From positions 62,001-126,000 of the forward strand of contig CACZJZ010000004.1 of the NCBI GenBank assembly GCA_902781655.1: a stretch of 64,000 bases of DNA, written 5' to 3'. Below the pieces are notes generated by a model that worked only from the letters and a program-made list of their open reading frames with translations, had not been told where the DNA came from and did no database searches. The translations under genes and the position numbers were made by a program. Below, one piece after another: positions 1-64,000 of the stretch. The DNA comes from an uncultured Lachnospiraceae bacterium. GTDB taxonomy: Bacteria; Bacillota; Clostridia; Lachnospirales; Lachnospiraceae. Numbering within the stretch: position 1 is the stretch's first letter; every line of letters starts with the position of its first letter.

Positions 1-1217
1 CGCGGTCCCACAAGGCTCATACTCCCCATCAGGACATTGAAGAACTGCGGCATCTCATCGATGCTCGTTTTCCGGAGAAACGCGCCGAATTTTGTCACGC
101 GCGCGTCATGCCGCGTCGTCCAGCCCTTGCGCTCTTCCTCCTCTGTCTGCACGACCATCGTGCGGAACTTGTACATCATGAATGGCTTGCTGTGCAGCCC
201 AATGCGCTCCTGCCGGTAAATGACCGGTCCCCTGCTGGTCAGCTTCGTGCCGATGGCCGCCGCCAGCATCACCGGTGAGAAAAGTACGATACAGAACAGA
301 GAGCCGGCGATGTCAACCATCCGCTTGAGGAAAATATTCCAGCTGTTGGTGAGCGGGACATATCGGATATTGATGGTGGTCAGCCCCATCAGATCCTCCG
401 TGTAAGGTCTGCTCGGAAACAGCGAGATATAATCCGGGATGAATTTTGTGTGCACGCCCGATTTCTCGCACTCCGCAACGATCTTCTCAAGCATCTGGTA
501 ATCGTTCAGCGAGAGTGTGATCGCGATCTCGTCCAGCTTGTTCTCCGGAAGGATATACTGCAGGTTGGCGATGCTGCCGAGCACCCGCACGCCGCGGTAG
601 GCCGTGCCGCGCGGCACATGGTCGTCCAAAATGCCATGGACCACGTACCCCCACTGCCCGTTTGCCAGAATGCGGTCGATATACGCCTCCGCCGCCCGCG
701 AGTACCCGATACACAGGACATGCTTGAGATTCTTTCCGCTCCGCCTGACCCGGTACATGACCCATCGGAAGAAATAGTGCGCCGCACACGTGAGCAGAAT
801 ATTGATGACGTAGAAGAACGCCAGAAACATCTTCGAGAAGTCGTTCATCTCGGTCAGGAAGAAGACCACGATGCAGCCGATCACGCCGATCGTGTTCGCA
901 CGGATGATCTCGAAGAACTCATTCCGAATCCGCGTCACCCGCCTCGAGCTGTACAGATGGAACGTGGAATACAGCACCAGATACATCGGAATGATGAAAT
1001 AGAGCGCGGCAAAATACGTCCTGGCAGGATAGGCTGTCAGGCCGGGCGTAGTTGTCGCGAGCGGCGTCATGAACTTGAGGAACCAGGCGAGAGCATAGCT
1101 GAGGGCGACAAGCGTGCCGTCCATCACGATATGCAGCCGGTTGAGATAGACCTGATTGTCCTTGATCATTCTGTTGCCTTTGACAGAGAGCAGAGGCCTC
1201 CGGCTGTCTTCTGACAT
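1..1217 (-). CDS. Polyprenyl-phosphate sugar-1-phosphate transferase (initiating exopolysaccharide transferase), 3' end beyond window
   Basis: Membrane enzyme that moves a sugar-1-phosphate from a nucleotide sugar to undecaprenyl phosphate, the first step of polysaccharide assembly. About 405 residues are visible. The N-terminal half has several hydrophobic helices. A nucleotide-binding-like middle segment follows ([15 protein letters not shown], then ILDDHVP). The C-terminal catalytic bacterial sugar transferase domain starts at KRMVDIAGS and contains YRQERIG, YKFRTM and the terminal [12 protein letters not shown]...LVGPR block, where the window ends. The start is uncertain: ATG at 1217 gives the longest frame but has a poor ribosome site, while ATG at 1169 ([10 protein letters not shown]) is preceded by AAAGG at good spacing and resembles the usual N-terminus. 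It is the last visible gene of the polysaccharide operon, 28 bases after the preceding glycosyltransferase. Sugar specificity cannot be read from sequence. Confidence 0.9.
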
Positions 1218-1245
1218 TCCGGCGGGACCGGTCTGCTGTCTGCGA

Positions 1246-2343
1246 TTACTTCTGTTTCAGCCTTCTTCCGAGATTCCCCCAGAGCGCGAGCTGAATCCGG
1301 AAATAGTTGGGAAGATGCCGCACACGGAAGGGCACCTTTCCGCCTAGATACAGCGGGTGAAGCAGCGGCTTTTCCTGCTCTCCGCCGGCTTCCTCCTCCA
1401 CCATCAGCCCGGCCTCCTCCATGAGGGGCCGTTTCTCCGGAGAATCATACCGCCGCATGAGATCCTCATATTTCGCAAGCTCAATCAGATATGCGCCGCG
1501 GGCATAGCCGCTGTCATAGGACTCGCCGAGATCCTTTTGTGTGAAGTAGCGGCGCTTCACAGCGGCGCCGAACGCGGTCAGCGGCCAGTTGAGTCCCCTC
1601 TGGAGCGCCGGCATATTTTTCCACAGCAGATAGCGGTTGTTGCCGCTGGTGCAGATTTCCTTAAACGGGTTGTGCCGCGATCCGCTCGCCGCGCTTCCCA
1701 CATGATACACGACCGCCGACGGTTCATACCAGTTCACGTACCCGTAAATCCGCGCACGCCAGCCGATGTCCACATCCTCCAGATAGCAGTAATGGCGCTC
1801 GTCAAAATATCCGATTTCCCCGAAGACGCTCATCCGGTAGATTGCCGCAGCGGCACAGCACGAAAACACCGCCGACGGCCTGTTGTACGTCTCTGCCGGT
1901 CTTCCCTTGCCGCGGGCAAAGGCCCAGCCGAGCGCGCAGTATTCATCGCCCGCGTCGTCGATCACGCCATGGTCCGCGTAGGACAGCAGTTTTGCCTGCA
2001 CGCTGAAGATGCGTTTCTTCCGCGAGATCGCCGCCAGCAGCCGCTCCACGCAGTGCTCCGTGACGACCGTGTCGTTGTTGAGCAGCAGCACATACGGCGT
2101 CCGCGTGAGATGGATCCCGCTGTTTACCGCATGGCAGAACCCGGTGTTGGACCGGAGGGAAAGCAGCGTGGCCCGGCCCGCATACTCCTTCTCCACCACC
2201 TCGCGGCTGCCGTCCGTGGACGCATTGTCCACGACAAGAATCTCCGGAACCACCGAGCCGGAGAGGAGCGAGTCGAGACAGGCTCTGATATAGGAGATGC
2301 CGTTGTAATTGGGAATCACAACAGTGACACTGGATTCTGACAT
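1246..2343 (-). CDS. GT2 family glycosyltransferase (rhamnosyltransferase-like)
   Basis: Cytoplasmic glycosyltransferase with an inverting GT-A fold, expected to add a sugar to the lipid-linked polysaccharide. The 365-residue protein starts with the GT2 strand VTVVIPNYNG (6-15). It carries the nucleotide-binding VVDNASTDGS (37-46), the metal-binding NND at 89-91 and the acceptor-site YLEDVDIGW (188-196). The WcaA/RfbN subgroup, which includes many rhamnosyltransferases, has this same layout; the rfb genes in the operon agree with rhamnose as donor, but that is inference. It lies 31 bases after the upstream glycosyltransferase and 28 bases before the sugar-1-phosphate transferase. The C-terminal 60 residues are charged and without recognisable motif. 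Confidence 0.9.
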   Translation of the reverse strand: MSESSVTVVIPNYNGISYIRACLDSLLSGSVVPEILVVDNASTDGSREVVEKEYAGRATLLSLRSNTGFCHAVNSGIHLTRTPYVLLLNNDTVVTEHCVERLLAAISRKKRIFSVQAKLLSYADHGVIDDAGDEYCALGWAFARGKGRPAETYNRPSAVFSCCAAAAIYRMSVFGEIGYFDERHYCYLEDVDIGWRARIYGYVNWYEPSAVVYHVGSAASGSRHNPFKEICTSGNNRYLLWKNMPALQRGLNWPLTAFGAAVKRRYFTQKDLGESYDSGYARGAYLIELAKYEDLMRRYDSPEKRPLMEEAGLMVEEEAGGEQEKPLLHPLYLGGKVPFRVRHLPNYFRIQLALWGNLGRRLKQK

Positions 2344-2374
2344 ATCACCCTGCCCATAAATTCCAAAGGCCTAA

Positions 2375-3724
2375 TCAGGACAGCCGCAGCACCATCTCCG
2401 GATCCCAGACAGTGCGATAGCCGAGCGCTGCGGCCCGCCTGCAGAAGGCAAGGCTCTGCGCCGTATAATCCACCTCCGGGAGCAGTATATGCGCGTCGTA
2501 GCTGCTGCCGAAGACCTCCTGATACAGCCCGCGCAGCTCCGGCCGGATCCGCATACAGCGCACATCGACCGCCACGCAGTCGTGCCTCGTATCCATGCGG
2601 TGCATCGGTCCGCTCTCCCGCTCGTCCCGGCCGAGGAACTCCACGCTGCCGTCCTCCCGCAGCTGCCCGCCGATGACCCGGCGCCGCCGGTCCGTGATTT
2701 TGCCGCCGGTCACGCCGACATCCGACCGCGCCGTGAAAATATCCGGGTGGTAAATCACATCGTAGAAGCCCCGGTGTCTTGCGTGCCGCACCTCCGCGTC
2801 GATCCCGTGCGCGGAAAGGTATTCCTCCAGCGCGTTCTTCCCTGCCTCCGCGGCATAGGATTTGTTCCCCGGGTCCCCGGCCGTCGAGCCGGGATGCGTC
2901 CTCCAGTGGTAGAGTACCTTCGGAACATGACAGATCCGCGTCTTCGGCGCCCGGAGAAGCAGGTCATAATCCTGCGCGCCGTCGAACCTCTCCCGCAGCG
3001 GAAGCGCGAGAAACAGCCCCCGCTTCATCACGAGCAGATGGCAGATATAATTGTTGCTCAGCAGATAATCGTAGTCAAAATCCGGCTTCCGGTTTGGTTC
3101 AAAGAACCTCGCTGCATTCTCGTCGCACTTGTCCTCATCCGTGTAGAGAATCTCGCAGTCCGTCCGGAGAATGCCGCCTGCGGCCTCAAACAGCGCATCC
3201 GGCGCGAGAAAGTCGTCGTGATCCAGGAGAGCCACATATTCTCCTGTGACATATTGCGCCGCCGCATTGGTATTCCGGGAAATGCCGCCGTTGACCGGGA
3301 GATGCACATAGCGAATGCGCGGATCCCAGTCAAGAAAAGGCTGTGCCGCCGCCTCTACGCCGCGGCTCTCGCTGGCATCAGCCAGGATGAGTTCCCAGCA
3401 GCCGTAGGTCTGCGCCTCGAGCGAAGCGATGAGCTGTTCCAGATAGATCGCGCGGGTCTCGTAGGCAGGACAGAGCACCGATATCTTCGGTGCCGTCCTC
3501 CCCGCGCACGCCGGGCCGAACACCGTCTCCGGCGCCGCGCCGCGCATGAGGCGCCGCCAGGCGTCCCGCTGCGCGGCAAGCGCCTCCTCCGAAGCCGGCG
3601 CGTCGGAGCATTCCTCTCCGTCCGCCCGCGCGCGGAGCCGCTCCCTCGCCGCAATCCACGTGTCCGACAGGCCGTTCCTGCGGAGATAATTCAGCGTTTT
3701 ATGCAGATCCTCCCTGACAGACAC
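2375..3724 (-). CDS. GT2 family glycosyltransferase with degenerate second half
   Basis: 449-residue glycosyltransferase. After an approximately 80-residue charged N-terminus (LNYLRRNGLSDTWIAA) comes a GT2 domain with the strand ISVLCPAYE, the donor-site ILADASES, the DHDD metal motif, and the downstream YTDEDKCDEN and NNYICHL blocks typical of the large rhamnan-type transferases. The C-terminal approximately 130 residues resemble the tail of a second GT2 unit (GVTGGKI, VDVRCM, LLPEVDYTAQSLAFC) but lack its nucleotide-binding half, so only one domain is expected to be catalytic. The start codon is GTG at 3724, preceded by AGGAAGG four bases away. It lies 22 bases downstream of pgcA in the same operon. 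Donor sugar unknown. Confidence 0.88.
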   Translation of the reverse strand: MSVREDLHKTLNYLRRNGLSDTWIAARERLRARADGEECSDAPASEEALAAQRDAWRRLMRGAAPETVFGPACAGRTAPKISVLCPAYETRAIYLEQLIASLEAQTYGCWELILADASESRGVEAAAQPFLDWDPRIRYVHLPVNGGISRNTNAAAQYVTGEYVALLDHDDFLAPDALFEAAGGILRTDCEILYTDEDKCDENAARFFEPNRKPDFDYDYLLSNNYICHLLVMKRGLFLALPLRERFDGAQDYDLLLRAPKTRICHVPKVLYHWRTHPGSTAGDPGNKSYAAEAGKNALEEYLSAHGIDAEVRHARHRGFYDVIYHPDIFTARSDVGVTGGKITDRRRRVIGGQLREDGSVEFLGRDERESGPMHRMDTRHDCVAVDVRCMRIRPELRGLYQEVFGSSYDAHILLPEVDYTAQSLAFCRRAAALGYRTVWDPEMVLRLS

Positions 3725-3746
3725 AGATCCTTCCTCACCCGTTCCA

Positions 3747-5480
3747 TTACTGGCCGATGACCGCGCGGAGCGCGTCGCTCAGCTTCTTGTTGTCTTCCTC
3801 TGCATGTGCAAGGCTGTCGCTCTTCACGCCGATGTAGAACTTGATCTTCGGCTCCGTCCCCGAGGGTCTTGCGCAGATCCAGGCATCCTTGTCCAGCGCA
3901 AAATACAGCACGTTCGACTTCGGCAGTCCCGTCTCATGCGTGCTGCCGTCCCGGAAGTCCTTCACTACATCCTTCTCATAGTCGCGGAATTCCTCGACCT
4001 TCCAGTCACCGAACTGCATCGGCGGATTCTTGCGGAGTCCGTCCATCATCGCCTCAATCTCCGCGGCGCCCTCGATGCCCTTCATCGTGAGGGAAATCTG
4101 GGTCTCCTTGTAATAGCCGTACTCCTTATAGATGTTCAGCATCTGATCCCAGAGCGTCAGTCCCTGCTTCTTATAGAAGGCTGCGGCCTCGCAGAGCATC
4201 ATGACCGCGACCGGCGCATCCTTGTCGCGGGAGTGCGTTCCGGCAAGGCAGCCGTAGGATTCCTCCAGACCGAACACATAATTGTAACTGTGATTCTCCT
4301 CAAACAGCCTGATCTGCTCGCCGATATATTTGAAGCCGGTCAGCGTCTCCACATAATGCAGCCCGTATTTTGCCGCCACGGCGCGCGCCAGATTGGTGGT
4401 CACGATCGTGGTGACAAAGGCCGGATTCTCCGGCATCGTATGATTCTTCGTCCGTTCCCGGAGAATATACTCTCCGATGAGCATGCCGGACATATTGCCG
4501 GTGAAGGCCATATACTCGCCGGTCTTCGTATCCTTTGCATAGACGCCGAGCCGGTCTGCATCCGGGTCCGTCGCAAGCACGATATCCGCGTCAACCTCCC
4601 TGGCCAGCTTAAGCGCCAGCGTGAATGCCTTCGGATCCTCCGGATTTGGATACGCGAGCGTGGTGAAATTCGGATCCGGGTCCTTCTGCTCCGGTACGAT
4701 ATAGACATGCCGGAAGCCGAGCTCCTTCAGTACGCGCTCGACCGGAACCAGCCCCGCGCCGTGGAACGGCGTGTAAACAATCCGGATGTCGTCCGCCATC
4801 TCCCGGATCACCTCCGGATGGATGATCTGCTTCTTGATCGCGGCCATATAGGCGTCGTCCACCTCTCTGCCAAAATAAACCAGCAGACCGGCCTTCTTTG
4901 CCTCTTCCTCCGACATGGTCTTCACCGCGTCAAAATTCGTGACAGCCAGCACATCGGCGATGATGCCGGTGTCATGCGGCGGCGTGACCTGTGCGCCGTC
5001 CTCCCAGTATACCTTGTAGCCGTTGTATTCCGGCGGGTTGTGTGAAGCGGTGATCTCCACGCCCGCCTGGCAGTGGAAATAGCGCAGCGCAAAGGATTCC
5101 TCCGGCACCGGCCGCAGTGTGTCGGACAAATATGCCCTGATCCCGTTTGCCGCAAGGCAGAGCGCCGTCTCCTTCGCAAACTCCGGACTCATGCGCCGGC
5201 TGTCGTAGGAGATCGCAACTCCCTTCTTCGGGTCGCCGTTCCGGATGATATAATTTGCAAGCCCCTGCGTAGCCTTCCGGACGACGTAGATATTCATCCG
5301 GTTCGTGCCGGCGCCGATCACGCCGCGCAGCCCGCCGGTCCCGAACGTCAGATCCTGATAGAAGCGATCCTCGACTTCCTTCTCATCATTCCGGATTGCG
5401 AGAAGCTCCTGTTTGGTTGCATCGTCAAAATACGGATCATTCAGCCAGTAATTGAACTGTTCCATGACACGTGCTTCCAT
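3747..5480 (-). CDS. pgcA: Alpha-phosphoglucomutase / phosphohexomutase
   Basis: Interconverts glucose-6-phosphate and glucose-1-phosphate, the substrate of RfbA in the same operon. The 577-residue protein has the four-domain alpha-D-phosphohexomutase layout: the TGGLRG segment near the N-terminus, the catalytic phosphoserine loop ITASHNPPEYNGYK, the metal loop ATDPDADRLG, the sugar-binding GLEESYG, and the C-terminal phosphate-binding RPSGTEPKIKFY. ATG at 5480 (MEARVMEQFN) is chosen over the longer frame start at 5504 because AGGGAGG lies nine bases before it. It sits between two glycosyltransferase genes with short gaps, so it is probably dedicated to sugar-nucleotide supply for the polymer. 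Confidence 0.93.
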   Translation of the reverse strand: MEARVMEQFNYWLNDPYFDDATKQELLAIRNDEKEVEDRFYQDLTFGTGGLRGVIGAGTNRMNIYVVRKATQGLANYIIRNGDPKKGVAISYDSRRMSPEFAKETALCLAANGIRAYLSDTLRPVPEESFALRYFHCQAGVEITASHNPPEYNGYKVYWEDGAQVTPPHDTGIIADVLAVTNFDAVKTMSEEEAKKAGLLVYFGREVDDAYMAAIKKQIIHPEVIREMADDIRIVYTPFHGAGLVPVERVLKELGFRHVYIVPEQKDPDPNFTTLAYPNPEDPKAFTLALKLAREVDADIVLATDPDADRLGVYAKDTKTGEYMAFTGNMSGMLIGEYILRERTKNHTMPENPAFVTTIVTTNLARAVAAKYGLHYVETLTGFKYIGEQIRLFEENHSYNYVFGLEESYGCLAGTHSRDKDAPVAVMMLCEAAAFYKKQGLTLWDQMLNIYKEYGYYKETQISLTMKGIEGAAEIEAMMDGLRKNPPMQFGDWKVEEFRDYEKDVVKDFRDGSTHETGLPKSNVLYFALDKDAWICARPSGTEPKIKFYIGVKSDSLAHAEEDNKKLSDALRAVIGQ

Positions 5481-5532
5481 TGTTTCATCCTCCCTTGCTC
5501 TCATGATGATACCACAGAACGGTCTGTCATGC

Positions 5533-7566
5533 TCAGCCGTCCTGCACCTTCAGCGACATGTCGCTCCGGTCCAGCGTGAAATTCGGATTGTAGTACGGAT
5601 CTCCCTTTTCCAGGACTGCCTTCCACTTCTCGCGGAAGTGAGCGGCTTCCCGGTCGTAGCGCGCCGCGTTCGCTCCGTCCAAGTCAGAGCCGCGCGACTC
5701 CGATTCATAGTGATATAACTCGGCGAACGGCGTGAACACGTTGAGATACCCCCGCTCCCGCATCTTCAGGCAGAAGTCCACATCCCCGAGCGACACAGCA
5801 AAATCCTCTCCGAGTCCGCCCGCCTCGTTCCAGAGAGCGCGCTTCACCATCAGGCAGGCGCCGGTGACCGCGCTGAGATCCTGCGCGTAGCACAGCCGCC
5901 CCATGTATCCGAGATTCTCGCGCCGCTGTCTGTAGAAGGGATGGCCCGCCGTGCGGTGTGCCCCGAGGCCGAGGATGATGCCCGCGTGCTGGATGGTTTT
6001 ATCAGGAAAATAGAGCTTTCCGCCGACACAGGCCACATCCGGCCGCTGCGCGTACATCAGCAGCTCCTCGATCCAGTTCACGGAGATGACCTGGGTGTCA
6101 TTGTTGAGAAGCAGGATATACTCGCCGTGCGCGGCAGCGACGCCGGCGTTATTTACCTTCGAATAATTAAATCCCTCTCCGGCTTCCTCCGCCGCTCTGC
6201 CCTCCGGTGTATCCTCATACTTCACGATGAAGATGCGATCCCGGTACGGACCGCTCGTCAGCTCCGTGTAGTATTTTGCCGTGGCCTCCTCCGTGCTGCC
6301 GTTCTCGACGATGATGATCTCATAATTCTCATACGTCGACTTGTCCAGAATCGAGGTGATGCAGCGCTTCAGATCCTCCGCGTGATCCCGGTTTGCGATG
6401 ACGATGGACACCAGCGGGTTACCCTCGATCTCATAGGTGATCTTGAAGATCGTCTCAAAGGCCCGCGTACTGGTGATGCGGAAGTTTTTGAATCCATGGC
6501 GGCGCAGATGATCCGCCACCGCGCCGCGCGCCGCCTCAATGGCATAGCTCTTCGCGCTGATGTTGCCCGCGGTCGATCCGGCGTGCTGTCTCCAGTAATA
6601 CAGCAGCTTCGGCACATGGACGATATGCTTTGCCTTGTCCGTGAGGCGCAGGATCATATCGTGGTCCTGACTGCCGTCGTACTGGGAGCGGTACAGCTCC
6701 TCGCCCTCCAGCAGATGGCGGTCAAAGGCCGACAGGTGGCAGATATAGTTATTGGCCCGGAGTGTGTCGATGGCGTAGTCCGGCTTGAAGTGCATCGTCA
6801 CAAAATGGTTGAGATCGTCCTCCCGGAACGTCGCCTCGTCGCAGTACAGATAGTCCGCGTTCTGCTCGTTGATGGCCTTCACATACCAGTAGAGCACAGA
6901 CGGATGGAGATAATCATCATGATCGAACGGCGCGAGAAAGTCCCCGGTCGCGAGGGCCACGCACGCGTTCGTGTTGGCCGAGATGCCGCCATTTTTCGCA
7001 AGCCGGACATAGCGGATCCGCCGCGCAAGATTCTCATCCCGGCTCTGCGCCGCGCGGACCATCTCCTCCACATAGGCATGATCCGCATCCGAACCGTCCG
7101 CGAGACACAGCTCCCAGTTCCCGTACGTCTGCTGAATCACGGAATCCATCATATCGGTGAGATACTTCTTCGGCGTGTTGTAGAGCGGCACGAGTATCGA
7201 GAAGAGAATCTGCCGCGGAAAGCCGGCTGCCTCCTCCGCCTCCCTCTTCCGCTCCGCCTCGTCCGGGAATGACGCGGTTCCATAGCCCTTCTGCGCCTGC
7301 TTCTCACGCCTTTTGTAATCGATTTTGGTCAGGACGCCGCGCAGCGAGCCCTGATTGGTGATCCGCTCCTTCGTGCGCTGCGCCCAGTGAAACACATTTC
7401 TCGCCGGCAGGCTTGCCTTCCAGAGGGGATTGGACCGGATCCGGTTGAGCCGGAAGGTGAGGTCATCCACCTGGTCCTCCAGCTGCGCCACCCGGTCCGC
7501 GAGATAAGCGCTCTTCACCTTCTCCCGCTCATATTCTTCCCTGTAGTCTTTCTGCTCTTCTTCCAT
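5533..7566 (-). CDS. Two-domain GT2 glycosyltransferase
   Basis: 677-residue protein predicted to contain two consecutive GT2 domains. The N-terminal 50 residues are highly charged and heptad-like (coiled coil). Domain one begins at FSILVPLYNTPKKY with LADGSD, DHDDYLHP and YCDEATF. Domain two begins at PLVSIVIANRDHAEDL with IIVENGSTEE, LLNNDTQVI, GACLMVKR and DVDFCLKMRERGY. Both halves keep the DXD-like and ED motifs, so it may make two linkages or alternate linkages within a repeat unit. The same architecture occurs in rhamnan and O-antigen polymerising transferases. It lies 52 bases before pgcA and 36 bases after the next glycosyltransferase. Linkage and donor unknown. Confidence 0.9.
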   Translation of the reverse strand: MEEEQKDYREEYEREKVKSAYLADRVAQLEDQVDDLTFRLNRIRSNPLWKASLPARNVFHWAQRTKERITNQGSLRGVLTKIDYKRREKQAQKGYGTASFPDEAERKREAEEAAGFPRQILFSILVPLYNTPKKYLTDMMDSVIQQTYGNWELCLADGSDADHAYVEEMVRAAQSRDENLARRIRYVRLAKNGGISANTNACVALATGDFLAPFDHDDYLHPSVLYWYVKAINEQNADYLYCDEATFREDDLNHFVTMHFKPDYAIDTLRANNYICHLSAFDRHLLEGEELYRSQYDGSQDHDMILRLTDKAKHIVHVPKLLYYWRQHAGSTAGNISAKSYAIEAARGAVADHLRRHGFKNFRITSTRAFETIFKITYEIEGNPLVSIVIANRDHAEDLKRCITSILDKSTYENYEIIIVENGSTEEATAKYYTELTSGPYRDRIFIVKYEDTPEGRAAEEAGEGFNYSKVNNAGVAAAHGEYILLLNNDTQVISVNWIEELLMYAQRPDVACVGGKLYFPDKTIQHAGIILGLGAHRTAGHPFYRQRRENLGYMGRLCYAQDLSAVTGACLMVKRALWNEAGGLGEDFAVSLGDVDFCLKMRERGYLNVFTPFAELYHYESESRGSDLDGANAARYDREAAHFREKWKAVLEKGDPYYNPNFTLDRSDMSLKVQDG

Positions 7567-7602
7567 TCTTCCACCCAGGCCGCGTTCTTTGCGGCATCAA
7601 CA

Positions 7603-9729
7603 TCAGCTCCGGCGCACCCGGAGAATGACATCCGACCAGTTCACCAGACGCTGCGTGCTGGTGCGGTCCCGCACCAGCATGCCGACCTGGTAGCTGCCCG
7701 CCGGCAGGGCGTCCTCCGGAAACACAGTGAAGAAGCCGGTCAGCAGGTCATTTTTCTGATTCGTCAGATTGTTGGCGATATCCTCCCGGTACGAAGCCCG
7801 CACCGGCACCTCCCAGATCTGGTCGGAAGCCGCGCCGGTGGACGGAATGCTGCGGCGCAGCAGGAGCTTTCGCTCATAAACCGCATTGTCCGCATTGATC
7901 ACGAAGGAATATCCCTTCACATAATACCCCTTCCCGTCGTTCTTTGCGAAAGGACCGAGATACCACTCGTCGAGGCTGTTCGCGTACTCCACGCCGAGGC
8001 GCAGCACCGGATCCGTCCATTTGTCCGGAAGCGGTTTTCTCCTGATCTGCGGCCTCTGCATATCCGCGCACAGATGCCGGATCATCGTCTCCTCCACGTC
8101 GATGACAAAATCCGTCTCGGCAGGATTCTGCGAGAGATATTTATGGTAAAACGGATCGACGCCATACAGATCCGGATGAGCCAGAAGAAGATTTTTCAGC
8201 TCCTCCGACAGCCGCTGGCTCTTCACCCGGTCCACGCGGTCGTCGCCGCGGCTCAGGGACTCGTGGTGATAGAGATACATATTGTTGCGGACGACGTTGT
8301 AATAGCCCTTCTCAAAGATTTTGTAGCACAGATCGATATCATTGAAGGCCACGGCAAATCTGGTCTCGTCAAAGCCTCCGACCTCCCGGAACAGATCCGC
8401 GCGGACACACAGGCAGGCTCCGGTCACCGCGATGACATTGCGCACGCCCTTGTTGAAGCCGAAATAATGTTCCTCCGTGTTGCTCTGATACTGCAGCTTG
8501 TGCACCGGCCCGACCCTGAGATTCACGACACCGGCGTGCTGGATCACATCGGAACCGGGGTAGAGCAGCTTCATGCCGACCGCTCCGACATAAGGCAGCT
8601 TGGCCTTCTCCGAGAGATAGGACAGCCAGCCGGGCTTTCGGATCTCAATGTCATCGTTGAGAAAAAGAAGCAGCTCGCCGTTGGCCCTCGAGGCGCCCAG
8701 ATTGCACATCCTCGAAAAATTAAAATCCATTGGCTCGTACAGATACTGACTTCCGCTCCCGTGATCCGACGCGTCGTGTTTTGCCAGGATCTCCTCCACC
8801 TTCCGCCGGTTTGTCTCCGAGCTTCCGTTGTCCACGACAAGGATCTCGTAGGGAGAGGATTCCGTGTACTCCTCGATCGTCTGAATGCAGCGTTCCAGAA
8901 TGTCCGGGTTGTCTTTACTCGGGATGATGATCGAAATCAGCCTTGTCGCCGCCGACTCACTGCTGTAGCGGCCGGTCAGCGATCCGCGGATGAGGCGGCT
9001 GTCCCAGAGCACCGGGCGCGTGGTCCTGTGAAACAGAATTTCGCTGATATGCCCGATCGGGAACTCCCCCTGCCTCACCTGCGCGGCGCTCCGCTTCGTG
9101 AAACCGCCCTCTGCCTGCGCCAGCTTGAGGCACAGCTTCCCGTAGATCCAAGAGGCCAGCGCCGCATCGACGTCGCTCTCCCGCGCGGCCGTCTCCTCGT
9201 CGCTGTCCGCCCGAAGCGCGGCGCGCGACTCATAGTCCGCCGCGGTGATGTCCCCGGGATTGACGAGCAGCAGCTCGCTCGAGCGGATGGCAAACACACT
9301 GCCAAAATAGAAGGTGGACAGGAACGTATCCGGTGCCCAGTCGCTCTTCAGCCACGGATCCGCAAGCTCTCCGTTTTCATCGATCCTGTCCTCGTCGCCG
9401 TACACCATGCCCGTTCCCGGATGGGCGGCAAAATAATCGCGGATCATCGTTTCCGCATAATCCGTGAGACTGCCCTCGTCATCCACCGCGATGAGAATAT
9501 CCGGTTTCTTCCCCCCGGACAGCAGATAATTCTTCAGATGAGAGAAGCGCACCACCTCCGTCGAGAACGCGTCTCCGGCTGTGTGATCCTCCTTCTCCAG
9601 CTGCCGCTCCAGTTCGAGCTTGTGACAGCGGTACCAGTTGCTGTATACGGCGCGGCTCTCCGCCACCTCTTTCTCGTACTCTGCAGCCGCGCGGTTAGTG
9701 AGAAACTGCTTGATTTTCGCCTTGAGCAT
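7603..9729 (-). CDS. Large GT2 glycosyltransferase with C-terminal beta-rich domain
   Basis: 708-residue glycosyltransferase. The N-terminal half (VYGDEDRIDENGEL, LKSDWAPDTFLS) looks like the acceptor part of a GT2 domain. A complete GT2 domain follows (LISIIIPSKDNPDIL, ILVVDNGSSE, LLFLNDDIEI, GACLCVRADLF, FNDIDLCYKI). The last approximately 120 residues are beta-rich (YVKGYSFVINADN...SYQVGMLVRDR) and resemble a non-catalytic sandwich. Start choice: ATG at 9729 has AAAGGG nine bases upstream; ATG at 9738 overlaps the stop of the upstream gene (ATGTTGA) but has no spacing to that ribosome site. Either start makes it translationally coupled to the methyltransferase-kinase gene. Confidence 0.88.
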   Translation of the reverse strand: MLKAKIKQFLTNRAAAEYEKEVAESRAVYSNWYRCHKLELERQLEKEDHTAGDAFSTEVVRFSHLKNYLLSGGKKPDILIAVDDEGSLTDYAETMIRDYFAAHPGTGMVYGDEDRIDENGELADPWLKSDWAPDTFLSTFYFGSVFAIRSSELLLVNPGDITAADYESRAALRADSDEETAARESDVDAALASWIYGKLCLKLAQAEGGFTKRSAAQVRQGEFPIGHISEILFHRTTRPVLWDSRLIRGSLTGRYSSESAATRLISIIIPSKDNPDILERCIQTIEEYTESSPYEILVVDNGSSETNRRKVEEILAKHDASDHGSGSQYLYEPMDFNFSRMCNLGASRANGELLLFLNDDIEIRKPGWLSYLSEKAKLPYVGAVGMKLLYPGSDVIQHAGVVNLRVGPVHKLQYQSNTEEHYFGFNKGVRNVIAVTGACLCVRADLFREVGGFDETRFAVAFNDIDLCYKIFEKGYYNVVRNNMYLYHHESLSRGDDRVDRVKSQRLSEELKNLLLAHPDLYGVDPFYHKYLSQNPAETDFVIDVEETMIRHLCADMQRPQIRRKPLPDKWTDPVLRLGVEYANSLDEWYLGPFAKNDGKGYYVKGYSFVINADNAVYERKLLLRRSIPSTGAASDQIWEVPVRASYREDIANNLTNQKNDLLTGFFTVFPEDALPAGSYQVGMLVRDRTSTQRLVNWSDVILRVRRS

Positions 9730-9731
9730 CG

Positions 9732-11870
9732 TCAACATCCCTTTTCCATACGCAGGGCCATCGTGGATGGAAGACCGGTCATCTGCCAGGAGAGCGTCAC
9801 CTGCGCCGTATCTCCCCGTCTGAGGCCGCCGAGGCGGCGCACCTTCTCCATGTTCCATTCCATAGCCGGATCCGCAGTCGTGAAGACAAGACAGCCGTCC
9901 GGATCCTTTCTTCCGTTGCAGGCCATGAGCTTTGCAAAATGCGGCAGCGGTCTTCCGCTGACCGCCATGCGCTCCGGAAGCACCAGGCAGGGACAGAGGG
10001 CCGGATCGACCCGGAGTCTTCTGACATCGCCTCCCACCGGAATGGCGATCTCAATCCTGCCCTCCTCCCCGTACACCTCATCTGAGAAGAAGGAATCCTG
10101 CTCTGAATATCCCCCGCCCCGGTCAAAATAAATCTGCACGCTGGTAAGCGAGCGCGCCTCCCTGCGCTTTGTCTTCTCTTTCCGTTCCGCCTCCCGGCGC
10201 AGCGCCGGGTCATCCCGGATGATCTGCTCCGGCACGATGACATCCGTGCCGAGCGTGGCGCGGAAGGCTGACAGGGAGATCCGGCCGCCCGACACCTCTC
10301 GCTGCAGCGCCGCCTCCGCTTCCCTGCCGCGCAGAAGATCCGCCTCCGTGATGCCGAGGCGGATACGGAGATCCTCTTTCCTGACCAGCTCCTCCCGCAT
10401 CGGGTCCGCGGGCAGATACACCGTGAGTGCGCGGAGCAGCAGCTCCTGCCCGCTCATCGGCTCCTCCCGCTCCCATTCATAGTCGATTGCCGTCCACTGC
10501 CCGGTCTGCTCATCGACCAAAATGTTGGCAAACGTCATATCCCGGTCCGAGGACGGATAGTCCGGTTTTGTTCCAACCAAATCCCGGTACCTCGACAACA
10601 GCGCGAAAAAGCCGTTCTGATCGCCCTCAGACAGCCGCTCGTCGAGCAGCGCCTCGAGCGGGCGGCCCTTCTCCATCGGGAACGACGCGGAGCCGTCCGG
10701 CAGGAGGCTGCAGCCGCAGATGGCTAGGCCGCTTCCCGCATAGCGCGTGCGGAGCCGCTCCGCAGCACCTGCCATCCGGCGCACATGCTCCGTCGCCTGG
10801 GCGCCCATCGGTTTCTTGACCACCAGGATCCCGCCGTCCCGCTCCACAAACTCCGTCATCACCCGGTAAGCCGGCGCCCGGTCGTTCGCGAACTTTGCGT
10901 ACGTCACCGGAAGCGGCGGGCCGATCACGGCCTCATAGGAATTGGCGAAGGTCGGAAACAGACCGTCCGCCGCGATCCCGTCCCAGGCCATCTTCTCATC
11001 AAACAGCAGCATCCGGTCCCGGTCGAAATTCCGGATGTTCTCCGTGAGCTCCGCGCCGCGCGGAAGCCGGCGGTCGGAATAGACCGCGGTCGGAAACTTG
11101 TAATCCGGATACGGATAGTAGAATGAAACCTGCCGCACACCGCAGTCCGCAAAGATCCGCTCGAGCGCCGGCCTGGAGAACGTCCTTACGCCGGCACTCC
11201 GCCTCTCATAATTCTCGACGCCCTCGAAGAACCGTCCCGTGTGATCCTCCCGGCACCCGGCAAAATACTTGAGTCCAAGCCGGTTTTCAATCGCGATCAC
11301 AAGCCTGCCGGTATCCGCCCGGCCCTCCTTCCAGCCCCGGAGGTGCGGCAGAATCCGCAGAAGCTCGGCCCGGAACGGATCGGGCGCATCGATGTAATGC
11401 TCAAAGTATTCAAAAACGCCGATGAGGAGTATGTAGTCGTAATCATCCGGAAGCTCCGGCTCCACATCGGCAAAATTTCCCACATGAATGGTGATATTGT
11501 CCTTGTCCCGGTTGCGGTATGCATTGATCAGGGAGCGCTGCCGCGAGAGATCCACACAGTCCACGGAACGCACCCGCGGCGCCAGACTTTCCGTGACCGC
11601 GCCGGGGCCCGCGCCGATCTCGAGCACCTTCTCCGTGCCGTCAAACGGGATCCAGCGGATGATATTGCCGCGCAGCGCCGACAGATGGTAGAGCGTAGGC
11701 CAGTCCCGCCGCTCCTCGATGACCTTCGCGTAGGAACCGGGTTTCTCCCTCCTGACGATCTCCAGAAGCTGCCCCTCTACCTCTCCGTCACAGTAATAAT
11801 CCCTGCCGGGATATTTAGAATAGTCGAGCGTCACCTTCCCGATCTTCTCCGTCTCCATCCTGTCCCCCAT
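9732..11870 (-). CDS. Methyltransferase fused to kinase-like domain (WbdD-like chain-capping candidate)
   Basis: 712 residues with at least three regions. Residues about 65-250 form a class I SAM-dependent methyltransferase with motif I VLEIGAGPG (82-90), the acidic VDCVDLSR and the LLIGVFEYFEH segment. Residues about 325-490 look like a protein-kinase/aminoglycoside-phosphotransferase fold: VVKKP (Lys 352/353), MEKGRPLEALL, catalytic-loop-like DMTFANILVD (444-453) and IDYEW (462-466, DFG position). A charged helix (555-575) leads to a beta-rich C-terminal domain (VQIYFDRGGGYSEQDS onward). This order parallels WbdD of E. coli O8/O9a, which phosphorylates and methylates the non-reducing end to stop chain growth. 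The gene sits next to Wzt with a C-terminal domain, as in those loci. Function is inference; the kinase part is divergent. An alternative start is ATG at 11858. Confidence 0.8.
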   Translation of the reverse strand: MGDRMETEKIGKVTLDYSKYPGRDYYCDGEVEGQLLEIVRREKPGSYAKVIEERRDWPTLYHLSALRGNIIRWIPFDGTEKVLEIGAGPGAVTESLAPRVRSVDCVDLSRQRSLINAYRNRDKDNITIHVGNFADVEPELPDDYDYILLIGVFEYFEHYIDAPDPFRAELLRILPHLRGWKEGRADTGRLVIAIENRLGLKYFAGCREDHTGRFFEGVENYERRSAGVRTFSRPALERIFADCGVRQVSFYYPYPDYKFPTAVYSDRRLPRGAELTENIRNFDRDRMLLFDEKMAWDGIAADGLFPTFANSYEAVIGPPLPVTYAKFANDRAPAYRVMTEFVERDGGILVVKKPMGAQATEHVRRMAGAAERLRTRYAGSGLAICGCSLLPDGSASFPMEKGRPLEALLDERLSEGDQNGFFALLSRYRDLVGTKPDYPSSDRDMTFANILVDEQTGQWTAIDYEWEREEPMSGQELLLRALTVYLPADPMREELVRKEDLRIRLGITEADLLRGREAEAALQREVSGGRISLSAFRATLGTDVIVPEQIIRDDPALRREAERKEKTKRREARSLTSVQIYFDRGGGYSEQDSFFSDEVYGEEGRIEIAIPVGGDVRRLRVDPALCPCLVLPERMAVSGRPLPHFAKLMACNGRKDPDGCLVFTTADPAMEWNMEKVRRLGGLRRGDTAQVTLSWQMTGLPSTMALRMEKGC

Positions 11871-11885
11871 GCCGAATAATCTGTT

Positions 11886-13313
11886 CTATTCCTGTTCCGC
11901 GTCCGTCACCGTGACACGCGAGTTCATGTCATAATATCCCACTGTATTCTTGTCCGACACCACCGTCAGATTGCACACATCATACAGTCTGTGATACACA
12001 GTGAAGTTTTCCTTCTCGTAGCCCGTCACGCCGAGCGAGATGAGATACTCGCCGCCCTGCAGATCAATCCGCTGGGTGAACGTGATGTCCTTCACCTCTC
12101 CGGCCTTCACCGGCTCGAGAAACGCCTTTTCAAACATGGTGTTCGTGCCGCAGATCTCGACGCCGTACACATTCCGGATGGTGAACGCGAAGATCGGCGC
12201 CGCAATGTCCGTCCGGATGCGTACACGCATATGCACCGTACAGGCCGATCCCTTCATGATCGTATTCGAGCGCCGCCCCGCGGCATCCGTGATGTAATAG
12301 TCCGTGATCTCCGCCTTGCGTGAGCCGTACTCGAGCGTATCTGCGTTTCTCCCGCTTTCTGCTGCCGCGCCGTCCGTTCCGCTCGTCTCCGCTCCCTCGG
12401 CGTTCACCTGCATGCGCTCCTCGGCCGCCTTCTCCGCCGCCCGCGCGCGCACCGCGGAGTCGCCCTTGATTTTGGCATCCGCCTCGTCCGCTCTGGCCGC
12501 CGCGACCTGCATGATCTCATCGTACTGCACCGGTCCGGCGCCGGTCGTGCGGTGCTTCTCCGGATCGTACTGGCCCACCAGCACCTGCTTGTAGATGTCA
12601 ATCATCTCCTTGGGAGATCCCTCCCCCAGCTTGACGCCCTGATTCAGCAGAACAACCCGGTCGCAGTACTTGCTGATATTGGAGAGATCGTGGGAGACAA
12701 AGAGCACGGTCTTACCCTGCTTCTTGAATTCATCGAACTTGTGGTAGCACTTTGCCTGGAAGAAGACGTCTCCCACCGAGAGCGCTTCATCCACGATCAG
12801 TATCTCCGGCTCGATGTTGATCGCCACAGCGAAGGCGAGCCGCATGAACATGCCCGAGGAATACGTCCTGACCGGCTGATAGACATACTCTCCGATATCG
12901 GCAAAATCCAGGATGGCGTCGATCTTCTCCGCGATTTCCTTCTCCGAGAAGCCGATCATCGTGCCGTTCAGATAGATATTCTCAATGCCATTGTACTCCA
13001 TGTTGAAGCCCGCGCCGAGCTCGAGAAGCGCCGAAATTCGGCCGCGGACCTCCACATCGCCGCTCGTCGGATTGAGCACGCCGGTGATAATCTTCAGAAT
13101 GGTAGATTTGCCGGATCCGTTCGTGCCGATGATGCCGACCGTCTCTCCCCGGTACACTGTCATGCTGACATCCTGCAGCGCCATATGCTCCGTGTAGTGC
13201 GCGCCAGGCAGCCCAAGCGCATCCGCCACGCGGTCGCGGTTATGCCGGTATAGCTTATACCGTTTATTCAGATGAGAGACCCGAATCGCGATATCCCGAT
13301 CTTGTTCTTCCAT
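11886..13313 (-). CDS. wzt: ABC transporter ATP-binding protein with C-terminal carbohydrate-binding domain (Wzt-type)
   Basis: ATPase of a polysaccharide exporter. Of 475 residues, the first 250 form the nucleotide-binding domain: Walker A GTNGSGKST (63-71), signature YSSGM (151-155), Walker B ILIVDE (171-176) and H-loop VSHD (206-209). A low-complexity Ala/Glu-rich linker (about 260-328) joins it to a C-terminal beta-sandwich (about 330-475; ITDYYITDAAGR, FAFTIRNVYGVEI, GGEYLISLGV, YHRLYD) matching the Wzt C-terminal domain, which in E. coli O8/O9a binds the capped end of the chain before export. Simple TagH-type teichoic-acid ATPases lack this particular domain. It is 93 bases downstream of the permease and 15 bases upstream of the methyltransferase-kinase. 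Confidence 0.92.
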   Translation of the reverse strand: MEEQDRDIAIRVSHLNKRYKLYRHNRDRVADALGLPGAHYTEHMALQDVSMTVYRGETVGIIGTNGSGKSTILKIITGVLNPTSGDVEVRGRISALLELGAGFNMEYNGIENIYLNGTMIGFSEKEIAEKIDAILDFADIGEYVYQPVRTYSSGMFMRLAFAVAINIEPEILIVDEALSVGDVFFQAKCYHKFDEFKKQGKTVLFVSHDLSNISKYCDRVVLLNQGVKLGEGSPKEMIDIYKQVLVGQYDPEKHRTTGAGPVQYDEIMQVAAARADEADAKIKGDSAVRARAAEKAAEERMQVNAEGAETSGTDGAAAESGRNADTLEYGSRKAEITDYYITDAAGRRSNTIMKGSACTVHMRVRIRTDIAAPIFAFTIRNVYGVEICGTNTMFEKAFLEPVKAGEVKDITFTQRIDLQGGEYLISLGVTGYEKENFTVYHRLYDVCNLTVVSDKNTVGYYDMNSRVTVTDAEQE

Positions 13314-13406
13314 GCTTATCTGTGTGCCTTTCTGCGGACGGCATCCAAAAGTGACCGGTCCGCTTCCCTGGCAAGCTTATCCCTGTGCCGCATTTTGCGG
13401 ACTCTA

Positions 13407-14447
13407 TCACAGCACATCCGCAAAGCCCACCTTCAATTTCTTGAAAATCAGCGATCCGATGCAGAACACCAGGACAGTGAGAATCCAGAAATATGTGGAG
13501 GAATAAAAATGGAACCAGAACCACTGGTGCTCGAAAATCGCGTTCCGGTATCCGTTTACGATGTAGGTCATCGGATTCATCTTCACCAGAATCATGACCC
13601 TGCGGCCGTCCAGTCTGGTGATGTCCCACAGAATCGGCGTCGCCCACATGCCCACCTGGAGCAGAATGCTGATGATCTGCTGCAGATCGCGGAAATAGAC
13701 CGTGATCGCACAGGTCGCGTAACACACGCCCAGCACGAAAATAAACTCGGCAAACGTGTAGTAGATCAGCTGAATCCAGTAGATGGACGGCTGATATCCG
13801 GCCGCCATCGTAATCACGAGCAGCACGCCGGTAAAGAAAAGATGCGTGAACAGCGCCGCGATGATCTTGATGATCGGCAGCACACTGATTTTGAACACTA
13901 CCTTTTTGACCAGGTAATTGTACTCCAGCAGGGAGCAGGTCCCGGAGTTCAGCGCGTCCGAGAAGAAAAACCACGGCACAAGCCCTGCCGTCAGAAACAC
14001 GACATACGGAAGCTCCTCGCCGCTCGCCAGCGCCATCGTGTGCTGCCCGAAGATCTTGTCAAACACGATCCAGTACATGATGACCGTGACGACCGGCGGC
14101 ACCATCGCCCAGACGGCGCCAAAAAAAGATCCGGCATATCGTTTGCGGAAGTCATTCTTCGCAAGCCGCCAGATCAGGCGCCGGCTCAGCCACAGTTCCT
14201 TCGGCAGAACCAGCAGTTTATCATACGTCCCGAAGATCAGCAGCACGCCCGTGACGAGCAGCAGATAGCCGCAGATCTTCTTGAGCCGCACTGTGCCCGG
14301 GTCGTCCAGCGGATTATTGTGCATCCAGATCACGATTCCGATCACACAGGCCGCCGCCAGAACAATCCCGAGAATGATCGATTTTTGCCTGCGCTGTCTG
14401 TCCGACAGCTGAACCTTTTTATTCAACCGTGATTCCCCGCTCCGCAC
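13407..14447 (-). CDS. wzm: Polysaccharide ABC transporter permease (Wzm/TagG-type)
   Basis: Membrane subunit that exports lipid-linked polysaccharide with the Wzt ATPase. 346 residues. The ABC-2 permease core begins around residue 95 with LAKNDFRKRYAGSFFGAVWAMVPP, a conserved entry motif of this family, followed by six hydrophobic segments and the WATPILWD and NPMTYIVNGYRN blocks. Before the core are two additional hydrophobic helices (IILGIVLAAACVIGIVIW and CGYLLLVTGVLLIFG) that common Wzm/TagG proteins of about 260 residues do not have. The listed start is GTG at 14447, overlapping rfbC by 29 bases with GGGAG four bases upstream; TTG at 14426 after GGGGAA is an alternative. Confidence 0.9.
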   Translation of the reverse strand: MRSGESRLNKKVQLSDRQRRQKSIILGIVLAAACVIGIVIWMHNNPLDDPGTVRLKKICGYLLLVTGVLLIFGTYDKLLVLPKELWLSRRLIWRLAKNDFRKRYAGSFFGAVWAMVPPVVTVIMYWIVFDKIFGQHTMALASGEELPYVVFLTAGLVPWFFFSDALNSGTCSLLEYNYLVKKVVFKISVLPIIKIIAALFTHLFFTGVLLVITMAAGYQPSIYWIQLIYYTFAEFIFVLGVCYATCAITVYFRDLQQIISILLQVGMWATPILWDITRLDGRRVMILVKMNPMTYIVNGYRNAIFEHQWFWFHFYSSTYFWILTVLVFCIGSLIFKKLKVGFADVL

Positions 14448-14994
14448 AGTACTCCCGGAAGCCCGGATGCACCTTGTCCTTGTCGGACAGAATCAGCTCC
14501 ACTCCGTCCTGCAGAGGCCACTCCACATGAATGTCCGGATCGTTCCACATCAGACCGCCCTCGTCGTTCGGATGATAGAAGTCCGTCACCTTATAGCAGA
14601 ACTCGGCCTCCTCCGAGAGCACCAGGAACCCGTGTGCAAAATTCTTGGGGATGAAGAACTGCTTCTTGTTCTCCGCGGAGAGCACCACGCCGAACGCTTT
14701 GCCGAAGGTCGGACTGCCCTTCCGCAGATCAACTGCTACATCGTACACCTCGCCGTTCACGACGCGGACCAGCTTGTCCTGCGGATAGTGAATCTGGAAG
14801 TGCAGCCCGCGCAGCACGCCGCGCCGGCTGGCCGACTGGTTGTCCTGCACGAAGGTACAGTCGATCCCCGCCGCCTTGAAATCATTGTAGTTGTACGTCT
14901 CCATGAAATATCCGCGGGCATCCGGAAACACCTTCGGTGTGATGACCTTCAGTCCCTCAATCCCGCCGCAGTTCTCTACCTGAATCTGTCCCAT
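14419..14994 (-). CDS. rfbC: dTDP-4-dehydrorhamnose 3,5-epimerase
   Basis: Third enzyme of dTDP-L-rhamnose synthesis, epimerising C3 and C5 of dTDP-4-keto-6-deoxyglucose. 191 residues, normal family length. The cupin fold motifs are present: ARGYFMETYNYNDF, QDNQSASRRGVLRGLHFQ, VYDVAVDLRKGSPTFG and FIPKNFAHGFLVLS (with the conserved His). ATG at 14994 is preceded by GAGGAGCAA. It is followed, with an overlap, by the exporter permease, tying rhamnose supply to this polymer. The preceding 114-base gap to rfbA holds only GC-rich inverted sequence. Confidence 0.95.
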   Translation of the reverse strand: MGQIQVENCGGIEGLKVITPKVFPDARGYFMETYNYNDFKAAGIDCTFVQDNQSASRRGVLRGLHFQIHYPQDKLVRVVNGEVYDVAVDLRKGSPTFGKAFGVVLSAENKKQFFIPKNFAHGFLVLSEEAEFCYKVTDFYHPNDEGGLMWNDPDIHVEWPLQDGVELILSDKDKVHPGFREYCAERGITVE

Positions 14995-15108
14995 TTGCTC
15001 CTCTTACGCTCCATGCCGCCCTGACGCGGCGTCTTCGGAGCAGCGGCGGTGCCTGCGCCGCGATTGCTCCGATTCCAGTCAGTCCGTTCGTCGTACACTC
15101 CGTTCGCC

Positions 15109-15978
15109 TTACAGACCGTTCGCCACATCGACGAGATACCGGCCGTAATTCGTCTTCTGCAGCGGTTCCGCCAGCTTCAGAAGCTGCTCCCGGTCAATAA
15201 AGCCCTTCTTGTAGGCGATCTCCTCGATGCAGGAAATATACAGTCCCTGCCGCTTCTCAAAGGCCGCGACAAAATCCGCGGCGTCGAGCAGCATGTCCGG
15301 ATTTCCGGTGTCGAGCCACGCGAAGCCGCGTCCCAGCGTCTCCACATGCAGATCACCGCGCTCCAGGTACGCGTTGTTGATGCTCGTAATCTCGATTTCA
15401 CCGCGGGCGCTCGGCTTCACCTCCGCCGCGATATCCACCACATCATTGTCGTAGAAATACAGCCCCGGCACAGCATAATTGCTCTTCGGATGCTCCGGCT
15501 TCTCCTCGATCGATTTCGCGATGCCGTTTTCGTCAAACTCCACGACACCGTACTCCCGCGGATCCTTGACGTAATACCCGAAGATCGTCGCGCCCTTCTC
15601 CCGGGCTGCCGCGCGCATCAGCACCTTTGTGAAGCTCTGCCCGTAGAAGATATTGTCCCCCAGCACCAGCGCACAGGAGTCCCCTCCGATAAACCTCCGG
15701 CCGATCACAAAGGCATCCGCCAGACCCCTCGGCTTATCCTGCACCTGATAGGTAAAGGAGAGTCCGAGCTGCTCCCCGGTGCCGAACAGCTCCTCAAACA
15801 CCGGAAGATCCCGCGGCGTCGAAATAATCAGAATGTCCCGGATGCCTGCCAGCATCAGCGTGGACAGCGGATAATAGATCATCGGCTTGTCATACACCGG
15901 CATGATCTGCTTCGAGACGGCCTTCGTCAGCGGATAAAGCCGCGATCCTGTGCCGCCTGCCAGAATAATTCCTTTCAT
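15109..15978 (-). CDS. rfbA: Glucose-1-phosphate thymidylyltransferase
   Basis: First enzyme of the dTDP-rhamnose pathway: dTTP plus glucose-1-phosphate gives dTDP-glucose. 289 residues, full length. It starts with the nucleotidyltransferase signature [16 protein letters not shown], then [45 protein letters not shown] and [13 protein letters not shown] at 15978 is preceded by GAGGGGAAAG. It is encoded 39 bases after rfbB. Confidence 0.96.
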
Positions 15979-16017
15979 ATCTTTCCCCTCGTGCCATGTC
16001 CGGCAGTGTCCCGCCGC

Positions 16018-17136
16018 TCACTTCGACTCCGCCGCACCGCGATCTCCGTACATCTTCTCATAATACTTCATGTACGCGCCGTTTGTGATATGCTCCATCC
16101 AGTCCATGTGGTCAAAATACCAGGTGATCGTCTTCCGGATCCCCTCCCGGAACATCGTCTCCGGCTCCCAGCCGAGATCGCGCCTGATTTTGTCAGGGGC
16201 TATGGCATACCGCCGGTCGTGTCCCTTGCGGTCCTCCACATACGTGATGAGATCCTCGCTCACATTCGCCTTGCGCGGGTCCGTGTCCGGCAGTTCCTCC
16301 CGGAGCACCTCGATGATCGTCTTCACGATTTCGATATTCCGCTTCTCATTGTGACCGCCGACATTGTACGTCTCGAAAAGCGGCGCCTTGTGAATGACCA
16401 GATCGATCGCCCGGCAGTGGTCCTCCACATAAAGCCAGTCGCGCACATTCATACCATCCCCATAGACCGGGAGCTTCCTCCCGTTCAGCGCATTATTGAT
16501 CATGAGCGGGATCAGCTTCTCCGGGAACTGATAAGGCCCGTAGTTATTGGAGCAGTTCGTGATATTCGCCGGGAAATGGTAGGTGTCCATATACGCCTTC
16601 ACCAGGAAATCCGAGCTTGCCTTCGAGGCAGAGTAGGGGCTGTGCGGCGCATATGGCGTCGTCTCATAAAAGAACGCGTCCGGATCATCCGGAAGCGAGC
16701 CGTACACCTCGTCCGTCGAGACGTGCAGGAACCGCTTCCCCGGCTTGTAGTTGCCGAGCGGATCCGGCCCGTCCGGAAGACTCCAGGCCTCCTTCGCGCA
16801 GTTCAGCATATTCGCCGTGCCGAGCACATTGGTCCGGACGAACAGCTCAGGTTCCAGAATGGAGCGGTCCACATGGGACTCCGCGGCAAAATGCACGACG
16901 ACATCGACGTCATTCTCCGCGAACACCCTGCGGATCGCATCCTTGTCGCAGACATCCGCCTTCACAAAGGTGTAGTTCGGCAGATTCTCCACCGAAGCCA
17001 GGTTTTCCGGATTGCCGGCGTATGTCAGCGCATCCACGTTGATAATCCGGATATCGTCTCCGTAGGTCCGGAACATATGGTGGATGAAGTTGCTGCCGAT
17101 AAAGCCGCAGCCTCCCGTCACTAGATAAGTTCTCAT
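16018..17136 (-). CDS. rfbB: dTDP-glucose 4,6-dehydratase
   Basis: Second enzyme of the dTDP-rhamnose pathway, an extended short-chain dehydrogenase. About 372 residues: Rossmann motif VTGGCGFIGSNF at the N-terminus, HFAAESHVDRSI, ST-DE-Y catalytic elements (HVSTDEVYGSL and the YSASKAS Tyr-Lys pair), NNYGPYQFPEKLIP, and the dTDP-binding C-terminal part. The frame is open upstream to 17721, but that extension has no family similarity. GGAGG lies five bases before ATG 17136 (two bases before the adjacent ATG at 17139), fixing the start. It is the first gene of the polysaccharide operon. No rfbD reductase is found in the window. Confidence 0.95.
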   Translation of the reverse strand: MRTYLVTGGCGFIGSNFIHHMFRTYGDDIRIINVDALTYAGNPENLASVENLPNYTFVKADVCDKDAIRRVFAENDVDVVVHFAAESHVDRSILEPELFVRTNVLGTANMLNCAKEAWSLPDGPDPLGNYKPGKRFLHVSTDEVYGSLPDDPDAFFYETTPYAPHSPYSASKASSDFLVKAYMDTYHFPANITNCSNNYGPYQFPEKLIPLMINNALNGRKLPVYGDGMNVRDWLYVEDHCRAIDLVIHKAPLFETYNVGGHNEKRNIEIVKTIIEVLREELPDTDPRKANVSEDLITYVEDRKGHDRRYAIAPDKIRRDLGWEPETMFREGIRKTITWYFDHMDWMEHITNGAYMKYYEKMYGDRGAAESK

Positions 17137-17233
17137 CATTTCCTCCAGAAATACCGACCGCCGCGGCAATGTCGCATCTGAATATTCTGCCGCATGCGGG
17201 GTATAATTTTGCGAACTAAGAATATCATAAAAT

Positions 17234-17265
17234 ATGGCATTCTGCATCATACAGCAGAATGCCAT
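17234..17265 (-). terminator. Intrinsic terminator after rhomboid gene
   Basis: Perfect 12-bp arms (17234-17245 and 17254-17265) with an eight-base loop, followed on the minus strand by ATTTTAT. It lies 24 bases beyond the rhomboid stop and separates it from the rfb operon. No clear sigma-70 promoter could be assigned in the remaining 95 bases before rfbB. Confidence 0.8.
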
Positions 17266-17288
17266 CCGTCTGTTCCCCGTCCCCGCCG

Positions 17289-17873
17289 TCAGAGCCCGCC
17301 GATCGCGCTGAGGAAAAGCAGCGACAGAACCGTGCCAGTCGCCAGCCCGCCGGTGTGCGCCGTCATGTTGACGGACCGGTTCTGAATGCCATACGCTGCA
17401 TTCAGCGCCAGCATGATCAGAATGTTGCGCACCGATACCATCGGGCGGAATCGCGGCAGCAGCGCCATCGCCACATACAGGCCCATAAGTCCGAAAATCG
17501 CGCCGGACGCGCCGGCGGATAACGTATCCTTCCCCGCATGCAGATCGAGAAGCACCGTGCACAGATTGCCGGCAAACCCGGATATCAGATACAGCGTCAG
17601 CATCCTGCCAGGACCCAGCAGCTGCTCCGCCGAACGTCCCAGCAGATACAGCGAGATCATATTCGACAAAATGTGCATCGCGCCAAAATGAACAAACATC
17701 GCGGTGAAAAGGCGCCACCACTGATGCCGCACCGTCACAGCCGACGTCAGCTGCGCGCCGAACCGCATCGCGACCGACGACTTCATGGATCCGCCTGCCA
17801 TCTCTTCCAGCAGGAAAACCGCGATATTAATCAGAATCAGGGCATTTGTGACTGTCATCCTGCTTCCCCGCAT
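17289..17873 (-). CDS. Rhomboid-family intramembrane serine protease
   Basis: Polytopic membrane protease of 194 residues. The catalytic serine lies in GASGAIFG (Ser123) and the catalytic histidine in MTAHTGG (His173). The oxyanion-side HxxxN motif is HILSN (His67, Asn71) in the segment FVHFGAMHILSNM. Hydrophobic segments flank these. ATG at 17873 is chosen over the longer frame start at 17924 because AGGAGGT is nine bases upstream. It starts 48 bases after the end of the GH25 gene and is followed by a terminator, so the two genes probably share a transcript. Substrate unknown; see the finding on the neighbouring anchored lysozyme. Confidence 0.9.
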   Translation of the reverse strand: MRGSRMTVTNALILINIAVFLLEEMAGGSMKSSVAMRFGAQLTSAVTVRHQWWRLFTAMFVHFGAMHILSNMISLYLLGRSAEQLLGPGRMLTLYLISGFAGNLCTVLLDLHAGKDTLSAGASGAIFGLMGLYVAMALLPRFRPMVSVRNILIMLALNAAYGIQNRSVNMTAHTGGLATGTVLSLLFLSAIGGL

Positions 17874-17920
17874 CAAGCTTGTACCTCCTGTGATCTCAGT
17901 GAGAAAACGCAAATCCGTCG

Positions 17921-20719
17921 TCATTCCATGTAGCTCTGATTCAGATCGACATTTCCGCTGATACCGTCGATTTTGCCGGCCGAGGAGTACTGCCAGAGAT
18001 CGATGCGCGTCGCGGAGTAGGTCGGCGCAGGTGCATACTGGGCAAGCCAGATGGTGTATGCCGTGAGCTGTCCGGCGTTCATCTTCTGCGAGAGCCAGGT
18101 GGTGTTCGCGTACACGCCGGCTCTGCGCCCGGAATTCTGAATCGTCGCGCAGAACGCCCGGACGACCGCCGTGCGCGTCGCGGCGTCTATCGCATCGCCC
18201 CTGCCGCCGCTGCTCTCCACATCCAGAAAAATCGGATAGTCGAGCCCGCTGCCTCCGACCACGGACAGCGCCATGGACGCCTCCTCCACGGCCTCCGCCT
18301 CGTCCACCGCCTGGGAGAAGAAATAGGCGCCGACCTTGAGCCCGGCTGCCCTTGCGCCGGCGAGGTTTGTTTTGAACATGGAATCCTGCACCAGCGCACC
18401 CGTCCCGGATCCGCGGTAGCCGCAGCGGATGATGGCGTAACGCACGCCCGCGTTCTTCACCGCGTTCCAGTCGATGCTGCCGTTCCAGCGCGAGACATCA
18501 ATGCCCAGCACCGCGGACGCGTTCTTTGACAGACTGCCGTCCTCCCCGAACTGATAGGTGATGCCCTGAATGATCTGTTTTCCGGTCACCACTTTGCCGT
18601 TCTTGTCAAAATAATAGGTTTTCCCGCTCAGGGTCTGCCAGCCGGTGTACCGGTATTTCTTCTTCCCGGCGGACAGACGGTAAAAGGTATCATACAGATC
18701 ATAATCGCTGGCATCGGCAGGCTTGTATGTCCTGTCCGCTGTTTTGATATAGAGCTGTTTTCCGCCCGCGTCCCTGAGCGGCTCGCTGCTGCCGGTCACG
18801 GTGACGGAAATATCGGAGGATACAGTGCTGTCCCCCGCCATCGCGACGGTGATGGTACAGTTCCCCGGCGCTGCGGCGGTGATGAGACCGTCCGCAGACA
18901 CCGAGGCAATCCCGGAATCCGAGCTCGCGTACGTCACGCTCTGATCCTGCGCCATGCCGCCGTCTGAGGTTTCCACGGATGCCCTGATCTGGCGCGTGGC
19001 GCCGACAGACAGGCTGACGCTCGACGGGATCACGGAGACAATATTTGTGACCTGCGCGGCATTGTACTGGATGACTGCCTGCGCCGTCGCAGAGAACTCC
19101 CCCTCCGCTGCGGTCACCGTGACCGTCGTTGTGCTGGAGCCGGTGAAACTGAGCGTCACATCTGTCCCGTCTGTGCGGTCCAGCGTCCCGTTTCCGCCGT
19201 CGGTCCTCCAGGTGCAGGCCGCCTGCCCGCCATCCGGGACGCTGACGGAAGCATGCAGGCTGACCGAATCGCTCCGGATCGTCCGGTCCCCTCCGTCAAT
19301 CGAAACCGTCAGTGTGGTCGCCGCCTGATCGGTGTTCTGCCCGCCGGCACTCTGGTCCATGCTCTGCCCGGCAGCACTCTGTCCGTCGCCCTGCGTCGGG
19401 GCATCCTGCGTGGCGTCCTGTCCGGTCGAACTCACATCCGCACTCAGCACCGGGAAGGTCTGCTCTGCCCGCACGGCGGCTGACAGATAGTTTGATTTCT
19501 CCGCCGGGATGTGGTCCAATGCCGGGATGCGGTCTAGCGCCGCGCTCGTTCCGGGCGCCGGGATCTCGCTCTTCGGAACAGCCTCGTAGGTATCCTCATC
19601 GGAAGCGAAGCCGTCCTCCCCCTCGCCGACCTCCGTCCTTGTGGATTCCACATACTCCACTGTGTCCGTGATGGCGCTCTGCACAGCCTGCTTCTGCTGG
19701 TGCTCCGTGTCCTCCTTCGCAACATTGACCTGCGATTCCGTCTTCACCTCATCGCTGACATCCACTTTGGCGTACTCGATGGTATCCTTCACTTCAATGG
19801 ATTTCGGATCCGTCGAGAAGGTATAATACCGGTAATCTTCATCCGTTTTTTCAAAGGGCAGCATCGCCACCTGATACGTGCCGGCCGCGAGGTTCTTCTT
19901 ATAGATGATGCCGTCCTGGTCGTCGTTCGTATATTCCGCCTTCTTGCCCGAGGGATCCGTGACGCTGCATTTCCACGATACATCCGGGACCACGCTTCCG
20001 GTTTTCTGATCCACGAACTTGATCTTGAGATCCTTCTGAATCGAGGTAAGACGAAGCTCAATGGTTTTCGCCTTTTCCTTCTCCATGGCGAGCAGCGCCT
20101 CCTGCTGCTTTTTCTCCCGCTCCGCCTTCTCCTTTGCCGCGATCTCGGCAGCAAGTGCCTCCGCGCGGGCATCTCCGACCGCCCTGATTTTATTCTCCCC
20201 CATTGCGCCGTCCAGCGGGAACTGTGCCCCGATCTGCGCAAAAGAGCGGATTACCCGCCTCAGCTGTATATATCGGTAGAATTGAATACCGGCAAAGAAC
20301 AGTGCCGCAGCGGCTATGATACCAGCTGCCGCGAGGACAGCACGCAGAACCGGTCTGCGGCGCTTTGCCGGACCGGCGTTCTCCTCGCCACCCTCAGGTT
20401 CCTCCGCATCCGCATCTTCATCCGTGCCTGCCAAGTCCTCTCCAGACTTCTCTGAGATGTTTTCAGCCCCGCCCCCGGCCACTGCCGTTCCCGATTCTGT
20501 ACTATCCTCCGGCCCCCGCGCCCGCAGTGCTGCCCGCCGGCCGATCTCTCTGAGATCAATCGTGTCCGTTTCGTCCAGTGCCTCCGGAACATCAGATTCC
20601 GCTGGTGAACGAAATGCTGCTCTGCCCTCGTCGTCATTCCCGAGGACCGCATGCACATCCATCTGCTCCGTCTCATCAAAATAAGAATTATTGTCTTCTG
20701 AATGGTTCTCCGAAATCAT
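17921..20719 (-). CDS. Membrane-anchored GH25 lysozyme with Ig-like and cell-wall-binding repeats
   Basis: 932-residue type II membrane protein. Residues 1-120 are acidic and presumably cytoplasmic. KRRRP and a single Ala/Gly-rich transmembrane helix (about 125-147) follow. Outside come a Lys/Glu-rich coiled segment, a beta domain (VSWKCSVTD...), a Gln/Ser/Ala-rich linker, two Ig-like domains (the second a BIG2 type, SVIPSSVSLSVGATRQI), a choline-binding-type repeat (GWQTLSGKTYYFDKNGK) and a C-terminal GH25 muramidase domain (about 735-930; VLGIDVSRWNGSIDW and FLDVESS, giving the expected Asp/Glu pair, and IDLWQYS). It should cut the glycan strands of peptidoglycan. The rhomboid gene follows closely. 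Confidence 0.9.
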   Translation of the reverse strand: MISENHSEDNNSYFDETEQMDVHAVLGNDDEGRAAFRSPAESDVPEALDETDTIDLREIGRRAALRARGPEDSTESGTAVAGGGAENISEKSGEDLAGTDEDADAEEPEGGEENAGPAKRRRPVLRAVLAAAGIIAAAALFFAGIQFYRYIQLRRVIRSFAQIGAQFPLDGAMGENKIRAVGDARAEALAAEIAAKEKAEREKKQQEALLAMEKEKAKTIELRLTSIQKDLKIKFVDQKTGSVVPDVSWKCSVTDPSGKKAEYTNDDQDGIIYKKNLAAGTYQVAMLPFEKTDEDYRYYTFSTDPKSIEVKDTIEYAKVDVSDEVKTESQVNVAKEDTEHQQKQAVQSAITDTVEYVESTRTEVGEGEDGFASDEDTYEAVPKSEIPAPGTSAALDRIPALDHIPAEKSNYLSAAVRAEQTFPVLSADVSSTGQDATQDAPTQGDGQSAAGQSMDQSAGGQNTDQAATTLTVSIDGGDRTIRSDSVSLHASVSVPDGGQAACTWRTDGGNGTLDRTDGTDVTLSFTGSSTTTVTVTAAEGEFSATAQAVIQYNAAQVTNIVSVIPSSVSLSVGATRQIRASVETSDGGMAQDQSVTYASSDSGIASVSADGLITAAAPGNCTITVAMAGDSTVSSDISVTVTGSSEPLRDAGGKQLYIKTADRTYKPADASDYDLYDTFYRLSAGKKKYRYTGWQTLSGKTYYFDKNGKVVTGKQIIQGITYQFGEDGSLSKNASAVLGIDVSRWNGSIDWNAVKNAGVRYAIIRCGYRGSGTGALVQDSMFKTNLAGARAAGLKVGAYFFSQAVDEAEAVEEASMALSVVGGSGLDYPIFLDVESSGGRGDAIDAATRTAVVRAFCATIQNSGRRAGVYANTTWLSQKMNAGQLTAYTIWLAQYAPAPTYSATRIDLWQYSSAGKIDGISGNVDLNQSYME

Positions 20720-20832
20720 GAAAGCAGTTCTCCGTCCGAAGGGTCAGCCAAATTGATCATAGATGTCAGAATCTGTCTGCCCGGTGCGCATGCACCCTGC
20801 TCAGATTCCGTGTTTATTCCGGACGCAAATCG

Positions 20833-21180
20833 TCACAGATAAAAAATCAGAATTCCGGTCAGAATGAGAATCATCCCGGCAATTTTGTTTCGTGTGATCC
20901 TCTCGCCGAAAAATATCCTGCCAAGCAGCATGACGAAGATGTAGCCCATGGTCTCAAGGACCGGAACATTCATATACGAATCCGCCCAGGCATAAGCCCG
21001 GATCGTCAGGAGCATGGAGACAAACAGCATCAGATAGCCCGCGACCACCCACTTGTTGAGATACTCCCGGATCCAGCTGTCATACCGGATGCCGGCGCTC
21101 TTCTTGAGCAGCATCTGCGACGATGAGGCAATCAGCTCGGAGCAGATCATGATCAGGACACAAATCTGAAAATTGCTCAT
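20833..21180 (-). CDS. Half-size EamA/SMR-type membrane transporter (subunit 2)
   Basis: 115 residues, four predicted helices, in the small multidrug-resistance/EamA fold. Motifs include QMLLKKSAGIRYDSW after helix one, PVLETMGYIFVMLLGRIFFGERIT and IAGMILILTGILIFYL. It is encoded directly after a second half-size member, as in ArnE/ArnF-type heterodimeric flippases that move undecaprenyl-linked sugars. By analogy the pair may flip a lipid-linked sugar for envelope decoration, but the substrate cannot be inferred. Confidence 0.8.
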   Translation of the reverse strand: MSNFQICVLIMICSELIASSSQMLLKKSAGIRYDSWIREYLNKWVVAGYLMLFVSMLLTIRAYAWADSYMNVPVLETMGYIFVMLLGRIFFGERITRNKIAGMILILTGILIFYL

Positions 21181-21195
21181 GATTTTCTGCCTCCC

Positions 21196-21537
21196 TCATC
21201 GGTTCAGCACGCAGACGCCCGCGATGACAAAGAGCACGCCCGCGATTTTCTTCGGCGTGACGGAGTCATGAAAGATAATCACGCTCCAGAGCAGTCCCCA
21301 GAGCAGAACCATCGCCTTATTCGCGTACGCGACGGAGATATCGATCCGCTTGATCGCCTGCTGCCAGAGCAGGGCATAGACGCCCAGAATCACCACCTCA
21401 AGCCCATAAAACAGGAAGAACCCCCTGGTGAACGCCGCCTGACCAGAGGCAAATTTTGCCGTGACCGAGGTCAGGGAAAAAATCATGACGATGCCCTGGA
21501 GAATACAGATGTCCTTCCACGCCAGTTTCTTTTTCAT
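21196..21537 (-). CDS. Half-size EamA/SMR-type membrane transporter (subunit 1)
   Basis: 113 residues with four hydrophobic helices: ICILQGIVMIFSLTSVTAKFAS, GLEVVILGVYALLW, SVAYANKAMVLLWGLLWSVIIF and KKIAGVLFVIAGVCVLNR. The frame is open to 21612, but ATG 21537 (MKKKLAW) has GAGGT seven bases upstream and is the likely start. It ends 15 bases before the second half-transporter and the two probably form a heterodimer. It diverges from the SGNH-like gene at 21718; the 180 bases between contain a TACAAT hexamer at 21656 but no convincing -35. Confidence 0.8.
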   Translation of the reverse strand: MKKKLAWKDICILQGIVMIFSLTSVTAKFASGQAAFTRGFFLFYGLEVVILGVYALLWQQAIKRIDISVAYANKAMVLLWGLLWSVIIFHDSVTPKKIAGVLFVIAGVCVLNR

Positions 21538-21717
21538 CAGAAATACCTCATGTGAATGCTTATTGCGGCCCCGGAAGAAGATGTGAAAACTCTGCGCCGG
21601 CTCCGCGCGCATCTCGATCTTGTAAAATCAGGTCGAATTTCCTCGCGCGCCGCGCTACAATCTTACCATGATTGGCGCCGATGCAGGGAGAAAGGTTTTG
21701 CGGCAAGAGGTATAAGT

Positions 21718-22920
21718 ATGGCATTCAGAAAGAATCATCCGGACACGCTTCCGAAGCCGGAGTCCGGAGAAGATGAAATTGACGATCTGCTCTGGGATGG
21801 CGATGAAGGAAAAACGCCGACGGATGACCCGGACAATTCCATGGAAATGGAGTATGATGCAGAAATTTCCGGAAATCCAGGGCCTGCGCCCGCAGAAGGC
21901 ATCTTCCATCTCGGAACCCTCAACAAAGTACTCGCTGTCGCGATCGCTGCCGGCGTCGCGGCCATTGTCATCTGGCTCTTCGTCTGGAACATTGGCGAAA
22001 AGTCGGTCTGGAACCGCAATAAAACAACGACAGACTACGATATTGAGGTGCAGGACGTGATTGTCGCACAGAACCCCAAAGACCTCGAGGGACACGCCGA
22101 CGACGGCGTCACGAATATTTTGTTTCTGGGAAATGACCTGATCAGCGATGACGAGACGGAGAACGGCATCGCCGGACAGGTGGCCTCCCTCGGGAACGTA
22201 CAGACCATCACTGCCGCCTTCCCCGGATCGCAGATCACCTGCTACAATACGGATTACAAAACTGACAGCCAGCACGACATGGACGACATCTATAACTTCT
22301 TCTACGTCGCGAACTGCATCAGCACCGGAGATTTTTCCGCGCTCAGCAATGTGGCAGCCTACCACAGCGACAACCCGGTCTATGCTGACGCCGCATCCAC
22401 CCTGGCCGGCATCGACTGGAACACCATCGACATGATCGCCATCTCCTACAATGCCGCCGATTACCTGAACGGATCCGCCGTCTGGAATGACGCCAACGAC
22501 CTCGACATCGTCACCTATACCGGTGCCCTGCGGCTCGGCATCCGCCGCATCCACGAGAAATACCCGTGGATCCGCCTTGTCTTCCTGTCCCCGACCTACA
22601 CCCGAATCGAGGACCAGAGCGGCACGCTCCAGAATGGCGACACGACCAACATCGGCAACGGCGACATGAGCACCTACTGGCTCAAGGCCGTGGACGTCTG
22701 CGTCGGTGAACAGGTCTCCTTCCTCGATAACTATTACGGCTCCATCAACGGCCAGAACTACCAGGAATACATGACCGACGGCGTCCACCTCAACAGCGCC
22801 GGCAACACAGCCATTGCCAGACACTTCATCTACAAGATACTCGAAAACGGCCAGGCGGAGTACAACTTCCGCACCGGCACCGGCAGCGACGTCTCAGGAG
22901 ATGAAAAGACAGAGGAATAA
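21718..22920 (+). CDS. Membrane-anchored SGNH/GDSL-hydrolase-like protein with altered block I
   Basis: 400 residues. An acidic N-terminus of about 60 residues precedes one transmembrane helix (LAVAIAAGVAAIVIWLFVW). The rest resembles an SGNH domain: block I reads LFLGNDLISD, a middle block ISYNAADY, and the C-terminal DGVHLNSAGN carries the usual Asp-x-x-His pair. Block I lacks the Gly-Asp-Ser nucleophile (GND instead of GDS), so esterase activity is doubtful. ATG 21718 is chosen because AGAGG lies seven bases upstream; the frame is open to 21556. Possible roles are acyl-group handling on, or recognition of, envelope polysaccharide. Confidence 0.7.
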   Translation: MAFRKNHPDTLPKPESGEDEIDDLLWDGDEGKTPTDDPDNSMEMEYDAEISGNPGPAPAEGIFHLGTLNKVLAVAIAAGVAAIVIWLFVWNIGEKSVWNRNKTTTDYDIEVQDVIVAQNPKDLEGHADDGVTNILFLGNDLISDDETENGIAGQVASLGNVQTITAAFPGSQITCYNTDYKTDSQHDMDDIYNFFYVANCISTGDFSALSNVAAYHSDNPVYADAASTLAGIDWNTIDMIAISYNAADYLNGSAVWNDANDLDIVTYTGALRLGIRRIHEKYPWIRLVFLSPTYTRIEDQSGTLQNGDTTNIGNGDMSTYWLKAVDVCVGEQVSFLDNYYGSINGQNYQEYMTDGVHLNSAGNTAIARHFIYKILENGQAEYNFRTGTGSDVSGDEKTEE

Positions 22921-22924
22921 TCTG

Positions 22925-23686
22925 TCAGGGACAGATATTCCCGTTCTTCCACAGGTCGAAGCCGTCCACATTGCCCATGTATTCCATGCCGTAATCGGCG
23001 AAATCGCCGTTCACGCTGCGATCCTGCAGGATGACAAGGTACTGGGTATAGGTGTCGTTCAAGGCCCTGACGAGGGTCTTTGCCTCAATGGTGTCCGGCT
23101 TTTCCATGGCATCGTAGACTTCGTTCCAGTAGCCCCATCTTGCGATGAGCATGTCGCGGCCGTAAGGCATATTGACCCTGGAGGTGTACTGGCGCACGAA
23201 CTGCACAATGTTGGAAGGGAAGGCGGCGCTGACCTCCTGTCCGCCGCTGTCCGCGAGCAGGTAGTCGCAGATGTCCACCACCTGATGCGGCACATGAAGC
23301 CGGTTCTCAGCTTTGATCACATTGCTGTTGCGGTAAACGCTGGAACCGCATACAATGACGGCGGCGCACAGCACGGCATACCCCGCGAAGCGAAGCGGTC
23401 CCGGCAGGCGGATCGCTGCCCTGAGTCCGGCGTAGAGCATCGTAACTCCCATCGGCAGGAGCCAGAGAATCCGATAGTAAGTATCCCCCTCGTTCTGCGC
23501 CGTGTAGAACCGGTAAACGGGCGGCAGGAGAAACAAAATCAGAATCGTCAGCGGCAGGTACACCAGCATCAATCTGGTCCGCCGGTTCCGCTCCGTGATC
23601 AGGAGATAAAGCAGCGCGGCGAGATAAAGCAGCAGCAGCGCGCCGTTTCCCTGATATTCTTTTAATACATTGATCATCTCATCCAT
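22925..23686 (-). CDS. Hypothetical membrane protein with extracytoplasmic tail
   Basis: 253 residues, not recognised. Three or four hydrophobic helices occupy residues about 15-125 (LLLLYLAALLYLL, LMLVYLPLTILILFLLPPVYRFY, ILWLLPMGVTMLYAG, FAGYAVLCAAVIVCGSS). The remaining half is soluble, with a YRNSNVIKAENRLHVP juncture and a conserved-looking NMPYGRDMLIARWGYWNEVYDAM stretch. The layout resembles the C-terminal part of large membrane glycosyltransferase-like proteins of Lachnospiraceae, but this is weak. The gene converges on the SGNH-like gene with a four-base gap between stops. Confidence 0.6.
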   Translation of the reverse strand: MDEMINVLKEYQGNGALLLLYLAALLYLLITERNRRTRLMLVYLPLTILILFLLPPVYRFYTAQNEGDTYYRILWLLPMGVTMLYAGLRAAIRLPGPLRFAGYAVLCAAVIVCGSSVYRNSNVIKAENRLHVPHQVVDICDYLLADSGGQEVSAAFPSNIVQFVRQYTSRVNMPYGRDMLIARWGYWNEVYDAMEKPDTIEAKTLVRALNDTYTQYLVILQDRSVNGDFADYGMEYMGNVDGFDLWKNGNICP

Positions 23687-23760
23687 GGCTTCATTCTACC
23701 ATACTTCCCGCGCCCTGCATGGAAATTCAGGGGGCGGAGCAAATTCAGCTGGAGGTATAT

Positions 23761-24987
23761 ATGTCGCAACTGGAAAACGCAGGTGTCACACCGGACGAAC
23801 TTTTTCACTGGGACCCGTCGACCTATCTCATCCTCGATGTGCGGGAGCGCGTGGATTTTGAAAAGGACAGCATCCCCGGTTCGCTGCACTATGATCTCGA
23901 TGCCATTCTGAGCGGCAGCGCTGCGCTGCCGAAGAACGCCGGGAATTACCGCCTTGTCCTGGTCTGCCGCTATGGCCGTCTCAGCGAGAACGCGGCGGAG
24001 GCGCTCCGCGCGCGTGGACTCAATGCCTACAATCTGGAGGGAGGCTACGGGCGATACGTCTATGAATCCGCCATGCGCGCCGAGGCGGATGAAGAGCGCA
24101 GGAAGGAGATCGAGAAGTCCATCCGCGGCAAGTTCAAGAAGGATCTGTACGGGAAATTCTGCCATGCCATCGTGGAATACGAACTCGTGAAGCCCGGCGA
24201 CAAAATCGCCGTCTGTATCTCCGGCGGCAAGGATTCCATGTGCATGGCCAAGCTGTTTCAGGAGGTGAAGCGGCACAACAAGTTCCCGTTCGAGCTGGTC
24301 TTTCTCGTGATGGACCCCGGCTACAATGAGATGAACCGGAACGTCATCGAGACAAACGCAAGGCTCCTCGGCATCCCGATCACGATATTCGAGACCACGA
24401 TTTTTGACTCTGTCTATCACGTGACCGAGTCTCCCTGCTACCTCTGCGCGCGAATGCGCCGCGGCTATCTCTACAAGAAAGCAAAGGAACTCGGCTGCAA
24501 CAAAATTGCACTCGGGCATCACTATGACGATGTCATCGAGACGATTCTCATGGGGCAGATGTTCAGCGGCCAGTTTCAGGCCATGATGCCGAAGCTCCGG
24601 AGCACAAACTACGAGGGCATGGAACTCATCCGGCCCATGTACTGCATCCGTGAGGCGGACATCAAGCACTGGCGCGACTACAACGGGCTGCACTTCATCC
24701 AGTGCGCCTGCAAATTCACGGACACCTGCACCACCTGCCGGGCGAACGGCGACACCGCCTCCAAGCGGCTGTACACCAAGAACCTCATCGCGGAGCTGAA
24801 GAGAACCAACCCCTACATCGAGGCAAATCTCTTCAAATCGATGGAGAACGTGCCCCTGTCAAAAATCCTCGGCTGGAAGGACCAGAATGGCAAGCACAGC
24901 TTTCTCGAAGTGTACGACGAAGAAAACGGGCCCGTCATCGAGGGTGAGTCCGATCACCCCGATCACGAGCCCAAGAGAATGTTCTGA
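23761..24987 (+). CDS. Rhodanese domain fused to TtcA-type ATP-pyrophosphatase (tRNA thiolation family)
   Basis: 408-residue two-domain protein. Residues 1-105 are rhodanese-like: LILDVRERVDFEKDSIPGS and the active-site loop CRYGRLS with Cys69. Residues 125-408 are a TtcA/TtuA-type enzyme with the PP-loop SGGKDS (154-159), SPCYLCARMRRG (CxxC), LGHHYDDVIET and a late Cys cluster CACKFTDTCTTC. TtcA thiolates cytidine 32 of tRNA using an Fe-S cluster held by such cysteines; the rhodanese part would supply persulfide sulfur. ATG 23761 has GGAGG five bases upstream, whereas the frame start at 23719 has none. The 3' end abuts the convergent galactokinase stop with no gap. Target tRNA position is inference. 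Confidence 0.88.
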   Translation: MSQLENAGVTPDELFHWDPSTYLILDVRERVDFEKDSIPGSLHYDLDAILSGSAALPKNAGNYRLVLVCRYGRLSENAAEALRARGLNAYNLEGGYGRYVYESAMRAEADEERRKEIEKSIRGKFKKDLYGKFCHAIVEYELVKPGDKIAVCISGGKDSMCMAKLFQEVKRHNKFPFELVFLVMDPGYNEMNRNVIETNARLLGIPITIFETTIFDSVYHVTESPCYLCARMRRGYLYKKAKELGCNKIALGHHYDDVIETILMGQMFSGQFQAMMPKLRSTNYEGMELIRPMYCIREADIKHWRDYNGLHFIQCACKFTDTCTTCRANGDTASKRLYTKNLIAELKRTNPYIEANLFKSMENVPLSKILGWKDQNGKHSFLEVYDEENGPVIEGESDHPDHEPKRMF

Positions 24988-26232
24988 TCATGCTCCGATC
25001 CACACCGCGCCGGTCTGGCGGATTCCAGTGACATAGATATTCTGCGCGCCGAAATACGGCGTCATGTATTCCACAAACTTCTCTGTCTCCAGCTTCGGCA
25101 GCACACACATGATGACGCCCGCGAAGCCGCCGCCATGCACACGGCAGATGCCGGCACCGATTTTGGCAAAATACAGCCGTGCAAGCATGAGGGCCATCGG
25201 GATTGGCTGCTCCTCCGGATGTTCCGGCACGTAGCAGTTCTGAAGCAGCTCGTAGGAACTCCGCCCGGATTCTTCAATGATCCGCAGCATTTCCTCGCTT
25301 CTGCCCTCCCGGAGCGCCGCGGCAGCCTGGTCGACCCTGCTGCACTCCTCAAAATAATGCACCGCGCGGAGGATCGCCCGGTCATTGTGCAGCTTCTCCC
25401 GGAGCGCCGGCACCGCCGCGAGCACATCGCTCTCGTTCACGTCGCACAGATTTTCTCCGCCGAACTCCTTTGCCACCAGCCGCATCTCCTGCGGGATCGA
25501 GGAGTACTCCGCCGACAGATCCGCATGTCCCCTGCCGGTGTTGATGATCACCTCGCTGCAGCCCAGCGCGTCAAACGAGAAATCGACCTTCTCATACTTC
25601 ACATTCCCGCCCTGAAAATCGAGCAGAATCGTCCCGCCGACCGCGCAGGCCATCTGATCCATGAGGCCTGAAGCCTTCTCCCAGTACACATTCTCCGCAT
25701 ACTGACCCATCCGCGCGTAGTGCGCGCAGTCGATCGCTCCATCGTTGAAGAACTGATTCAGCATCGCACAGATCAGCATCTCAAAGGATGCGGAGGAGGA
25801 CACACCTGCCGAACTGATGACCTGCGTCGAGACACAGGCGTTGAACCCGCCGATCTGATATCCGAACTTCTTTGCCGCCGCGAGAATACCCGCCACCAGC
25901 GATGTGCTCCCCTGACAGACCGGCACCTTCTCCAGCGCATCACAGTCGACCACGATGGGATCCGGATATCCCTCGCTCAGAATCCGCACCACCGACGTGC
26001 CGTTCGCCGCAGCCGCCGCAATCGTGTCCATCGTAATGCTTGCCGCCAGAATCCTGCCGCCGTTGTGATCCGTGTGATTACCGATGATCTCCGTGCGCCC
26101 CGGCGCAGTGAAGCAGGAAAGTTCTCCCTCCCCGAACGATGCCCGGTATGTTTTCTCCAATGCCGCGAAGCGCTTCTCAGCCCTCTCCGCGTCGTCTCCA
26201 TATACCTGTGCCAGCCGATCTCTTGTCACCAT
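24988..26232 (-). CDS. galK: Galactokinase (GHMP family)
   Basis: 414 residues. Phosphorylates galactose at C1 in the Leloir pathway. It has the GHMP layout: the N-terminal galactokinase signature, here GRTEIIGNHTDHNGG, the phosphate-binding SSAGVSSSASFEML, and the C-terminal GGGFAGVIMCVLP. The signature differs from the textbook GEHTDY: the Glu is Asn and the Tyr is His. I recall this variant from other Clostridia, so it may be a clade feature, but it touches the sugar-binding pocket. No galT or galE neighbour is present; the gene has its own promoter at 26340-26368. Confidence 0.88.
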   Translation of the reverse strand: MVTRDRLAQVYGDDAERAEKRFAALEKTYRASFGEGELSCFTAPGRTEIIGNHTDHNGGRILAASITMDTIAAAAANGTSVVRILSEGYPDPIVVDCDALEKVPVCQGSTSLVAGILAAAKKFGYQIGGFNACVSTQVISSAGVSSSASFEMLICAMLNQFFNDGAIDCAHYARMGQYAENVYWEKASGLMDQMACAVGGTILLDFQGGNVKYEKVDFSFDALGCSEVIINTGRGHADLSAEYSSIPQEMRLVAKEFGGENLCDVNESDVLAAVPALREKLHNDRAILRAVHYFEECSRVDQAAAALREGRSEEMLRIIEESGRSSYELLQNCYVPEHPEEQPIPMALMLARLYFAKIGAGICRVHGGGFAGVIMCVLPKLETEKFVEYMTPYFGAQNIYVTGIRQTGAVWIGA

Positions 26233-26339
26233 AACCGTCCCCCGCCTGTACTCTCTTCCTGACGTTTTACCGCGCTGTTTTGTTCAATATGAGGCGGTCA
26301 GAGACGTTTCACGCTCTGGCCTCCCGAATTGCTGCCCTT

Positions 26340-26368
26340 ATTGTAAAAATGCTCTCTCCACGGTGCAA
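26340..26368 (-). promoter_or_regulatory. Sigma-70-type promoter of galK
   Basis: On the minus strand, TTGCAC (26363-26368), a 17-base spacer and TACAAT (26340-26345). Transcription would start near 26333, leaving a leader of about 100 bases before galK. The rest of 26233-26458 shows nothing else I can support. Confidence 0.65.
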
Positions 26369-26458
26369 TTCCCGCCATGTCTCCGCAATATGCCATTTTG
26401 TTGCAGAGATATCCCGGCGCACCGCGCAGCGCATGAACCGATCATCCTTCCGCGCCTC

Positions 26459-27667
26459 TCACTGCCCGGCCCCATCTATGCCGAAGTCAAAACTCGTGTC
26501 CACGCCGAGATTGAAGACCGGACACTGCAGCAGAATCACTGCCTCAGGGTTCACGCCTCCCTCTCCCGCCAGCTGAGAAACGCCCTGCGGCGTGTAGGCG
26601 GAAATCTCATCCAGCCGGCTCGTCGTCAGCGCAAGATACTGCTGTACCGTGAACCCGAACGAATCGGTGATGAAGATAATATTCGCGTCGTTGGCAGACT
26701 TATTGTTCACCACATGCGTCGCTCCCTGCAGCGTCAGATCATAGATATCCGACCGCAGATAATCCGTCTCGTGATTCTTGAGGTAGTCCTCCTTCACCAG
26801 CAGGTCCTGAAACGTGCCCTTCTCTCCTGTCGCGACATCCGTCAGACTCGTCTCGAATTTTGGCGTGATCATCTCAAAATCATCCACGCCTCCGTACAGC
26901 AGACCGACCCGCTTGCCGCGCGACCCCAGCATAATCTTCTCATACCGGTCGATCTGATAATTGTTCAAATCCGTCACCTGCGGATCCACCGTGATCCCGG
27001 TCGTATCCGCAAGCCAGTTCTCAATTTTGCCATATGCCCAGAACCCGGCCCGCGTCGTCCAGTGATGATCCGTGCGATAGAACCAGTCATACGAATTCAT
27101 CCCGTCCTTCTCCATCTCCCTGCGGAGGTCCAGATAATTCACGCCCTTCCTGTCGAGCTCATCCAGAAAGATGTTCAGATTCGCATTCGTGTAATCCACA
27201 TCCCCCGCCGGCAGCTCCGGATCCTTCTCGTTCGACTTCACCGGACCCGCCACATACAGAAACGGAATCCCGCGGCTCTCCAGCCACTCCTGCAGCGCCG
27301 CCACCTTGTCCGCCTCCGCGCGAAGCCGCTCCTCCGGCACCTGCACCATCAGCGCCGTCAGATACCCATTGTTCATCCGGACGACATCATTCATCTCCCG
27401 CTCGCCCATCGCCCGGTTGATCCCGCCGTTTGCGCTCAGCAGAAACAGCTTGAACGGAAAACACGCCGTGTACTGCGCCTCGAAATTATCCGCGTCCGCG
27501 TCACTCGTCCAGTACGACAGATCCGGCTTCCCCGTGATCTTATACCGCAGAATCCCGATATCCGTGTACACCGCCGCAAAAATCAGCCCGGCCAGAAACA
27601 GACCGAGCACCAGCTTCAAACGGAACGAAGATTCCGAAATGTCCAGATTTTCATACCTCTCCGGCAT
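26459..27667 (-). CDS. AlgX/AlgJ-like DHHW-motif protein, partner of MBOAT acyltransferase
   Basis: 402 residues. One N-terminal transmembrane helix (LVLGLFLAGLIFAAVYTD) anchors an extracytoplasmic SGNH-like domain. The diagnostic DHHW motif is in YRTDHHWTTRAGFWAYG, followed later by the serine-containing block IIFITDSFGFTVQQYL. Proteins of this family receive acyl groups from MBOAT channels and place them on secreted polysaccharides. The MBOAT gene is immediately upstream. ATG 27667 has GGAGG seven bases upstream. Acceptor polymer unknown; the exopolysaccharide made by the 1-17 kb operon is one candidate. Confidence 0.85.
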   Translation of the reverse strand: MPERYENLDISESSFRLKLVLGLFLAGLIFAAVYTDIGILRYKITGKPDLSYWTSDADADNFEAQYTACFPFKLFLLSANGGINRAMGEREMNDVVRMNNGYLTALMVQVPEERLRAEADKVAALQEWLESRGIPFLYVAGPVKSNEKDPELPAGDVDYTNANLNIFLDELDRKGVNYLDLRREMEKDGMNSYDWFYRTDHHWTTRAGFWAYGKIENWLADTTGITVDPQVTDLNNYQIDRYEKIMLGSRGKRVGLLYGGVDDFEMITPKFETSLTDVATGEKGTFQDLLVKEDYLKNHETDYLRSDIYDLTLQGATHVVNNKSANDANIIFITDSFGFTVQQYLALTTSRLDEISAYTPQGVSQLAGEGGVNPEAVILLQCPVFNLGVDTSFDFGIDGAGQ

Positions 27668-27682
27668 ACTGCACCCTCCGGA

Positions 27683-27751
27683 TTGTCCCTGACAAGTTTA
27701 GCTTGTTCGGGACAATTTTTGTCCCGAACAAGCTAAACTTGTCAGGGACAA
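27683..27751. repeat. 31-bp perfect inverted repeat between MBOAT and DHHW genes
   Basis: Arms 27683-27713 and 27721-27751 are exact reverse complements with a seven-base loop. Each arm is itself an imperfect hairpin (GTCCC...GGGAC outside CAAG...CTTG), so the DNA could form a branched cruciform. On the minus strand it follows the MBOAT stop by four bases and ends 15 bases before the DHHW start. There is no downstream U-run, so it looks less like a terminator than like an RNA processing or stability element. Confidence 0.85.
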
Positions 27752-27755
27752 AACC

Positions 27756-29189
27756 CTAGAAATTGAAATAAATGAACGGGTTATGCGCGCCCATCACGAG
27801 GAAGGACACCGCCCACACAAACGCAAGAAACAGTCCCACCGGGAAGGCCACGTCGCAGAATGCGCGGAGCCTCGCGCTTTCGTTGCACCGCGCGCGAATG
27901 ATCTTCGCGGCGGGCGTACTGAACAGCACGCCCATCAGGATATACGGTCCCCACTCGCGCCACAGCCGGATGACATCCGGATTGGTGAAGCCGAGGCTGT
28001 GATTGTAGAAGCCAAGCATTGCCATCCAGTAGTGGACGCCCTGCTTCAGGCCCACGGCATTGAACAGAACCCATTCGAACATAACGATGAGGAGCGTCAC
28101 GACACGCCAGGCGATCTGTACGCCCCGCGGCCGCCGCTCCGGCCGGATGAGATATTTCTCAATCACCAGGAAGAACCAGTAGATGAGGCCCCAGAGCCAG
28201 AAGGTATAGTTCGCGCCGTGCCAGATGCCGGTCAGTCCCCAGACGACAAGCATGTTGAAAATGTGCCGCGGCACGCTGACCCGCGAGCCGCCGAGCGGAA
28301 TATAGACGTAATCGCGGAACCAGCTCGACAGAGAGATGTGCCAGCGTCTCCAGAAGTCCGTCACAGATTTTGCCATATACGGGTAGTTGAAGTTCTCGTC
28401 AAAATGAAACCCGAACATCTCACCCATGCCGATCGCCATGTCCGAATATCCCGAGAAATCGAACAAAATCTGAAGGGAGTAAGCCACAGCGCCGATCCAG
28501 TAGTAAAGCACCGGATGGTCCGCCCCGGCAAAATCCAGCAGCGCGAACGGGTATGACACGCAATTGGAAAGGTTGTTGGCGATGATGACCTTCTTGCAGT
28601 ATCCGATCATAAACCGCTCCACACCGTAGCCGAACCGCTCTGTCGTGATGGTCCGGTGCGTGCGGATCTGCTCCTCGATCGTCTTGTAGCGGACGATGGG
28701 GCCGGCGATCAGCTGTGGGAAGAACGCGACGTACAGCGCAAGCCGCAGCGGATTCTTCTGCACCTCCACATCCCCGCGGTATACGTCAAAAACATAGGAC
28801 ATCGCCTGGAAGGTAAAAAACGAGATGCCGATCGGCAGTGCAATATTCGTCACCGGCACATTCGCATGGAAGAGATCGTTCGCCATCTTGAGCGAAAAAT
28901 TGAGATATTTGAAAACAAAGAACACGCTCAGATTGGCGATCACGTCAAGGGTCAGCCAGAATCTCCGCCGCCCTGTCCCCGCGGAGCGGTCGATCAGCAG
29001 CGCGAACAGATAATTTCCCAGGATGGAGGCGAGCATGATGAAGAAAAACGTGTGCTCGCCGTACCAGTAGAAGAACAGGCTCGACACCAGCAGCACGCCG
29101 TTTCTCCATCGGTCATTCCGGCATGCAAAATACAGCCCGAGCACGATCGGGAGAAACAGAAATGTGAAGATTACGCTGGAGAATACCAT
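27756..29189 (-). CDS. MBOAT family membrane-bound O-acyltransferase (AlgI/DltB-like)
   Basis: 477-residue polytopic membrane protein moving acyl groups across the membrane for O-acylation of a surface polymer. Hydrophobic segments run throughout. Family motifs are present: GISFFTFQAMSYVFDVYRG, FFPQLIAGPIVRY, FWRRWHISLSSWFRDYVYIPLGGSR and the catalytic-His block LTGIWHGANYTFWLWG. Length is usual for AlgI. ATG 29189 is preceded by GAGGTCGAT. It lies between a DUF2142-like membrane protein and the DHHW partner, all on one strand. Confidence 0.93.
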   Translation of the reverse strand: MVFSSVIFTFLFLPIVLGLYFACRNDRWRNGVLLVSSLFFYWYGEHTFFFIMLASILGNYLFALLIDRSAGTGRRRFWLTLDVIANLSVFFVFKYLNFSLKMANDLFHANVPVTNIALPIGISFFTFQAMSYVFDVYRGDVEVQKNPLRLALYVAFFPQLIAGPIVRYKTIEEQIRTHRTITTERFGYGVERFMIGYCKKVIIANNLSNCVSYPFALLDFAGADHPVLYYWIGAVAYSLQILFDFSGYSDMAIGMGEMFGFHFDENFNYPYMAKSVTDFWRRWHISLSSWFRDYVYIPLGGSRVSVPRHIFNMLVVWGLTGIWHGANYTFWLWGLIYWFFLVIEKYLIRPERRPRGVQIAWRVVTLLIVMFEWVLFNAVGLKQGVHYWMAMLGFYNHSLGFTNPDVIRLWREWGPYILMGVLFSTPAAKIIRARCNESARLRAFCDVAFPVGLFLAFVWAVSFLVMGAHNPFIYFNF

Positions 29190-29210
29190 ATCGACCTCAA
29201 AGTAAATTTA

Positions 29211-30629
29211 TCATGCGGCATAAACGCTCACACAGAGCGGCAGAACCGTCCCCAGGACAAACCGCAGCTCCCAGAACACAGCCGCCGCGGCGGCCATCGC
29301 GGCCAGCACCGTCCGCAGTCTTCCCCGGATCCGCAGCGCGTCCGCAAAATGCATCCAGCCTGCTGTCATATAGTAAAACAGCGGGAGAATCGATGCAAGA
29401 AGATACCGACCCTGCGGCTGAAAATCCATCGCGTAGCTGTACCAGAGCCACAGCGCCCACACCGAAAGCGCAGCCGCAATCACCGCGGCATGAAAGAAAC
29501 GGCGTCTCCCGCTCCGCCTCCGCTCTCCGGCCATCCCGAAGACGACAGCCAGCGCGGCGCCGCCGAACAGAAAGCAGCGGTTGTACAAATAGAGTCCCGG
29601 CCCCGCGAAAATGCTGTTTGCTCCGTAACTTGCAATGAACGATTTCAGCATCTGCGAAAACAGCCCCGTCTCCCGGAACATCTCCGGAATCGACTTGCCC
29701 TGCGCGCGATACGTCGGGGGAAAGATACCCTGCAGCGGCTCCCGTACCTTCCGCATGGTCGCAAGGCCGAACAGATCCCCGTGAAAGAGCACCGCGCTCC
29801 GCACGAACCACCATCCGGCTCCCGCAAGCACAAGCGCAAGCACCAGAAACCCACGCCGCAGCAGAAGCATCCTGTCGCAGACCAGCCCTTTTCCCTCACG
29901 CCGGTCAGAACCTGAACGCGACGCGGGGTATAAAAACGCCCCGACAAACAGCACCACTGCCGCCAGCACATACCCATAGGCATTGTAATAGGTAAGAAGG
30001 CAGAGCACGAGACCGGCCGCCAGCAGAACACAGTGCCGGATCTCCGGCCCCTCCTGATACACTGCCACCAGCGCCAGCAAAATCATCGCGGTCGAAAGAA
30101 GACTCATGGACTCCGTGTTGACATACGTGTGCACAAACAGCTGCTCCGGCCAGAACATCACGATATAGCAGAATGCCCAGCGAACCGCGCGGTCCTGCAA
30201 AACTCTGCGCGAGAGAAAATAGACCGTCACGGCCATCAGCAGGCCGGAAGCCACGTTGACACAGCGCGCCGCCATTGTGAGCGCGGCCTCCTGCCCCGTG
30301 AAGAAAGATGTGAGGCGCATAGCCCAGCCCATAAAAATGTAAGGAAGATACGGGAAAAAGGCATAAGAGCCGCCGTAGCCCGCAATCTGCACCTCCGGCT
30401 CGAATCCCGTGGGCAGCGTCCCATGATCACAGATATACCGAGGAATGACAATCCGCGTGAACTCATCCGGCGGATTGACCAGCATCGGCGACGTCGGCTG
30501 AAGAGGCTGAAACCAGGCGAGCAGCAGCGCCGTTGCCGCAAACAGCGCCAGATACAAAGCCAGAATGCCCCTCTCCAGAAAGTCTGTCCGCACTCCTGAT
30601 TTTTCCCCCGCCGTGCTTTTCTTCGTCAT
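29211..30629 (-). CDS. DUF2142-like polytopic membrane protein (predicted GT-C-like glycosyltransferase)
   Basis: 472 residues with about ten to twelve hydrophobic segments. After helix one comes an extracytoplasmic loop with NPPDEFTRIVIPRYICDHGTLPTG. That is the DUF2142 pattern, in which the acidic residue after PP corresponds to the catalytic loop of lipid-phosphate-dependent GT-C enzymes. Later segments include YVNTESMSLLSTAMILLAL and LWYSYAMDFQPQGRYLLA. ATG 30629 (MTKKSTAG) has GGAG seven bases upstream and is preferred to the frame start at 30647. It heads the acylation operon; specificity unknown. Confidence 0.75.
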   Translation of the reverse strand: MTKKSTAGEKSGVRTDFLERGILALYLALFAATALLLAWFQPLQPTSPMLVNPPDEFTRIVIPRYICDHGTLPTGFEPEVQIAGYGGSYAFFPYLPYIFMGWAMRLTSFFTGQEAALTMAARCVNVASGLLMAVTVYFLSRRVLQDRAVRWAFCYIVMFWPEQLFVHTYVNTESMSLLSTAMILLALVAVYQEGPEIRHCVLLAAGLVLCLLTYYNAYGYVLAAVVLFVGAFLYPASRSGSDRREGKGLVCDRMLLLRRGFLVLALVLAGAGWWFVRSAVLFHGDLFGLATMRKVREPLQGIFPPTYRAQGKSIPEMFRETGLFSQMLKSFIASYGANSIFAGPGLYLYNRCFLFGGAALAVVFGMAGERRRSGRRRFFHAAVIAAALSVWALWLWYSYAMDFQPQGRYLLASILPLFYYMTAGWMHFADALRIRGRLRTVLAAMAAAAAVFWELRFVLGTVLPLCVSVYAA

Positions 30630-30706
30630 TCTGATACTCCATGCCATACTCGCTGCGCCGCCCTCAAACAGATGCCGCGCGTCAGATATTTTGTCCCAAT
30701 GCAGTT

Positions 30707-30715
30707 ATCATACCA
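30707..30715 (-). promoter_or_regulatory. Possible extended -10 promoter of the DUF2142-MBOAT operon
   Basis: On the minus strand TGG-TATGAT, an extended -10 element; no good -35 at 16-18 bases. It lies back to back with the promoter of the DUF3048 gene. Confidence 0.35.
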
Positions 30716-30735
30716 TGATTCAGAGCCTGCACGTT

Positions 30736-30763
30736 TTGCAATATAAATAAACTGTGCTAGAAT
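30736..30763 (+). promoter_or_regulatory. Promoter of DUF3048 lipoprotein gene
   Basis: TTGCAA (30736-30741), a 16-base spacer and TAGAAT (30758-30763) preceded by TG one base upstream. Predicted start near 30770, with a leader of about 80 bases. Confidence 0.6.
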
Positions 30764-30848
30764 GAAAAAGCAATTTGCCTTTTTCCTTCAAATGTAAACA
30801 AAATACAGATGATTACTTTGCATGAATGAAACAGGAGACAAAATATTT

Positions 30849-32000
30849 ATGAAGAAGAATCAGAGAATCTGGAGCGCTGTCACAGCCGCTATGATTGCCG
30901 CCTCCGTCCTTGCTGGCTGCGGAAGCAATGATTCCTCCGCGCTGAATACCGTTTCTGTGCCGGAGGAATCTATTCCCACCAGCACCGCCTCCGACTCGGC
31001 AGAGGCGTCCACCGAGGCATCCACGGAACAGACTTCCGCGGAAATTCCCGACGGCGACTATCTCTCCGAGCTGACCGGAACCCCGATCAGCGAGGACATC
31101 AAGGATCAGCGCCCGATCGCGGCCATGGTTGACAACGAGAAGACCGCTCTGCCGCACTACGGCACGGCGGATGCCGATATCGTATATGAGCTGATGAACA
31201 GCACCGAGAACGACCGCGTCACCCGTCTGATGTGCGTCGTCAAGGACTGGGGCGCCATCAAGCAGCTCGGCTCCATCCGCTCCACTCGTCCCACCAACAT
31301 CCTTCTGATGGGCGAATATAACGCTGTCCTCTGCCACGACGGCGGCCCGTTCTACATCGACGAATACCTCAAGAACGCCTGGGCAGACCACCTCTCCGGC
31401 GTCTTCTCCCGCGTGAAGAACGGAAAGGACTGGGAATTTACCGAATACATCTGCACCGGCGACCTCGACAGCAACCTGGATTCCGCCGGCATCTCCAAGA
31501 CCTACAACCAGTACGCCGTGGATTCCGCCAAAACCTCCCATTTCCAGTTCGCCCAGTGGGGCACCGAATTTGACCTCGCCGACAAATACAGCGATGCCAG
31601 CGCCGCAACCGACGTGGACCTCAGCGCCGCCTTCAAGCACAACAAATCCGCGCTGAAATACAACGACAGCACCGGCACCTACGACTACTACGAATACGGC
31701 AGCCGCCATGAAGACGCAGACAGCGGTGACCCCCTCACCTTCAAGAACGTCATCCTTGAGAACTGCACCTTCTCCCAGCTCGACAAGAACGGATACCTGA
31801 TCTACAACTGCATCGCCTCCAACCAGAAAGGATACTACCTCACCAACGGCAAAATGATCCCCATCTTCTGGACCAAGACCGACGCGACACAGCCCACCCA
31901 GTTCTTCGACTCCGACGGCAACGAACTCGTGCTCAACACCGGCAAAACCTATATCTCCCTCGTGCCGTCCGACTACTGGGATTCCATCACCATCCAGTAG
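30849..32000 (+). CDS. DUF3048 (YerB-like) lipoprotein
   Basis: 383 residues. The signal peptide ends in a lipobox, LAGC (Cys near residue 24), then a Ser/Thr-rich linker. The DUF3048 core contains RPIAAMVDNEKTALPHYGTADADIVYEL, LGSIRSTRPTNILLM and a second domain with NGYLIYNCIASNQKGYYLTNGKMIPIFW. B. subtilis YerB has the same organisation; its biochemical role is unclear but it acts at the cell envelope. ATG 30849 is the start that gives a proper signal peptide, with AGGAG eleven bases upstream. It is transcribed alone from its own promoter and ends at a strong bidirectional terminator. Confidence 0.88.
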   Translation: MKKNQRIWSAVTAAMIAASVLAGCGSNDSSALNTVSVPEESIPTSTASDSAEASTEASTEQTSAEIPDGDYLSELTGTPISEDIKDQRPIAAMVDNEKTALPHYGTADADIVYELMNSTENDRVTRLMCVVKDWGAIKQLGSIRSTRPTNILLMGEYNAVLCHDGGPFYIDEYLKNAWADHLSGVFSRVKNGKDWEFTEYICTGDLDSNLDSAGISKTYNQYAVDSAKTSHFQFAQWGTEFDLADKYSDASAATDVDLSAAFKHNKSALKYNDSTGTYDYYEYGSRHEDADSGDPLTFKNVILENCTFSQLDKNGYLIYNCIASNQKGYYLTNGKMIPIFWTKTDATQPTQFFDSDGNELVLNTGKTYISLVPSDYWDSITIQ

Positions 32001-32024
32001 AGTAGCCCCATCCGGCACAGATTC

Positions 32025-32073
32025 CAGAAAAGCGATCCCACCCGAACGCAGTTCAGGTGGGATCGCTTTTCTG
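32025..32073. terminator. Bidirectional intrinsic terminator
   Basis: Perfect 18-bp arms (32025-32042, 32056-32073) with a 13-base loop whose ends can pair further; A and T tracts at the foot of the stem serve both directions. It separates the convergent DUF3048 and GH13 genes. Confidence 0.9.
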
Positions 32074-32106
32074 ATCTCATATTCTTTCTGCTGCACGCAC
32101 CCGCGA

Positions 32107-33765
32107 TCAGTCTCTCCTGATCGTCACAAACGACTGCGGCCCCATCGTGATCTCATTCTCTCCTGTCGTCACATCTCCAATCTGATACAGCACTTCGCCA
32201 GCAGAGGCGACCGGTGCCGTGCAGGACTTTGCCTTCGGGTTGACCGCAATCAGGAGGCCCGATCTCCGATAAACGAATACCGGGCTGTCCGCCTCGGCAT
32301 ATACCACTTCAAACGGCGCGTCGGAGCAGAGTTCGTCACGGCTCTGGCGGAAAGCGAGTATAGATTTGACTGCATTCAGCAGAGAACCCGGATCCTGTTC
32401 CTCCGCCGCCACAGTAGGTGCGTCCGGCGCCGGATCGACCGGCAGATAGAGCTTTGACGCGTCCGCGGTCGAGAAACCAAGATTCCTGTCCGCATTCCAC
32501 TGCATAGGTGTTCTCGACCCGGTCCGGAAATATCCTCCCTCCTTCGTAGGCACATCGAGATAGCGCATGCCGATCTCATCGCCATAATACAGGAACGGCG
32601 CTCCGGGCAGCGTGAAGAGACAGGCGTAGGCAATCTTCAGCTCGTCCGGCGTCAGATTCCAGCGCGGGCGCTGCGTGTCGTGATTGCAGGTGAGGAAACA
32701 CCACAGACCGTACTCTTTCGAGGCTTCGTACTGCGGAACATAATCCTTTGTAAAGCGCGTGATATCCGAATCGACCGTGCTGCGGAAGTAGGAATGATCC
32801 GCGAGCTTTCCGGACCAGAACGCATCCTCCATCGTGCCGCGCATGACCGCACCGTTCTCCTTCTCCGCGAACGCTCCGCTCTCCATGACAGTCTGTCCGG
32901 TCCGGTCCGCAAAGCTGTTCCAGTAATCGCGCATCAGCGTGGAGTAGCCATTCCCCATGCTGTTCAGATAGAAATCCATGTGGAAGCCATATTTCAGCGC
33001 CTGCGTCGGGCAGGACCACTCCGAGACCATGGCCGCCTCCGGATAATCCCGGTCCAGCTCTCCACGTATCTCCGTCCAGATCGCGCCGGTCCCGCTCTTA
33101 TCCTCGTCGTCCTTTTTCACGAGCGAAGCCGCCATATCGACACGGAATCCATCACAGCCATGGTCCAGCCAGAAGCGCATAATCTCCTTCAGCGCCTCCA
33201 CCGTCGCGCGCGGCCCCGGCGCATCCATCGGCTGCTGCCAGTGCTGCGTCGGATGCAGGAAACCATAATTGAGCGCCGGCTGGCACTTATAGAAATTCAA
33301 AATATACGTTGCGCTCCGCTCGCTCTCCCCGCCGATATAGGGCAGGCCATCCGCGTCCTGGAAACAGAAGTCCGTCCAGATAAAGCGGTCCGAGTACTCA
33401 TTCCGCACTGCCTTCTGGCTCTCCCGGAACCAGGCATGCTCCTCCGATGTGTGCCCGGCGACCAGATCGAGCAGAACATGCATTCCTCTCCGGTGCGCCT
33501 CCCTGAACAGACGGTACGCGTCCTCGTTGGTGCCATAGCGCGGCGCAATCTTCAGATAATCGCGGACATCGTACCCCGCATCCTTGAACGGCGAATCATA
33601 CCATGGATTGATCCAGAGCGCGTTGCACCCGAGCGAGCGGATATAGTCAAGCTTCTCGATGATCCCCCCGATATCTCCGATGCCGTCCCCGTTGGTATCA
33701 TAAAACGACTGCGGGTAGATTTCATAAAACACTGCCCTGGAAAGCCACGCTGGTTTTCTGTTCAT
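32107..33765 (-). CDS. GH13 alpha-glucosidase family protein (oligo-1,6-glucosidase/trehalulase-like)
   Basis: 552-residue cytoplasmic alpha-amylase family enzyme without signal peptide. The TIM-barrel motifs are ALWINPWYDSPFKDAGYD, LLDLVAGHTSEEH, GFRVDMAAS (nucleophile Asp), MVSEWSCP (acid/base Glu) and TCNHDTQRPRW (third acidic residue). ATG 33765 (MNRKPAW) has AGGAGG five bases upstream. It follows the GH32 gene on the same strand, so the two probably degrade sucrose-like or alpha-linked oligosaccharides together. No transporter or regulator gene accompanies them, so uptake must be encoded elsewhere. Confidence 0.88.
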   Translation of the reverse strand: MNRKPAWLSRAVFYEIYPQSFYDTNGDGIGDIGGIIEKLDYIRSLGCNALWINPWYDSPFKDAGYDVRDYLKIAPRYGTNEDAYRLFREAHRRGMHVLLDLVAGHTSEEHAWFRESQKAVRNEYSDRFIWTDFCFQDADGLPYIGGESERSATYILNFYKCQPALNYGFLHPTQHWQQPMDAPGPRATVEALKEIMRFWLDHGCDGFRVDMAASLVKKDDEDKSGTGAIWTEIRGELDRDYPEAAMVSEWSCPTQALKYGFHMDFYLNSMGNGYSTLMRDYWNSFADRTGQTVMESGAFAEKENGAVMRGTMEDAFWSGKLADHSYFRSTVDSDITRFTKDYVPQYEASKEYGLWCFLTCNHDTQRPRWNLTPDELKIAYACLFTLPGAPFLYYGDEIGMRYLDVPTKEGGYFRTGSRTPMQWNADRNLGFSTADASKLYLPVDPAPDAPTVAAEEQDPGSLLNAVKSILAFRQSRDELCSDAPFEVVYAEADSPVFVYRRSGLLIAVNPKAKSCTAPVASAGEVLYQIGDVTTGENEITMGPQSFVTIRRD

Positions 33766-33819
33766 ACATACCTCCTCTGCTATATCCATTCCGATGCCAA
33801 CAGATCAGGCATCATGAAT

Positions 33820-33917
33820 TGACAAAATCACTCTGACCGCGCCAGCTTTCCGCCATGTCAGGCGATGCCGGCACACTTCACTGTTCTCATCAAATGACAA
33901 AATCATCCCTGACCGCG
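33820..33917. repeat. Imperfect direct repeat duplicating the 3' end of the GH32 gene
   Basis: Copies at 33820-33841 and 33895-33917 share TGACAAAATCA and CTGACCGCG with a small difference between them. The second copy is the last few codons of the GH32 gene; the first lies in the gap before GH13. It looks like a remnant of a duplication or of replacement of the gene end. Confidence 0.55.
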
Positions 33918-35368
33918 GGCTTCAATGTCCAAAGCCGCACAAACGCGTCGCCCCGCACGGAGAAATGATCCTCCCCCTCCTCCGGAAACACCCTGCTTGT
34001 GAAAACCGCGTCTCCGTCGTTGACAAAAATCTCGCAGGAACTGTGGTCGAGGAAGATGCGAAGGTGCGTCAGTCCTCCCGGCAGCGGCCGTGCCCGGCTC
34101 TCCCCCTGCTCCGTATTGAAGCGCCGCTTCATCCCGCTCCGGTCAACCGTGATTACCTTCTGCGTCTCGGAATACCGGATCGTGAGTCCGCCGTTTCCAT
34201 CCCTGCCGCAGAACAGATCGACGTCCGCATCGCCCGGCCGCACGTACAGCTCGATCTCGCAGGCTCTGGGCAGCGGTGCCGTGCCGGACAGCTCCTCCCC
34301 GCGCAGATCGATCTCCTCCTGCCGGAGCTGACGGAGCAGCGGCAGCGGCTGCTGAATGAGACGGCGCCCCCGGATGGTGAGCTCGCGCGGCAGCGTCATG
34401 CATCCCTGCCAGTCCTCCTCGTCCGTCGGGTACGAGGAATCCGGCAGTCCCATCCAGGCGACCAGCACAGCCTTGCTCTCATCCTGTATATTGTTGGCAC
34501 ACTCCGCCGCGTAGGAATCAAACCCGAAATCCAGCACATGGAACCTTCCCTCCGGCGTAAAAATCAGAGAATCCCAGTCCATGGTGCCGATGATGTAGCC
34601 ATTGTGATTTCTGGAATTGCCGCGTCCCGGGAGCGTCAGATGCTGCGGGCAGAACATCAGGATTTCCTTCCCGCCGATATGCTCAATGCTCGGGCACTCC
34701 CACATATCGCCAAAATCCTCGAATCCCGGAACCTTCAGCTGTCCGAGAAAATGCCAGCCGTGCAGAAGATCCTCCGCGCCGTAGACCAGCGCGCAGCCGT
34801 GGCCGTCCTTTGTCTGCGCGCCGAGAATGATGTAATTCTTCCCCCGCTTCCGGTCGACGATAATCTTCGGGTCGCGCTGGTGCTCAGTGTAGTCTGGATG
34901 CGCGCCGAACAGCGGCAGCGGATACTTCTCCGTCCAGCCGTCGTCCCGGAGCTTGGCGAGACAGGTATAAGGATGCCTCGTCCAGTCCGGATCGCGGTGA
35001 TTTCCCGTATAGTACAGATATACAGCATCCCCGATCGGCATGGCGGAGCCGGAATAGGCGCCCCTGTTGTCATAGGTGTCTCCCGGCATCAGACAGACGC
35101 CCAGATTTTTCCATGTAATGAGATCCCCCGATACCGTATGATACCAGTATTTCAGCCCGTGCACAGCGCCCCACGGACACCACTGGTAAAACAGATGCCA
35201 TTCATTGTCATGCCAAACAAACCCGTTCGGATCGTTCATCAGCCCGGTCACCGGCTGCAGATGAAAGGTCTGGCGATAGCGCGATACCCTCGTCCTGCAG
35301 TAAAGATCCCACAGCTCCTGCGGGTCCTTCAGCACACGATACTTCTCCTCTCTTGTCCACTCTCTCAT
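33890..35368 (-). CDS. GH32 family beta-fructosidase (sucrose/sucrose-6-phosphate hydrolase or fructan hydrolase)
   Basis: 492 residues. The five-bladed propeller motifs are present: the nucleophile block LMNDPNGFVWH, FYQWCPWGAVHG, AYSGSAMPIG, the transition-state block HQRDPKIIVD, and the acid/base MWECPSI. A C-terminal beta-sandwich follows (VRPGDADVDLFCG, FLDHSSCEIFVNDG). No signal peptide, so it acts inside the cell, most likely on sucrose, sucrose-6-phosphate or short fructans. ATG 35368 (MREWTREEKY) has GGAGG five bases upstream. The GH13 gene follows after 124 bases. Confidence 0.92.
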   Translation of the reverse strand: MREWTREEKYRVLKDPQELWDLYCRTRVSRYRQTFHLQPVTGLMNDPNGFVWHDNEWHLFYQWCPWGAVHGLKYWYHTVSGDLITWKNLGVCLMPGDTYDNRGAYSGSAMPIGDAVYLYYTGNHRDPDWTRHPYTCLAKLRDDGWTEKYPLPLFGAHPDYTEHQRDPKIIVDRKRGKNYIILGAQTKDGHGCALVYGAEDLLHGWHFLGQLKVPGFEDFGDMWECPSIEHIGGKEILMFCPQHLTLPGRGNSRNHNGYIIGTMDWDSLIFTPEGRFHVLDFGFDSYAAECANNIQDESKAVLVAWMGLPDSSYPTDEEDWQGCMTLPRELTIRGRRLIQQPLPLLRQLRQEEIDLRGEELSGTAPLPRACEIELYVRPGDADVDLFCGRDGNGGLTIRYSETQKVITVDRSGMKRRFNTEQGESRARPLPGGLTHLRIFLDHSSCEIFVNDGDAVFTSRVFPEEGEDHFSVRGDAFVRLWTLKPAVRDDFVI

Positions 35369-35542
35369 ACCCGCCTCCGAACAGCTTCCGCCTGAAACCG
35401 CCATTGTGCCATGGCGCGGCGCCCAGCAAAGTTCCTCTGCTTTTGAGTATCTCCGGGCAGAACCCTGCCGCCGCTGCCGTTCTCATGCCTCTGCAGAAGG
35501 CCGTCAGAGTCAGAACAGTCCGTCTGCTCCTCACGTTCTTCC

Positions 35543-36961
35543 TCAAAGATCTCCATACACCGATTTTGCCATATCCGCCGTGTATGCCGCAAGCTTCTCG
35601 AGCGCCATCGCATGCGATGCCTTGAAGTAGAAGACCGTCTCCGGACCGAGAAGAGCGCGCAGGACAGGCTCTGCCTCCTCCCTGCTATGGCAGATGCGCA
35701 CATCCGCAAGGCCGCGGCGCTCTGCCTCATCCGCAATCCAGCCTGCTGCCCTGCCCACTGTGATCAGCGTATCAATATTTCCCTCCGCCGCGGCGCGCCC
35801 GACCTCCCGGTGCAGCCGCTCCTCCGCGTCCCCGAGCTCCATCATATCGCCGAGCACAGCCACATGACGCTGTCCCTTCGTATGCGACAGCGTCAGAAGT
35901 CCCGCCTTCATCGACTGCGGATTGGCGTTATATGTATCGTTGTAAACAATAATCCCCTCCGGCAGGCGGACCGTCTCCATCCGCATCGCGGTCGGCACAT
36001 AATGGGCGATCCCGGCTGCAATCTCCTTTGCCGTCATGCCGTAATGCATCCCGATCGCGGCCGCCGTCAGCGCCGGATAGATCATGTGGCGCCCCAGCGC
36101 CGGCACCTTCACCGGAAACGATCCGTCCGGCGTCTCCATCGTGAACTGCACTGCGTCCTGCAGCGTGTCCTCAATATGCACCGCGCGGAACGTGCAGTCC
36201 CTGCTCTCACCGACCCAGGCAAAATGAAACTTTTCCTGCTTCTCTCTGTCCTCCCGGAGCGTCCGCAGATAGGCGTCGTCGCCGTTCATGACAGCCAGTC
36301 CGCCCTCCGCAAGGCCGCCGAAGATCTCGCATTTTGCCTTGAAAATGTTCTCCTTCTTTCCCCCGAGATTGCCGATGTGCGCCTCTCCGATATTGGTGAT
36401 GACCGCGCAGGTGGGCTGCGCGATGTGCACGAGATAGTCAATCTCGCCGAAATGATTCATTCCCATTTCGACGACAGCCATCTGTGTCCCGCGGTCAAGA
36501 CGCAGAATCGTCCGCGGCACGCCGATATTATTGTTGAAATTGGCCTCCGTCCGGAGCGTGCAAAATCGCTCCGACAGCACGGCATAGATCATGTCCTTCA
36601 TCGTGGTCTTGCCGACGCTGCCCGTCACCGCGACCACCGGAATGGCAAAGCGGCGCCGGTACGCCCGCGCCAGATCTCCGGCTGCGAGCAGCGTATCCTG
36701 CACCTTTACATAAAATTTTCCCGGCATATATTCATCCGGGTCCTCGGACACGACCGCTCCTGAAGCGCCTGCCGCGAGGGCCGCCTTCACAAACCTGTGA
36801 CCGTCCGCCTTTTCTCCCCGGAACGCAAAGAATACATTGCCAGGCTTTATCCTCCGGTTGTCGCTCTCCGCTCCCGTGATCGGCGTGTCCTCCCCGCGGA
36901 AGTCTCCCAGCAGCTCCCCGTGGACCGCCTCCCGCAGCTCCCTCAGTGTTATTGTCTCCAT
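35543..36961 (-). CDS. murF: UDP-N-acetylmuramoyl-tripeptide--D-alanyl-D-alanine ligase
   Basis: 472 residues. Adds D-Ala-D-Ala to UDP-MurNAc-tripeptide, the last cytoplasmic peptidoglycan step. Mur ligase motifs: ATP-binding VTGSVGKTTMKDM, TEANFNNNIGVPRTIL, VVEMGMNHFGEI, NIGEAHIGNLG, and YNDTYNANPQSM in the C-terminal domain. The start overlaps the end of ddl by 13 bases, with AGGAG six bases upstream inside ddl. The pairing with ddl makes functional sense: Ddl makes the dipeptide MurF attaches. Confidence 0.96.
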   Translation of the reverse strand: METITLRELREAVHGELLGDFRGEDTPITGAESDNRRIKPGNVFFAFRGEKADGHRFVKAALAAGASGAVVSEDPDEYMPGKFYVKVQDTLLAAGDLARAYRRRFAIPVVAVTGSVGKTTMKDMIYAVLSERFCTLRTEANFNNNIGVPRTILRLDRGTQMAVVEMGMNHFGEIDYLVHIAQPTCAVITNIGEAHIGNLGGKKENIFKAKCEIFGGLAEGGLAVMNGDDAYLRTLREDREKQEKFHFAWVGESRDCTFRAVHIEDTLQDAVQFTMETPDGSFPVKVPALGRHMIYPALTAAAIGMHYGMTAKEIAAGIAHYVPTAMRMETVRLPEGIIVYNDTYNANPQSMKAGLLTLSHTKGQRHVAVLGDMMELGDAEERLHREVGRAAAEGNIDTLITVGRAAGWIADEAERRGLADVRICHSREEAEPVLRALLGPETVFYFKASHAMALEKLAAYTADMAKSVYGDL

Positions 36962-38031
36962 CCCGCGCTCCTATCGCAAAGTTTCAACGCATCCTCCACG
37001 ATGTACTCGCACAGATCCTCGTATGACATACCAACCGCGGCGGCCTCCTGCGGCACAAGGCTGGTCGGCGTCATGCCGGGCAGCGTGTTGACCTCGAGAA
37101 ACCATACCCGGTTCTCCGCATCGACAATAAAATCGCTCCGGGAGTAGGTCCTGAGACCCAGAATCTGGTGCACGGCGAGCGCCATTTCTCCCATGCGTTT
37201 CTCCACCTCCGCGGTACAGCGGCCCGGGCAGATCTCATCGGTCGCGCCCGCCGCGTACTTATTGGAATAATCATAGAACCGCGTCTTCGGAACGATCTCC
37301 ACAGAGGGGAGAGCCCGGTCTCCGAGAACCGCCATCGTGAACTCCCGACCGGTCACATACTGCTCAATCAGCACATTGTCATCATAGGCGAGGACACTGC
37401 GGATCGCCGGCGCGAGCTGCTCCTGCTCCTTCACAATCACCACGCCGACCGACGACCCTCCTGTCGGCGTCTTGACGACACAGGGGGCCTTCCAGTCCGC
37501 CGCAATGGCGGGAATCTGCTTCTCTGACACATGCTTGTAGGATTTCCATGCCGGTGTATCCACCCCCTGCGGTGCCACCATCTCCTTGGTGATCATCTTG
37601 TCCATCGCCATCGCGGCGCCGAGATAGCCGGACCCGGTATAAGGAATTCCCATCAGGTCGAAGGCCGCCTGCACTCTGCCGTCCTCTCCGTTCAGCCCGT
37701 GCAGCGCGATAAATACCATATCCGCCCTGCTGCACAGCTCCAGCACACCGCGGCCGAAGAGAGACGGACTCTTCCATTTGCGCGAGGCCCGCACAGCATC
37801 GAGATCCGGCGCCTTCCCATCGAATACCACCGGCGCGAGTTCAGGCTGCGCATCAAAAAGCGTCTCAGGATGCGCCAACACGGCATCCCCCATGTCTTCC
37901 AATCCCAGAAACAGATCCACAAGCACCGCCTGGTGCCCCTTCTTCCTGAGCGCCGCACAGATTTTGGTGCCTGAGCTGAAGGAAATTTTCCGTTCGGTGG
38001 ACAACCCGCCGCATAATACTACAATCTTCAT
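36949..38031 (-). CDS. ddl: D-alanine--D-alanine ligase
   Basis: 360 residues, ATP-grasp enzyme. Motifs: VVLCGGLSTERKISFSSG at the N-terminus, FIALHGLNGEDGRVQAAFDLMGIPYTGSG, VVKTPTGGSSVGV, EQYVTGREFTMAVLG and the C-terminal FLEVNTLPGMTPTSLVPQEA. The segment of about 55 residues with FDAQPELAPVVFDGKAPDLD is a longer insertion than in E. coli DdlB, as in other Clostridia. It is translationally coupled to murF. Confidence 0.95.
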   Translation of the reverse strand: MKIVVLCGGLSTERKISFSSGTKICAALRKKGHQAVLVDLFLGLEDMGDAVLAHPETLFDAQPELAPVVFDGKAPDLDAVRASRKWKSPSLFGRGVLELCSRADMVFIALHGLNGEDGRVQAAFDLMGIPYTGSGYLGAAMAMDKMITKEMVAPQGVDTPAWKSYKHVSEKQIPAIAADWKAPCVVKTPTGGSSVGVVIVKEQEQLAPAIRSVLAYDDNVLIEQYVTGREFTMAVLGDRALPSVEIVPKTRFYDYSNKYAAGATDEICPGRCTAEVEKRMGEMALAVHQILGLRTYSRSDFIVDAENRVWFLEVNTLPGMTPTSLVPQEAAAVGMSYEDLCEYIVEDALKLCDRSAGWRQ

Positions 38032-38350
38032 GAAAACCTGCCCTTCCGGCGACCGCCGCAGTGTTCTTCTTCAAATTCACCAACACCGCTGCTCTGCCGC
38101 ACTGCATGAAATCCTGTTCCGGACGCACGGGGACAGACCGCATTTTGCTTTCCTGTTGTCCCGTTTTTCTATCTTCCAGCTGTCCCGCTGCGCACCCTGC
38201 TTCCCGCCCACAGGAATGCTGTTATCGTACCGCAATCTCCTGGCAGATTCCAGTCCCTCCCCGCGCATCAAAAAGCGGGATCCCCCGCCCGGCGCTGCCG
38301 CCGGACCAGAAGATCCCGTCCTTCCATGCTCTGTGACGATTATCTGTCCG
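38032..38350. other. Intergenic region ddl-amt
   Basis: 319 bases without a supportable gene. It holds the amt terminator (38270-38318) and the presumed ddl promoter region; the best -10 candidate on the minus strand is TACGAT near 38230, without a good -35. Confidence 0.5.
38270..38318 (-). terminator. Intrinsic terminator of the glnN-gltBD-amt operon
   Basis: CGGGATC/GATCCCG arms (38312-38318, 38276-38282) enclosing a CCGGCG...CGCCGG stem, followed by CTTTTTG on the minus strand. It lies 33 bases after the amt stop. Confidence 0.85.
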
Positions 38351-40144
38351 TCATTCCACATCCTGCAGAGCGGCCTCGTTGACCTCTCCGGTGCGGACCT
38401 TGACCACCTTCGTGACATTGTAGACAAAGATCTTGCCGTCGCCGATGTGTCCTGTGTAGAGCGCCCTGGTCGCCGCGCGGACAACGCTGTCCACCGGGAT
38501 CTTGCTGACGATGACCTCGACCTTTACCTTGGGCAGCAGCGTGGAATCGACCACGGCGCCGCGGTACCGCTCCGTGGTGCCCTTCTGAATGCCGCAGCCC
38601 ATAACCTGCGTCATTGTCATGCCGGTGACGCCCAGTTCATTGAGCGCCTTCTTGAGCTCGTCAAACTTTGACAGACGGCAGATGATGGAGACCTTGTGCA
38701 TACCGGTATCATAGACAGCAGGCAAAATCTTTCCATCCTCTGTCTTCACCGCTGCCGCAGTCGGCGTCTCCGCGCCGCTCACCCTGACCGCCGCGCCGAT
38801 CTGCGCGTCGGTGGCCTTCGTGATATCCTCCTCGCCGAGATCCGTGTTCTCATTCACATCCAGCGCCATGTTCGTGACATCCGAGATGGCAAATCCGGAA
38901 TAAGCGCTGGCAAGTCCATGCTCGTGAATGTCGAGGCCGTCGATCTCCACCTGCGCAGGTACACGAAGACCGATGGTCCTGTCAATGATTTTGAAGACAA
39001 TAAACATCACAACGAGGACATAGACATCAATCGCCAGGATACCGAGCGCCTCAATGCCAAGCTGCTTCACGCCGCCTCCATAGAACAGGCCCTTGCCGAC
39101 GCCGTCGGTCCCATTGGAGAAGAGACCTACCGCGAGAGTGCCCCACACGCCGTTGACAAAGTGAACGGAGACCGCGCCGACCGGATCGTCGATCTTCGCG
39201 ACGTTGTCGAAGAATTCGACGGAGAGCACCACCAGAATGCCAGAGACAAAGCCGATGAAGAAGGCGCCTGCCGGGCTGACACAGTCACAGCCGGCCGTGA
39301 TTGCCACAAGTCCCGCCAGCGCCGCGTTGAAGGTCATGGAGACGTCAGGCTTGCCGTAGCGCAGCCAGGTGAAGATCATGCAGACTGTTGTGGCGACGGC
39401 TGCCGCGAGGTTTGTGTTCATGAAGACAAGGGATGCGGAAGCGGCATCCTCGGGCGTCGCCATGGCGACGGTGGAGCCGCCGTTGAACCCGAACCAGCAG
39501 AACCAGAGGATGAAGACACCGAGCGCCGCGGCCGTCATGTTGTGGCCGGGAATCGCTCTTGCCTTGCCGTTCTTGTCATACTTGCCGATGCGCGGTCCGA
39601 GCATCCAGGCACCGAGCATCGCGATGATACCACCGACGTTGTGAACCTGCGCGGATCCGGCAAAATCATGGAATCCGAGATCGGCAAGCCAACCGCCGCC
39701 CCAGCTCCAGTGTCCGCAGATCGGATAGACGAGCAGGGAGATCATCGCCGAGTACACGCAGTATGCCTTGAAATTGGTGCGCTCAGCCATGGATCCGGAG
39801 ACGATCGTCGCAGCCGTCGCGCAGAACACCGTCTGGAAAATCACGTAACACCAGAGCGGCATCGTCTGCGGAACAACGCTGTCCGCGGCGGTGTAGCTGC
39901 CGCTGATGAAGAAATCCGGTGTGCCGATGAATCCGCCGAGTCCGCCGTGGAACATCAGCGAGAAACCGATGAACCAGAAACAGGGTGTACCGATGCAGAA
40001 GTCCATCATATTTTTCATCAGAATATTCCCCGTATTCTTGGCTCTCGTCAGGCCTGCCTCACAGAGTGCAAATCCGGCCTGCATGAAGTAGACCAGAGCT
40101 GACGCAATGAGGACCCATGCGACAGTGTTGACATTAATTTCCAT
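38351..40144 (-). CDS. amt: Ammonium transporter fused to a C-terminal PII signalling domain
   Basis: 597 residues. Residues 1 to about 415 are an Amt channel with eleven hydrophobic segments: MQAGFALCEAGLTRAKN, FAGSAQVHNVGGIIAMLGAWMLGPR, GFNGGS, and the HFVNGVWGTL histidine block. An acidic linker leads to a PII/GlnK domain at 482-597: KVSIICRLSKFDELKKAL, GMTMTQVMGCGIQKG, RYRGAVVDSTLLPKVKVEVIV, and TGHIGDGKIFVYNV. In free PII proteins the T-loop Tyr51 is uridylylated; here that position is Val. The domain would gate the channel in response to ATP/ADP and 2-oxoglutarate without covalent control. ATG 40144 follows GAGGAGG. Last gene of the nitrogen operon. Confidence 0.95.
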   Translation of the reverse strand: MEINVNTVAWVLIASALVYFMQAGFALCEAGLTRAKNTGNILMKNMMDFCIGTPCFWFIGFSLMFHGGLGGFIGTPDFFISGSYTAADSVVPQTMPLWCYVIFQTVFCATAATIVSGSMAERTNFKAYCVYSAMISLLVYPICGHWSWGGGWLADLGFHDFAGSAQVHNVGGIIAMLGAWMLGPRIGKYDKNGKARAIPGHNMTAAALGVFILWFCWFGFNGGSTVAMATPEDAASASLVFMNTNLAAAVATTVCMIFTWLRYGKPDVSMTFNAALAGLVAITAGCDCVSPAGAFFIGFVSGILVVLSVEFFDNVAKIDDPVGAVSVHFVNGVWGTLAVGLFSNGTDGVGKGLFYGGGVKQLGIEALGILAIDVYVLVVMFIVFKIIDRTIGLRVPAQVEIDGLDIHEHGLASAYSGFAISDVTNMALDVNENTDLGEEDITKATDAQIGAAVRVSGAETPTAAAVKTEDGKILPAVYDTGMHKVSIICRLSKFDELKKALNELGVTGMTMTQVMGCGIQKGTTERYRGAVVDSTLLPKVKVEVIVSKIPVDSVVRAATRALYTGHIGDGKIFVYNVTKVVKVRTGEVNEAALQDVE

Positions 40145-40180
40145 AACGTTATCCTCCTCATAAGATGATGGTAACTATAA

Positions 40181-40223
40181 ACAAAAGAGGCCGCCCCAGA
40201 GCCCTGATTGCTCTGAGACAGCC
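40181..40223 (-). terminator. Intrinsic terminator/attenuator in front of amt
   Basis: On the minus strand a 14-bp stem (40210-40223 with 40189-40202, some G-U pairs), a seven-base loop and then TCTTTTGTTT. It lies 36 bases before the amt start, leaving no room for a separate promoter after it, so amt expression appears to depend on read-through. Confidence 0.75.
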
Positions 40224-40234
40224 CCCTTGCTGTC
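40217..40234 (-). promoter_or_regulatory. Hexaloop hairpin overlapping the amt attenuator (ANTAR-type candidate)
   Basis: On the minus strand GACAGC, loop AAGGGG, GCTGTC: a perfect 6-bp stem with a six-base loop having A at 1 and G at 4. Its 3' arm is part of the terminator 5' arm, so the two structures exclude each other. Confidence 0.5.
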
Positions 40235-40263
40235 AAAAGATCACTATTTCCTGCAGTGTTTCC

Positions 40264-41784
40264 TCAGATTTCCTTTAATGTCGTATATCCCATCAGGAAC
40301 CGGTCCACCTCCGCCGCACACTGACGGCCCTCCTCGATGGCCCACACCACCAGGGACTGTCCCCGATGGCAGTCGCCTGCCGTGAATACCTTGTCCACGG
40401 AGGTCCTGTAGTGATTTTCCTCCGTGACGATGGTCCCCCGGCCGCTGCGCGGCGCGCCGAACGCCTCGGCGGTGTACGGCTCGCACCCGACGAACCCCGC
40501 CGCGATGAGAAGCAGCTGGCAGGGAAGTTCCTTCTCGGTGCCGGGAACCTCCACCATCTGACGGTTTTCGAAACGGACCCTGACGGTCCGGATTTTCTTC
40601 AGTTCTCCCTTTTTGCTGGTGATGAATTCCTTCACTGTGGTCTCGTAGACTCTCGGATCATGGCCGAATTTGTAAATGGCCTCCTCATGCCCGTAATCGG
40701 TCTTCTTGACCAGCGGCCATTCCGGCCACGGGTTCGAGGCTCTCCGCTCCGCCGGCGGCTCCGGCATCATCTCGAGCGCGGTCACCGAACGGCATCCGTG
40801 GCGGATCACGGTCCCGATGCAGTCATTGCCGGTGTCGCCGCCGCCGACGACGACCACATCCTTGTCCTTTGCGCTGATAAAACCGCCCGCTCTCTGCAGG
40901 TCCGCCGCTCCTCTGCCGGAAATACCCAGCAGCGCATGCGTCGTGGATTTCAGAAAATCGACAGCAAAATACACGCCCCTGATCTCGGACGGCTGCGATA
41001 TCCCGCTGCCTGTCACCGTCCCGGAGAGTCTGCGCGGCTCCTTTGCGCCACAGGCCAGGATCACGGCGTCGTACTCCTTCTTTAACTCCTCCGCGGTCAC
41101 GTCCACACCGACGTTGACGCCGCACCGGAATACCACACCCTCCTCCTCCATCAGCTTCTGGCGCCGGAGAACAACACGCTTGTCGAGCTTCATGTTCGGG
41201 ATGCCGTACATCAGCAGGCCGCCGATCCGGTCCTCCCGCTCGAATACCGTGACGCTGTGCCCGCGGTGATTCAGCTGGTCAGCCGCCGCGAGTCCGGCCG
41301 GGCCGCTGCCGACGATCGCGATTTTCTTGCCGCTGCGGACCGCCGGAATACGCGGCCTGATGTATCCGTTGGTAAACGCCGTCTCGATCAGAAAGCGCTC
41401 ATTATCATGCACAGTCACCGGATCGTCATACTCGCCGCACACGCAGGCCTTCTCGCACAGCGACGGACAGACCCGCCCGGTAAACTCAGGAAAATTGCTC
41501 GTCTTCAGAAGCCGGGACAGCGCGTGCTGATCGTTTCCGCGGTAGATCTGGTCGTTCCATTCCGGAATCAGATTGTGAAGCGGGCAGCCGGTCACCATCC
41601 CATGCAGCTTCATCGCCGACTGGCACAGCGGAACGCCGCAGTTCATGCATCGCGCTGCCTGCTCCCGGCGCTCCTCCGCGCCAAGATTCGTGTGAAACTC
41701 CTCGAAGGTGCGGATTCTCTCCGCCGGCGGCACATCCGGACTGCTTACCCTCTGATATTCTAGAAACCCCGTTGGCTTTCCCAT
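40264..41784 (-). CDS. gltD: Glutamate synthase small subunit (NADPH, FAD)
   Basis: 506 residues. Supplies electrons to GltB. The N-terminal region has the two Fe-S cysteine groups (CMNCGVPLC and CPSLCEKACVCGE). FAD-binding AIVGSGPAGLAAADQLN and NADPH-binding VVVVGGGDTGNDCIG follow, then the C-terminal TAGDCHRGQSLVVWAIEEGR. ATG 41784 has AGGAG ten bases upstream. It follows gltB by 60 bases; the next downstream gene is amt, behind an attenuator-like hairpin. Confidence 0.96.
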   Translation of the reverse strand: MGKPTGFLEYQRVSSPDVPPAERIRTFEEFHTNLGAEERREQAARCMNCGVPLCQSAMKLHGMVTGCPLHNLIPEWNDQIYRGNDQHALSRLLKTSNFPEFTGRVCPSLCEKACVCGEYDDPVTVHDNERFLIETAFTNGYIRPRIPAVRSGKKIAIVGSGPAGLAAADQLNHRGHSVTVFEREDRIGGLLMYGIPNMKLDKRVVLRRQKLMEEEGVVFRCGVNVGVDVTAEELKKEYDAVILACGAKEPRRLSGTVTGSGISQPSEIRGVYFAVDFLKSTTHALLGISGRGAADLQRAGGFISAKDKDVVVVGGGDTGNDCIGTVIRHGCRSVTALEMMPEPPAERRASNPWPEWPLVKKTDYGHEEAIYKFGHDPRVYETTVKEFITSKKGELKKIRTVRVRFENRQMVEVPGTEKELPCQLLLIAAGFVGCEPYTAEAFGAPRSGRGTIVTEENHYRTSVDKVFTAGDCHRGQSLVVWAIEEGRQCAAEVDRFLMGYTTLKEI

Positions 41785-41844
41785 AAACTCTTCACTCCTG
41801 CTTTGATTCTGCCGGTTTCTCCGCGCCGCCTGGCAGCGCCCTGA

Positions 41845-44800
41845 TCACGCGATGGATCCCGAGACCTCTCTGAACGCCTCCAGCACCGCGCTGTCGTGCG
41901 GGATGCCCTGTTCCTCGTACTTGCTGATGGCGATCAGCATCTTCTGGTAATCATTCGGCACGATCTTCTTGAAGCTCGGCAGATATTCCTCGAAGTGATC
42001 GAGAATCTCGTGTCCCAGCTCCGAGTCGGTCTCCTTCACATAGTCCGTGAGAATGACATGGAGCTCGGCGATGTCGTACTTCTCCGTCACCTCCTGGAAC
42101 GAATCCATGTCCTTGTTCATTCTCCGGTACAGGCTGTGATCCGTATCCAGCACATAGGCGATGCCTCCGCTCATGCCGGCGGCAAAATTCTTGCCGGTCG
42201 GCCCGAGAATGACGGCCCGTCCGCCGGTCATATACTCAAGACCGTGGTCTCCGCATCCCTCCGCCACCGCGACGGCACCGGAATTACGGACGCAGAAACG
42301 CTCGCCCGCCCGTCCGCAGACATAAGCCTTGCCTGCCGTGGCGCCGTACAGCGCCACATTGCCGATGATGATATTTTCACTTGCCCGGAACGGCGAGGAT
42401 TTTGGCGGAACCACCACCAGTTTGCCTCCGGAAAGGCCCTTGCCGAATCCGTCGTTGGCGTCTCCGGTCAGCCTGAGCGTCAGTCCCTTGGGGATGAACG
42501 CGCCGAACGACTGTCCGCCGCCGCCCTCCGCATGGACGACAAAGCTGTCCTCGCGCAGACGATCTCCGAACTGCGCCGTGATCTCGCTGCCGAGAATCGT
42601 GCCGAACGCCCGGTCCGTGCTCGAGACCTTCAGGCTGATCTCTCCTTTCGCCTGATTCTCCGGTCCGTGCAGCGCCTTGTCAAAGGCCGGCAGTAGTTTG
42701 GACTCATCCAGCGTCTTCTCCAGATGGAAGTTGTAGACATGATCCGGATCGAAATGTCGGTCCGGAGCGTGTGCGAATTCCGGATCAAGAATGGCGGAGA
42801 GATCCACCGTCCTCGCGAACCCGGCGATCACGCCGTCGTCCTTGTATTCCTTCTTCTTCAGGCAGTCCGTGCGCCCGATCATATCGTTCAGCGTGCGGAA
42901 CCCGAGGGACGCCATGATCTCGCGGACCTCCTCCGCGATGAACCGCATAAAGTTCACGACGTATTCCGGCTTTCCGGCAAACCGCTTCCGGAGCTTCTCA
43001 TTCTGGGTCGCGATACCGACCGGGCAGGTGTCCTTCGAGCAGACCCGCATCATCATGCACCCCATGCATACAAGCGGTGCCGTGGCAAAACCAAACTCCT
43101 CCGCGCCGAGCATAGCCGCAACGACTACATCCCTGCCGGTCATCAGCTTGCCGTCCGTCTCAATGCAGACCCGGTTCCGGAGTCCGTTCTGAATCAGGCT
43201 CTGATGCGCCTCCGATACGCCGAGTTCCCACGGCAGGCCCGCGTGATGCACGGAACTGTACGGCGCCGCGCCGGTGCCGCCGTCATAGCCGGAGATCAGG
43301 ATTACCTGCGCTCCTGCCTTGGCCACGCCGCTCGCGATCGTGCCGACGCCGTCCTCCGAGACGAGCTTCACGGAGATCCGGGCACGCCGGTTCGCGTTCT
43401 TGAGATCATAGATCAGCTGCGCCAGATCCTCGATGGAATAAATATCGTGATGCGGCGGCGGCGAAATCAGGGCTACGCCTGGCGTGGAGTAGCGGATCTT
43501 CGCAACCCAGGGGTACACCTTTTTCCCGGGCAGATGGCCGCCCTCGCCAGGCTTGGCTCCCTGCGCCATCTTGATCTGGATTTCCTGCGCGCTGCCGAGA
43601 TACGCCGAGGTAACGCCGAAGCGCCCCGAGGCGACCTGCTTGATCGCGCTGTTGCGGTTCGTGCCGAACCGTGCCGGGTCCTCTCCGCCCTCGCCGGTGT
43701 TGGATTTGCCTCCGAGGGAGTTCATCGCCTCCGCCAGCGTCTCATGCGCCTCCTTCGAGATCGATCCGAAGGACATGGCTCCTGTCTTGAACCGTCGCAC
43801 GATCGATTCGACCGGCTCCACCTCCTCCAGCGGAACCGGATCCCCCGCCGGGACAAAATCCATGAGACTGCGCAGGGTGTGCGGGCGCGGCGACTCGTCA
43901 ATGCGCTTCGTGTATTCCCTGAACTGCTCAAAATTTCCAGTCCGCACCGCCTGCTGCAGCGTGATGATGGTCTCCGGACTGTAGAGGTGATCCTCCTTAT
44001 CCCGGCCGCTTCTGAGGCAGTGGAACCCGATCGAATCGAGCGTTGTGTCGGTGGAAAGGCCCAGCGGATCGAAGGCCTGATCATGACGCCATGTCACATT
44101 GTCCTGAATCTCCCGGATACCGATGCCGCCGACCCGGCTGACCGTGCCGGTGAAGTACTTGTCCATCACCTCGTCCGACAGGCCGATCGCCTCGAAAATG
44201 CGGGCTGACTGATAAGACTGAATCGTAGAGATGCCCATCTTGGCCGCGATCTTCACCACCCCGCCGAGCAGTGCCTTGTTGTAGTCCTCTATCGCGGTGT
44301 GATAGTCCTTGTCCAGAATGCCCAGATCGATCAGCTCCGCGATGCATTCATGTGCAAGGTACGGATTGATCGCCCGCGCGCCGAAGCCGAGAAGCGCAGC
44401 CATCTGATGCACATCCCGCGGCTCGCCGCTCTCCAGAATCAGCGAAATGGCGGTCCGCTTCTTCGTCCGGACCAGGTGCTGCTCCACGCTGGACACCGCC
44501 AGAAGTGCCGGGATCGGAACGTGGTTTTCATCAATGCCGCGGTCTGACAAAATGATGATGTTCTGCCCGTTCGCCGCCGCGCGGTCTACCGCGATATTCA
44601 GCTGCTCGAGCGCGCGCTCCAGCGAGGTATTTTTGTAATACAGAATCGGAATCGTCGTGGTGCGGAAGCCCGGCTGGTCGAGCGCCCGGATCTTCATGAG
44701 ATCCACGCCGGTCAGAATCGGATCGTTCACCTCCAGCACTCGGCAGTTCCCGCTCTTCTCATTGAGCAGGTCTCCATCTGAGCCGATGTACACCGTCGTG

Positions 44801-46386
44801 TCCGTCACAATCTTCTCCCGCAGGGAGTCGATCGGCGGATTGGTGACCTGCGCAAACAATTCCTTGAAATAATTGCAGAGCAGCTGATGATGGTTGTCGA
44901 TCACCGCGAGCGGCACGTCGTGTCCCATGGACACGGTCGGCTCCACGGCGTTCTCCGCCATCGGCAGGATGTCGTCGCGCACATCCTCATAGGTATAGCC
45001 GAAGACCTTGTACAACCGGTCCCGCATCTCCTGCGTGTTGGTCGGAATTTTCTTGTTCGGGATCGGGAGCTTTGACAGGTGCAGCAGATTGATATCCAGC
45101 CACTCGCCATAGGGCTGCCGCTCCGCGTAGTATCTCTTGCACTCCTCGTCAGAGATGATGCGCTTCTGCTTCGTGTCCACAAGGAGAATCCGCCCCGGCT
45201 CAAGGCGGCTCTTCTTCACGACATGCTCCGGCGCGATGTCGAGCACGCCCACCTCCGAGGACAAAATCAGCCTGTTGTCGTCCGTGATGTAGTACCGGGA
45301 CGGGCGCAGACCGTTGCGGTCGAGCGTCGCCCCGACCAGATCTCCGTCGGAGAACAGAATCGCCGCAGGTCCGTCCCACGGCTCCATCATCGTCGCGTAG
45401 TAATGGTAGAAATCCTTCCGTTCCTGATCCATGAACGTATTGTGCTTCCACGGCTCCGGAATCGTCACCATCATCGCAAGCGGCAGATCCATGCCGTTCA
45501 TATACAGGAACTCGAGCGTGTTGTCCAGCATCGCGGAATCAGAGCCTGTTTTCTGAACGACAGGATAGATTTTGTCGAGATCCTTCTCCATGATCGGAGA
45601 ATTCATGGTTTCCTCGCGGGCAAGCATACGGTCGATATTGCCGCGGATGGTATTGATCTCGCCATTGTGCGCGATCATCCGGTACGGGTGCGCGCGGTTC
45701 CAGGACGGCGTGGTGTTGGTCGAGAAACGGGAATGCACGATGGCGATCGCTGTCCGGTACGCTTCGCTCTGCAGATCCTGATAGAAGCGCCGCAGCTGGC
45801 TCACCAGAAACATTCCCTTGTAGACCACAGTGCGGGAGGACAGAGAGCAGATGTAGGTGTCCTCGGAACTCTGCTCGAATTCGCGTCTGACGACATACAG
45901 TCTGCGGTCAAACTCAATTCCCTTCTCCACGTCCTTCGGTCGTCCGATGAAGCACTGGCAGATGCAGGGCATGCAGTCCCGCGCCGGTGCGCCGAGAATA
46001 TCCGGATTGGTAGGAACCTGCCTCCAGCCGAGGAAGGGCAGTCCTTCCTTCTCCGTGATGACCTTCAGCATCCGCATGGCGAAGGTCCGTTTCAGGGTGT
46101 CCTGCGGCAGAAAGCACATTCCGATGCCGTAGTCTCCCTCGCCGAGAGACTCCGCGTCCGGAATGCCGGCCTCCTTCATCGCCCCTGCAAAGAAGCTGTG
46201 GCTGATCTGCAGCAGAATGCCGACGCCGTCGCCCACGCGACCGGTTGCATCCTTTCCTGCCCGGTGCTCCAGCTTTTCCACAATGTGCAGGGCGTCGTCC
46301 AGCACCCGGTAATCCTTATGCCCGTCGATGTTGACGATGACGCCGATGCCGCAGGCATCATGTTCTCTGATCAGTGGTCTTGCCAT
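41845..46386 (-). CDS. gltB: Glutamate synthase large subunit
   Basis: 1513 residues, full length. Converts glutamine and 2-oxoglutarate to two glutamates. A class II amidotransferase domain begins at [13 protein letters not shown] with the nucleophile Cys after a short propeptide. The central and FMN domains follow ([59 protein letters not shown]). The 3Fe-4S cysteine cluster is [22 protein letters not shown], and the C-terminal beta-helix is Gly-rich. ATG 46386 ([10 protein letters not shown]) has AAAGGAAG five bases upstream; the frame is open to 46443. Second gene of the glnN operon. Confidence 0.97.
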   Translation of the reverse strand: [1513 protein letters not shown]

Positions 46387-46410
46387 GTCTTCTTCCTTTA
46401 CAATACGGAA

Positions 46411-46467
46411 ACGGAAAGTCCCTGTGGAGGCACCGGGAAGCACCCGGCCCGCGCCTGAACTTTCCGT
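46411..46467 (-). other. Structured hairpin between glnN and gltB
   Basis: 9-bp perfect outer stem (46411-46419, 46459-46467) enclosing CCGGG...CCCGG (46433-46437, 46443-46447). No U-run follows on the minus strand, so an RNA processing or stability element is more likely than a terminator. Confidence 0.6.
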
Positions 46468-46504
46468 CTGTCAATATTGGCCGCAGTCCCGCCGGGCTTC
46501 TGAT

Positions 46505-48622
46505 TTACCGCAGAGAGAACAGCAGCTCGCCATATGTCGGATACGGCAGATACGCCTCAGGGATGAGAGCTTCCGCCGCGTCCACATGTCTGCGGAGCTC
46601 ATCCATGTCCGCCAGAATGGTGTCGTGATAGTACTTTGCCACATGGAGAACATCCGCGTCAGACTCCGCTCGCTTCGTATCCACTCCCAGCTTTGTCAGA
46701 GCGGCATCGATCGCATCCGCCTCGGTGTCGAGCGTGGACAGCACGTCCGTCTCGACCGTACACTTCGCGGACGGAAGGACCGCCTTCTTGCCGCTCATCT
46801 CCTCCGTCAGCGCCTTTTCATAGGATACGAGTCCGGAGATGAAATCCTTGCGGACCATTTCCTGCATGGTCAGTGACTCGATGTGCACCGTCTTGCTGTA
46901 ATTCTCAAGGAAGATCTCATAGCGGCTCTCCAGCTCACTCCTGGTGAAGACCTTGTGCTTCGTGAAGAGCTCGACGCTCTTCTCCGAGATAAGATGCGGC
47001 ATTGCCTCCGGCAGGGACTTGAGGTTATAGAGGCCTCTCTTCTCCGCCTCAGCAACCCATTCGTCGGTGTAGCCGTTGCCATTGAACAGCACCTTCTTGT
47101 GCTCGTCCAGCAGCTCCTTGAGCAGCTTCTTCAGCTCCGCGTCAAAATTCTCCTTCGGGACATCCTTCAAGGCGTCGTAGATGTCGGACAGTGCCTCTGC
47201 AACCGCAGTATTCAACACAATGTTGGGGTCTGCGACCGACAGTGCGGAACCCGGCATACGGAACTCGAACTTGTTACCCGTGAAAGCGAACGGCGAGGTC
47301 CGGTTGCGGTCCGTGGTGTCCCGCATGATATGCGGCAGCACTGCGGCGCCCATGCCCATGGGAGTTTTGCCGGTTCCCTTGAATGCCGTTCCGTCGTCGA
47401 TGCTCTTCAGCACAGCGGCGAGCTCATCGCCGACAAAGATCGAGATGATGGCCGGCGGCGCCTCGTTTGCGCCCAGACGGTGATCGTTGCCCGCCGTGGC
47501 GACCGAACAGCGGAGCAGATCCGCGTATTCATCCACCGCGGTGATAACCGCCATCAGGAAGACCAGGAACTGCATATTTTGGTCCGGTGTCGCGCCCGGG
47601 TCGAGCAGATTGACGCCGGTGTCCGTGATAATGGACCAGTTGTTGTGCTTGCCGGAACCGTTGATGCCCTCAAACGGCTTCTCATGAAGCAGGCAGGCGT
47701 AATTATGCTTGTCCGCGACCTTCTTCATCATCTCCATCGTCAGCTGGTTGTGATCTACCGCGACGTTGGCCGTCTCGAAGACCGGTGCGAGTTCATGCTG
47801 GGACGGCGCGACCTCGTTGTGCTTGGTCTTGGCCGGAACGCCGAGCTTCCACAGCTCCGTGTCGAGATCATGCATGTATTCGGACACCTTCGGCTTGAGA
47901 ACGCCGAAGTAATGATCCTCCATCTCCTGCCCCTTCGGAGCCGGCGCGCCGATCAGCGTACGGCCGCAGAGCAGCAGATCCTTTCTTTCCTTATACAGAT
48001 CCTTGTCTATCAGGAAATATTCCTGCTCGGAGCCCACGGTGGTGTCCACGTGGGAGACCTCATCAATGCCGAGGAGATGAAGCACCTTGACCGCCTCGGT
48101 GCTGAGTGCCTCCATGGAGCGGAGCAGGGGCGTCTTCTTGTCCAGCGCCTCGCCGCCGTAGGAGCAGAATGCGGTCGGAATGTACAACGTACCGTCCTTG
48201 ATGAAGGCCGGCGAGGACGGATCCCATGCCGTATATCCTCTGGCCTCGAACGTCGCGCGCAGTCCGCCGGACGGGAAGCTGGAAGCATCCGGTTCGCCCT
48301 TCACCAGCTCCTTGCCGGAAAAGTCGAGAACCACGCCGCCGTCCCCGGTGGGAGAAATGAAGCTGTCGTGCTTTTCTGCCGTCAGGCCTGTCATCGGCTG
48401 GAACCAGTGCGTATAGTGCGTCGCGCCGTGCTCGATCGCCCAGTTCTTCATGACAGCTGCGACCGTGTTGGCGACATCCAGTTCCAGATGCGTTCCGTTC
48501 TTGATGGTCTGATGCACCGCACGGTACACATCCTTAGGAAGGCGTTCCTTCATGACCCTGTCATTGAAGACCAGGCTGCCGTACAGTTCGGGGATGCTCT
48601 TCGTGCTTCCTGTCTCTTCCAT
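46505..48622 (-). CDS. glnN: Glutamine synthetase type III
   Basis: 705 residues, the usual size of the large GSIII class found in Bacteroidetes and Clostridia. Makes glutamine from glutamate, ammonia and ATP. Motifs: THYTHWFQPMTGLTAEKHDSF and FSGKELVKGEPDASSFPSGGLRATFEARGYTAWD at the N-terminus, GSEQEYFLID (metal-binding Glu), KHNEVAPSQHELAPVFE, EKPFEGINGSGKHNNWS (His of the active site), and PFAFTGNKFEFRMPGSA. ATG 48622 follows GAGGAGG. First gene of glnN-gltB-gltD-amt, behind a consensus promoter and an attenuator-like leader. Confidence 0.96.
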   Translation of the reverse strand: MEETGSTKSIPELYGSLVFNDRVMKERLPKDVYRAVHQTIKNGTHLELDVANTVAAVMKNWAIEHGATHYTHWFQPMTGLTAEKHDSFISPTGDGGVVLDFSGKELVKGEPDASSFPSGGLRATFEARGYTAWDPSSPAFIKDGTLYIPTAFCSYGGEALDKKTPLLRSMEALSTEAVKVLHLLGIDEVSHVDTTVGSEQEYFLIDKDLYKERKDLLLCGRTLIGAPAPKGQEMEDHYFGVLKPKVSEYMHDLDTELWKLGVPAKTKHNEVAPSQHELAPVFETANVAVDHNQLTMEMMKKVADKHNYACLLHEKPFEGINGSGKHNNWSIITDTGVNLLDPGATPDQNMQFLVFLMAVITAVDEYADLLRCSVATAGNDHRLGANEAPPAIISIFVGDELAAVLKSIDDGTAFKGTGKTPMGMGAAVLPHIMRDTTDRNRTSPFAFTGNKFEFRMPGSALSVADPNIVLNTAVAEALSDIYDALKDVPKENFDAELKKLLKELLDEHKKVLFNGNGYTDEWVAEAEKRGLYNLKSLPEAMPHLISEKSVELFTKHKVFTRSELESRYEIFLENYSKTVHIESLTMQEMVRKDFISGLVSYEKALTEEMSGKKAVLPSAKCTVETDVLSTLDTEADAIDAALTKLGVDTKRAESDADVLHVAKYYHDTILADMDELRRHVDAAEALIPEAYLPYPTYGELLFSLR

Positions 48623-48645
48623 AATGTATCCTCCTCGTCGTTAGT

Positions 48646-48663
48646 CTGCACGAATCTGTGCAG
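48646..48663 (-). other. Hexaloop hairpin near the glnN ribosome site
   Basis: Perfect 6-bp stem CTGCAC/GTGCAG around loop AGATTC on the minus strand, just after the leader terminator. The loop has A at position 1 but T at position 4, so it is not a consensus ANTAR loop. Confidence 0.5.
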
Positions 48664-48670
48664 TCTTTTA

Positions 48671-48720
48671 CAAAGAAAGGCGCTGCAAAATCCATCCTGC
48701 CTATGGATTTTCCAAGCGCC
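48671..48720 (-). terminator. Attenuator-type hairpin in the glnN leader
   Basis: GGCGCT/AGCGCC outer stem (48715-48720, 48679-48684) with an inner 9-bp AAAATCCAT/ATGGATTTT stem (48703-48711, 48687-48695), followed on the minus strand by TTTCTTTG. It forms 10 to 50 bases after the predicted transcription start, well before the glnN start codon. Confidence 0.7.
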
Positions 48721-48727
48721 GTTGCTT
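48714..48727 (-). promoter_or_regulatory. Hexaloop hairpin at the 5' end of the glnN leader (ANTAR-type candidate)
   Basis: On the minus strand AAGC, loop AACGGC, GCTT: a 4-bp stem with a six-base loop, A at 1 and G at 4. Its 3' arm overlaps the outer arm of the leader terminator. A second loop in the terminator region, AUCC[AUAGGCA]GGAU, keeps A1 and G4 but has seven bases. Confidence 0.45.
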
Positions 48728-48736
48728 TATGCGCCT

Positions 48737-48764
48737 ATTATACACACTCATCCCGGAGTGTCAA
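48737..48764 (-). promoter_or_regulatory. Consensus sigma-70 promoter of the glnN operon
   Basis: On the minus strand TTGACA (48759-48764), a 16-base spacer, TATAAT (48737-48742). Both hexamers are perfect. Predicted start near 48730, leader about 108 bases. A strong promoter fits control by attenuation rather than by activation. Confidence 0.88.
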
Positions 48765-48794
48765 GAGAGATGTATGCCTGTATACAATTTGCTC

Positions 48795-48823
48795 TTGACA
48801 CCGGCGTCCACCCGCATCATAAT
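48795..48823 (+). promoter_or_regulatory. Promoter of asnB
   Basis: TTGACA (48795-48800), a 17-base spacer and CATAAT (48818-48823). It faces away from the glnN promoter with 30 bases between the two -35 boxes. Predicted start near 48830; leader about 157 bases. Confidence 0.78.
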
Positions 48824-48885
48824 CATGGAAAACGCTGGAGCGCCGGTTTGAAGACTGCTGCCGGCCCCTGCGGATAAGCGGAAGC

Positions 48886-48935
48886 AAGCGGCAATGGCGC
48901 CGGTTATTTTGTTGTGCCATTGCCGCTTTTATTTT
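48886..48935 (+). terminator. Intrinsic terminator (attenuator) in the asnB leader
   Basis: Perfect 13-bp stem (48886-48898 with 48916-48928), a 17-base loop and a T-rich tail (TTATTTT). It lies between the asnB promoter and start codon, so it must be bypassed for expression. The sequence GCGCCGGTT occurs both upstream (about 48840) and in the loop, and GCCGGC between them could pair with either. Confidence 0.85.
48889..48902 (+). promoter_or_regulatory. Hexaloop hairpin overlapping the asnB attenuator (ANTAR-type candidate)
   Basis: CGGC, loop AATGGC, GCCG: a 4-bp GC-only stem with a six-base loop, A at 1 and G at 4. It uses most of the terminator 5' arm, so it would act as an antiterminator if stabilised. 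No second consensus hexaloop was found upstream. Confidence 0.45.
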
Positions 48936-48986
48936 GGTTCTGCCGTGTGACCTGCGGTCAGTGCCGTGAAAAAGGAGAGCTTACCC

Positions 48987-50573
48987 ATGTGTTCCATTCT
49001 TGCGTACTGCGGAAAATCCGCGGACATTGAAACCGTTCAGAAGATGCTTCAGGAAACGACCTCCAGAGGTCCGGACGATTCCCGGATTCTGAATACAGGC
49101 AATGGATACCTTGGCTTCAACCGGCTTGCCATCATGGGACTGACTGCATCCGGCATGCAGCCGTTCACGCTGAACGGCAGTGCCGTCGTCTGCAACGGCG
49201 AGATCTACGGCTTCCGTCCGCTGCGGGACTATCTGAAGCTGAACGGCTATACCTTCGCCAGCGACAGCGACTGCGAAATTCTTCTTCCTTTATATGAGAA
49301 GGTCGGCGTATCCATGTTCCGCATGCTCGACGCCGAGTTCGCCCTCGTCCTCTACGACGCCAGACAGAACACCTACATCGCCGCCCGCGATCCGATCGGC
49401 ATCCGTCCTCTCTATTACGGATATGATAAGAATCAGGTGATCGTGTTCGCCTCCGAGCCGAAGAACCTGATCGGCGTCTGTGACCGCATCATGCCCTTCC
49501 CTCCCGGCCATTATTATAAGGATGGCCGCTTCATCTGCTACCGGGACATGAGCGATGTGGAATACTACTCCCACGACGACATGGATACCATCAGCCGGAA
49601 CATTCATGACCGCCTGATGCGCGGCATCGGGAAGCGCCTCGACGCCGACGCGCCGGTAGGCTTCCTGCTCTCCGGCGGCCTTGATTCCTCCCTGGTCTGC
49701 GGCGCCGCCGCCAAAATTTTCGACAAGCCGCTCGAGACATTCTCTGTCGGCATGGACATTGATGCCATAGACCTCAAGTACGCACGCGAGGTCGCGGAGT
49801 ATATCCACAGCAATCATCACGAGGTCATCATCTCCCGGGACGATGTCATTCGGGCTCTAGATCCCGTCATCCACGCGCTCGGAACCTATGACATCACCAC
49901 CATCCGCGCCTCCATCGGCATGTACCTCGTCTGCAAATGGATTCATGAGAACACCGATATCCGGGTCCTCCTGACCGGCGAAATCTCCGACGAGCTGTTC
50001 GGATACAAATATACGGATTTTGCACCGGATGCCGAGGCCTTCCAGAAGGAGGCCGAGAAGCGCATCCGCGAGCTTCACATGTACGATGTGCTCCGCGCCG
50101 ACCGCTGTATCTCCGTGAACTCCCTTGAGGCGCGCGTACCGTTCGGCGATCTCGATTTTGTCGATTACGTCATGCACATCGATCCGGAAAAGAAGCTCAA
50201 CCGCTACGGCATCGGCAAGTATCTGCTCCGCCACGCATTCGAGGAGGACGCGCTCATCCCGCACAACATCCTGATGCGTGAGAAGGCCGCGTTCTCCGAT
50301 GCCGTCGGCCACAGCCTCCGCAACGACATCATCGACTACGCAAACGCCCATTACACCGACGGGGAATTCGAAGAGAAGCGCCGCAGGTACACGCACGCCC
50401 AGCCCTTCACGAAGGAATCGCTGCTCTACCGCGAGATCTTTGAAAAGTACTACCCGGGACAGAGCGAGATGGTCGTCGGCTTCTGGATGCCGAACCGCGA
50501 CTGGGCCGGCCTCGAGAACGTCAACGATCCCAGCGCCCGCGTCCTCTCCAACTACGGCGCTTCCGGCGTCTGA
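48987..50573 (+). CDS. asnB: Asparagine synthetase B (glutamine-hydrolysing)
   Basis: 528 residues. Converts aspartate to asparagine with glutamine and ATP. It begins MCSILAYCG with Cys2 as the amidotransferase nucleophile, then RGPDDSRI, FNRLAIMG and VVCNGEIYG. The synthetase domain has the PP-loop LLSGGLDSSLVCG, LLTGEISDELFGYKY and LEARVPFGDLDFVDYVM. ATG 48987 has AAGGAG nine bases upstream; starting at 48966 would bury the catalytic Cys. Divergent from glnN and likely co-regulated with it. Confidence 0.96.
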   Translation: MCSILAYCGKSADIETVQKMLQETTSRGPDDSRILNTGNGYLGFNRLAIMGLTASGMQPFTLNGSAVVCNGEIYGFRPLRDYLKLNGYTFASDSDCEILLPLYEKVGVSMFRMLDAEFALVLYDARQNTYIAARDPIGIRPLYYGYDKNQVIVFASEPKNLIGVCDRIMPFPPGHYYKDGRFICYRDMSDVEYYSHDDMDTISRNIHDRLMRGIGKRLDADAPVGFLLSGGLDSSLVCGAAAKIFDKPLETFSVGMDIDAIDLKYAREVAEYIHSNHHEVIISRDDVIRALDPVIHALGTYDITTIRASIGMYLVCKWIHENTDIRVLLTGEISDELFGYKYTDFAPDAEAFQKEAEKRIRELHMYDVLRADRCISVNSLEARVPFGDLDFVDYVMHIDPEKKLNRYGIGKYLLRHAFEEDALIPHNILMREKAAFSDAVGHSLRNDIIDYANAHYTDGEFEEKRRRYTHAQPFTKESLLYREIFEKYYPGQSEMVVGFWMPNRDWAGLENVNDPSARVLSNYGASGV

Positions 50574-50659
50574 CATCCGGCGTCTGCCGGATTGATACCC
50601 TCCGCCGCATTTTCTGCGTCCGCGCGCAGAGTCCTTCCGGGCTTTCCCCGGAAGAGACG

Positions 50660-51595
50660 TCACTGCCCGCTGTCCGGAATATCCGGAATCAGCTCTACAT
50701 ACAGCTGGTCAAAATCCTTCCGCAGCGCCTCCTGAATTTTGCTGCGGATAGATGCCCAATGACGCACATCGATCGTGCTCGTCACCTTGTCCGGGGTGAC
50801 ATATACCTCGACCCACACCTTCCGGCCGGTCTTGATGACATCGAGGAAGGAGCATGTGTACGGATAGGTCTCCATCGACCGGTCCACGGCATCCCGGATC
50901 ATCGTCATGGTCTCCTCATCCGGCGCAAACAGCACCAGATTGCGGAAGCCACTTCCGATCGAGGCAATCGGCTCCCGGATGAGCACCACTGCCATCCCAA
51001 GTGCCACGCCGGAATCGATGTAGGGGATAATCCCGGAGAGCGGTGTGTGTTTCAGAACGATCTGGGACAGAAACGCCAGAGACACGCCCATGCTGCTCAC
51101 AATATCCTGCTTCCACAGATACAGCTCGGACTGGATCGTCGGAGAGGTGTACCGTCGGCTCTCAATCCGCAGAAAGACATACACCGCAATGCACAGAAGT
51201 CCGATCGCCATCTCATAGAGCGCGACGCCGCTGTAATTGACCGTATGGCCTCCGGATAAAATGACGCGGACGTTCTCCACGATCATCGTCACCGTCACTG
51301 CCAGCAGAATACCATATTTGAAGATCAGAAACAGGGATTCCAGCTGAGAATACCCGTAGGGGTGCTTCTCCGTCACCGGCTTGTACAGCAGTGGCACCAG
51401 AACCAGAAACGGACCCAGAAGAATCAGGTCGGCACAGTCATACACACCGTCCATCAACACGGAATAAGAATGAAGCAGCAGTGCCATCACTACCTCGGTG
51501 ATCGTGAACAGCGCGCTGCACAGGAACGAAAAGCGAAGGATTCTCTCCTCCGCTTTTTCTTTTGCTGTAATATTTCGTTCGGCCTTCTGTTTCAT
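50660..51595 (-). CDS. Cation diffusion facilitator family transporter
   Basis: 311 residues. Six hydrophobic segments precede a cytoplasmic C-terminal domain (VWVEVYVTPDKVTSTIDVRHW), the CDF layout. Helix two carries the metal pair Asp-x-x-x-Asp in MDGVYDCAD, and HPYGYSQLESL follows helix three. The helix-five site, normally HxxxD, reads LWKQDIVSS, keeping the Asp but not the His, so metal preference may differ from zinc. ATG 51595 is favoured: GGAG lies seven bases upstream and it begins four bases after the aroF stop. Confidence 0.85.
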   Translation of the reverse strand: MKQKAERNITAKEKAEERILRFSFLCSALFTITEVVMALLLHSYSVLMDGVYDCADLILLGPFLVLVPLLYKPVTEKHPYGYSQLESLFLIFKYGILLAVTVTMIVENVRVILSGGHTVNYSGVALYEMAIGLLCIAVYVFLRIESRRYTSPTIQSELYLWKQDIVSSMGVSLAFLSQIVLKHTPLSGIIPYIDSGVALGMAVVLIREPIASIGSGFRNLVLFAPDEETMTMIRDAVDRSMETYPYTCSFLDVIKTGRKVWVEVYVTPDKVTSTIDVRHWASIRSKIQEALRKDFDQLYVELIPDIPDSGQ

Positions 51596-51599
51596 CTCC

Positions 51600-52637
51600 T
51601 TACTCCAGTTCGTCCGCCAGTTCATAAATCAGCCGTTCGCTCTTGTCCCAGCCGAGGCAGGGATCCGTGATGGACTTCCCATAGACGCCTTCCCCGATCT
51701 TCTGACTGCCATCCTCCAGATAACTCTCGATCATCAGGCCCCTGACCAGGCCGCGGATATCCTGTGACATCCTCATGCTGTGCAGCACATCCTTGGCAAT
51801 ACGGATCTGCTCAAGGTACTGCTTGCCCGAATTCGAGTGGTTGCAGTCCACGATCACAGCCGGATTCTCCAGATCCGTCTTCTGATATTCGTCGTACAGG
51901 TTTTGAAGGTCCTCATAGTGATAGTTTGGATGGCTGCGCCCGAACCGGTCCACATAGCCCCGCAGAATGGCGTGTGCGTACGGATTGCCCGTCGTCTGCA
52001 CCTCCCAGCCGCGGTAGATGAATTTCTGCCGGCTCTGCGCCGCCACCATGGCGTTCATCATCACAGCGATATCGCCGCCGGTCGGATTCTTCATGCCCGC
52101 AGGAATGCCGATGCCGCTCGCCACCATGCGGTGCAGCTGATCCTCCACCGAGCGCGCGCCGATCGCCACATAGCTGAGCAGATCGGACAGATAGCGGTGA
52201 TTCTCCGGATAGAGCATCTCCTCCGCGCAGGTGAAACCGGTCTCCCGGATCACCCGGCTGTGCATCTCGCGGATCGCGATCAGCCCCGCCAGCATGTCCT
52301 CTCCCTTGTCGGGATCCGGCTGATGCAGCATGCCCTTATAGCCGACGCCCTTTGTGCGCGGCTTGTTGGTGTAAACACGCGGAATGATAAAAATTTTATC
52401 CTTCACCTTCTCCTGCACCCGAGCGAGCCGCGTCATATACTCGAGCACCGCGTCCTCCCGGTCTGCAGAGCACGGCCCGATGATCAGAAGAAAACGAGGA
52501 TCCTCGCCGCGGAAAATTCTGGCGATCTCCTCATCCCGCTGCTCCTTGATCTCACGGATTTTCTCCGTCACCGGAAACTGCTTCTTTAGATCCGCCGGAA
52601 TCGGAAGCTTCCGGATAAATTCCATCTGCATCTCCAT
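51600..52637 (-). CDS. aroF: 3-deoxy-7-phosphoheptulonate synthase (class I DAHP synthase)
   Basis: 345 residues. First step of aromatic amino-acid synthesis. Motifs of the AroF/G/H class: LLIIGPCSADRE, IPRVYTNKPRTKGVGYKGM, AIGARSVEDQLHRMVASGI, GMKNPTGGDIAVM, VDCNHSNSGK and GLMIESYLEDGSQ. The N-terminal extension of this class, which carries the feedback site, is present. Which of Phe, Tyr or Trp inhibits it cannot be told. ATG 52637 has GAGGAG nine bases upstream; a nearby in-frame ATG at 52631 is possible. The CDF gene follows immediately. Confidence 0.95.
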   Translation of the reverse strand: MEMQMEFIRKLPIPADLKKQFPVTEKIREIKEQRDEEIARIFRGEDPRFLLIIGPCSADREDAVLEYMTRLARVQEKVKDKIFIIPRVYTNKPRTKGVGYKGMLHQPDPDKGEDMLAGLIAIREMHSRVIRETGFTCAEEMLYPENHRYLSDLLSYVAIGARSVEDQLHRMVASGIGIPAGMKNPTGGDIAVMMNAMVAAQSRQKFIYRGWEVQTTGNPYAHAILRGYVDRFGRSHPNYHYEDLQNLYDEYQKTDLENPAVIVDCNHSNSGKQYLEQIRIAKDVLHSMRMSQDIRGLVRGLMIESYLEDGSQKIGEGVYGKSITDPCLGWDKSERLIYELADELE

Positions 52638-52766
52638 AACGCCGCTCTCCTCTCGCCCCGCGGGGCTGCATGCTTAAAATCTGTCAGGCATTTGAAAAAA
52701 CTTTAACACAAACCTTCTTTCATTGCACGAAGTTCCACATCTTCCAAATCCATATTGCGATCCAAC

Positions 52767-52775
52767 ATTATATCA
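52767..52775 (-). promoter_or_regulatory. Extended -10 promoter of aroF
   Basis: Minus-strand TGA-TATAAT, a perfect -10 with a TG extension; no clear -35. Gives a leader of about 125 bases, containing a run of T at about 52694-52700 on the minus strand but no convincing hairpin. Confidence 0.45.
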
Positions 52776-52807
52776 TATCAATATTATTAACGCTTTATAA
52801 TATGTAT

Positions 52808-52836
52808 TTCACATATTAATCGTGCAGTGTTATACC
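52808..52836 (+). promoter_or_regulatory. Promoter of the tiny-ORF transcription unit
   Basis: TTCACA (52808-52813), a 17-base spacer and TATACC (52831-52836) with TG one base upstream. A second -10-like TATAAT is at 52796-52801. Confidence 0.42.
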
Positions 52837-52928
52837 ATAATCAGAGCAAGAGGAGCAGAAGAATAGCTTCTCAATATCATAGACAAAGGACGAGCAGGGG
52901 AAAGTCCTGTTCCAGAAAGGAGTTCATT

Positions 52929-53009
52929 ATGAAATTCTTTAAGGAAATCGCATCGTTTCTGAAGACCTATGGAGATCAGTTCGAGAATCATATGTATATC
53001 GGAAAATGA
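52929..53009 (+). CDS. Possible 26-residue small protein
   Basis: ATG at 52929 with AAAGGAG six bases upstream. The peptide is MKFFKEIASFLKTYG followed by DQFENHMYIGK: an amphipathic helix-like N-terminus and a polar tail. It is not a family I recognise. The frame is open upstream to 52827, but only this ATG has a ribosome site. It is the first of three tiny ORFs between a promoter and a strong terminator on the plus strand. Coding status needs ribosome profiling or conservation. Confidence 0.4.
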   Translation: MKFFKEIASFLKTYGDQFENHMYIGK

Positions 53010-53059
53010 CAGCTCCGTCATCCGTACCCGCTGATCTCCGTGTGCGGGGGAGATGGCCT

Positions 53060-53110
53060 GTGAGTACCAATAACGAGGTAAGAAAACTCGACAAACGAGG
53101 ATTGAAGTAA
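53060..53110 (+). CDS. Possible 16-residue peptide, GTG start
   Basis: MSTNNEVRKLDKRGLK, with GGAG seven bases before the GTG. That ribosome site is inside a hairpin (53034-53039 with 53049-53054), so translation would depend on opening the stem, for example by ribosomes finishing the 26-residue ORF. Very short; could be chance. Confidence 0.2.
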   Translation: MSTNNEVRKLDKRGLK

Positions 53111-53152
53111 ATGAAATCATGGATTCATTCCGATCGAACGGATATCCAATGA
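53111..53152 (+). CDS. Possible 13-residue peptide
   Basis: MKSWIHSDRTDIQ; the ATG begins directly after the stop of the 16-residue ORF (TAAATG), an arrangement of coupled genes. It ends at the foot of the terminator. Weak evidence. Confidence 0.15.
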   Translation: MKSWIHSDRTDIQ

Positions 53153-53192
53153 TCCCCGACACAGACGATTCATTCTGATGCCGGGGATTTTT
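53152..53192 (+). terminator. Intrinsic terminator of the tiny-ORF unit
   Basis: ATCCCCG/CGGGGAT arms (53152-53158, 53182-53188), an inner CAGA/TCTG pairing and TTTTT. Oriented for plus-strand transcription and lying before the convergent MATE gene. Confidence 0.8.
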
Positions 53193-53242
53193 ATGCCCTG
53201 CTTTTGCATATCCATACCGCATTTCCCGATGCCAGTCTCTAG

Positions 53243-54628
53243 TCAGTGTTCGATCTTTTCTCTCTCGTTCTCCGCTGTGCTTTCCATTCCGGCCAGGATC
53301 CGCGGAAAACGTCTGACAAACAGAAGCGTACAGATCGCGGCTGCCGTGCCGTCCGCGACAGCCTCGGCGCCGTAAATCCCCATCACACCAAAAAAGTGCG
53401 GCAGAATGAGCGCGAGCGGCACCAGCAGGAACACCTTCCTCAGTAGTGCGATAAATACGGAGATCTTCGCCTGATTGAGCGCAACAAACGTATTCTGGCA
53501 GGCACGCTGCAGGCCGAAGATCGTCATCCCGAGGAGGAAAACCGGCATCACCCGGCGAACGACGGCGATGAGCGCCGGATCCGATGTGAAGATACGCGCA
53601 ATCAGTCCCGGATTCAGAATCATGAACAGAAACAGAGCAAAATTATAGCTGGCCATGACAGTCATGACCACCCGGACACCCTGCCTGACGCGGTCTCTGT
53701 CCCCATGTCCATAGTTGTAGCTGAGTACCGGACTCGCTCCCTGCCCGAAGCCCTGCAGCGGTATACTCACCATCTGCATGGCACTTTGCATGATGGTGAG
53801 CGCGCTGACATAAATATCTCCAAAGGAGCGCAGCCCGCTGTTCATGACAAGTCCGATGAGGCTCTCCGTGCTCGTCATCACAAAAGGAGAGACTCCGAGC
53901 GCCAGCATCTCCTGGACAATTTCCTTTTCCGGCTTCATTCTGCCCGGAGAAATCCGGAGCGCCGCCTTCGGAGAGAACAGGCTGTGCAGAATGATCCCCG
54001 CGCTGATTCCCTGCGAGATCACCGAGGCAGCTGCCGCACCGACCACTCCCATGCCGGCGCCGAACATCAGAATCGGATCCAGCACAATGTTGATCCCGGC
54101 GCCCACAGACACCGCCGCCATCGAGAGCGCCGGCTTCCCCTGTATATTCAGAAAAGCGGCCAGACCCGTGTTCACCATGACAAAAAATGTTCCCGTCAGA
54201 TATACGGACAGATACGATTCCGCATAGGGAAGCGTCGCCGCGGACGCGCCGACTGCGAGGAGAATGGGACGAAGGAACAGATAGATCGGCACCATCGTCA
54301 GTGCCGTAAACAGGATCAGCAGCGTCATTCCCTGGCTCAGAATCCGGCCGGCGCGATCCCGGTCTCCCTGTCCCAGCGCGATGGAGGCAATCGGTGCGCC
54401 GCCTCCTCCGACAAACTGGGCAAATGCCGACACCAGAATGATCACCGTGCTGCAGACACCTACCCCTGCGAGTGCGTCCGCGCCGACATCCGGAATATGG
54501 CCGATATAAATCCGGTCCACTATGCTGTACAGCAGATTCACCAGCTGCGCCGCCACGCACGGCAGTGCCATCTTACCCATGAGCGGCCACATCGGCGCTG
54601 TTGCAAATTCCCTGTCAAAATTCTTCAT
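53243..54628 (-). CDS. MATE family efflux transporter
   Basis: 461 residues with about twelve hydrophobic helices. MATE motifs include PLMGKMALPCVAAQLVNLLYSIVDRIYIGHI at the N-terminus, the GGGGAPIASIALGQGD loop, and a second-half repeat around SPFVMTSTESLIGLVMNSGL and PLQGFGQGASPVLSYNYGHGD. It exports cationic or unknown organic compounds with sodium or proton coupling. It stands alone; upstream lie 219 bases with a terminator for the next gene and an inverted repeat. Confidence 0.92.
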   Translation of the reverse strand: MKNFDREFATAPMWPLMGKMALPCVAAQLVNLLYSIVDRIYIGHIPDVGADALAGVGVCSTVIILVSAFAQFVGGGGAPIASIALGQGDRDRAGRILSQGMTLLILFTALTMVPIYLFLRPILLAVGASAATLPYAESYLSVYLTGTFFVMVNTGLAAFLNIQGKPALSMAAVSVGAGINIVLDPILMFGAGMGVVGAAAASVISQGISAGIILHSLFSPKAALRISPGRMKPEKEIVQEMLALGVSPFVMTSTESLIGLVMNSGLRSFGDIYVSALTIMQSAMQMVSIPLQGFGQGASPVLSYNYGHGDRDRVRQGVRVVMTVMASYNFALFLFMILNPGLIARIFTSDPALIAVVRRVMPVFLLGMTIFGLQRACQNTFVALNQAKISVFIALLRKVFLLVPLALILPHFFGVMGIYGAEAVADGTAAAICTLLFVRRFPRILAGMESTAENEREKIEH

Positions 54629-54716
54629 CTCATCTGCTTTCCATCACGTATCATGGCTAATGGCTCGTCGCTTTCCATCTCGTGCTCCGCACTCGATGAT
54701 GGGCGGTCGCCATAGC

Positions 54717-54744
54717 CATGCTTTGCAAGCAAGCTTGCAGCATG
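54717..54744. repeat. Inverted repeat upstream of the MATE gene
   Basis: CATGCT-(TT)-GCAAGC and GCTTGCAGCATG separated by two bases, a near-perfect palindrome about 90 bases before the MATE start. It could be an operator for a dimeric repressor. GGCTCGTCGC also occurs twice nearby (about 54662 and 54751). Confidence 0.45.
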
Positions 54745-54765
54745 TCTACTGGCTCGTCGCCTTCA

Positions 54766-54803
54766 CAAAAAGGCGGCTGCTCCCGAAGAGCTGACGCCGC
54801 CTT
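54766..54803 (-). terminator. Intrinsic terminator of the group B hydrogenase gene
   Basis: AAGGCGGC/GCCGCCTT arms (54796-54803, 54770-54777) with an inner stem, then a T-run on the minus strand; 45 bases after the stop. Confidence 0.88.
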
Positions 54804-54847
54804 ACATTCCCTTGCATTATTTTGCTGCTCTGGCTACAGCCCGGCAG

Positions 54848-56326
54848 TTATACTTCCTCTCCGCGATGCATCCGCACGTGCTCCGCGTCCTGCATCTTCA
54901 GATTCTCATGCACCTCTCGCTTGTCCGCCCGACCAATCATCGCATCGCGGTCCTTGGTGAGCTCCTGCAGAGTTCTCTGGCGGCTCGGTCCCTGGACACA
55001 GCCGCCCTCGCAGGCCATGCCTTCCATAAATTTCTCCGGCAGCCGTCCCATCTTCATCAGCGTGAGCGCCGTCTTGCATTCCGCCGCGCCATTGGCGACC
55101 TTGACCTTCAGATTTGATGTGTCGACGCCCCGCTCCTTCATGCACTGCAGCACAGCGCCCGCGACACCGGCGCTGTTGCCGAACCGCTTGCCGAAGACCG
55201 ATGCCTGCTGTGTGAACTCCTCCACCGGCTCCAGATCAATTCCCTTGCCCTGCAGCATCTGGAACGCCTCGTCGAACGTCAGTACATAGTCCGCGTTGCC
55301 GGAAATGCTGGTGTCAAGGATCTCGCTCTTCTTTGCCTGGCAGGGTCCGATAAACACCGTAATGGCGTCAGGCTCTTTTTCCTTGATCATGCGGGAGACC
55401 GCGCACATCGGGCTGACTGTCGTGGAAATCTTGTCATTCAGCTCCGGGAAATGCTTGTGAATCATATTGACGAACGCGGGGCAGCAGGATGTCGTCTTGC
55501 CCTCTCCGGCTTCCATCGCCTCAGCCCACTCGTCCGCCTCGGCTGCGGCCGTCAGATCGCCGCCCAGTCCTACCTCGAGCAGATCGGCAAAGCCGGCCTT
55601 TTTGAGTGCCGCTCTCCAGGAATCCACCGTGATATCCTTGCCATACTGCCCCTCGACGGCGGGTGCGATCATGGCGTAGACCTTCTCCCCGGCGCGGATC
55701 ATATTGATGACATCGACGATGAAGGTCTTCGCGCCGATCGCGCCGAACGGGCACGCATGAATGCAGTGGCCGCACTGGATGCACTTGCTCTCATCGATCT
55801 GGCAGAGTCCGGATTCCGGATCCATCGTGATTGCGCCGACCGGGCAGGCCTTCTTGCAGGGACGGACCAGATCCACAATGGCTCCGTAAGGGCAGGCGCG
55901 GGAGCACATGCCGCACTCCTTGCACTTCGCCGGATCAATATGCGCGCGGTTCTTGTTTCCGTCGTGTGAGAAGGATATCGCGCCGAACCGGCAGGAATTA
56001 TAGCAGGCTTGTCCGAGACAGCCGTGACAGTTGTCCGTCACCGTGTAGGAGGACAGCGGGCAGTCGTCGCACGCCGCCGGGATGACCTGCACAATATTGG
56101 TTGTGTCCTTCGTTCCCGGGCACATGCCGCGTGCCATCCGGACTCTCTCCCGGATGATCTCCCGCTCGCGGTAGATGCAGCAGCGATATTGCGCGTGCGG
56201 TCCCGGGATCATCTCCTCCGGCAGATTCTCTTTCTTTTCCTCGAGTTCGCCGTTCCATGCGAGTTTCGCCACTTCATAGAACACCCTCTGGGTGATGTCG
56301 AAGGTTGTCTTGTCATTCGTAACCAT
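54848..56326 (-). CDS. [FeFe] hydrogenase, group B, monomeric with ferredoxin-type domains
   Basis: 492 residues, cytoplasmic. The N-terminal part has a Cys-rich region (ACDDCPLSSYTVTDNCHGCLGQACYNSC) and 4Fe-4S motifs CKECGMCSRACP and CIQCGHCIHACP. The H-cluster domain has the three signatures: TSCCPAFVNMI, IGPCQAKKSE and EGMACEGGCVQGP. The arrangement fits group B enzymes of Clostridia, which evolve or oxidise hydrogen with ferredoxin; direction is not settled. ATG 56326 has AAGGAGG upstream. It has its own promoter overlapping a Rex-like site, and a terminator. It lies just downstream of the sensory hydrogenase operon. Confidence 0.93.
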   Translation of the reverse strand: MVTNDKTTFDITQRVFYEVAKLAWNGELEEKKENLPEEMIPGPHAQYRCCIYREREIIRERVRMARGMCPGTKDTTNIVQVIPAACDDCPLSSYTVTDNCHGCLGQACYNSCRFGAISFSHDGNKNRAHIDPAKCKECGMCSRACPYGAIVDLVRPCKKACPVGAITMDPESGLCQIDESKCIQCGHCIHACPFGAIGAKTFIVDVINMIRAGEKVYAMIAPAVEGQYGKDITVDSWRAALKKAGFADLLEVGLGGDLTAAAEADEWAEAMEAGEGKTTSCCPAFVNMIHKHFPELNDKISTTVSPMCAVSRMIKEKEPDAITVFIGPCQAKKSEILDTSISGNADYVLTFDEAFQMLQGKGIDLEPVEEFTQQASVFGKRFGNSAGVAGAVLQCMKERGVDTSNLKVKVANGAAECKTALTLMKMGRLPEKFMEGMACEGGCVQGPSRQRTLQELTKDRDAMIGRADKREVHENLKMQDAEHVRMHRGEEV

Positions 56327-56465
56327 AAACTCCTCCTTGGAATGCGGTTGCTTCTGCAAAACGCAAAGTCTGCTCCGCCGCGCCTGCTCAGACGCCGGTG
56401 CATTCCATTCCCGGCATGGCGGCGTTTATTGCTTCCGGGCGTCTGCCCGGCCTGTTTCCACAGGT

Positions 56466-56483
56466 ATGATAATTGATTAACAA
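56466..56483 (-). promoter_or_regulatory. Rex-like redox operator overlapping the hydrogenase -10 box
   Basis: Minus-strand TTGTTAATCAATTATCAT. The Rex consensus TTGTTAA-N4-TTAACAA is matched exactly in the first half and at five of seven positions in the second. Overlap with the -10 box would let NAD-bound Rex block transcription and NADH relieve it. Confidence 0.5.
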
Positions 56484-56494
56484 TCTTCCTTCAA
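56466..56494 (-). promoter_or_regulatory. Promoter of the group B hydrogenase
   Basis: Minus-strand TTGAAG (56489-56494), a 17-base spacer, TATCAT (56466-56471). Leader about 130 bases, with a CCGGGC/GCCCGG hairpin. Confidence 0.65.
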
Positions 56495-56571
56495 GCGGAA
56501 AGCGGCTGTCCCGCTGTACATATTTCTGAACAAAGGCGGACAACCGTTCATCTGTCAGAGACACTGGTCTG

Positions 56572-57753
56572 CTAGTACAAATGCAGTTCAGTCGGCCGAC
56601 CGATTGCCCTGAGCGCATCTGTCAGCTGCCTCGTCAGATTCTGGCGCATGCCCAGCTCCAGCGGCAGATCCGGATTCTGATAGGCGGCGTTCACCGCCGT
56701 GCCAACATACAGCACTACGCTCGTGCACTCCTCGATGAACACCCGGGCGATCCGCGCCGCCGCGTTTGGCGCATCCAGCTTGCGGAAGAAATCCCGGTTC
56801 ACCCTGCTCGTGTCCGCGTACTCCCGGATGAGGCGGATCACCTCCGCCAGCGTGAGTACGCCCTCCGTCACCAGATCGATGCCCTCGATCTCTCCCATCG
56901 GCGGAATGTCCGCGTCCTCGTAATCCAGAGACACCTGCAGCGGTCGTCCGAGTACACGGGACACAATCGTCGCGCTCGTCCCTCCGGACACAATCCGGGT
57001 CACACTGTCATCCCCGGACATGAACTCCCGCACCATTTTCTCGTCGTCGTCCGGATTTTTGGCCGGTCCCGTCATAAGGTGCACGACCTTCTCCTCTGTC
57101 ACGCGGATGCAGGCGACCGTGGTATCATCCCCCGGCCTTCCGTCGTACAGCTCGCTGCAGGCATCACAGAGCCGGATAGCCTGCCGCATCGGCGACTTCC
57201 CTTTCTTCCAGCTCTTCAGGGCAAAATCCGCGATCTCCTCCCACGGCCATCCGAAGCTGTTCTTCTGTCCGACGCCGGCATGAATCGTCCCGTCGCTCAT
57301 CAGAAGAAAGGTGTCCCCGGTTTTCACCGTGAACCGGTAATCATTGACTACTTTCCCATGCGCGACACGCTCATGATGCGGAATCCGGAGAACCCTTCCG
57401 TCCCGGATAAAGACGCACTCCGGATTCTCATACTCAATCAGCGTCGCCCGCCCGTCGTGGAAAATCTGGAGCACCGTGAAGGTCGAATAGGATACATGCG
57501 TCACCGGATCGTTGGGAAGGGTATCCACCACCGTCTCCACACACTCGTCAAGGTGTGCGCCCTCCTCCAGCATTCTGGCAAAAATCTGGCTTGTCAGCGT
57601 CGACAGCATGTTGGCGCGCACGCCGCTGCCCATACCGTCCGCCAGCACCACAATATCCGAATCCCTCCGGTGCACGATCTGCACACGGTCGCCGCAGAGA
57701 ATTTCGCCGTAGTGGTTCAGGCTCTTATATGCGATTTCCGTCGTGACACTCAT
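56572..57753 (-). CDS. SpoIIE-type PP2C serine phosphatase
   Basis: 393 residues. The N-terminal approximately 220 residues are a PP2C/SpoIIE phosphatase domain: GDRVQIVHRRDSDIVVLADGMGSGVRAN (metal-binding Asp-Gly), FLLMSDGTIHAG and GRPGDDTTVACIRV. The C-terminal approximately 160 residues (DDSVTRIVSGGTSATIVSRVLGRPL onward) form a separate, unassigned domain. ATG 57753 has GGAGG four bases upstream; the frame is open to 57795. It follows the sensory hydrogenase by 54 bases. Such phosphatases are regularly encoded with group C hydrogenases and are thought to transmit their signal; the target protein is unknown. Confidence 0.88.
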   Translation of the reverse strand: MSVTTEIAYKSLNHYGEILCGDRVQIVHRRDSDIVVLADGMGSGVRANMLSTLTSQIFARMLEEGAHLDECVETVVDTLPNDPVTHVSYSTFTVLQIFHDGRATLIEYENPECVFIRDGRVLRIPHHERVAHGKVVNDYRFTVKTGDTFLLMSDGTIHAGVGQKNSFGWPWEEIADFALKSWKKGKSPMRQAIRLCDACSELYDGRPGDDTTVACIRVTEEKVVHLMTGPAKNPDDDEKMVREFMSGDDSVTRIVSGGTSATIVSRVLGRPLQVSLDYEDADIPPMGEIEGIDLVTEGVLTLAEVIRLIREYADTSRVNRDFFRKLDAPNAAARIARVFIEECTSVVLYVGTAVNAAYQNPDLPLELGMRQNLTRQLTDALRAIGRPTELHLY

Positions 57754-57807
57754 GCTGCCTCCGGCCCGCTCTCCGGAAAGCCTTGCCTGCTTCATCCCGC
57801 AGACGGC

Positions 57808-59766
57808 TTATTCCTTCTTCTGATACTTTTCCACGATGTGATATTTTTTTACCGGATTTGCCGGATTGCGCTTTTCAGCCGCCACATCGAGATTCAGTCC
57901 GTCAAGGCGGACAGAACTGACAGTATGCTGACCGGCCGGCTCCGCTGTGCCGCTCTCTGTGCTCTCCACCGTCTGGCCATCCATGCCGTCGCCCTCCGCG
58001 CGGATGGAATCGCACAGCCTCGTCAGGGTTGTCTTCGTCTCCGCCGTGGTTTCTCCCAGCAGGGAAGCGATCTTCTGCGCCGTGATCATCTGCTCCCGGA
58101 TGACCTTGCCCGCCAGATTCATATAATGCAGACGGTTCTCATATTCCTCGCGCGCCTTCTTCTCCTGTCCGGTGATGTCCGTGATCGTCATCAGGACACA
58201 ATCCTGCTTCGGAATATAGACGATGTTCTGCAGGGTGATCAGCCCGTAGGCCGGATAGGATACCTTACAGCCGTGTACGCCCGTTTCCGTCTCAAAGACG
58301 CGCTGCACGCCGGACGGATCGATGAGATCGCCAAGCTTCCGGGTCAGGGCGTCGGCTCTGGAGACGCCGAAAAATTTTTCCCCGATATCGGAGTACTCGA
58401 GAATCTGCAGATCGCGGCTCACCATAATCACGGCATTGGGACTTTCCTGGAGAATCATATTCGCCATGGATTCCGCCTTCTGGTGCATGTACGGAATACA
58501 CATGTCGAGCTCCGCTTTCCCCTGAAAGACCGCAACTGCCTTATCGCGGCAGGAGCGGTATCCGCAGGCGCCGCAGTTCAGCTCATCCTCCGGTTTGAAT
58601 TTCCCGATTTTGGCGAGAATCTCCCGGATCTGCTCCTCCGTCGGAACCGGATCGTGCAGGGACCGGTCCTCGAACGTCTTGGAGAAATCCAGGCCTTCCA
58701 TCAGCCTGCGCACCGTTTCCTCCGATGCCGCCTGCTTGGGGATCGCCTCGCTCATATCCAGCTTGATCTTATATTTGTAGACGTCCCTGTCGTCCACCGC
58801 GGGCCCCTTGATGCAGCCGTCCGCGCACATATTCATCTCAATGAAGCAGCCGGACACGCCGCCCGCTTCCATATCGTGGCACAGGTCGATGCAGTCCTGT
58901 GCGCCGTGTACATAGAATTTGCGGTAATGGCTCCACGTGCCGTCCGGGCGCTGCGCATCCCAGACGCCGCTCCTGGCCTGCTCCTCCGGGTGATTGAGCG
59001 TCTCACTGAACAGAGTGGCCCGAACGGATTTCAGGACTCCGCCCGTCACCGGATAGAGCCGGTTGATACTCGGGTCCATGGCGAACGGCGTGTCGTCGCA
59101 CGCGCCGATGTCGATATGCTTCTCCGCGAGCCAGCTCTCCAGATCCTCGAAGGTGAGGACCGCATCAATATATCCGGCGTGGCGCGGATCGCGGGCCTCC
59201 CTCTTTTTGGCGATGCAGGGGCCGGCGAACACGACCTTCACGCCTGGCATTCTCCGCTTGATCAGCATCCCGGACGCAATCATCGGGGAGACGACCGGTG
59301 CCAGATACTTCACCAGCGACGGATGGTACATCTCGATCAGGTTATTCACGCTCGGGCAGCAGGTCGTGATGATGTTCTCCATCCTCCCCTCGCGGATCAG
59401 GCGGACATACTCCCTCGTCACCACGGCGGCTCCCTCGGACGTCTCCGCCACATCGGCAAATCCCAGCCGCATCATCGCATTCCGCACCTGGCCGATCGTC
59501 CGATATTTGAGCAATCCCGCATAAGAAGGAGCCAGCGTGAGCACCACCTTCTGCCCCGCAGCGATCATCGCCTTCACCTCTCCCAGCTCGGAGGACAAAG
59601 TCTTGGCCGACTGCGGGCACACCTGAAGACAGCGGCCACACAGGATACAGTGGCTGCCGATGATCTCCGCCCGCTCGTTCCGGATTGCGATGGCCTTCAC
59701 GGTACAGTTGCGGACACACTTATAGCAGTGCTTGCACTTGGTGGAATTAAACTCAATGATTCTCAT
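57808..59766 (-). CDS. Sensory [FeFe] hydrogenase, group C, with PAS domain
   Basis: 652 residues. Two 4Fe-4S clusters at the N-terminus (CKHCYKCVRNC, CILCGRCLQVCP). H-cluster signatures: TTCCPSVNN, AGPCIAKKRE and EMNMCADGCIKGPA; the first lacks the Ser-Cys-Cys of catalytic groups, as in group C. Then a CGACGYRSCRDKAVAV Fe-S motif (about residue 395) and a PAS domain (ESPNAVIMVSRDLQILEYSDIGEKFFG) ending in a charged tail. This is the HydS architecture, thought to sense hydrogen or redox state. No ribosome site precedes ATG 59766; eight bases separate it from the upstream gene, so it is probably translationally coupled. Confidence 0.93.
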   Translation of the reverse strand: MRIIEFNSTKCKHCYKCVRNCTVKAIAIRNERAEIIGSHCILCGRCLQVCPQSAKTLSSELGEVKAMIAAGQKVVLTLAPSYAGLLKYRTIGQVRNAMMRLGFADVAETSEGAAVVTREYVRLIREGRMENIITTCCPSVNNLIEMYHPSLVKYLAPVVSPMIASGMLIKRRMPGVKVVFAGPCIAKKREARDPRHAGYIDAVLTFEDLESWLAEKHIDIGACDDTPFAMDPSINRLYPVTGGVLKSVRATLFSETLNHPEEQARSGVWDAQRPDGTWSHYRKFYVHGAQDCIDLCHDMEAGGVSGCFIEMNMCADGCIKGPAVDDRDVYKYKIKLDMSEAIPKQAASEETVRRLMEGLDFSKTFEDRSLHDPVPTEEQIREILAKIGKFKPEDELNCGACGYRSCRDKAVAVFQGKAELDMCIPYMHQKAESMANMILQESPNAVIMVSRDLQILEYSDIGEKFFGVSRADALTRKLGDLIDPSGVQRVFETETGVHGCKVSYPAYGLITLQNIVYIPKQDCVLMTITDITGQEKKAREEYENRLHYMNLAGKVIREQMITAQKIASLLGETTAETKTTLTRLCDSIRAEGDGMDGQTVESTESGTAEPAGQHTVSSVRLDGLNLDVAAEKRNPANPVKKYHIVEKYQKKE

Positions 59767-59774
59767 GGGATGAT

Positions 59775-60023
59775 TCAGGCGCTGACTCTGGTCATGATTT
59801 CATTTTGGAAAAAGTCCTCGGTAGTCTCCGGTGACAGCGAGTACAGGGTATCGCCGATGGTCACGCAGACAGCATGCTGGCAGTTCCCGGTGCAGAAGGA
59901 TCCGCTGAGGGACACCTTATCCTCCAGATGGTTCTCCGCGATCAGCTTCTTGAGGCGTGCGATCACCTCCTTGGACCCCTTCATATGGCAGGCACTTCCA
60001 ATACAGATCGATACGTTCAGCAT
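59775..60023 (-). CDS. NuoE-like thioredoxin-fold [2Fe-2S] ferredoxin
   Basis: 82 residues. Two cysteine pairs of the NuoE/TRX-like [2Fe-2S] fold: CIGSACHMKG and CTGNCQHAVC. It would pass electrons to or from the sensory hydrogenase encoded next. ATG 60023 has AAGGAGG eight bases upstream. First gene of the ferredoxin-HydS-PP2C operon. Confidence 0.9.
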   Translation of the reverse strand: MLNVSICIGSACHMKGSKEVIARLKKLIAENHLEDKVSLSGSFCTGNCQHAVCVTIGDTLYSLSPETTEDFFQNEIMTRVSA

Positions 60024-60143
60024 AGGTATTTCCTCCTTGCAGGATTACGTTTTGATATACCGCCTCTGTCTTCCGGGCGAAGCACAAGAACTTCCCCCTT
60101 TTTCCGCAGGCGGTCCGGTACAGCTAAGCAGATTTTACCACAG

Positions 60144-60168
60144 AAAAAGCGGGAAAAACATTTCCCGC
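60144..60168 (-). terminator. Intrinsic terminator after the ANTAR gene
   Basis: GCGGGAAA/TTTCCCGC arms (60161-60168, 60149-60156), a four-base loop and a T-run on the minus strand. It separates the glnA-ANTAR operon from the hydrogenase operon, whose likely -10 is an extended TGG-TAAAAT near 60135. Confidence 0.82.
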
Positions 60169-60231
60169 CTTCAAAATGCACTTTGTTGCCTGCTGTGAAT
60201 GCAGCAGCGGCATCCGGCTGCCCGGTCCGGA

Positions 60232-60810
60232 TCAGTCCAGCTCGCGGAGCACCTGCTGCGCCACCTCTCGCTTCGTGAGCGAACGATTCATTGCCTCGGT
60301 CTCCAGATAGCGGTGCGCTGTCTCCTCTGTCATTCCCTTCTTTTCAATCAGCAGGCATTTTGCCCTGGTGATCAGCCCCAGCTCCTCCATCCGGCGGCTG
60401 AGACGGTCGTTGTCCGCCCGAAGTTCCGCAATCCGGCGATGCGCTGTCAGCAGGAGATTCGCACTCTGCACCAGGATCTGCCCGCGCACCGGTCTTGCGA
60501 GGACGAAAACGCCGGCGCCGCGTGTCCGGTACACCGCGCGGTCATAGACATCCGCCGGGACCAGAACGATCACCGGAACCTCGTGACTTGCGATATCCAC
60601 CGCCGACTCCACACCGAACTCGTCCACCGCCGGTGTATTCACGATGAGTGCCATCTCCCGCTTTTCGAGGAGCTTCTGTCTGGCCTGCGCCATGGAAGTC
60701 GCCTGCACGGTCGTCTGAAACACCCCGGCCAGCACCTCCCGGATTGAGCTGTATGTAGATGTGCTCTGCGTCACGATCACCGCGCCGCATCTATCCCTGC
60801 CAGTCATCAT
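60232..60810 (-). CDS. ANTAR-domain RNA-binding antiterminator with pseudo-receiver
   Basis: 192 residues. Residues 8-120 are receiver-like but lack the phospho-acceptor: the strand MALIVNTP has Asn58 where Asp is expected, and the conserved Lys before Pro is Arg106 (VLARPV). A coiled segment (123-142) leads to the ANTAR three-helix RNA-binding domain (about 140-190; MEELGLITRAKCLLIEKKGMTEETAHRYLETEAM). ANTAR proteins bind paired hexaloop hairpins and prevent transcription termination. It begins three bases after the glnA stop with only a weak ribosome site, so it is translationally coupled to glnA. Likely targets are the nitrogen leaders in this window. Confidence 0.9.
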   Translation of the reverse strand: MMTGRDRCGAVIVTQSTSTYSSIREVLAGVFQTTVQATSMAQARQKLLEKREMALIVNTPAVDEFGVESAVDIASHEVPVIVLVPADVYDRAVYRTRGAGVFVLARPVRGQILVQSANLLLTAHRRIAELRADNDRLSRRMEELGLITRAKCLLIEKKGMTEETAHRYLETEAMNRSLTKREVAQQVLRELD

Positions 60811-60813
60811 AAT

Positions 60814-62022
60814 TTATCGTTTCCCGTACAGTCTGACAATATCCTCCGGCACATATTTCCGGACAAATTCACTGCGCTCTGCCACTGCTGCCGCGGCTTG
60901 AAGCGTCTCCGGCAGACGGGCCAGGCCGTCGGTGACTGCTGCGTCCGCCGTGAACAGATTCATGTCGAGACTGGGTGCAGGCTCCAGATTTTCCTCCATA
61001 CCGGACAGGCCTGCGTAAATCAGCAGCGTGTATGCCAGATACGGATTGCACGACGGGTCCGGAGATCGGAGTTCGATCCGCCTTCTCTCCTCCTCCGATG
61101 CCGGAATCCGGATCAGCTGGGAACGGTTTTGCTCCGACCAGCTTACATATTCCGGCGCCTTCTGGCGGCCGAGACGGCTGTAGGATTCCTCCCGCGGATC
61201 GAGGAACAGTGTGATATCCCGGATATATTTCATGATACCCGCCATGAACGCCGCAGAACGATCCACTCCGTCCTCACACTCAACAGACATATTGATATGC
61301 ATGCCATTGCCCGGCGCATCCTTGAGCGGCTTCGGCGAGAAGTCCGCGGACAGGCCATTGCTCTCGCAGATGCTGCGCACCGCCCATTTGAAGGTGGAGG
61401 TATTGTCAGCCGTGGTCATGGCGTCGCTGTACCGGAAATCAATCTCATTCTGTCCCGGCCCCTGCTCATGGTGAGAAGCCTCCGGCGTGATCCCCATGTC
61501 GATCAGTGTAAAGCAAATCTCTCTTCGGATGTTGTCCCCCCGGTCCATCGGTTCGCAGTCCATATACCCCGCGTGATCGATCGGCTCCGTGGTCCGGTTC
61601 CCATTCTCATCCTTACGGAACACATAGAATTCCAGCTCCGGGCCAAAATTCACGCGCACCTTTTTTTCTGCCGCGGCCTTCACCGCCTGCTTCAGCATGT
61701 AGCGGGTGTCCTTCTCATAGGGACGTCCGTCCGGATAGCGGATGTCGCAGAACATCCGCACAACGCGCCCGTCCACCGGTCTCCACGGCACGATGGATAC
61801 TGTGCTCACATCCGGCTTCAGAAAGAGATCGGATTTTTCCTCCGTGCTGAATCCGTGGATCGCCGAGGCGTCGATGGATATGCCATATTTCAGCGCTCTC
61901 GGCAGCTCGCCAGGCATGATCGCGATGTTCTTCTGGTTCCCGAATACATCAAAGAATGCGAGGCGGATGAATTTGACGTTTTCCTCCTCCATGAGCTCCA
62001 TCACATCTTCATTTGTTTTCAT
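60814..62022 (-). CDS. glnA: Glutamine synthetase type I (GlnA family)
   Basis: 402 residues, shorter than the usual 440-470. Motifs: FGPELEFYVF (metal-binding Glu), ASHHEQGPGQNEIDFRY, GNGMHINMS (His), and IRIPASEEERRRIELRSPDPSCNPYLAYTLLI. The segment around the Tyr adenylylation loop of enteric enzymes is absent. With GSIII also present, the organism has two glutamine synthetases. It overlaps the end of dapL by 14 bases; GGGAG lies six bases before ATG 62022. It could also be a GS-like gamma-glutamyl ligase, but the active-site motifs are those of true GlnA. Confidence 0.88.
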   Translation of the reverse strand: MKTNEDVMELMEEENVKFIRLAFFDVFGNQKNIAIMPGELPRALKYGISIDASAIHGFSTEEKSDLFLKPDVSTVSIVPWRPVDGRVVRMFCDIRYPDGRPYEKDTRYMLKQAVKAAAEKKVRVNFGPELEFYVFRKDENGNRTTEPIDHAGYMDCEPMDRGDNIRREICFTLIDMGITPEASHHEQGPGQNEIDFRYSDAMTTADNTSTFKWAVRSICESNGLSADFSPKPLKDAPGNGMHINMSVECEDGVDRSAAFMAGIMKYIRDITLFLDPREESYSRLGRQKAPEYVSWSEQNRSQLIRIPASEEERRRIELRSPDPSCNPYLAYTLLIYAGLSGMEENLEPAPSLDMNLFTADAAVTDGLARLPETLQAAAAVAERSEFVRKYVPEDIVRLYGKR

Positions 62023-63307
62023 GGCTGTCTCCCGATCCGGTCTGGTTCTTCCACTGAGTCATCCGCTCCACCGCGACCACTGTGTTCTCGTAGGTCCCGA
62101 ATGCTGTGAGCCGGAAGAAATGCTCCCCGTGCGGTCCGAAGCCCGACCCCGGCGTCCCGACCACGCCTGCCTCCGCGAGCAGCCGGTCGAAGAATTCCCA
62201 GCTTGTCATTTCTCCCGGCGTGCGGAGCCAGATGTACGGCGCGTTCTCCCCGCCGTACACCCTGAATCCGGCGTCCGCCAGATGGGTGCGGATATAGGCG
62301 GCATTGCGCATGTAGTAGGCGACCTGGGTCCGGGTCTGCTCCTGTCCCTCCGGCGAATAGACGGCTTCGCCCGCCCGCTGGACAATATACGGCGCACCGT
62401 TGAATTTTGTCCCATGGCGACGGTTCCAGAGTCTCTGCAGCGGTACCGCCTCCGTGACGGTTTCTCCGGTCTCCGGACTGATGTAGGTCACCGTTCTGTT
62501 AAGATCCGTTGGCACGACCGCCGCGCCGAGGCGCAGTCCCGTAAAGCCGGCATTCTTGGAGAAGCTCCGCAGCTCGATGGCGCACGTTCTTGCCCCCTCG
62601 CACTCATAAATGCTGTGGGGTACGTCAGGCTGCGTGATATAAGCCTCGTAGGCCGCGTCAAAAATGATCACCGCGCCGTTCCGGTTTGCATAGTCCACCC
62701 ACGCCTGCAGCTGCGGCTTCGTCAGCACCGCGCCGGTCGGATTATTCGGAGAGCAGAGATAAATGAGATCGCAGGCGCCGTCCTCCGGAAGCTGCGGCGC
62801 AAAGCCATTTTCTTCGCTGCAGGGCAGATAAAGCACGCCGTCAAACCCTGCCTTCTCCCGGTTGTACTCCCCGGTTCTGCCGGCCATGACGTTCGTATCG
62901 AGATAGACCGGATAGACCGGGTCGCAGACCGCCACCGTGTTGGAGAGGCCGAAAATCTCCTGAATATTGCCGGAATCGCTCTTGGCGCCATCCGAGATAA
63001 AAATCTCATCCGGACGGATATCGCAGCCGCGGGCGGCATAGTCCGTCCGGACCATCGCCTCCCGGAGAAACGCGTAGCCGTTCTCCGGCCCGTAACCGCG
63101 GAAGGTCTCCTGCTGCCCCATCTCATCGACTGCACGGTGCAGCGCCCCGATGACAGCCGGGCAGAGTGGCTGAGTCACATCGCCAATGCCAAGCCGGATG
63201 ATCTTCACCTCCGGGTGCTCCTCCTGGTAGGCGGAAACTTTCTTTGCAATGGTCGAGAAAAGATAGCTTCCCGGCAGCTTCAGATAATTCTCATTGATTG
63301 TAAACAT
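62009..63307 (-). CDS. dapL: LL-diaminopimelate aminotransferase
   Basis: 432 residues. Makes LL-diaminopimelate directly from tetrahydrodipicolinate and glutamate, the short lysine/peptidoglycan route. PLP-enzyme motifs: LGIGDVTQPL, GAKSDSGNIQEIFG, CDPVYPVYLDTNVMAG, YLCSPNNPTGAVL, IIFDAAYEAYI and RSFSKNAGFTGLR with the PLP lysine. Full length. ATG 63307 has AAGGGG eight bases upstream. It lies 24 bases after purF. Glutamate is its amino donor, which fits the coupling to glnA. Confidence 0.95.
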   Translation of the reverse strand: MFTINENYLKLPGSYLFSTIAKKVSAYQEEHPEVKIIRLGIGDVTQPLCPAVIGALHRAVDEMGQQETFRGYGPENGYAFLREAMVRTDYAARGCDIRPDEIFISDGAKSDSGNIQEIFGLSNTVAVCDPVYPVYLDTNVMAGRTGEYNREKAGFDGVLYLPCSEENGFAPQLPEDGACDLIYLCSPNNPTGAVLTKPQLQAWVDYANRNGAVIIFDAAYEAYITQPDVPHSIYECEGARTCAIELRSFSKNAGFTGLRLGAAVVPTDLNRTVTYISPETGETVTEAVPLQRLWNRRHGTKFNGAPYIVQRAGEAVYSPEGQEQTRTQVAYYMRNAAYIRTHLADAGFRVYGGENAPYIWLRTPGEMTSWEFFDRLLAEAGVVGTPGSGFGPHGEHFFRLTAFGTYENTVVAVERMTQWKNQTGSGDSHENK

Positions 63308-63331
63308 AGACTCAGCCCCTTCCTGTCCGCA

Positions 63332-64000
63332 TTACAGCTCCATCCTGTCCTTGGAGTAATCCTCCGGCACCGCCGTCGGATAGTCGCCGTTGAAGCATGC
63401 ACAGCAGAAATCTCTGCCCGGCTCCGGCTCTTTCCCGTCTACACGCATATTGGCCAGCCTTTTTGCCGCCTCCACGCTCAGATACCCGAGCGAATCCGCG
63501 CCGATGATGTCCGCGATCTCCGGAATGGTGTGGTGACAGGCGATCAGATTTTCCCGCGAGTCGATGTCCGTGCCGTAATAGCAGGGATTCAGGAACGGCG
63601 GCGAGGAGATACGCATATGCACTTCCTTCGCTCCTGCGTCCCTGACCAGCTGAATGATGCGCGCCGATGTCGTGCCGCGCACAATCGAGTCGTCGATCAG
63701 AACGACCCGTCTGCCCTCGATGACGCTCCGGATCGCGTTCAGCTTGAGCCGCACCAGATTGGTGCGTTCCTGCTGGGACGGCGCGATGAAGGTTCTGCCG
63801 ATGTACTTATTCTTGATGAGTCCGAGCGCATACGGGATTCCGGATGCCTCGGCAAAACCGGTGGCTGCATCGAGTCCGGAATCCGGAACGCCGATAACCA
63901 GGTCAGCGTCCGCCGGATGTTCAATGGCCAGTTCCCTGCCCGCTCCGACGCGGTAGTCGTGCACCGACACGCCGTCGATGACAGAATCCGGTCTCGCAAA
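63332..64000 (-). CDS. purF: Amidophosphoribosyltransferase, C-terminal part (5' end beyond window)
   Basis: 223 residues of the C-terminal half are visible. Catalyses the first step of purine synthesis with glutamine as nitrogen donor. Motifs: FARPDSVIDGVSV at the window edge, VIGVPDSGLDAATGFAEASGIPY, FIAPSQQERTNLVRLKLN, the PRPP-binding VVLIDDSIVRGTTS, and the Fe-S or structural cysteines CYYGTDID and CCACFNGDYP. The N-terminal amidotransferase domain lies to the right of the window. Followed closely by dapL. Confidence 0.94.
   Translation of the reverse strand, partial: FARPDSVIDGVSVHDYRVGAGRELAIEHPADADLVIGVPDSGLDAATGFAEASGIPYALGLIKNKYIGRTFIAPSQQERTNLVRLKLNAIRSVIEGRRVVLIDDSIVRGTTSARIIQLVRDAGAKEVHMRISSPPFLNPCYYGTDIDSRENLIACHHTIPEIADIIGADSLGYLSVEAAKRLANMRVDGKEPEPGRDFCCACFNGDYPTAVPEDYSKDRMEL

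Follow-up and report, generated by a model that had tools for sequence, protein, structure and literature searches.

From a 64,000-nt stretch of Lachnospiraceae DNA (the window) and from the genomes of its relatives, we propose a regulon controlled by ANTAR antitermination that serves both the supply and the use of glutamine and in which each target RNA carries a single hexaloop; we put the probability of this reading at about 80%. The target leaders have one short, C-G-closed AAnGGn hairpin, located at the extreme 5' end in most relatives, and in the usual geometry the 3' side of the hairpin doubles as the 5' arm of a terminator ending about 40-60 nt into the RNA. By default, the long terminator would win and transcription would stop. 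We infer that active ANTAR protein binds the hexaloop as it emerges and that binding activates, the weak hairpin being held and the terminator blocked, so that glnN-gltBD, amt-PII and probably asnB would be expressed. The signal would most likely be glutamine or nitrogen status relayed by the adjoining GlnA homologue, because the receiver-like part of the ANTAR protein lacks a phosphorylatable Asp.

The glnN, amt and asnB leaders of the window each consist of a hexaloop hairpin that overlaps an intrinsic terminator, with A at loop position 1 and G at position 4 in all three, as an earlier note on this DNA had claimed; all three were located and the hairpins are confirmed as real, with that of asnB being the weakest. 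On the two strands of the window, eight AAnGGn hexaloops have stems of 4 bp or more; four of these are C-G-closed, and the three of the four that lie inside a terminator are those of glnN, amt and asnB. For the remaining 255 identities of loop positions 1, 2, 4 and 5, the mean is 0.25 C-G-closed cases in a terminator each, with a maximum of 2. Rfam families gave no match to the whole window at the gathering score, and at E<=5 positions 38000-63000 matched three families, all of which are unrelated.

The glnN leader lies on the minus strand behind a predicted promoter that matches the consensus (TTGACA-16-TATAAT, 48737..48764; predicted start near 48730), and its hairpin AAGC-AACGGC-GCTT (48714..48727, loop A1 at 48723), a putative antiterminator with orthologous hairpins in relatives, ends by about nt 17 of the transcript that this start predicts. 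The 5' arm of its terminator (48720-48679 plus U tract, 48672..48720), which covaries in relatives, starts at loop position 4 and takes in the hexaloop 3' arm. This leader is followed on the same strand by glnN, encoding a type III glutamine synthetase (46505..48622; PF12437, PF18318, PF00120), by gltB for the glutamate synthase large subunit (41845..46443, from a family search), and by a gene that is probably gltD for the small subunit (40264..41784), named from its position and sequence and found in the same order in the relative G091. Between gltD and amt lies a second minus-strand hairpin, GACAGC-AAGGGG-GCTGTC (40217..40234, loop A1 at 40228), and G091 has GGACAGC-AATGGG-GCTGT at the matching place. 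The intercistronic terminator here (40228-40184 plus U tract, 40176..40228) has 19 bp and the loop AATCAGG, and amt itself (38351..40144, minus strand; PF00909, PF00543) encodes a fusion of an ammonium transporter with a PII domain.

The asnB leader, on the plus strand, has a predicted promoter identified by consensus match only (TTGACA-17-CATAAT, 48795..48823), a hairpin CGGC-AATGGC-GCCG (48889..48902, loop A1 at 48893), and a terminator (48886-48928 plus U tract, 48886..48935) that pairs the hexaloop 5' arm and loop. The earlier claim that the terminator 5' arm overlaps the hexaloop hairpin thus stands for all three leaders, with the qualification that the asnB terminator leaves out the hexaloop 3' arm; for this reason, and because the hairpin lies 69 nt downstream of the predicted -10 box, we rank asnB below the other two. 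The gene (48966..50573) encodes a glutamine-dependent asparagine synthetase, and an AAGGAG resembling a ribosome site is nearer to an alternative ATG at 48987. Of the family matches, 7/90 lie upstream of asnB, neither of our search models (R1 and R2) found the asnB leader of the window, and its membership of the regulon is uncertain. In this genome, the matches of R2 were limited to the leader of glnN and one plain terminator, with amt missed though it was in the training set, while R1 gave amt 17.8 bits (E=4). Three further R1 matches in this genome (C43, C11 and C7) were rejected as leaders, being plain terminators.

Alignments of relatives show changes on both sides at 5/6 pairs of the hexaloop stem, whose cells are paired in 81-87% of cases as compared with 18-57% in slid controls. 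Both the number of both-side-changed cells and the covariation score exceed those of 500/500 shuffles in all three alignments, where the rows of A2 and A3 had been collected with models lacking hexaloop pairing; the plain count of doubly changed pairs in A2 is not above shuffles (422/500 reach the count). The earlier note had named a lack of covariation in related genomes as grounds for giving up its proposal, and the stem does covary. The outer two stem pairs are unpaired in 52 and 33 of 90 leaders, and terminator pairing is present in 97-99% of cells, being 98.6% over 90 leaders, with some terminator columns common to the hexaloop 3' arm. Median energies are -3.2 kcal/mol for the hexaloop hairpin vs -22.6 kcal/mol for the terminator. 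Loop positions A1, A2, G4 and G5 are invariant in 115/115 leaders and position 3 varies; since A1 and G4 were required for inclusion among these leaders and the search models favour AAAGGC, position 3 is the only one free of selection by the search. An A1/G4 hexaloop is absent in 4/120 matches, and in 4/90 family matches.

Such leaders could also be attenuators that are constitutive or regulated in some other way, where the 5' hairpin would do no more than protect the mRNA or adjust the level of termination, independently of any ANTAR protein. Hairpins at the 5' terminus are able to stabilise transcripts, and plain-terminator matches to the models exist, namely C43, C11 and C7 and the 4/90 family matches without a hexaloop. 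We nevertheless regard this explanation as improbable, as the A1 and G4 needed by ANTAR are kept along with the stem while position 3 is free, the distribution of leaders tracks the ANTAR gene, and G091 has its ANTAR gene in one cluster with glnN and amt. Model matches at E<1e-3, a cut-off picked after the matches had been seen, occur in 67/105 ANTAR-positive vs 0/15 ANTAR-negative family genomes (p=1.3e-6), and with the training genomes excluded in 45/81 vs 0/15 (p=2.4e-5); at E<=0.05 the counts are 87/105 vs 5/15 (p=1.5e-4). No match below 1e-3 was found in 38/105 ANTAR-positive family genomes. Across the class, an ANTAR gene is present in 48/51 leader-positive genomes vs 145/291 overall (p=1.3e-13), with three leader-positive genomes having no detected ANTAR gene. 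Leaders of the type III glutamine synthetase gene (GSIII) provide a weak test, where a script found an AAnG hexaloop with a terminator in 2/13 of those from ANTAR-negative genomes (one being G-U-closed with 3 bp), and where the comparison of 3/7 ANTAR-positive control leaders with 1/13 ANTAR-negative ones gave p=0.10.

In relatives, 75/90 examined matches precede one of nine genes that belong to nitrogen or glutamine metabolism (glnN, amt, gltB, asnB, purF, pyrG, carA, glnA or dapL), with the identities of purF, carA and pyrG resting on Pfam for one example each. Among the best 30 matches of the class search, 26 of which come from outside the family, the hexaloop is present in 30/30, and glnN or amt lies within 1.4 kb downstream in 27/30 and within 400 nt in 18. 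The ANTAR nitrogen regulon that had been suggested from the window is therefore supported, at the level of sequence, by covariation, co-occurrence, the gene set of relatives and three RNA-contact residues of the protein (K149, E160 and M172), leaving asnB uncertain; its extent appears wider than first claimed, in that relatives add purF, pyrG and carA.

The motif is a single hexaloop. The ANTAR target motif described in PMC3369931, PMC8164766 and PMC8934654 is dual, and the leaders described here could be classical dual targets in which the second hexaloop has decayed or has grown to seven bases. The window amt and glnN leaders do have 7-nt loops starting with A (AATCAGG and AGGCAGG), and tandem attenuators with a hexaloop each are found in the relatives L014, L020 and L030. 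However, inspection of the alignments shows that these 7-nt loops are unconserved terminator tips, and they were rejected as a second motif, there being no excess of A1G4 hexaloops downstream (8th of 16 loop identities in the 115 leaders, not above chance). Upstream, a second A1G4 hexaloop occurs in 12/115 leaders vs 10.1 +/- 2.8 in shuffles, which is the chance level, so that the tandem pair with a short linker that defines the classical dual target is not found above chance in the 115 leaders. Transcript starts were predicted from the promoter consensus, with promoters scored leader by leader because their spacing varies and smears a column-wise upstream profile. A strong promoter match was present in 88/115 leaders, and in 81 of those only 10-19 nt separate the end of the -10 box from the loop, too little for an upstream P1. 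The idea in the earlier note of a second, 7-base hexaloop is not supported, and we consider a dual target very unlikely.

The putative ANTAR antiterminator is encoded at 60232..60810 (minus strand) and has a degenerate receiver-like N-terminal part and a C-terminal ANTAR domain, the latter matching PF03861 with 56.8 bits (curated cut-off 27.3, E=1.9e-15). No other ANTAR match was found in this genome of 2.76 Mb, and its position directly after glnA (60814..62022) agrees with what had been noted before. The position of the phospho-accepting Asp is Asn in the window protein; among 31 family ANTAR proteins it is N in 5, G in 22, A in 1 and S in 3, so that none of the 31 has the Asp of a two-component response regulator, and among 15 glnA-linked class proteins it is N in 5, D in 5, G in 3 and E in 2. 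The EutV RNA-contact residues K149, E160 and M172 are kept in 31/31 family and 15/15 glnA-linked class proteins. At the positions of EutV R142, K143 and Y164 the window protein has L, G and H; Y164 is replaced by His in 27/31 and Phe in 4/31 family proteins, and R142 and K143 are unconserved in the family (R in 5/31, K in 11/31) and kept in 28/28 class proteins. For EutV, an 8-fold weaker binding has been reported for R142A and a 5-fold weaker binding for K143A/K147A (PMC8934654).

The proposed sensor partner is the adjoining glnA product, a type-I glutamine synthetase homologue (GSI) of 402 aa with a remodelled E-flap (60814..62022, minus strand). It is overlapped on the same strand by dapL for LL-diaminopimelate aminotransferase (62009..63307, TIGR03542), upstream of which lies the 3' part of purF (63332..64000, minus strand), which with the upstream pyrG runs past the window end. 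Eleven residues, whose list and numbering are those we take to form the type-I active site, were compared, and the window GlnA, with the catalytic E-flap Glu changed to Lys and the other 10/11 kept, lacks the full set of an active enzyme. The role of the E-flap in glutamine synthetase has been described (PMC9249791). Changed active-site residues are found in 64/102 ANTAR-linked GlnAs of the family vs 0/15 elsewhere in the class, the latter set including some near relatives of one another and two sequences truncated at the first positions. Flap loss maps to 14 changes by parsimony on the glutamine synthetase tree, a count tempered by G091, where a Glu is still present in a shortened flap. Of 15 unlinked GSIs, 12 were used as controls (G057:C96, G054:C37 and G075:C30 being left out), and since these are mostly of a distant 474-505-aa type, the 15 class sequences serve better for comparison.

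The absence of a phospho-Asp together with the altered GlnA active site suggests a glutamine synthetase-like sensor paired with a pseudo-receiver antiterminator. More specifically, a glutamine synthetase homologue that is losing or has lost catalysis may serve as the glutamine sensor and gatekeeper of a kinase-free ANTAR antiterminator in Lachnospiraceae, switching operons with a single 5'-terminal hexaloop, an idea which we consider somewhat less likely than not. There is, in our estimate, an even chance that the GlnA homologue is an ordinary or altered-substrate enzyme unrelated to ANTAR control. All 11 residues are kept in 38/102 family and 15/15 class ANTAR-linked GlnAs, the shortened flap of G091 retains a Glu, and relatives of glutamine synthetase with other substrates exist. 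Loss of residues may also mean relaxed constraint, since a type-III glutamine synthetase match is present in 119/120 genomes (the weakness of the G083 match suggests that it is in fact the type-I gene). Against such an enzyme, a GSI lies directly upstream of the ANTAR gene at 103/107 ANTAR loci, and among 15 ANTAR-negative genomes, some of them incomplete (G064 61%, G020 67%), 13 have no GSI that was found and two have a 475-aa type; keeping a gene with a damaged active site would also be unusual for a plain enzyme. In Clostridium saccharobutylicum, glnA and nitR are likewise neighbours.

For the ANTAR-family protein NitR of that species, a role in antitermination of GS/GOGAT genes when nitrogen is limiting has been proposed (PMC6316151, citing Stutz 2007). 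ANTAR regulons in Desulfotomaculum and Pelobacter likewise include genes for PII, ammonium transporters and glutamate/glutamine synthases, but were predicted with a model requiring two hexaloops (PMC3369931). A close known system is EutV with the eut leaders of Enterococcus faecalis, which share with our system the ANTAR domain, the A1/G4 hexaloop and the overlap with the terminator 5' arm (PMC3369931, PMC8934654); the eut 13-mer AGCAANGRRGCUY overlaps terminators, and the loop and closing bases found here fit it (PMC3369931). Unlike that system, in which two hexaloops are called obligatory (PMC8934654), there is one hexaloop here, mostly at the extreme 5' end, and the protein has no phospho-Asp, unconserved R142/K143, and His or Phe at Y164. 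One partnerless hexaloop is also found in EutX RNA and in RNAs of Mycobacterium tuberculosis, where the dual motif is not always obeyed; however, EutX is a sequestering RNA and the M. tuberculosis sites lie at ribosome sites or in 5'-UTRs (PMC8934654), whereas the leaders described here set a hexaloop against a terminator while the polymerase moves on ahead. Beyond that paper, no published single-hexaloop leaders or glutamine synthetase-like ANTAR partner were found in the open-access literature. ANTAR proteins under a ligand-sensing partner, as proposed here, are represented by AmiC-AmiR and NasS-NasT (PMC8934654, PMC3795266), and AmiR resembles the window protein in its pseudo-receiver and in the His that replaces Y164, but in our case a glutamine synthetase homologue would take the place of the partner. 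In Bacillus, glnR is located in the glutamine synthetase operon and GlnR and TnrA bind DNA (PMC9249791), whereas the protein here would be an RNA-binding antiterminator, and the glutamine synthetase here, as opposed to that of GS-GlnR and GS-TnrA, frequently shows altered catalytic residues.

Given that a dimer binds one hexaloop, the 2022 paper on the EutV structure raises the question of why two are required; its authors expect sites with one hexaloop wherever a transcribing polymerase sets no time limit, and urge bioinformatic work on such sites (PMC8934654). A large natural set of terminator-coupled, one-hexaloop leaders makes this question directly testable, and the question of what signal acts on an ANTAR protein that has no phosphorylation site now has a testable answer in the linked GlnA. 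If the proposed sensing role is true, the GS-ANTAR pair would be a third type of glutamine synthetase-based nitrogen sensor beside GlnR and TnrA, one whose target is RNA and not DNA, and it would switch both glutamine-making and glutamine-spending operons in a bacterial family that is common in guts and rumens.

In the window, the glnN (type III glutamine synthetase, GSIII), amt (ammonium transporter-PII fusion) and asnB (asparagine synthetase) leaders each carry one hairpin with a six-base loop, A at position 1 and G at position 4 (A1G4), which overlaps an intrinsic terminator. Both direct reading and a script scan bear out the earlier note on this point, and the ANTAR gene does adjoin glnA on its downstream side, as was also proposed, and is the only ANTAR gene detected in the genome. 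C-G-closed AAnGGn hexaloops on a stem of at least 4 bp occur only four times in the whole window, and the three that lie within terminators are those of glnN, amt and asnB, compared with an average of 0.25 terminator-embedded cases for the other 255 loop identities. An Rfam search of the window gave no relevant match. An ANTAR antitermination regulon for nitrogen genes is likely (probability about 0.8). ANTAR control of nitrogen genes is in itself already known (PMC3369931, PMC6316151), and an antiterminator role has been suggested for an ANTAR gene in a GS-GOGAT cluster of C. thermocellum (PMC4676874).

Among the 30 best GSIII loci found in 120 family genomes (one per genome, the window's own included), hexaloop and terminator are present in 24; upstream of 21 of these 24 stands a TTGACN promoter, its -10 box ending 13-20 nt short of loop A1. 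The named relatives put the genome in the Lachnospiraceae. In a similar scan of GSIII loci of named relatives with enough upstream sequence, the combination of hexaloop and terminator was seen in 43/79 and not in the other 36. Three GSIII leaders (L014, L020 and L030) contain two whole hexaloop-plus-terminator units in tandem, which would mean two serial checkpoints. A covariance model built from 26 leaders of the GSIII set, with the terminator paired and the hexaloop left unpaired, had matches in 92/120 family genomes at E<=0.05; 90 of the 98 best matches were examined (the eight omitted being glnN leaders already in the set), and 86 of these carry an A1G4 hexaloop with at least 3 bp. In alignments of 26, 90 and 25 leaders, the hexaloop stem shows both-sided changes at 5/6 pairs, paired cells far over slid controls and a covariation score above 500/500 shuffles in each, where the 26-leader set is partly circular, having been selected by a scan demanding a stem, and the other two were selected by models without hexaloop pairs, though including arm sequence. 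The plain count of doubly changed pairs in the 90-leader set is not over shuffles (422/500 reach it). The two outermost pairs are frequently unpaired and the innermost is invariant, and exchange is visible in stems such as TAAAGC/GCTTTG, ACAGC/GCTGT and AAGGC/GTCTT. The terminator arm covaries along with the hexaloop stem, and such a three-way constraint is what mutually exclusive structures should produce.

The distribution of the leaders also tracks that of the ANTAR gene. At E<1e-3, a threshold selected after the matches were seen, leader matches occur in 67/105 ANTAR-positive and 0/15 ANTAR-negative family genomes (45/81 against 0/15 with training genomes excluded), and at class level the ANTAR gene is present in 48/51 leader-positive genomes, compared with 145/291 overall; the genomes are related by descent, and p-values for such co-occurrence overstate independence. 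At E<=0.05 the family counts are 87/105 and 5/15, the ANTAR-negative matches being as expected if plain terminators leak into the search. A direct look at GSIII leaders, a weak test, found the hexaloop in 2/13 ANTAR-negative genomes (one doubtful) compared with 3/7 ANTAR-positive controls. In one 97%-complete ANTAR-negative genome (G062, leader L406), an ACGC-AAAGGG-GCGT hexaloop and terminator are kept before GSIII.

The earlier note had found the second hexaloop of the classical pair missing or seven bases long and considered a variant of that motif. This was examined in 115 distinct leaders (90 family plus 30 class matches, less four without hexaloop or upstream sequence and one duplicate). 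Upstream, a second hexaloop is no more frequent than chance (12/115 against 10.1 +/- 2.8), and downstream it is not enriched, which makes the dual-hexaloop variant unlikely. A promoter with at least 10/12 consensus bases precedes 88/115 leaders, compared with 3.2% in shuffles; for 81 of these 88, the distance from the end of the -10 box to A1 is 10-19 nt, with a peak at 13-16. Given a transcription start about 7 nt past the -10 box, the stem is predicted to start no more than a few bases from the transcript 5' end; the first hairpin (P1) of a classical target requires 12 nt plus linker. In the EutV system, by contrast, both hexaloops are called obligatory in vivo, the reason being posed as a question, and in the sections available single-hexaloop candidates are mentioned only away from terminators (PMC8934654), whereas the leaders described here have one hexaloop coupled to a terminator. 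The glnN leader of the window fits the single 5'-terminal hexaloop design in full; the amt hexaloop is intercistronic within the gltBD cluster and the asnB hexaloop lies 69 nt past its predicted promoter, so that neither is 5'-terminal. Support for the amt leader comes from its counterpart at the equivalent place in G091 (GGACAGC-AATGGG-GCTGT plus terminator), the closest of the 120 family genomes by GSIII identity.

Among chains of solved structure, 1s8n, 6wsh (EutV) and AmiR match the ANTAR protein of the window. In 31/31 family ANTAR proteins, EutV residues K149, E160 and M172 are invariant, the Y164 position is His or Phe, and R142 and K143 are not conserved. Because the phospho-Asp position is N, G, A or S in all 31, switching by a kinase is probably absent. 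A type-I GlnA lies directly upstream of the ANTAR gene at 103/107 family loci; in 13/15 ANTAR-negative family genomes no type-I GS was found, and the remaining two have a 475-aa type. At 11 compared positions of the GSI active site, residues are altered in 64 of 102 examined ANTAR-linked family GSIs (of 103), in 0/12 examined unlinked GSIs (of 15; mostly of distant type) and in 0/15 ANTAR-linked GSIs elsewhere in the class. The flap Glu is lost in 45 of the 102; the role of the E-flap is described in PMC9249791. GSIII and the ANTAR-linked GlnA are the two GS genes of the window's genome. In this GlnA, Lys replaces the flap Glu and the flap is shortened by one residue; the remaining ten of the 11 positions are retained, while the Asn of NSYKRL and Ser of GSG, both beside the active site, are altered. 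G091 GlnA retains the flap Glu. By analogy with GS-GlnR and GS-TnrA of Bacillus (PMC9249791), the ANTAR-linked GlnA may sequester or release the ANTAR protein; a GlnA-ANTAR sensor pair is a tentative proposal that we consider somewhat less likely than not. The stretch downstream of the ANTAR gene (54848-59766) encodes, on the strand that carries glnA and ANTAR, a SpoIIE-type phosphatase and two hydrogenase-like proteins, one of them [FeFe]-hydrogenase-like and weakly matching PAS.

Beyond the window, at about 129000 (G000:C4), visual inspection of L157, the leader of the pyrG-purF-dapL-glnA-ANTAR gene run, shows a TGAC-GATGGT-GTCA hairpin, with G rather than A at loop position 1, adjoining a terminator-like repeat; this may be a self-control site that has changed or is in decay. 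The pyrG leader of family genome G067 reads GGTGAC-AAAGGT-GTCA. Four leaders (L112, L113, L140 and L152, from G081, G026, G021 and G031) place the hexaloop before genes without an obvious glutamine tie: a circularly permuted ATP-grasp protein by Pfam after L113, with a gene similar by eye after L152, and a gene with no Pfam match across its first 330 aa after L112, with one similar by eye after L140.

Nine nitrogen or glutamine genes lie downstream of 75/90 family matches (glnN 27, amt 15, gltB 9, purF 8, asnB 7, pyrG 6, and carA, glnA and dapL one each) and other genes downstream of 15/90; the names purF, pyrG and carA come from reading translations, with a Pfam check on one example each. Within the open literature searched, and as far as those searches show, the single-hexaloop architecture of terminator-coupled leaders across Clostridia, the extension of the regulon to purF, pyrG and carA, and the putative altered GlnA partner are new. 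The targets include the glutamine amidotransferases gltB, asnB, purF, pyrG and carA, and the regulon would therefore span both the making and the spending of glutamine.
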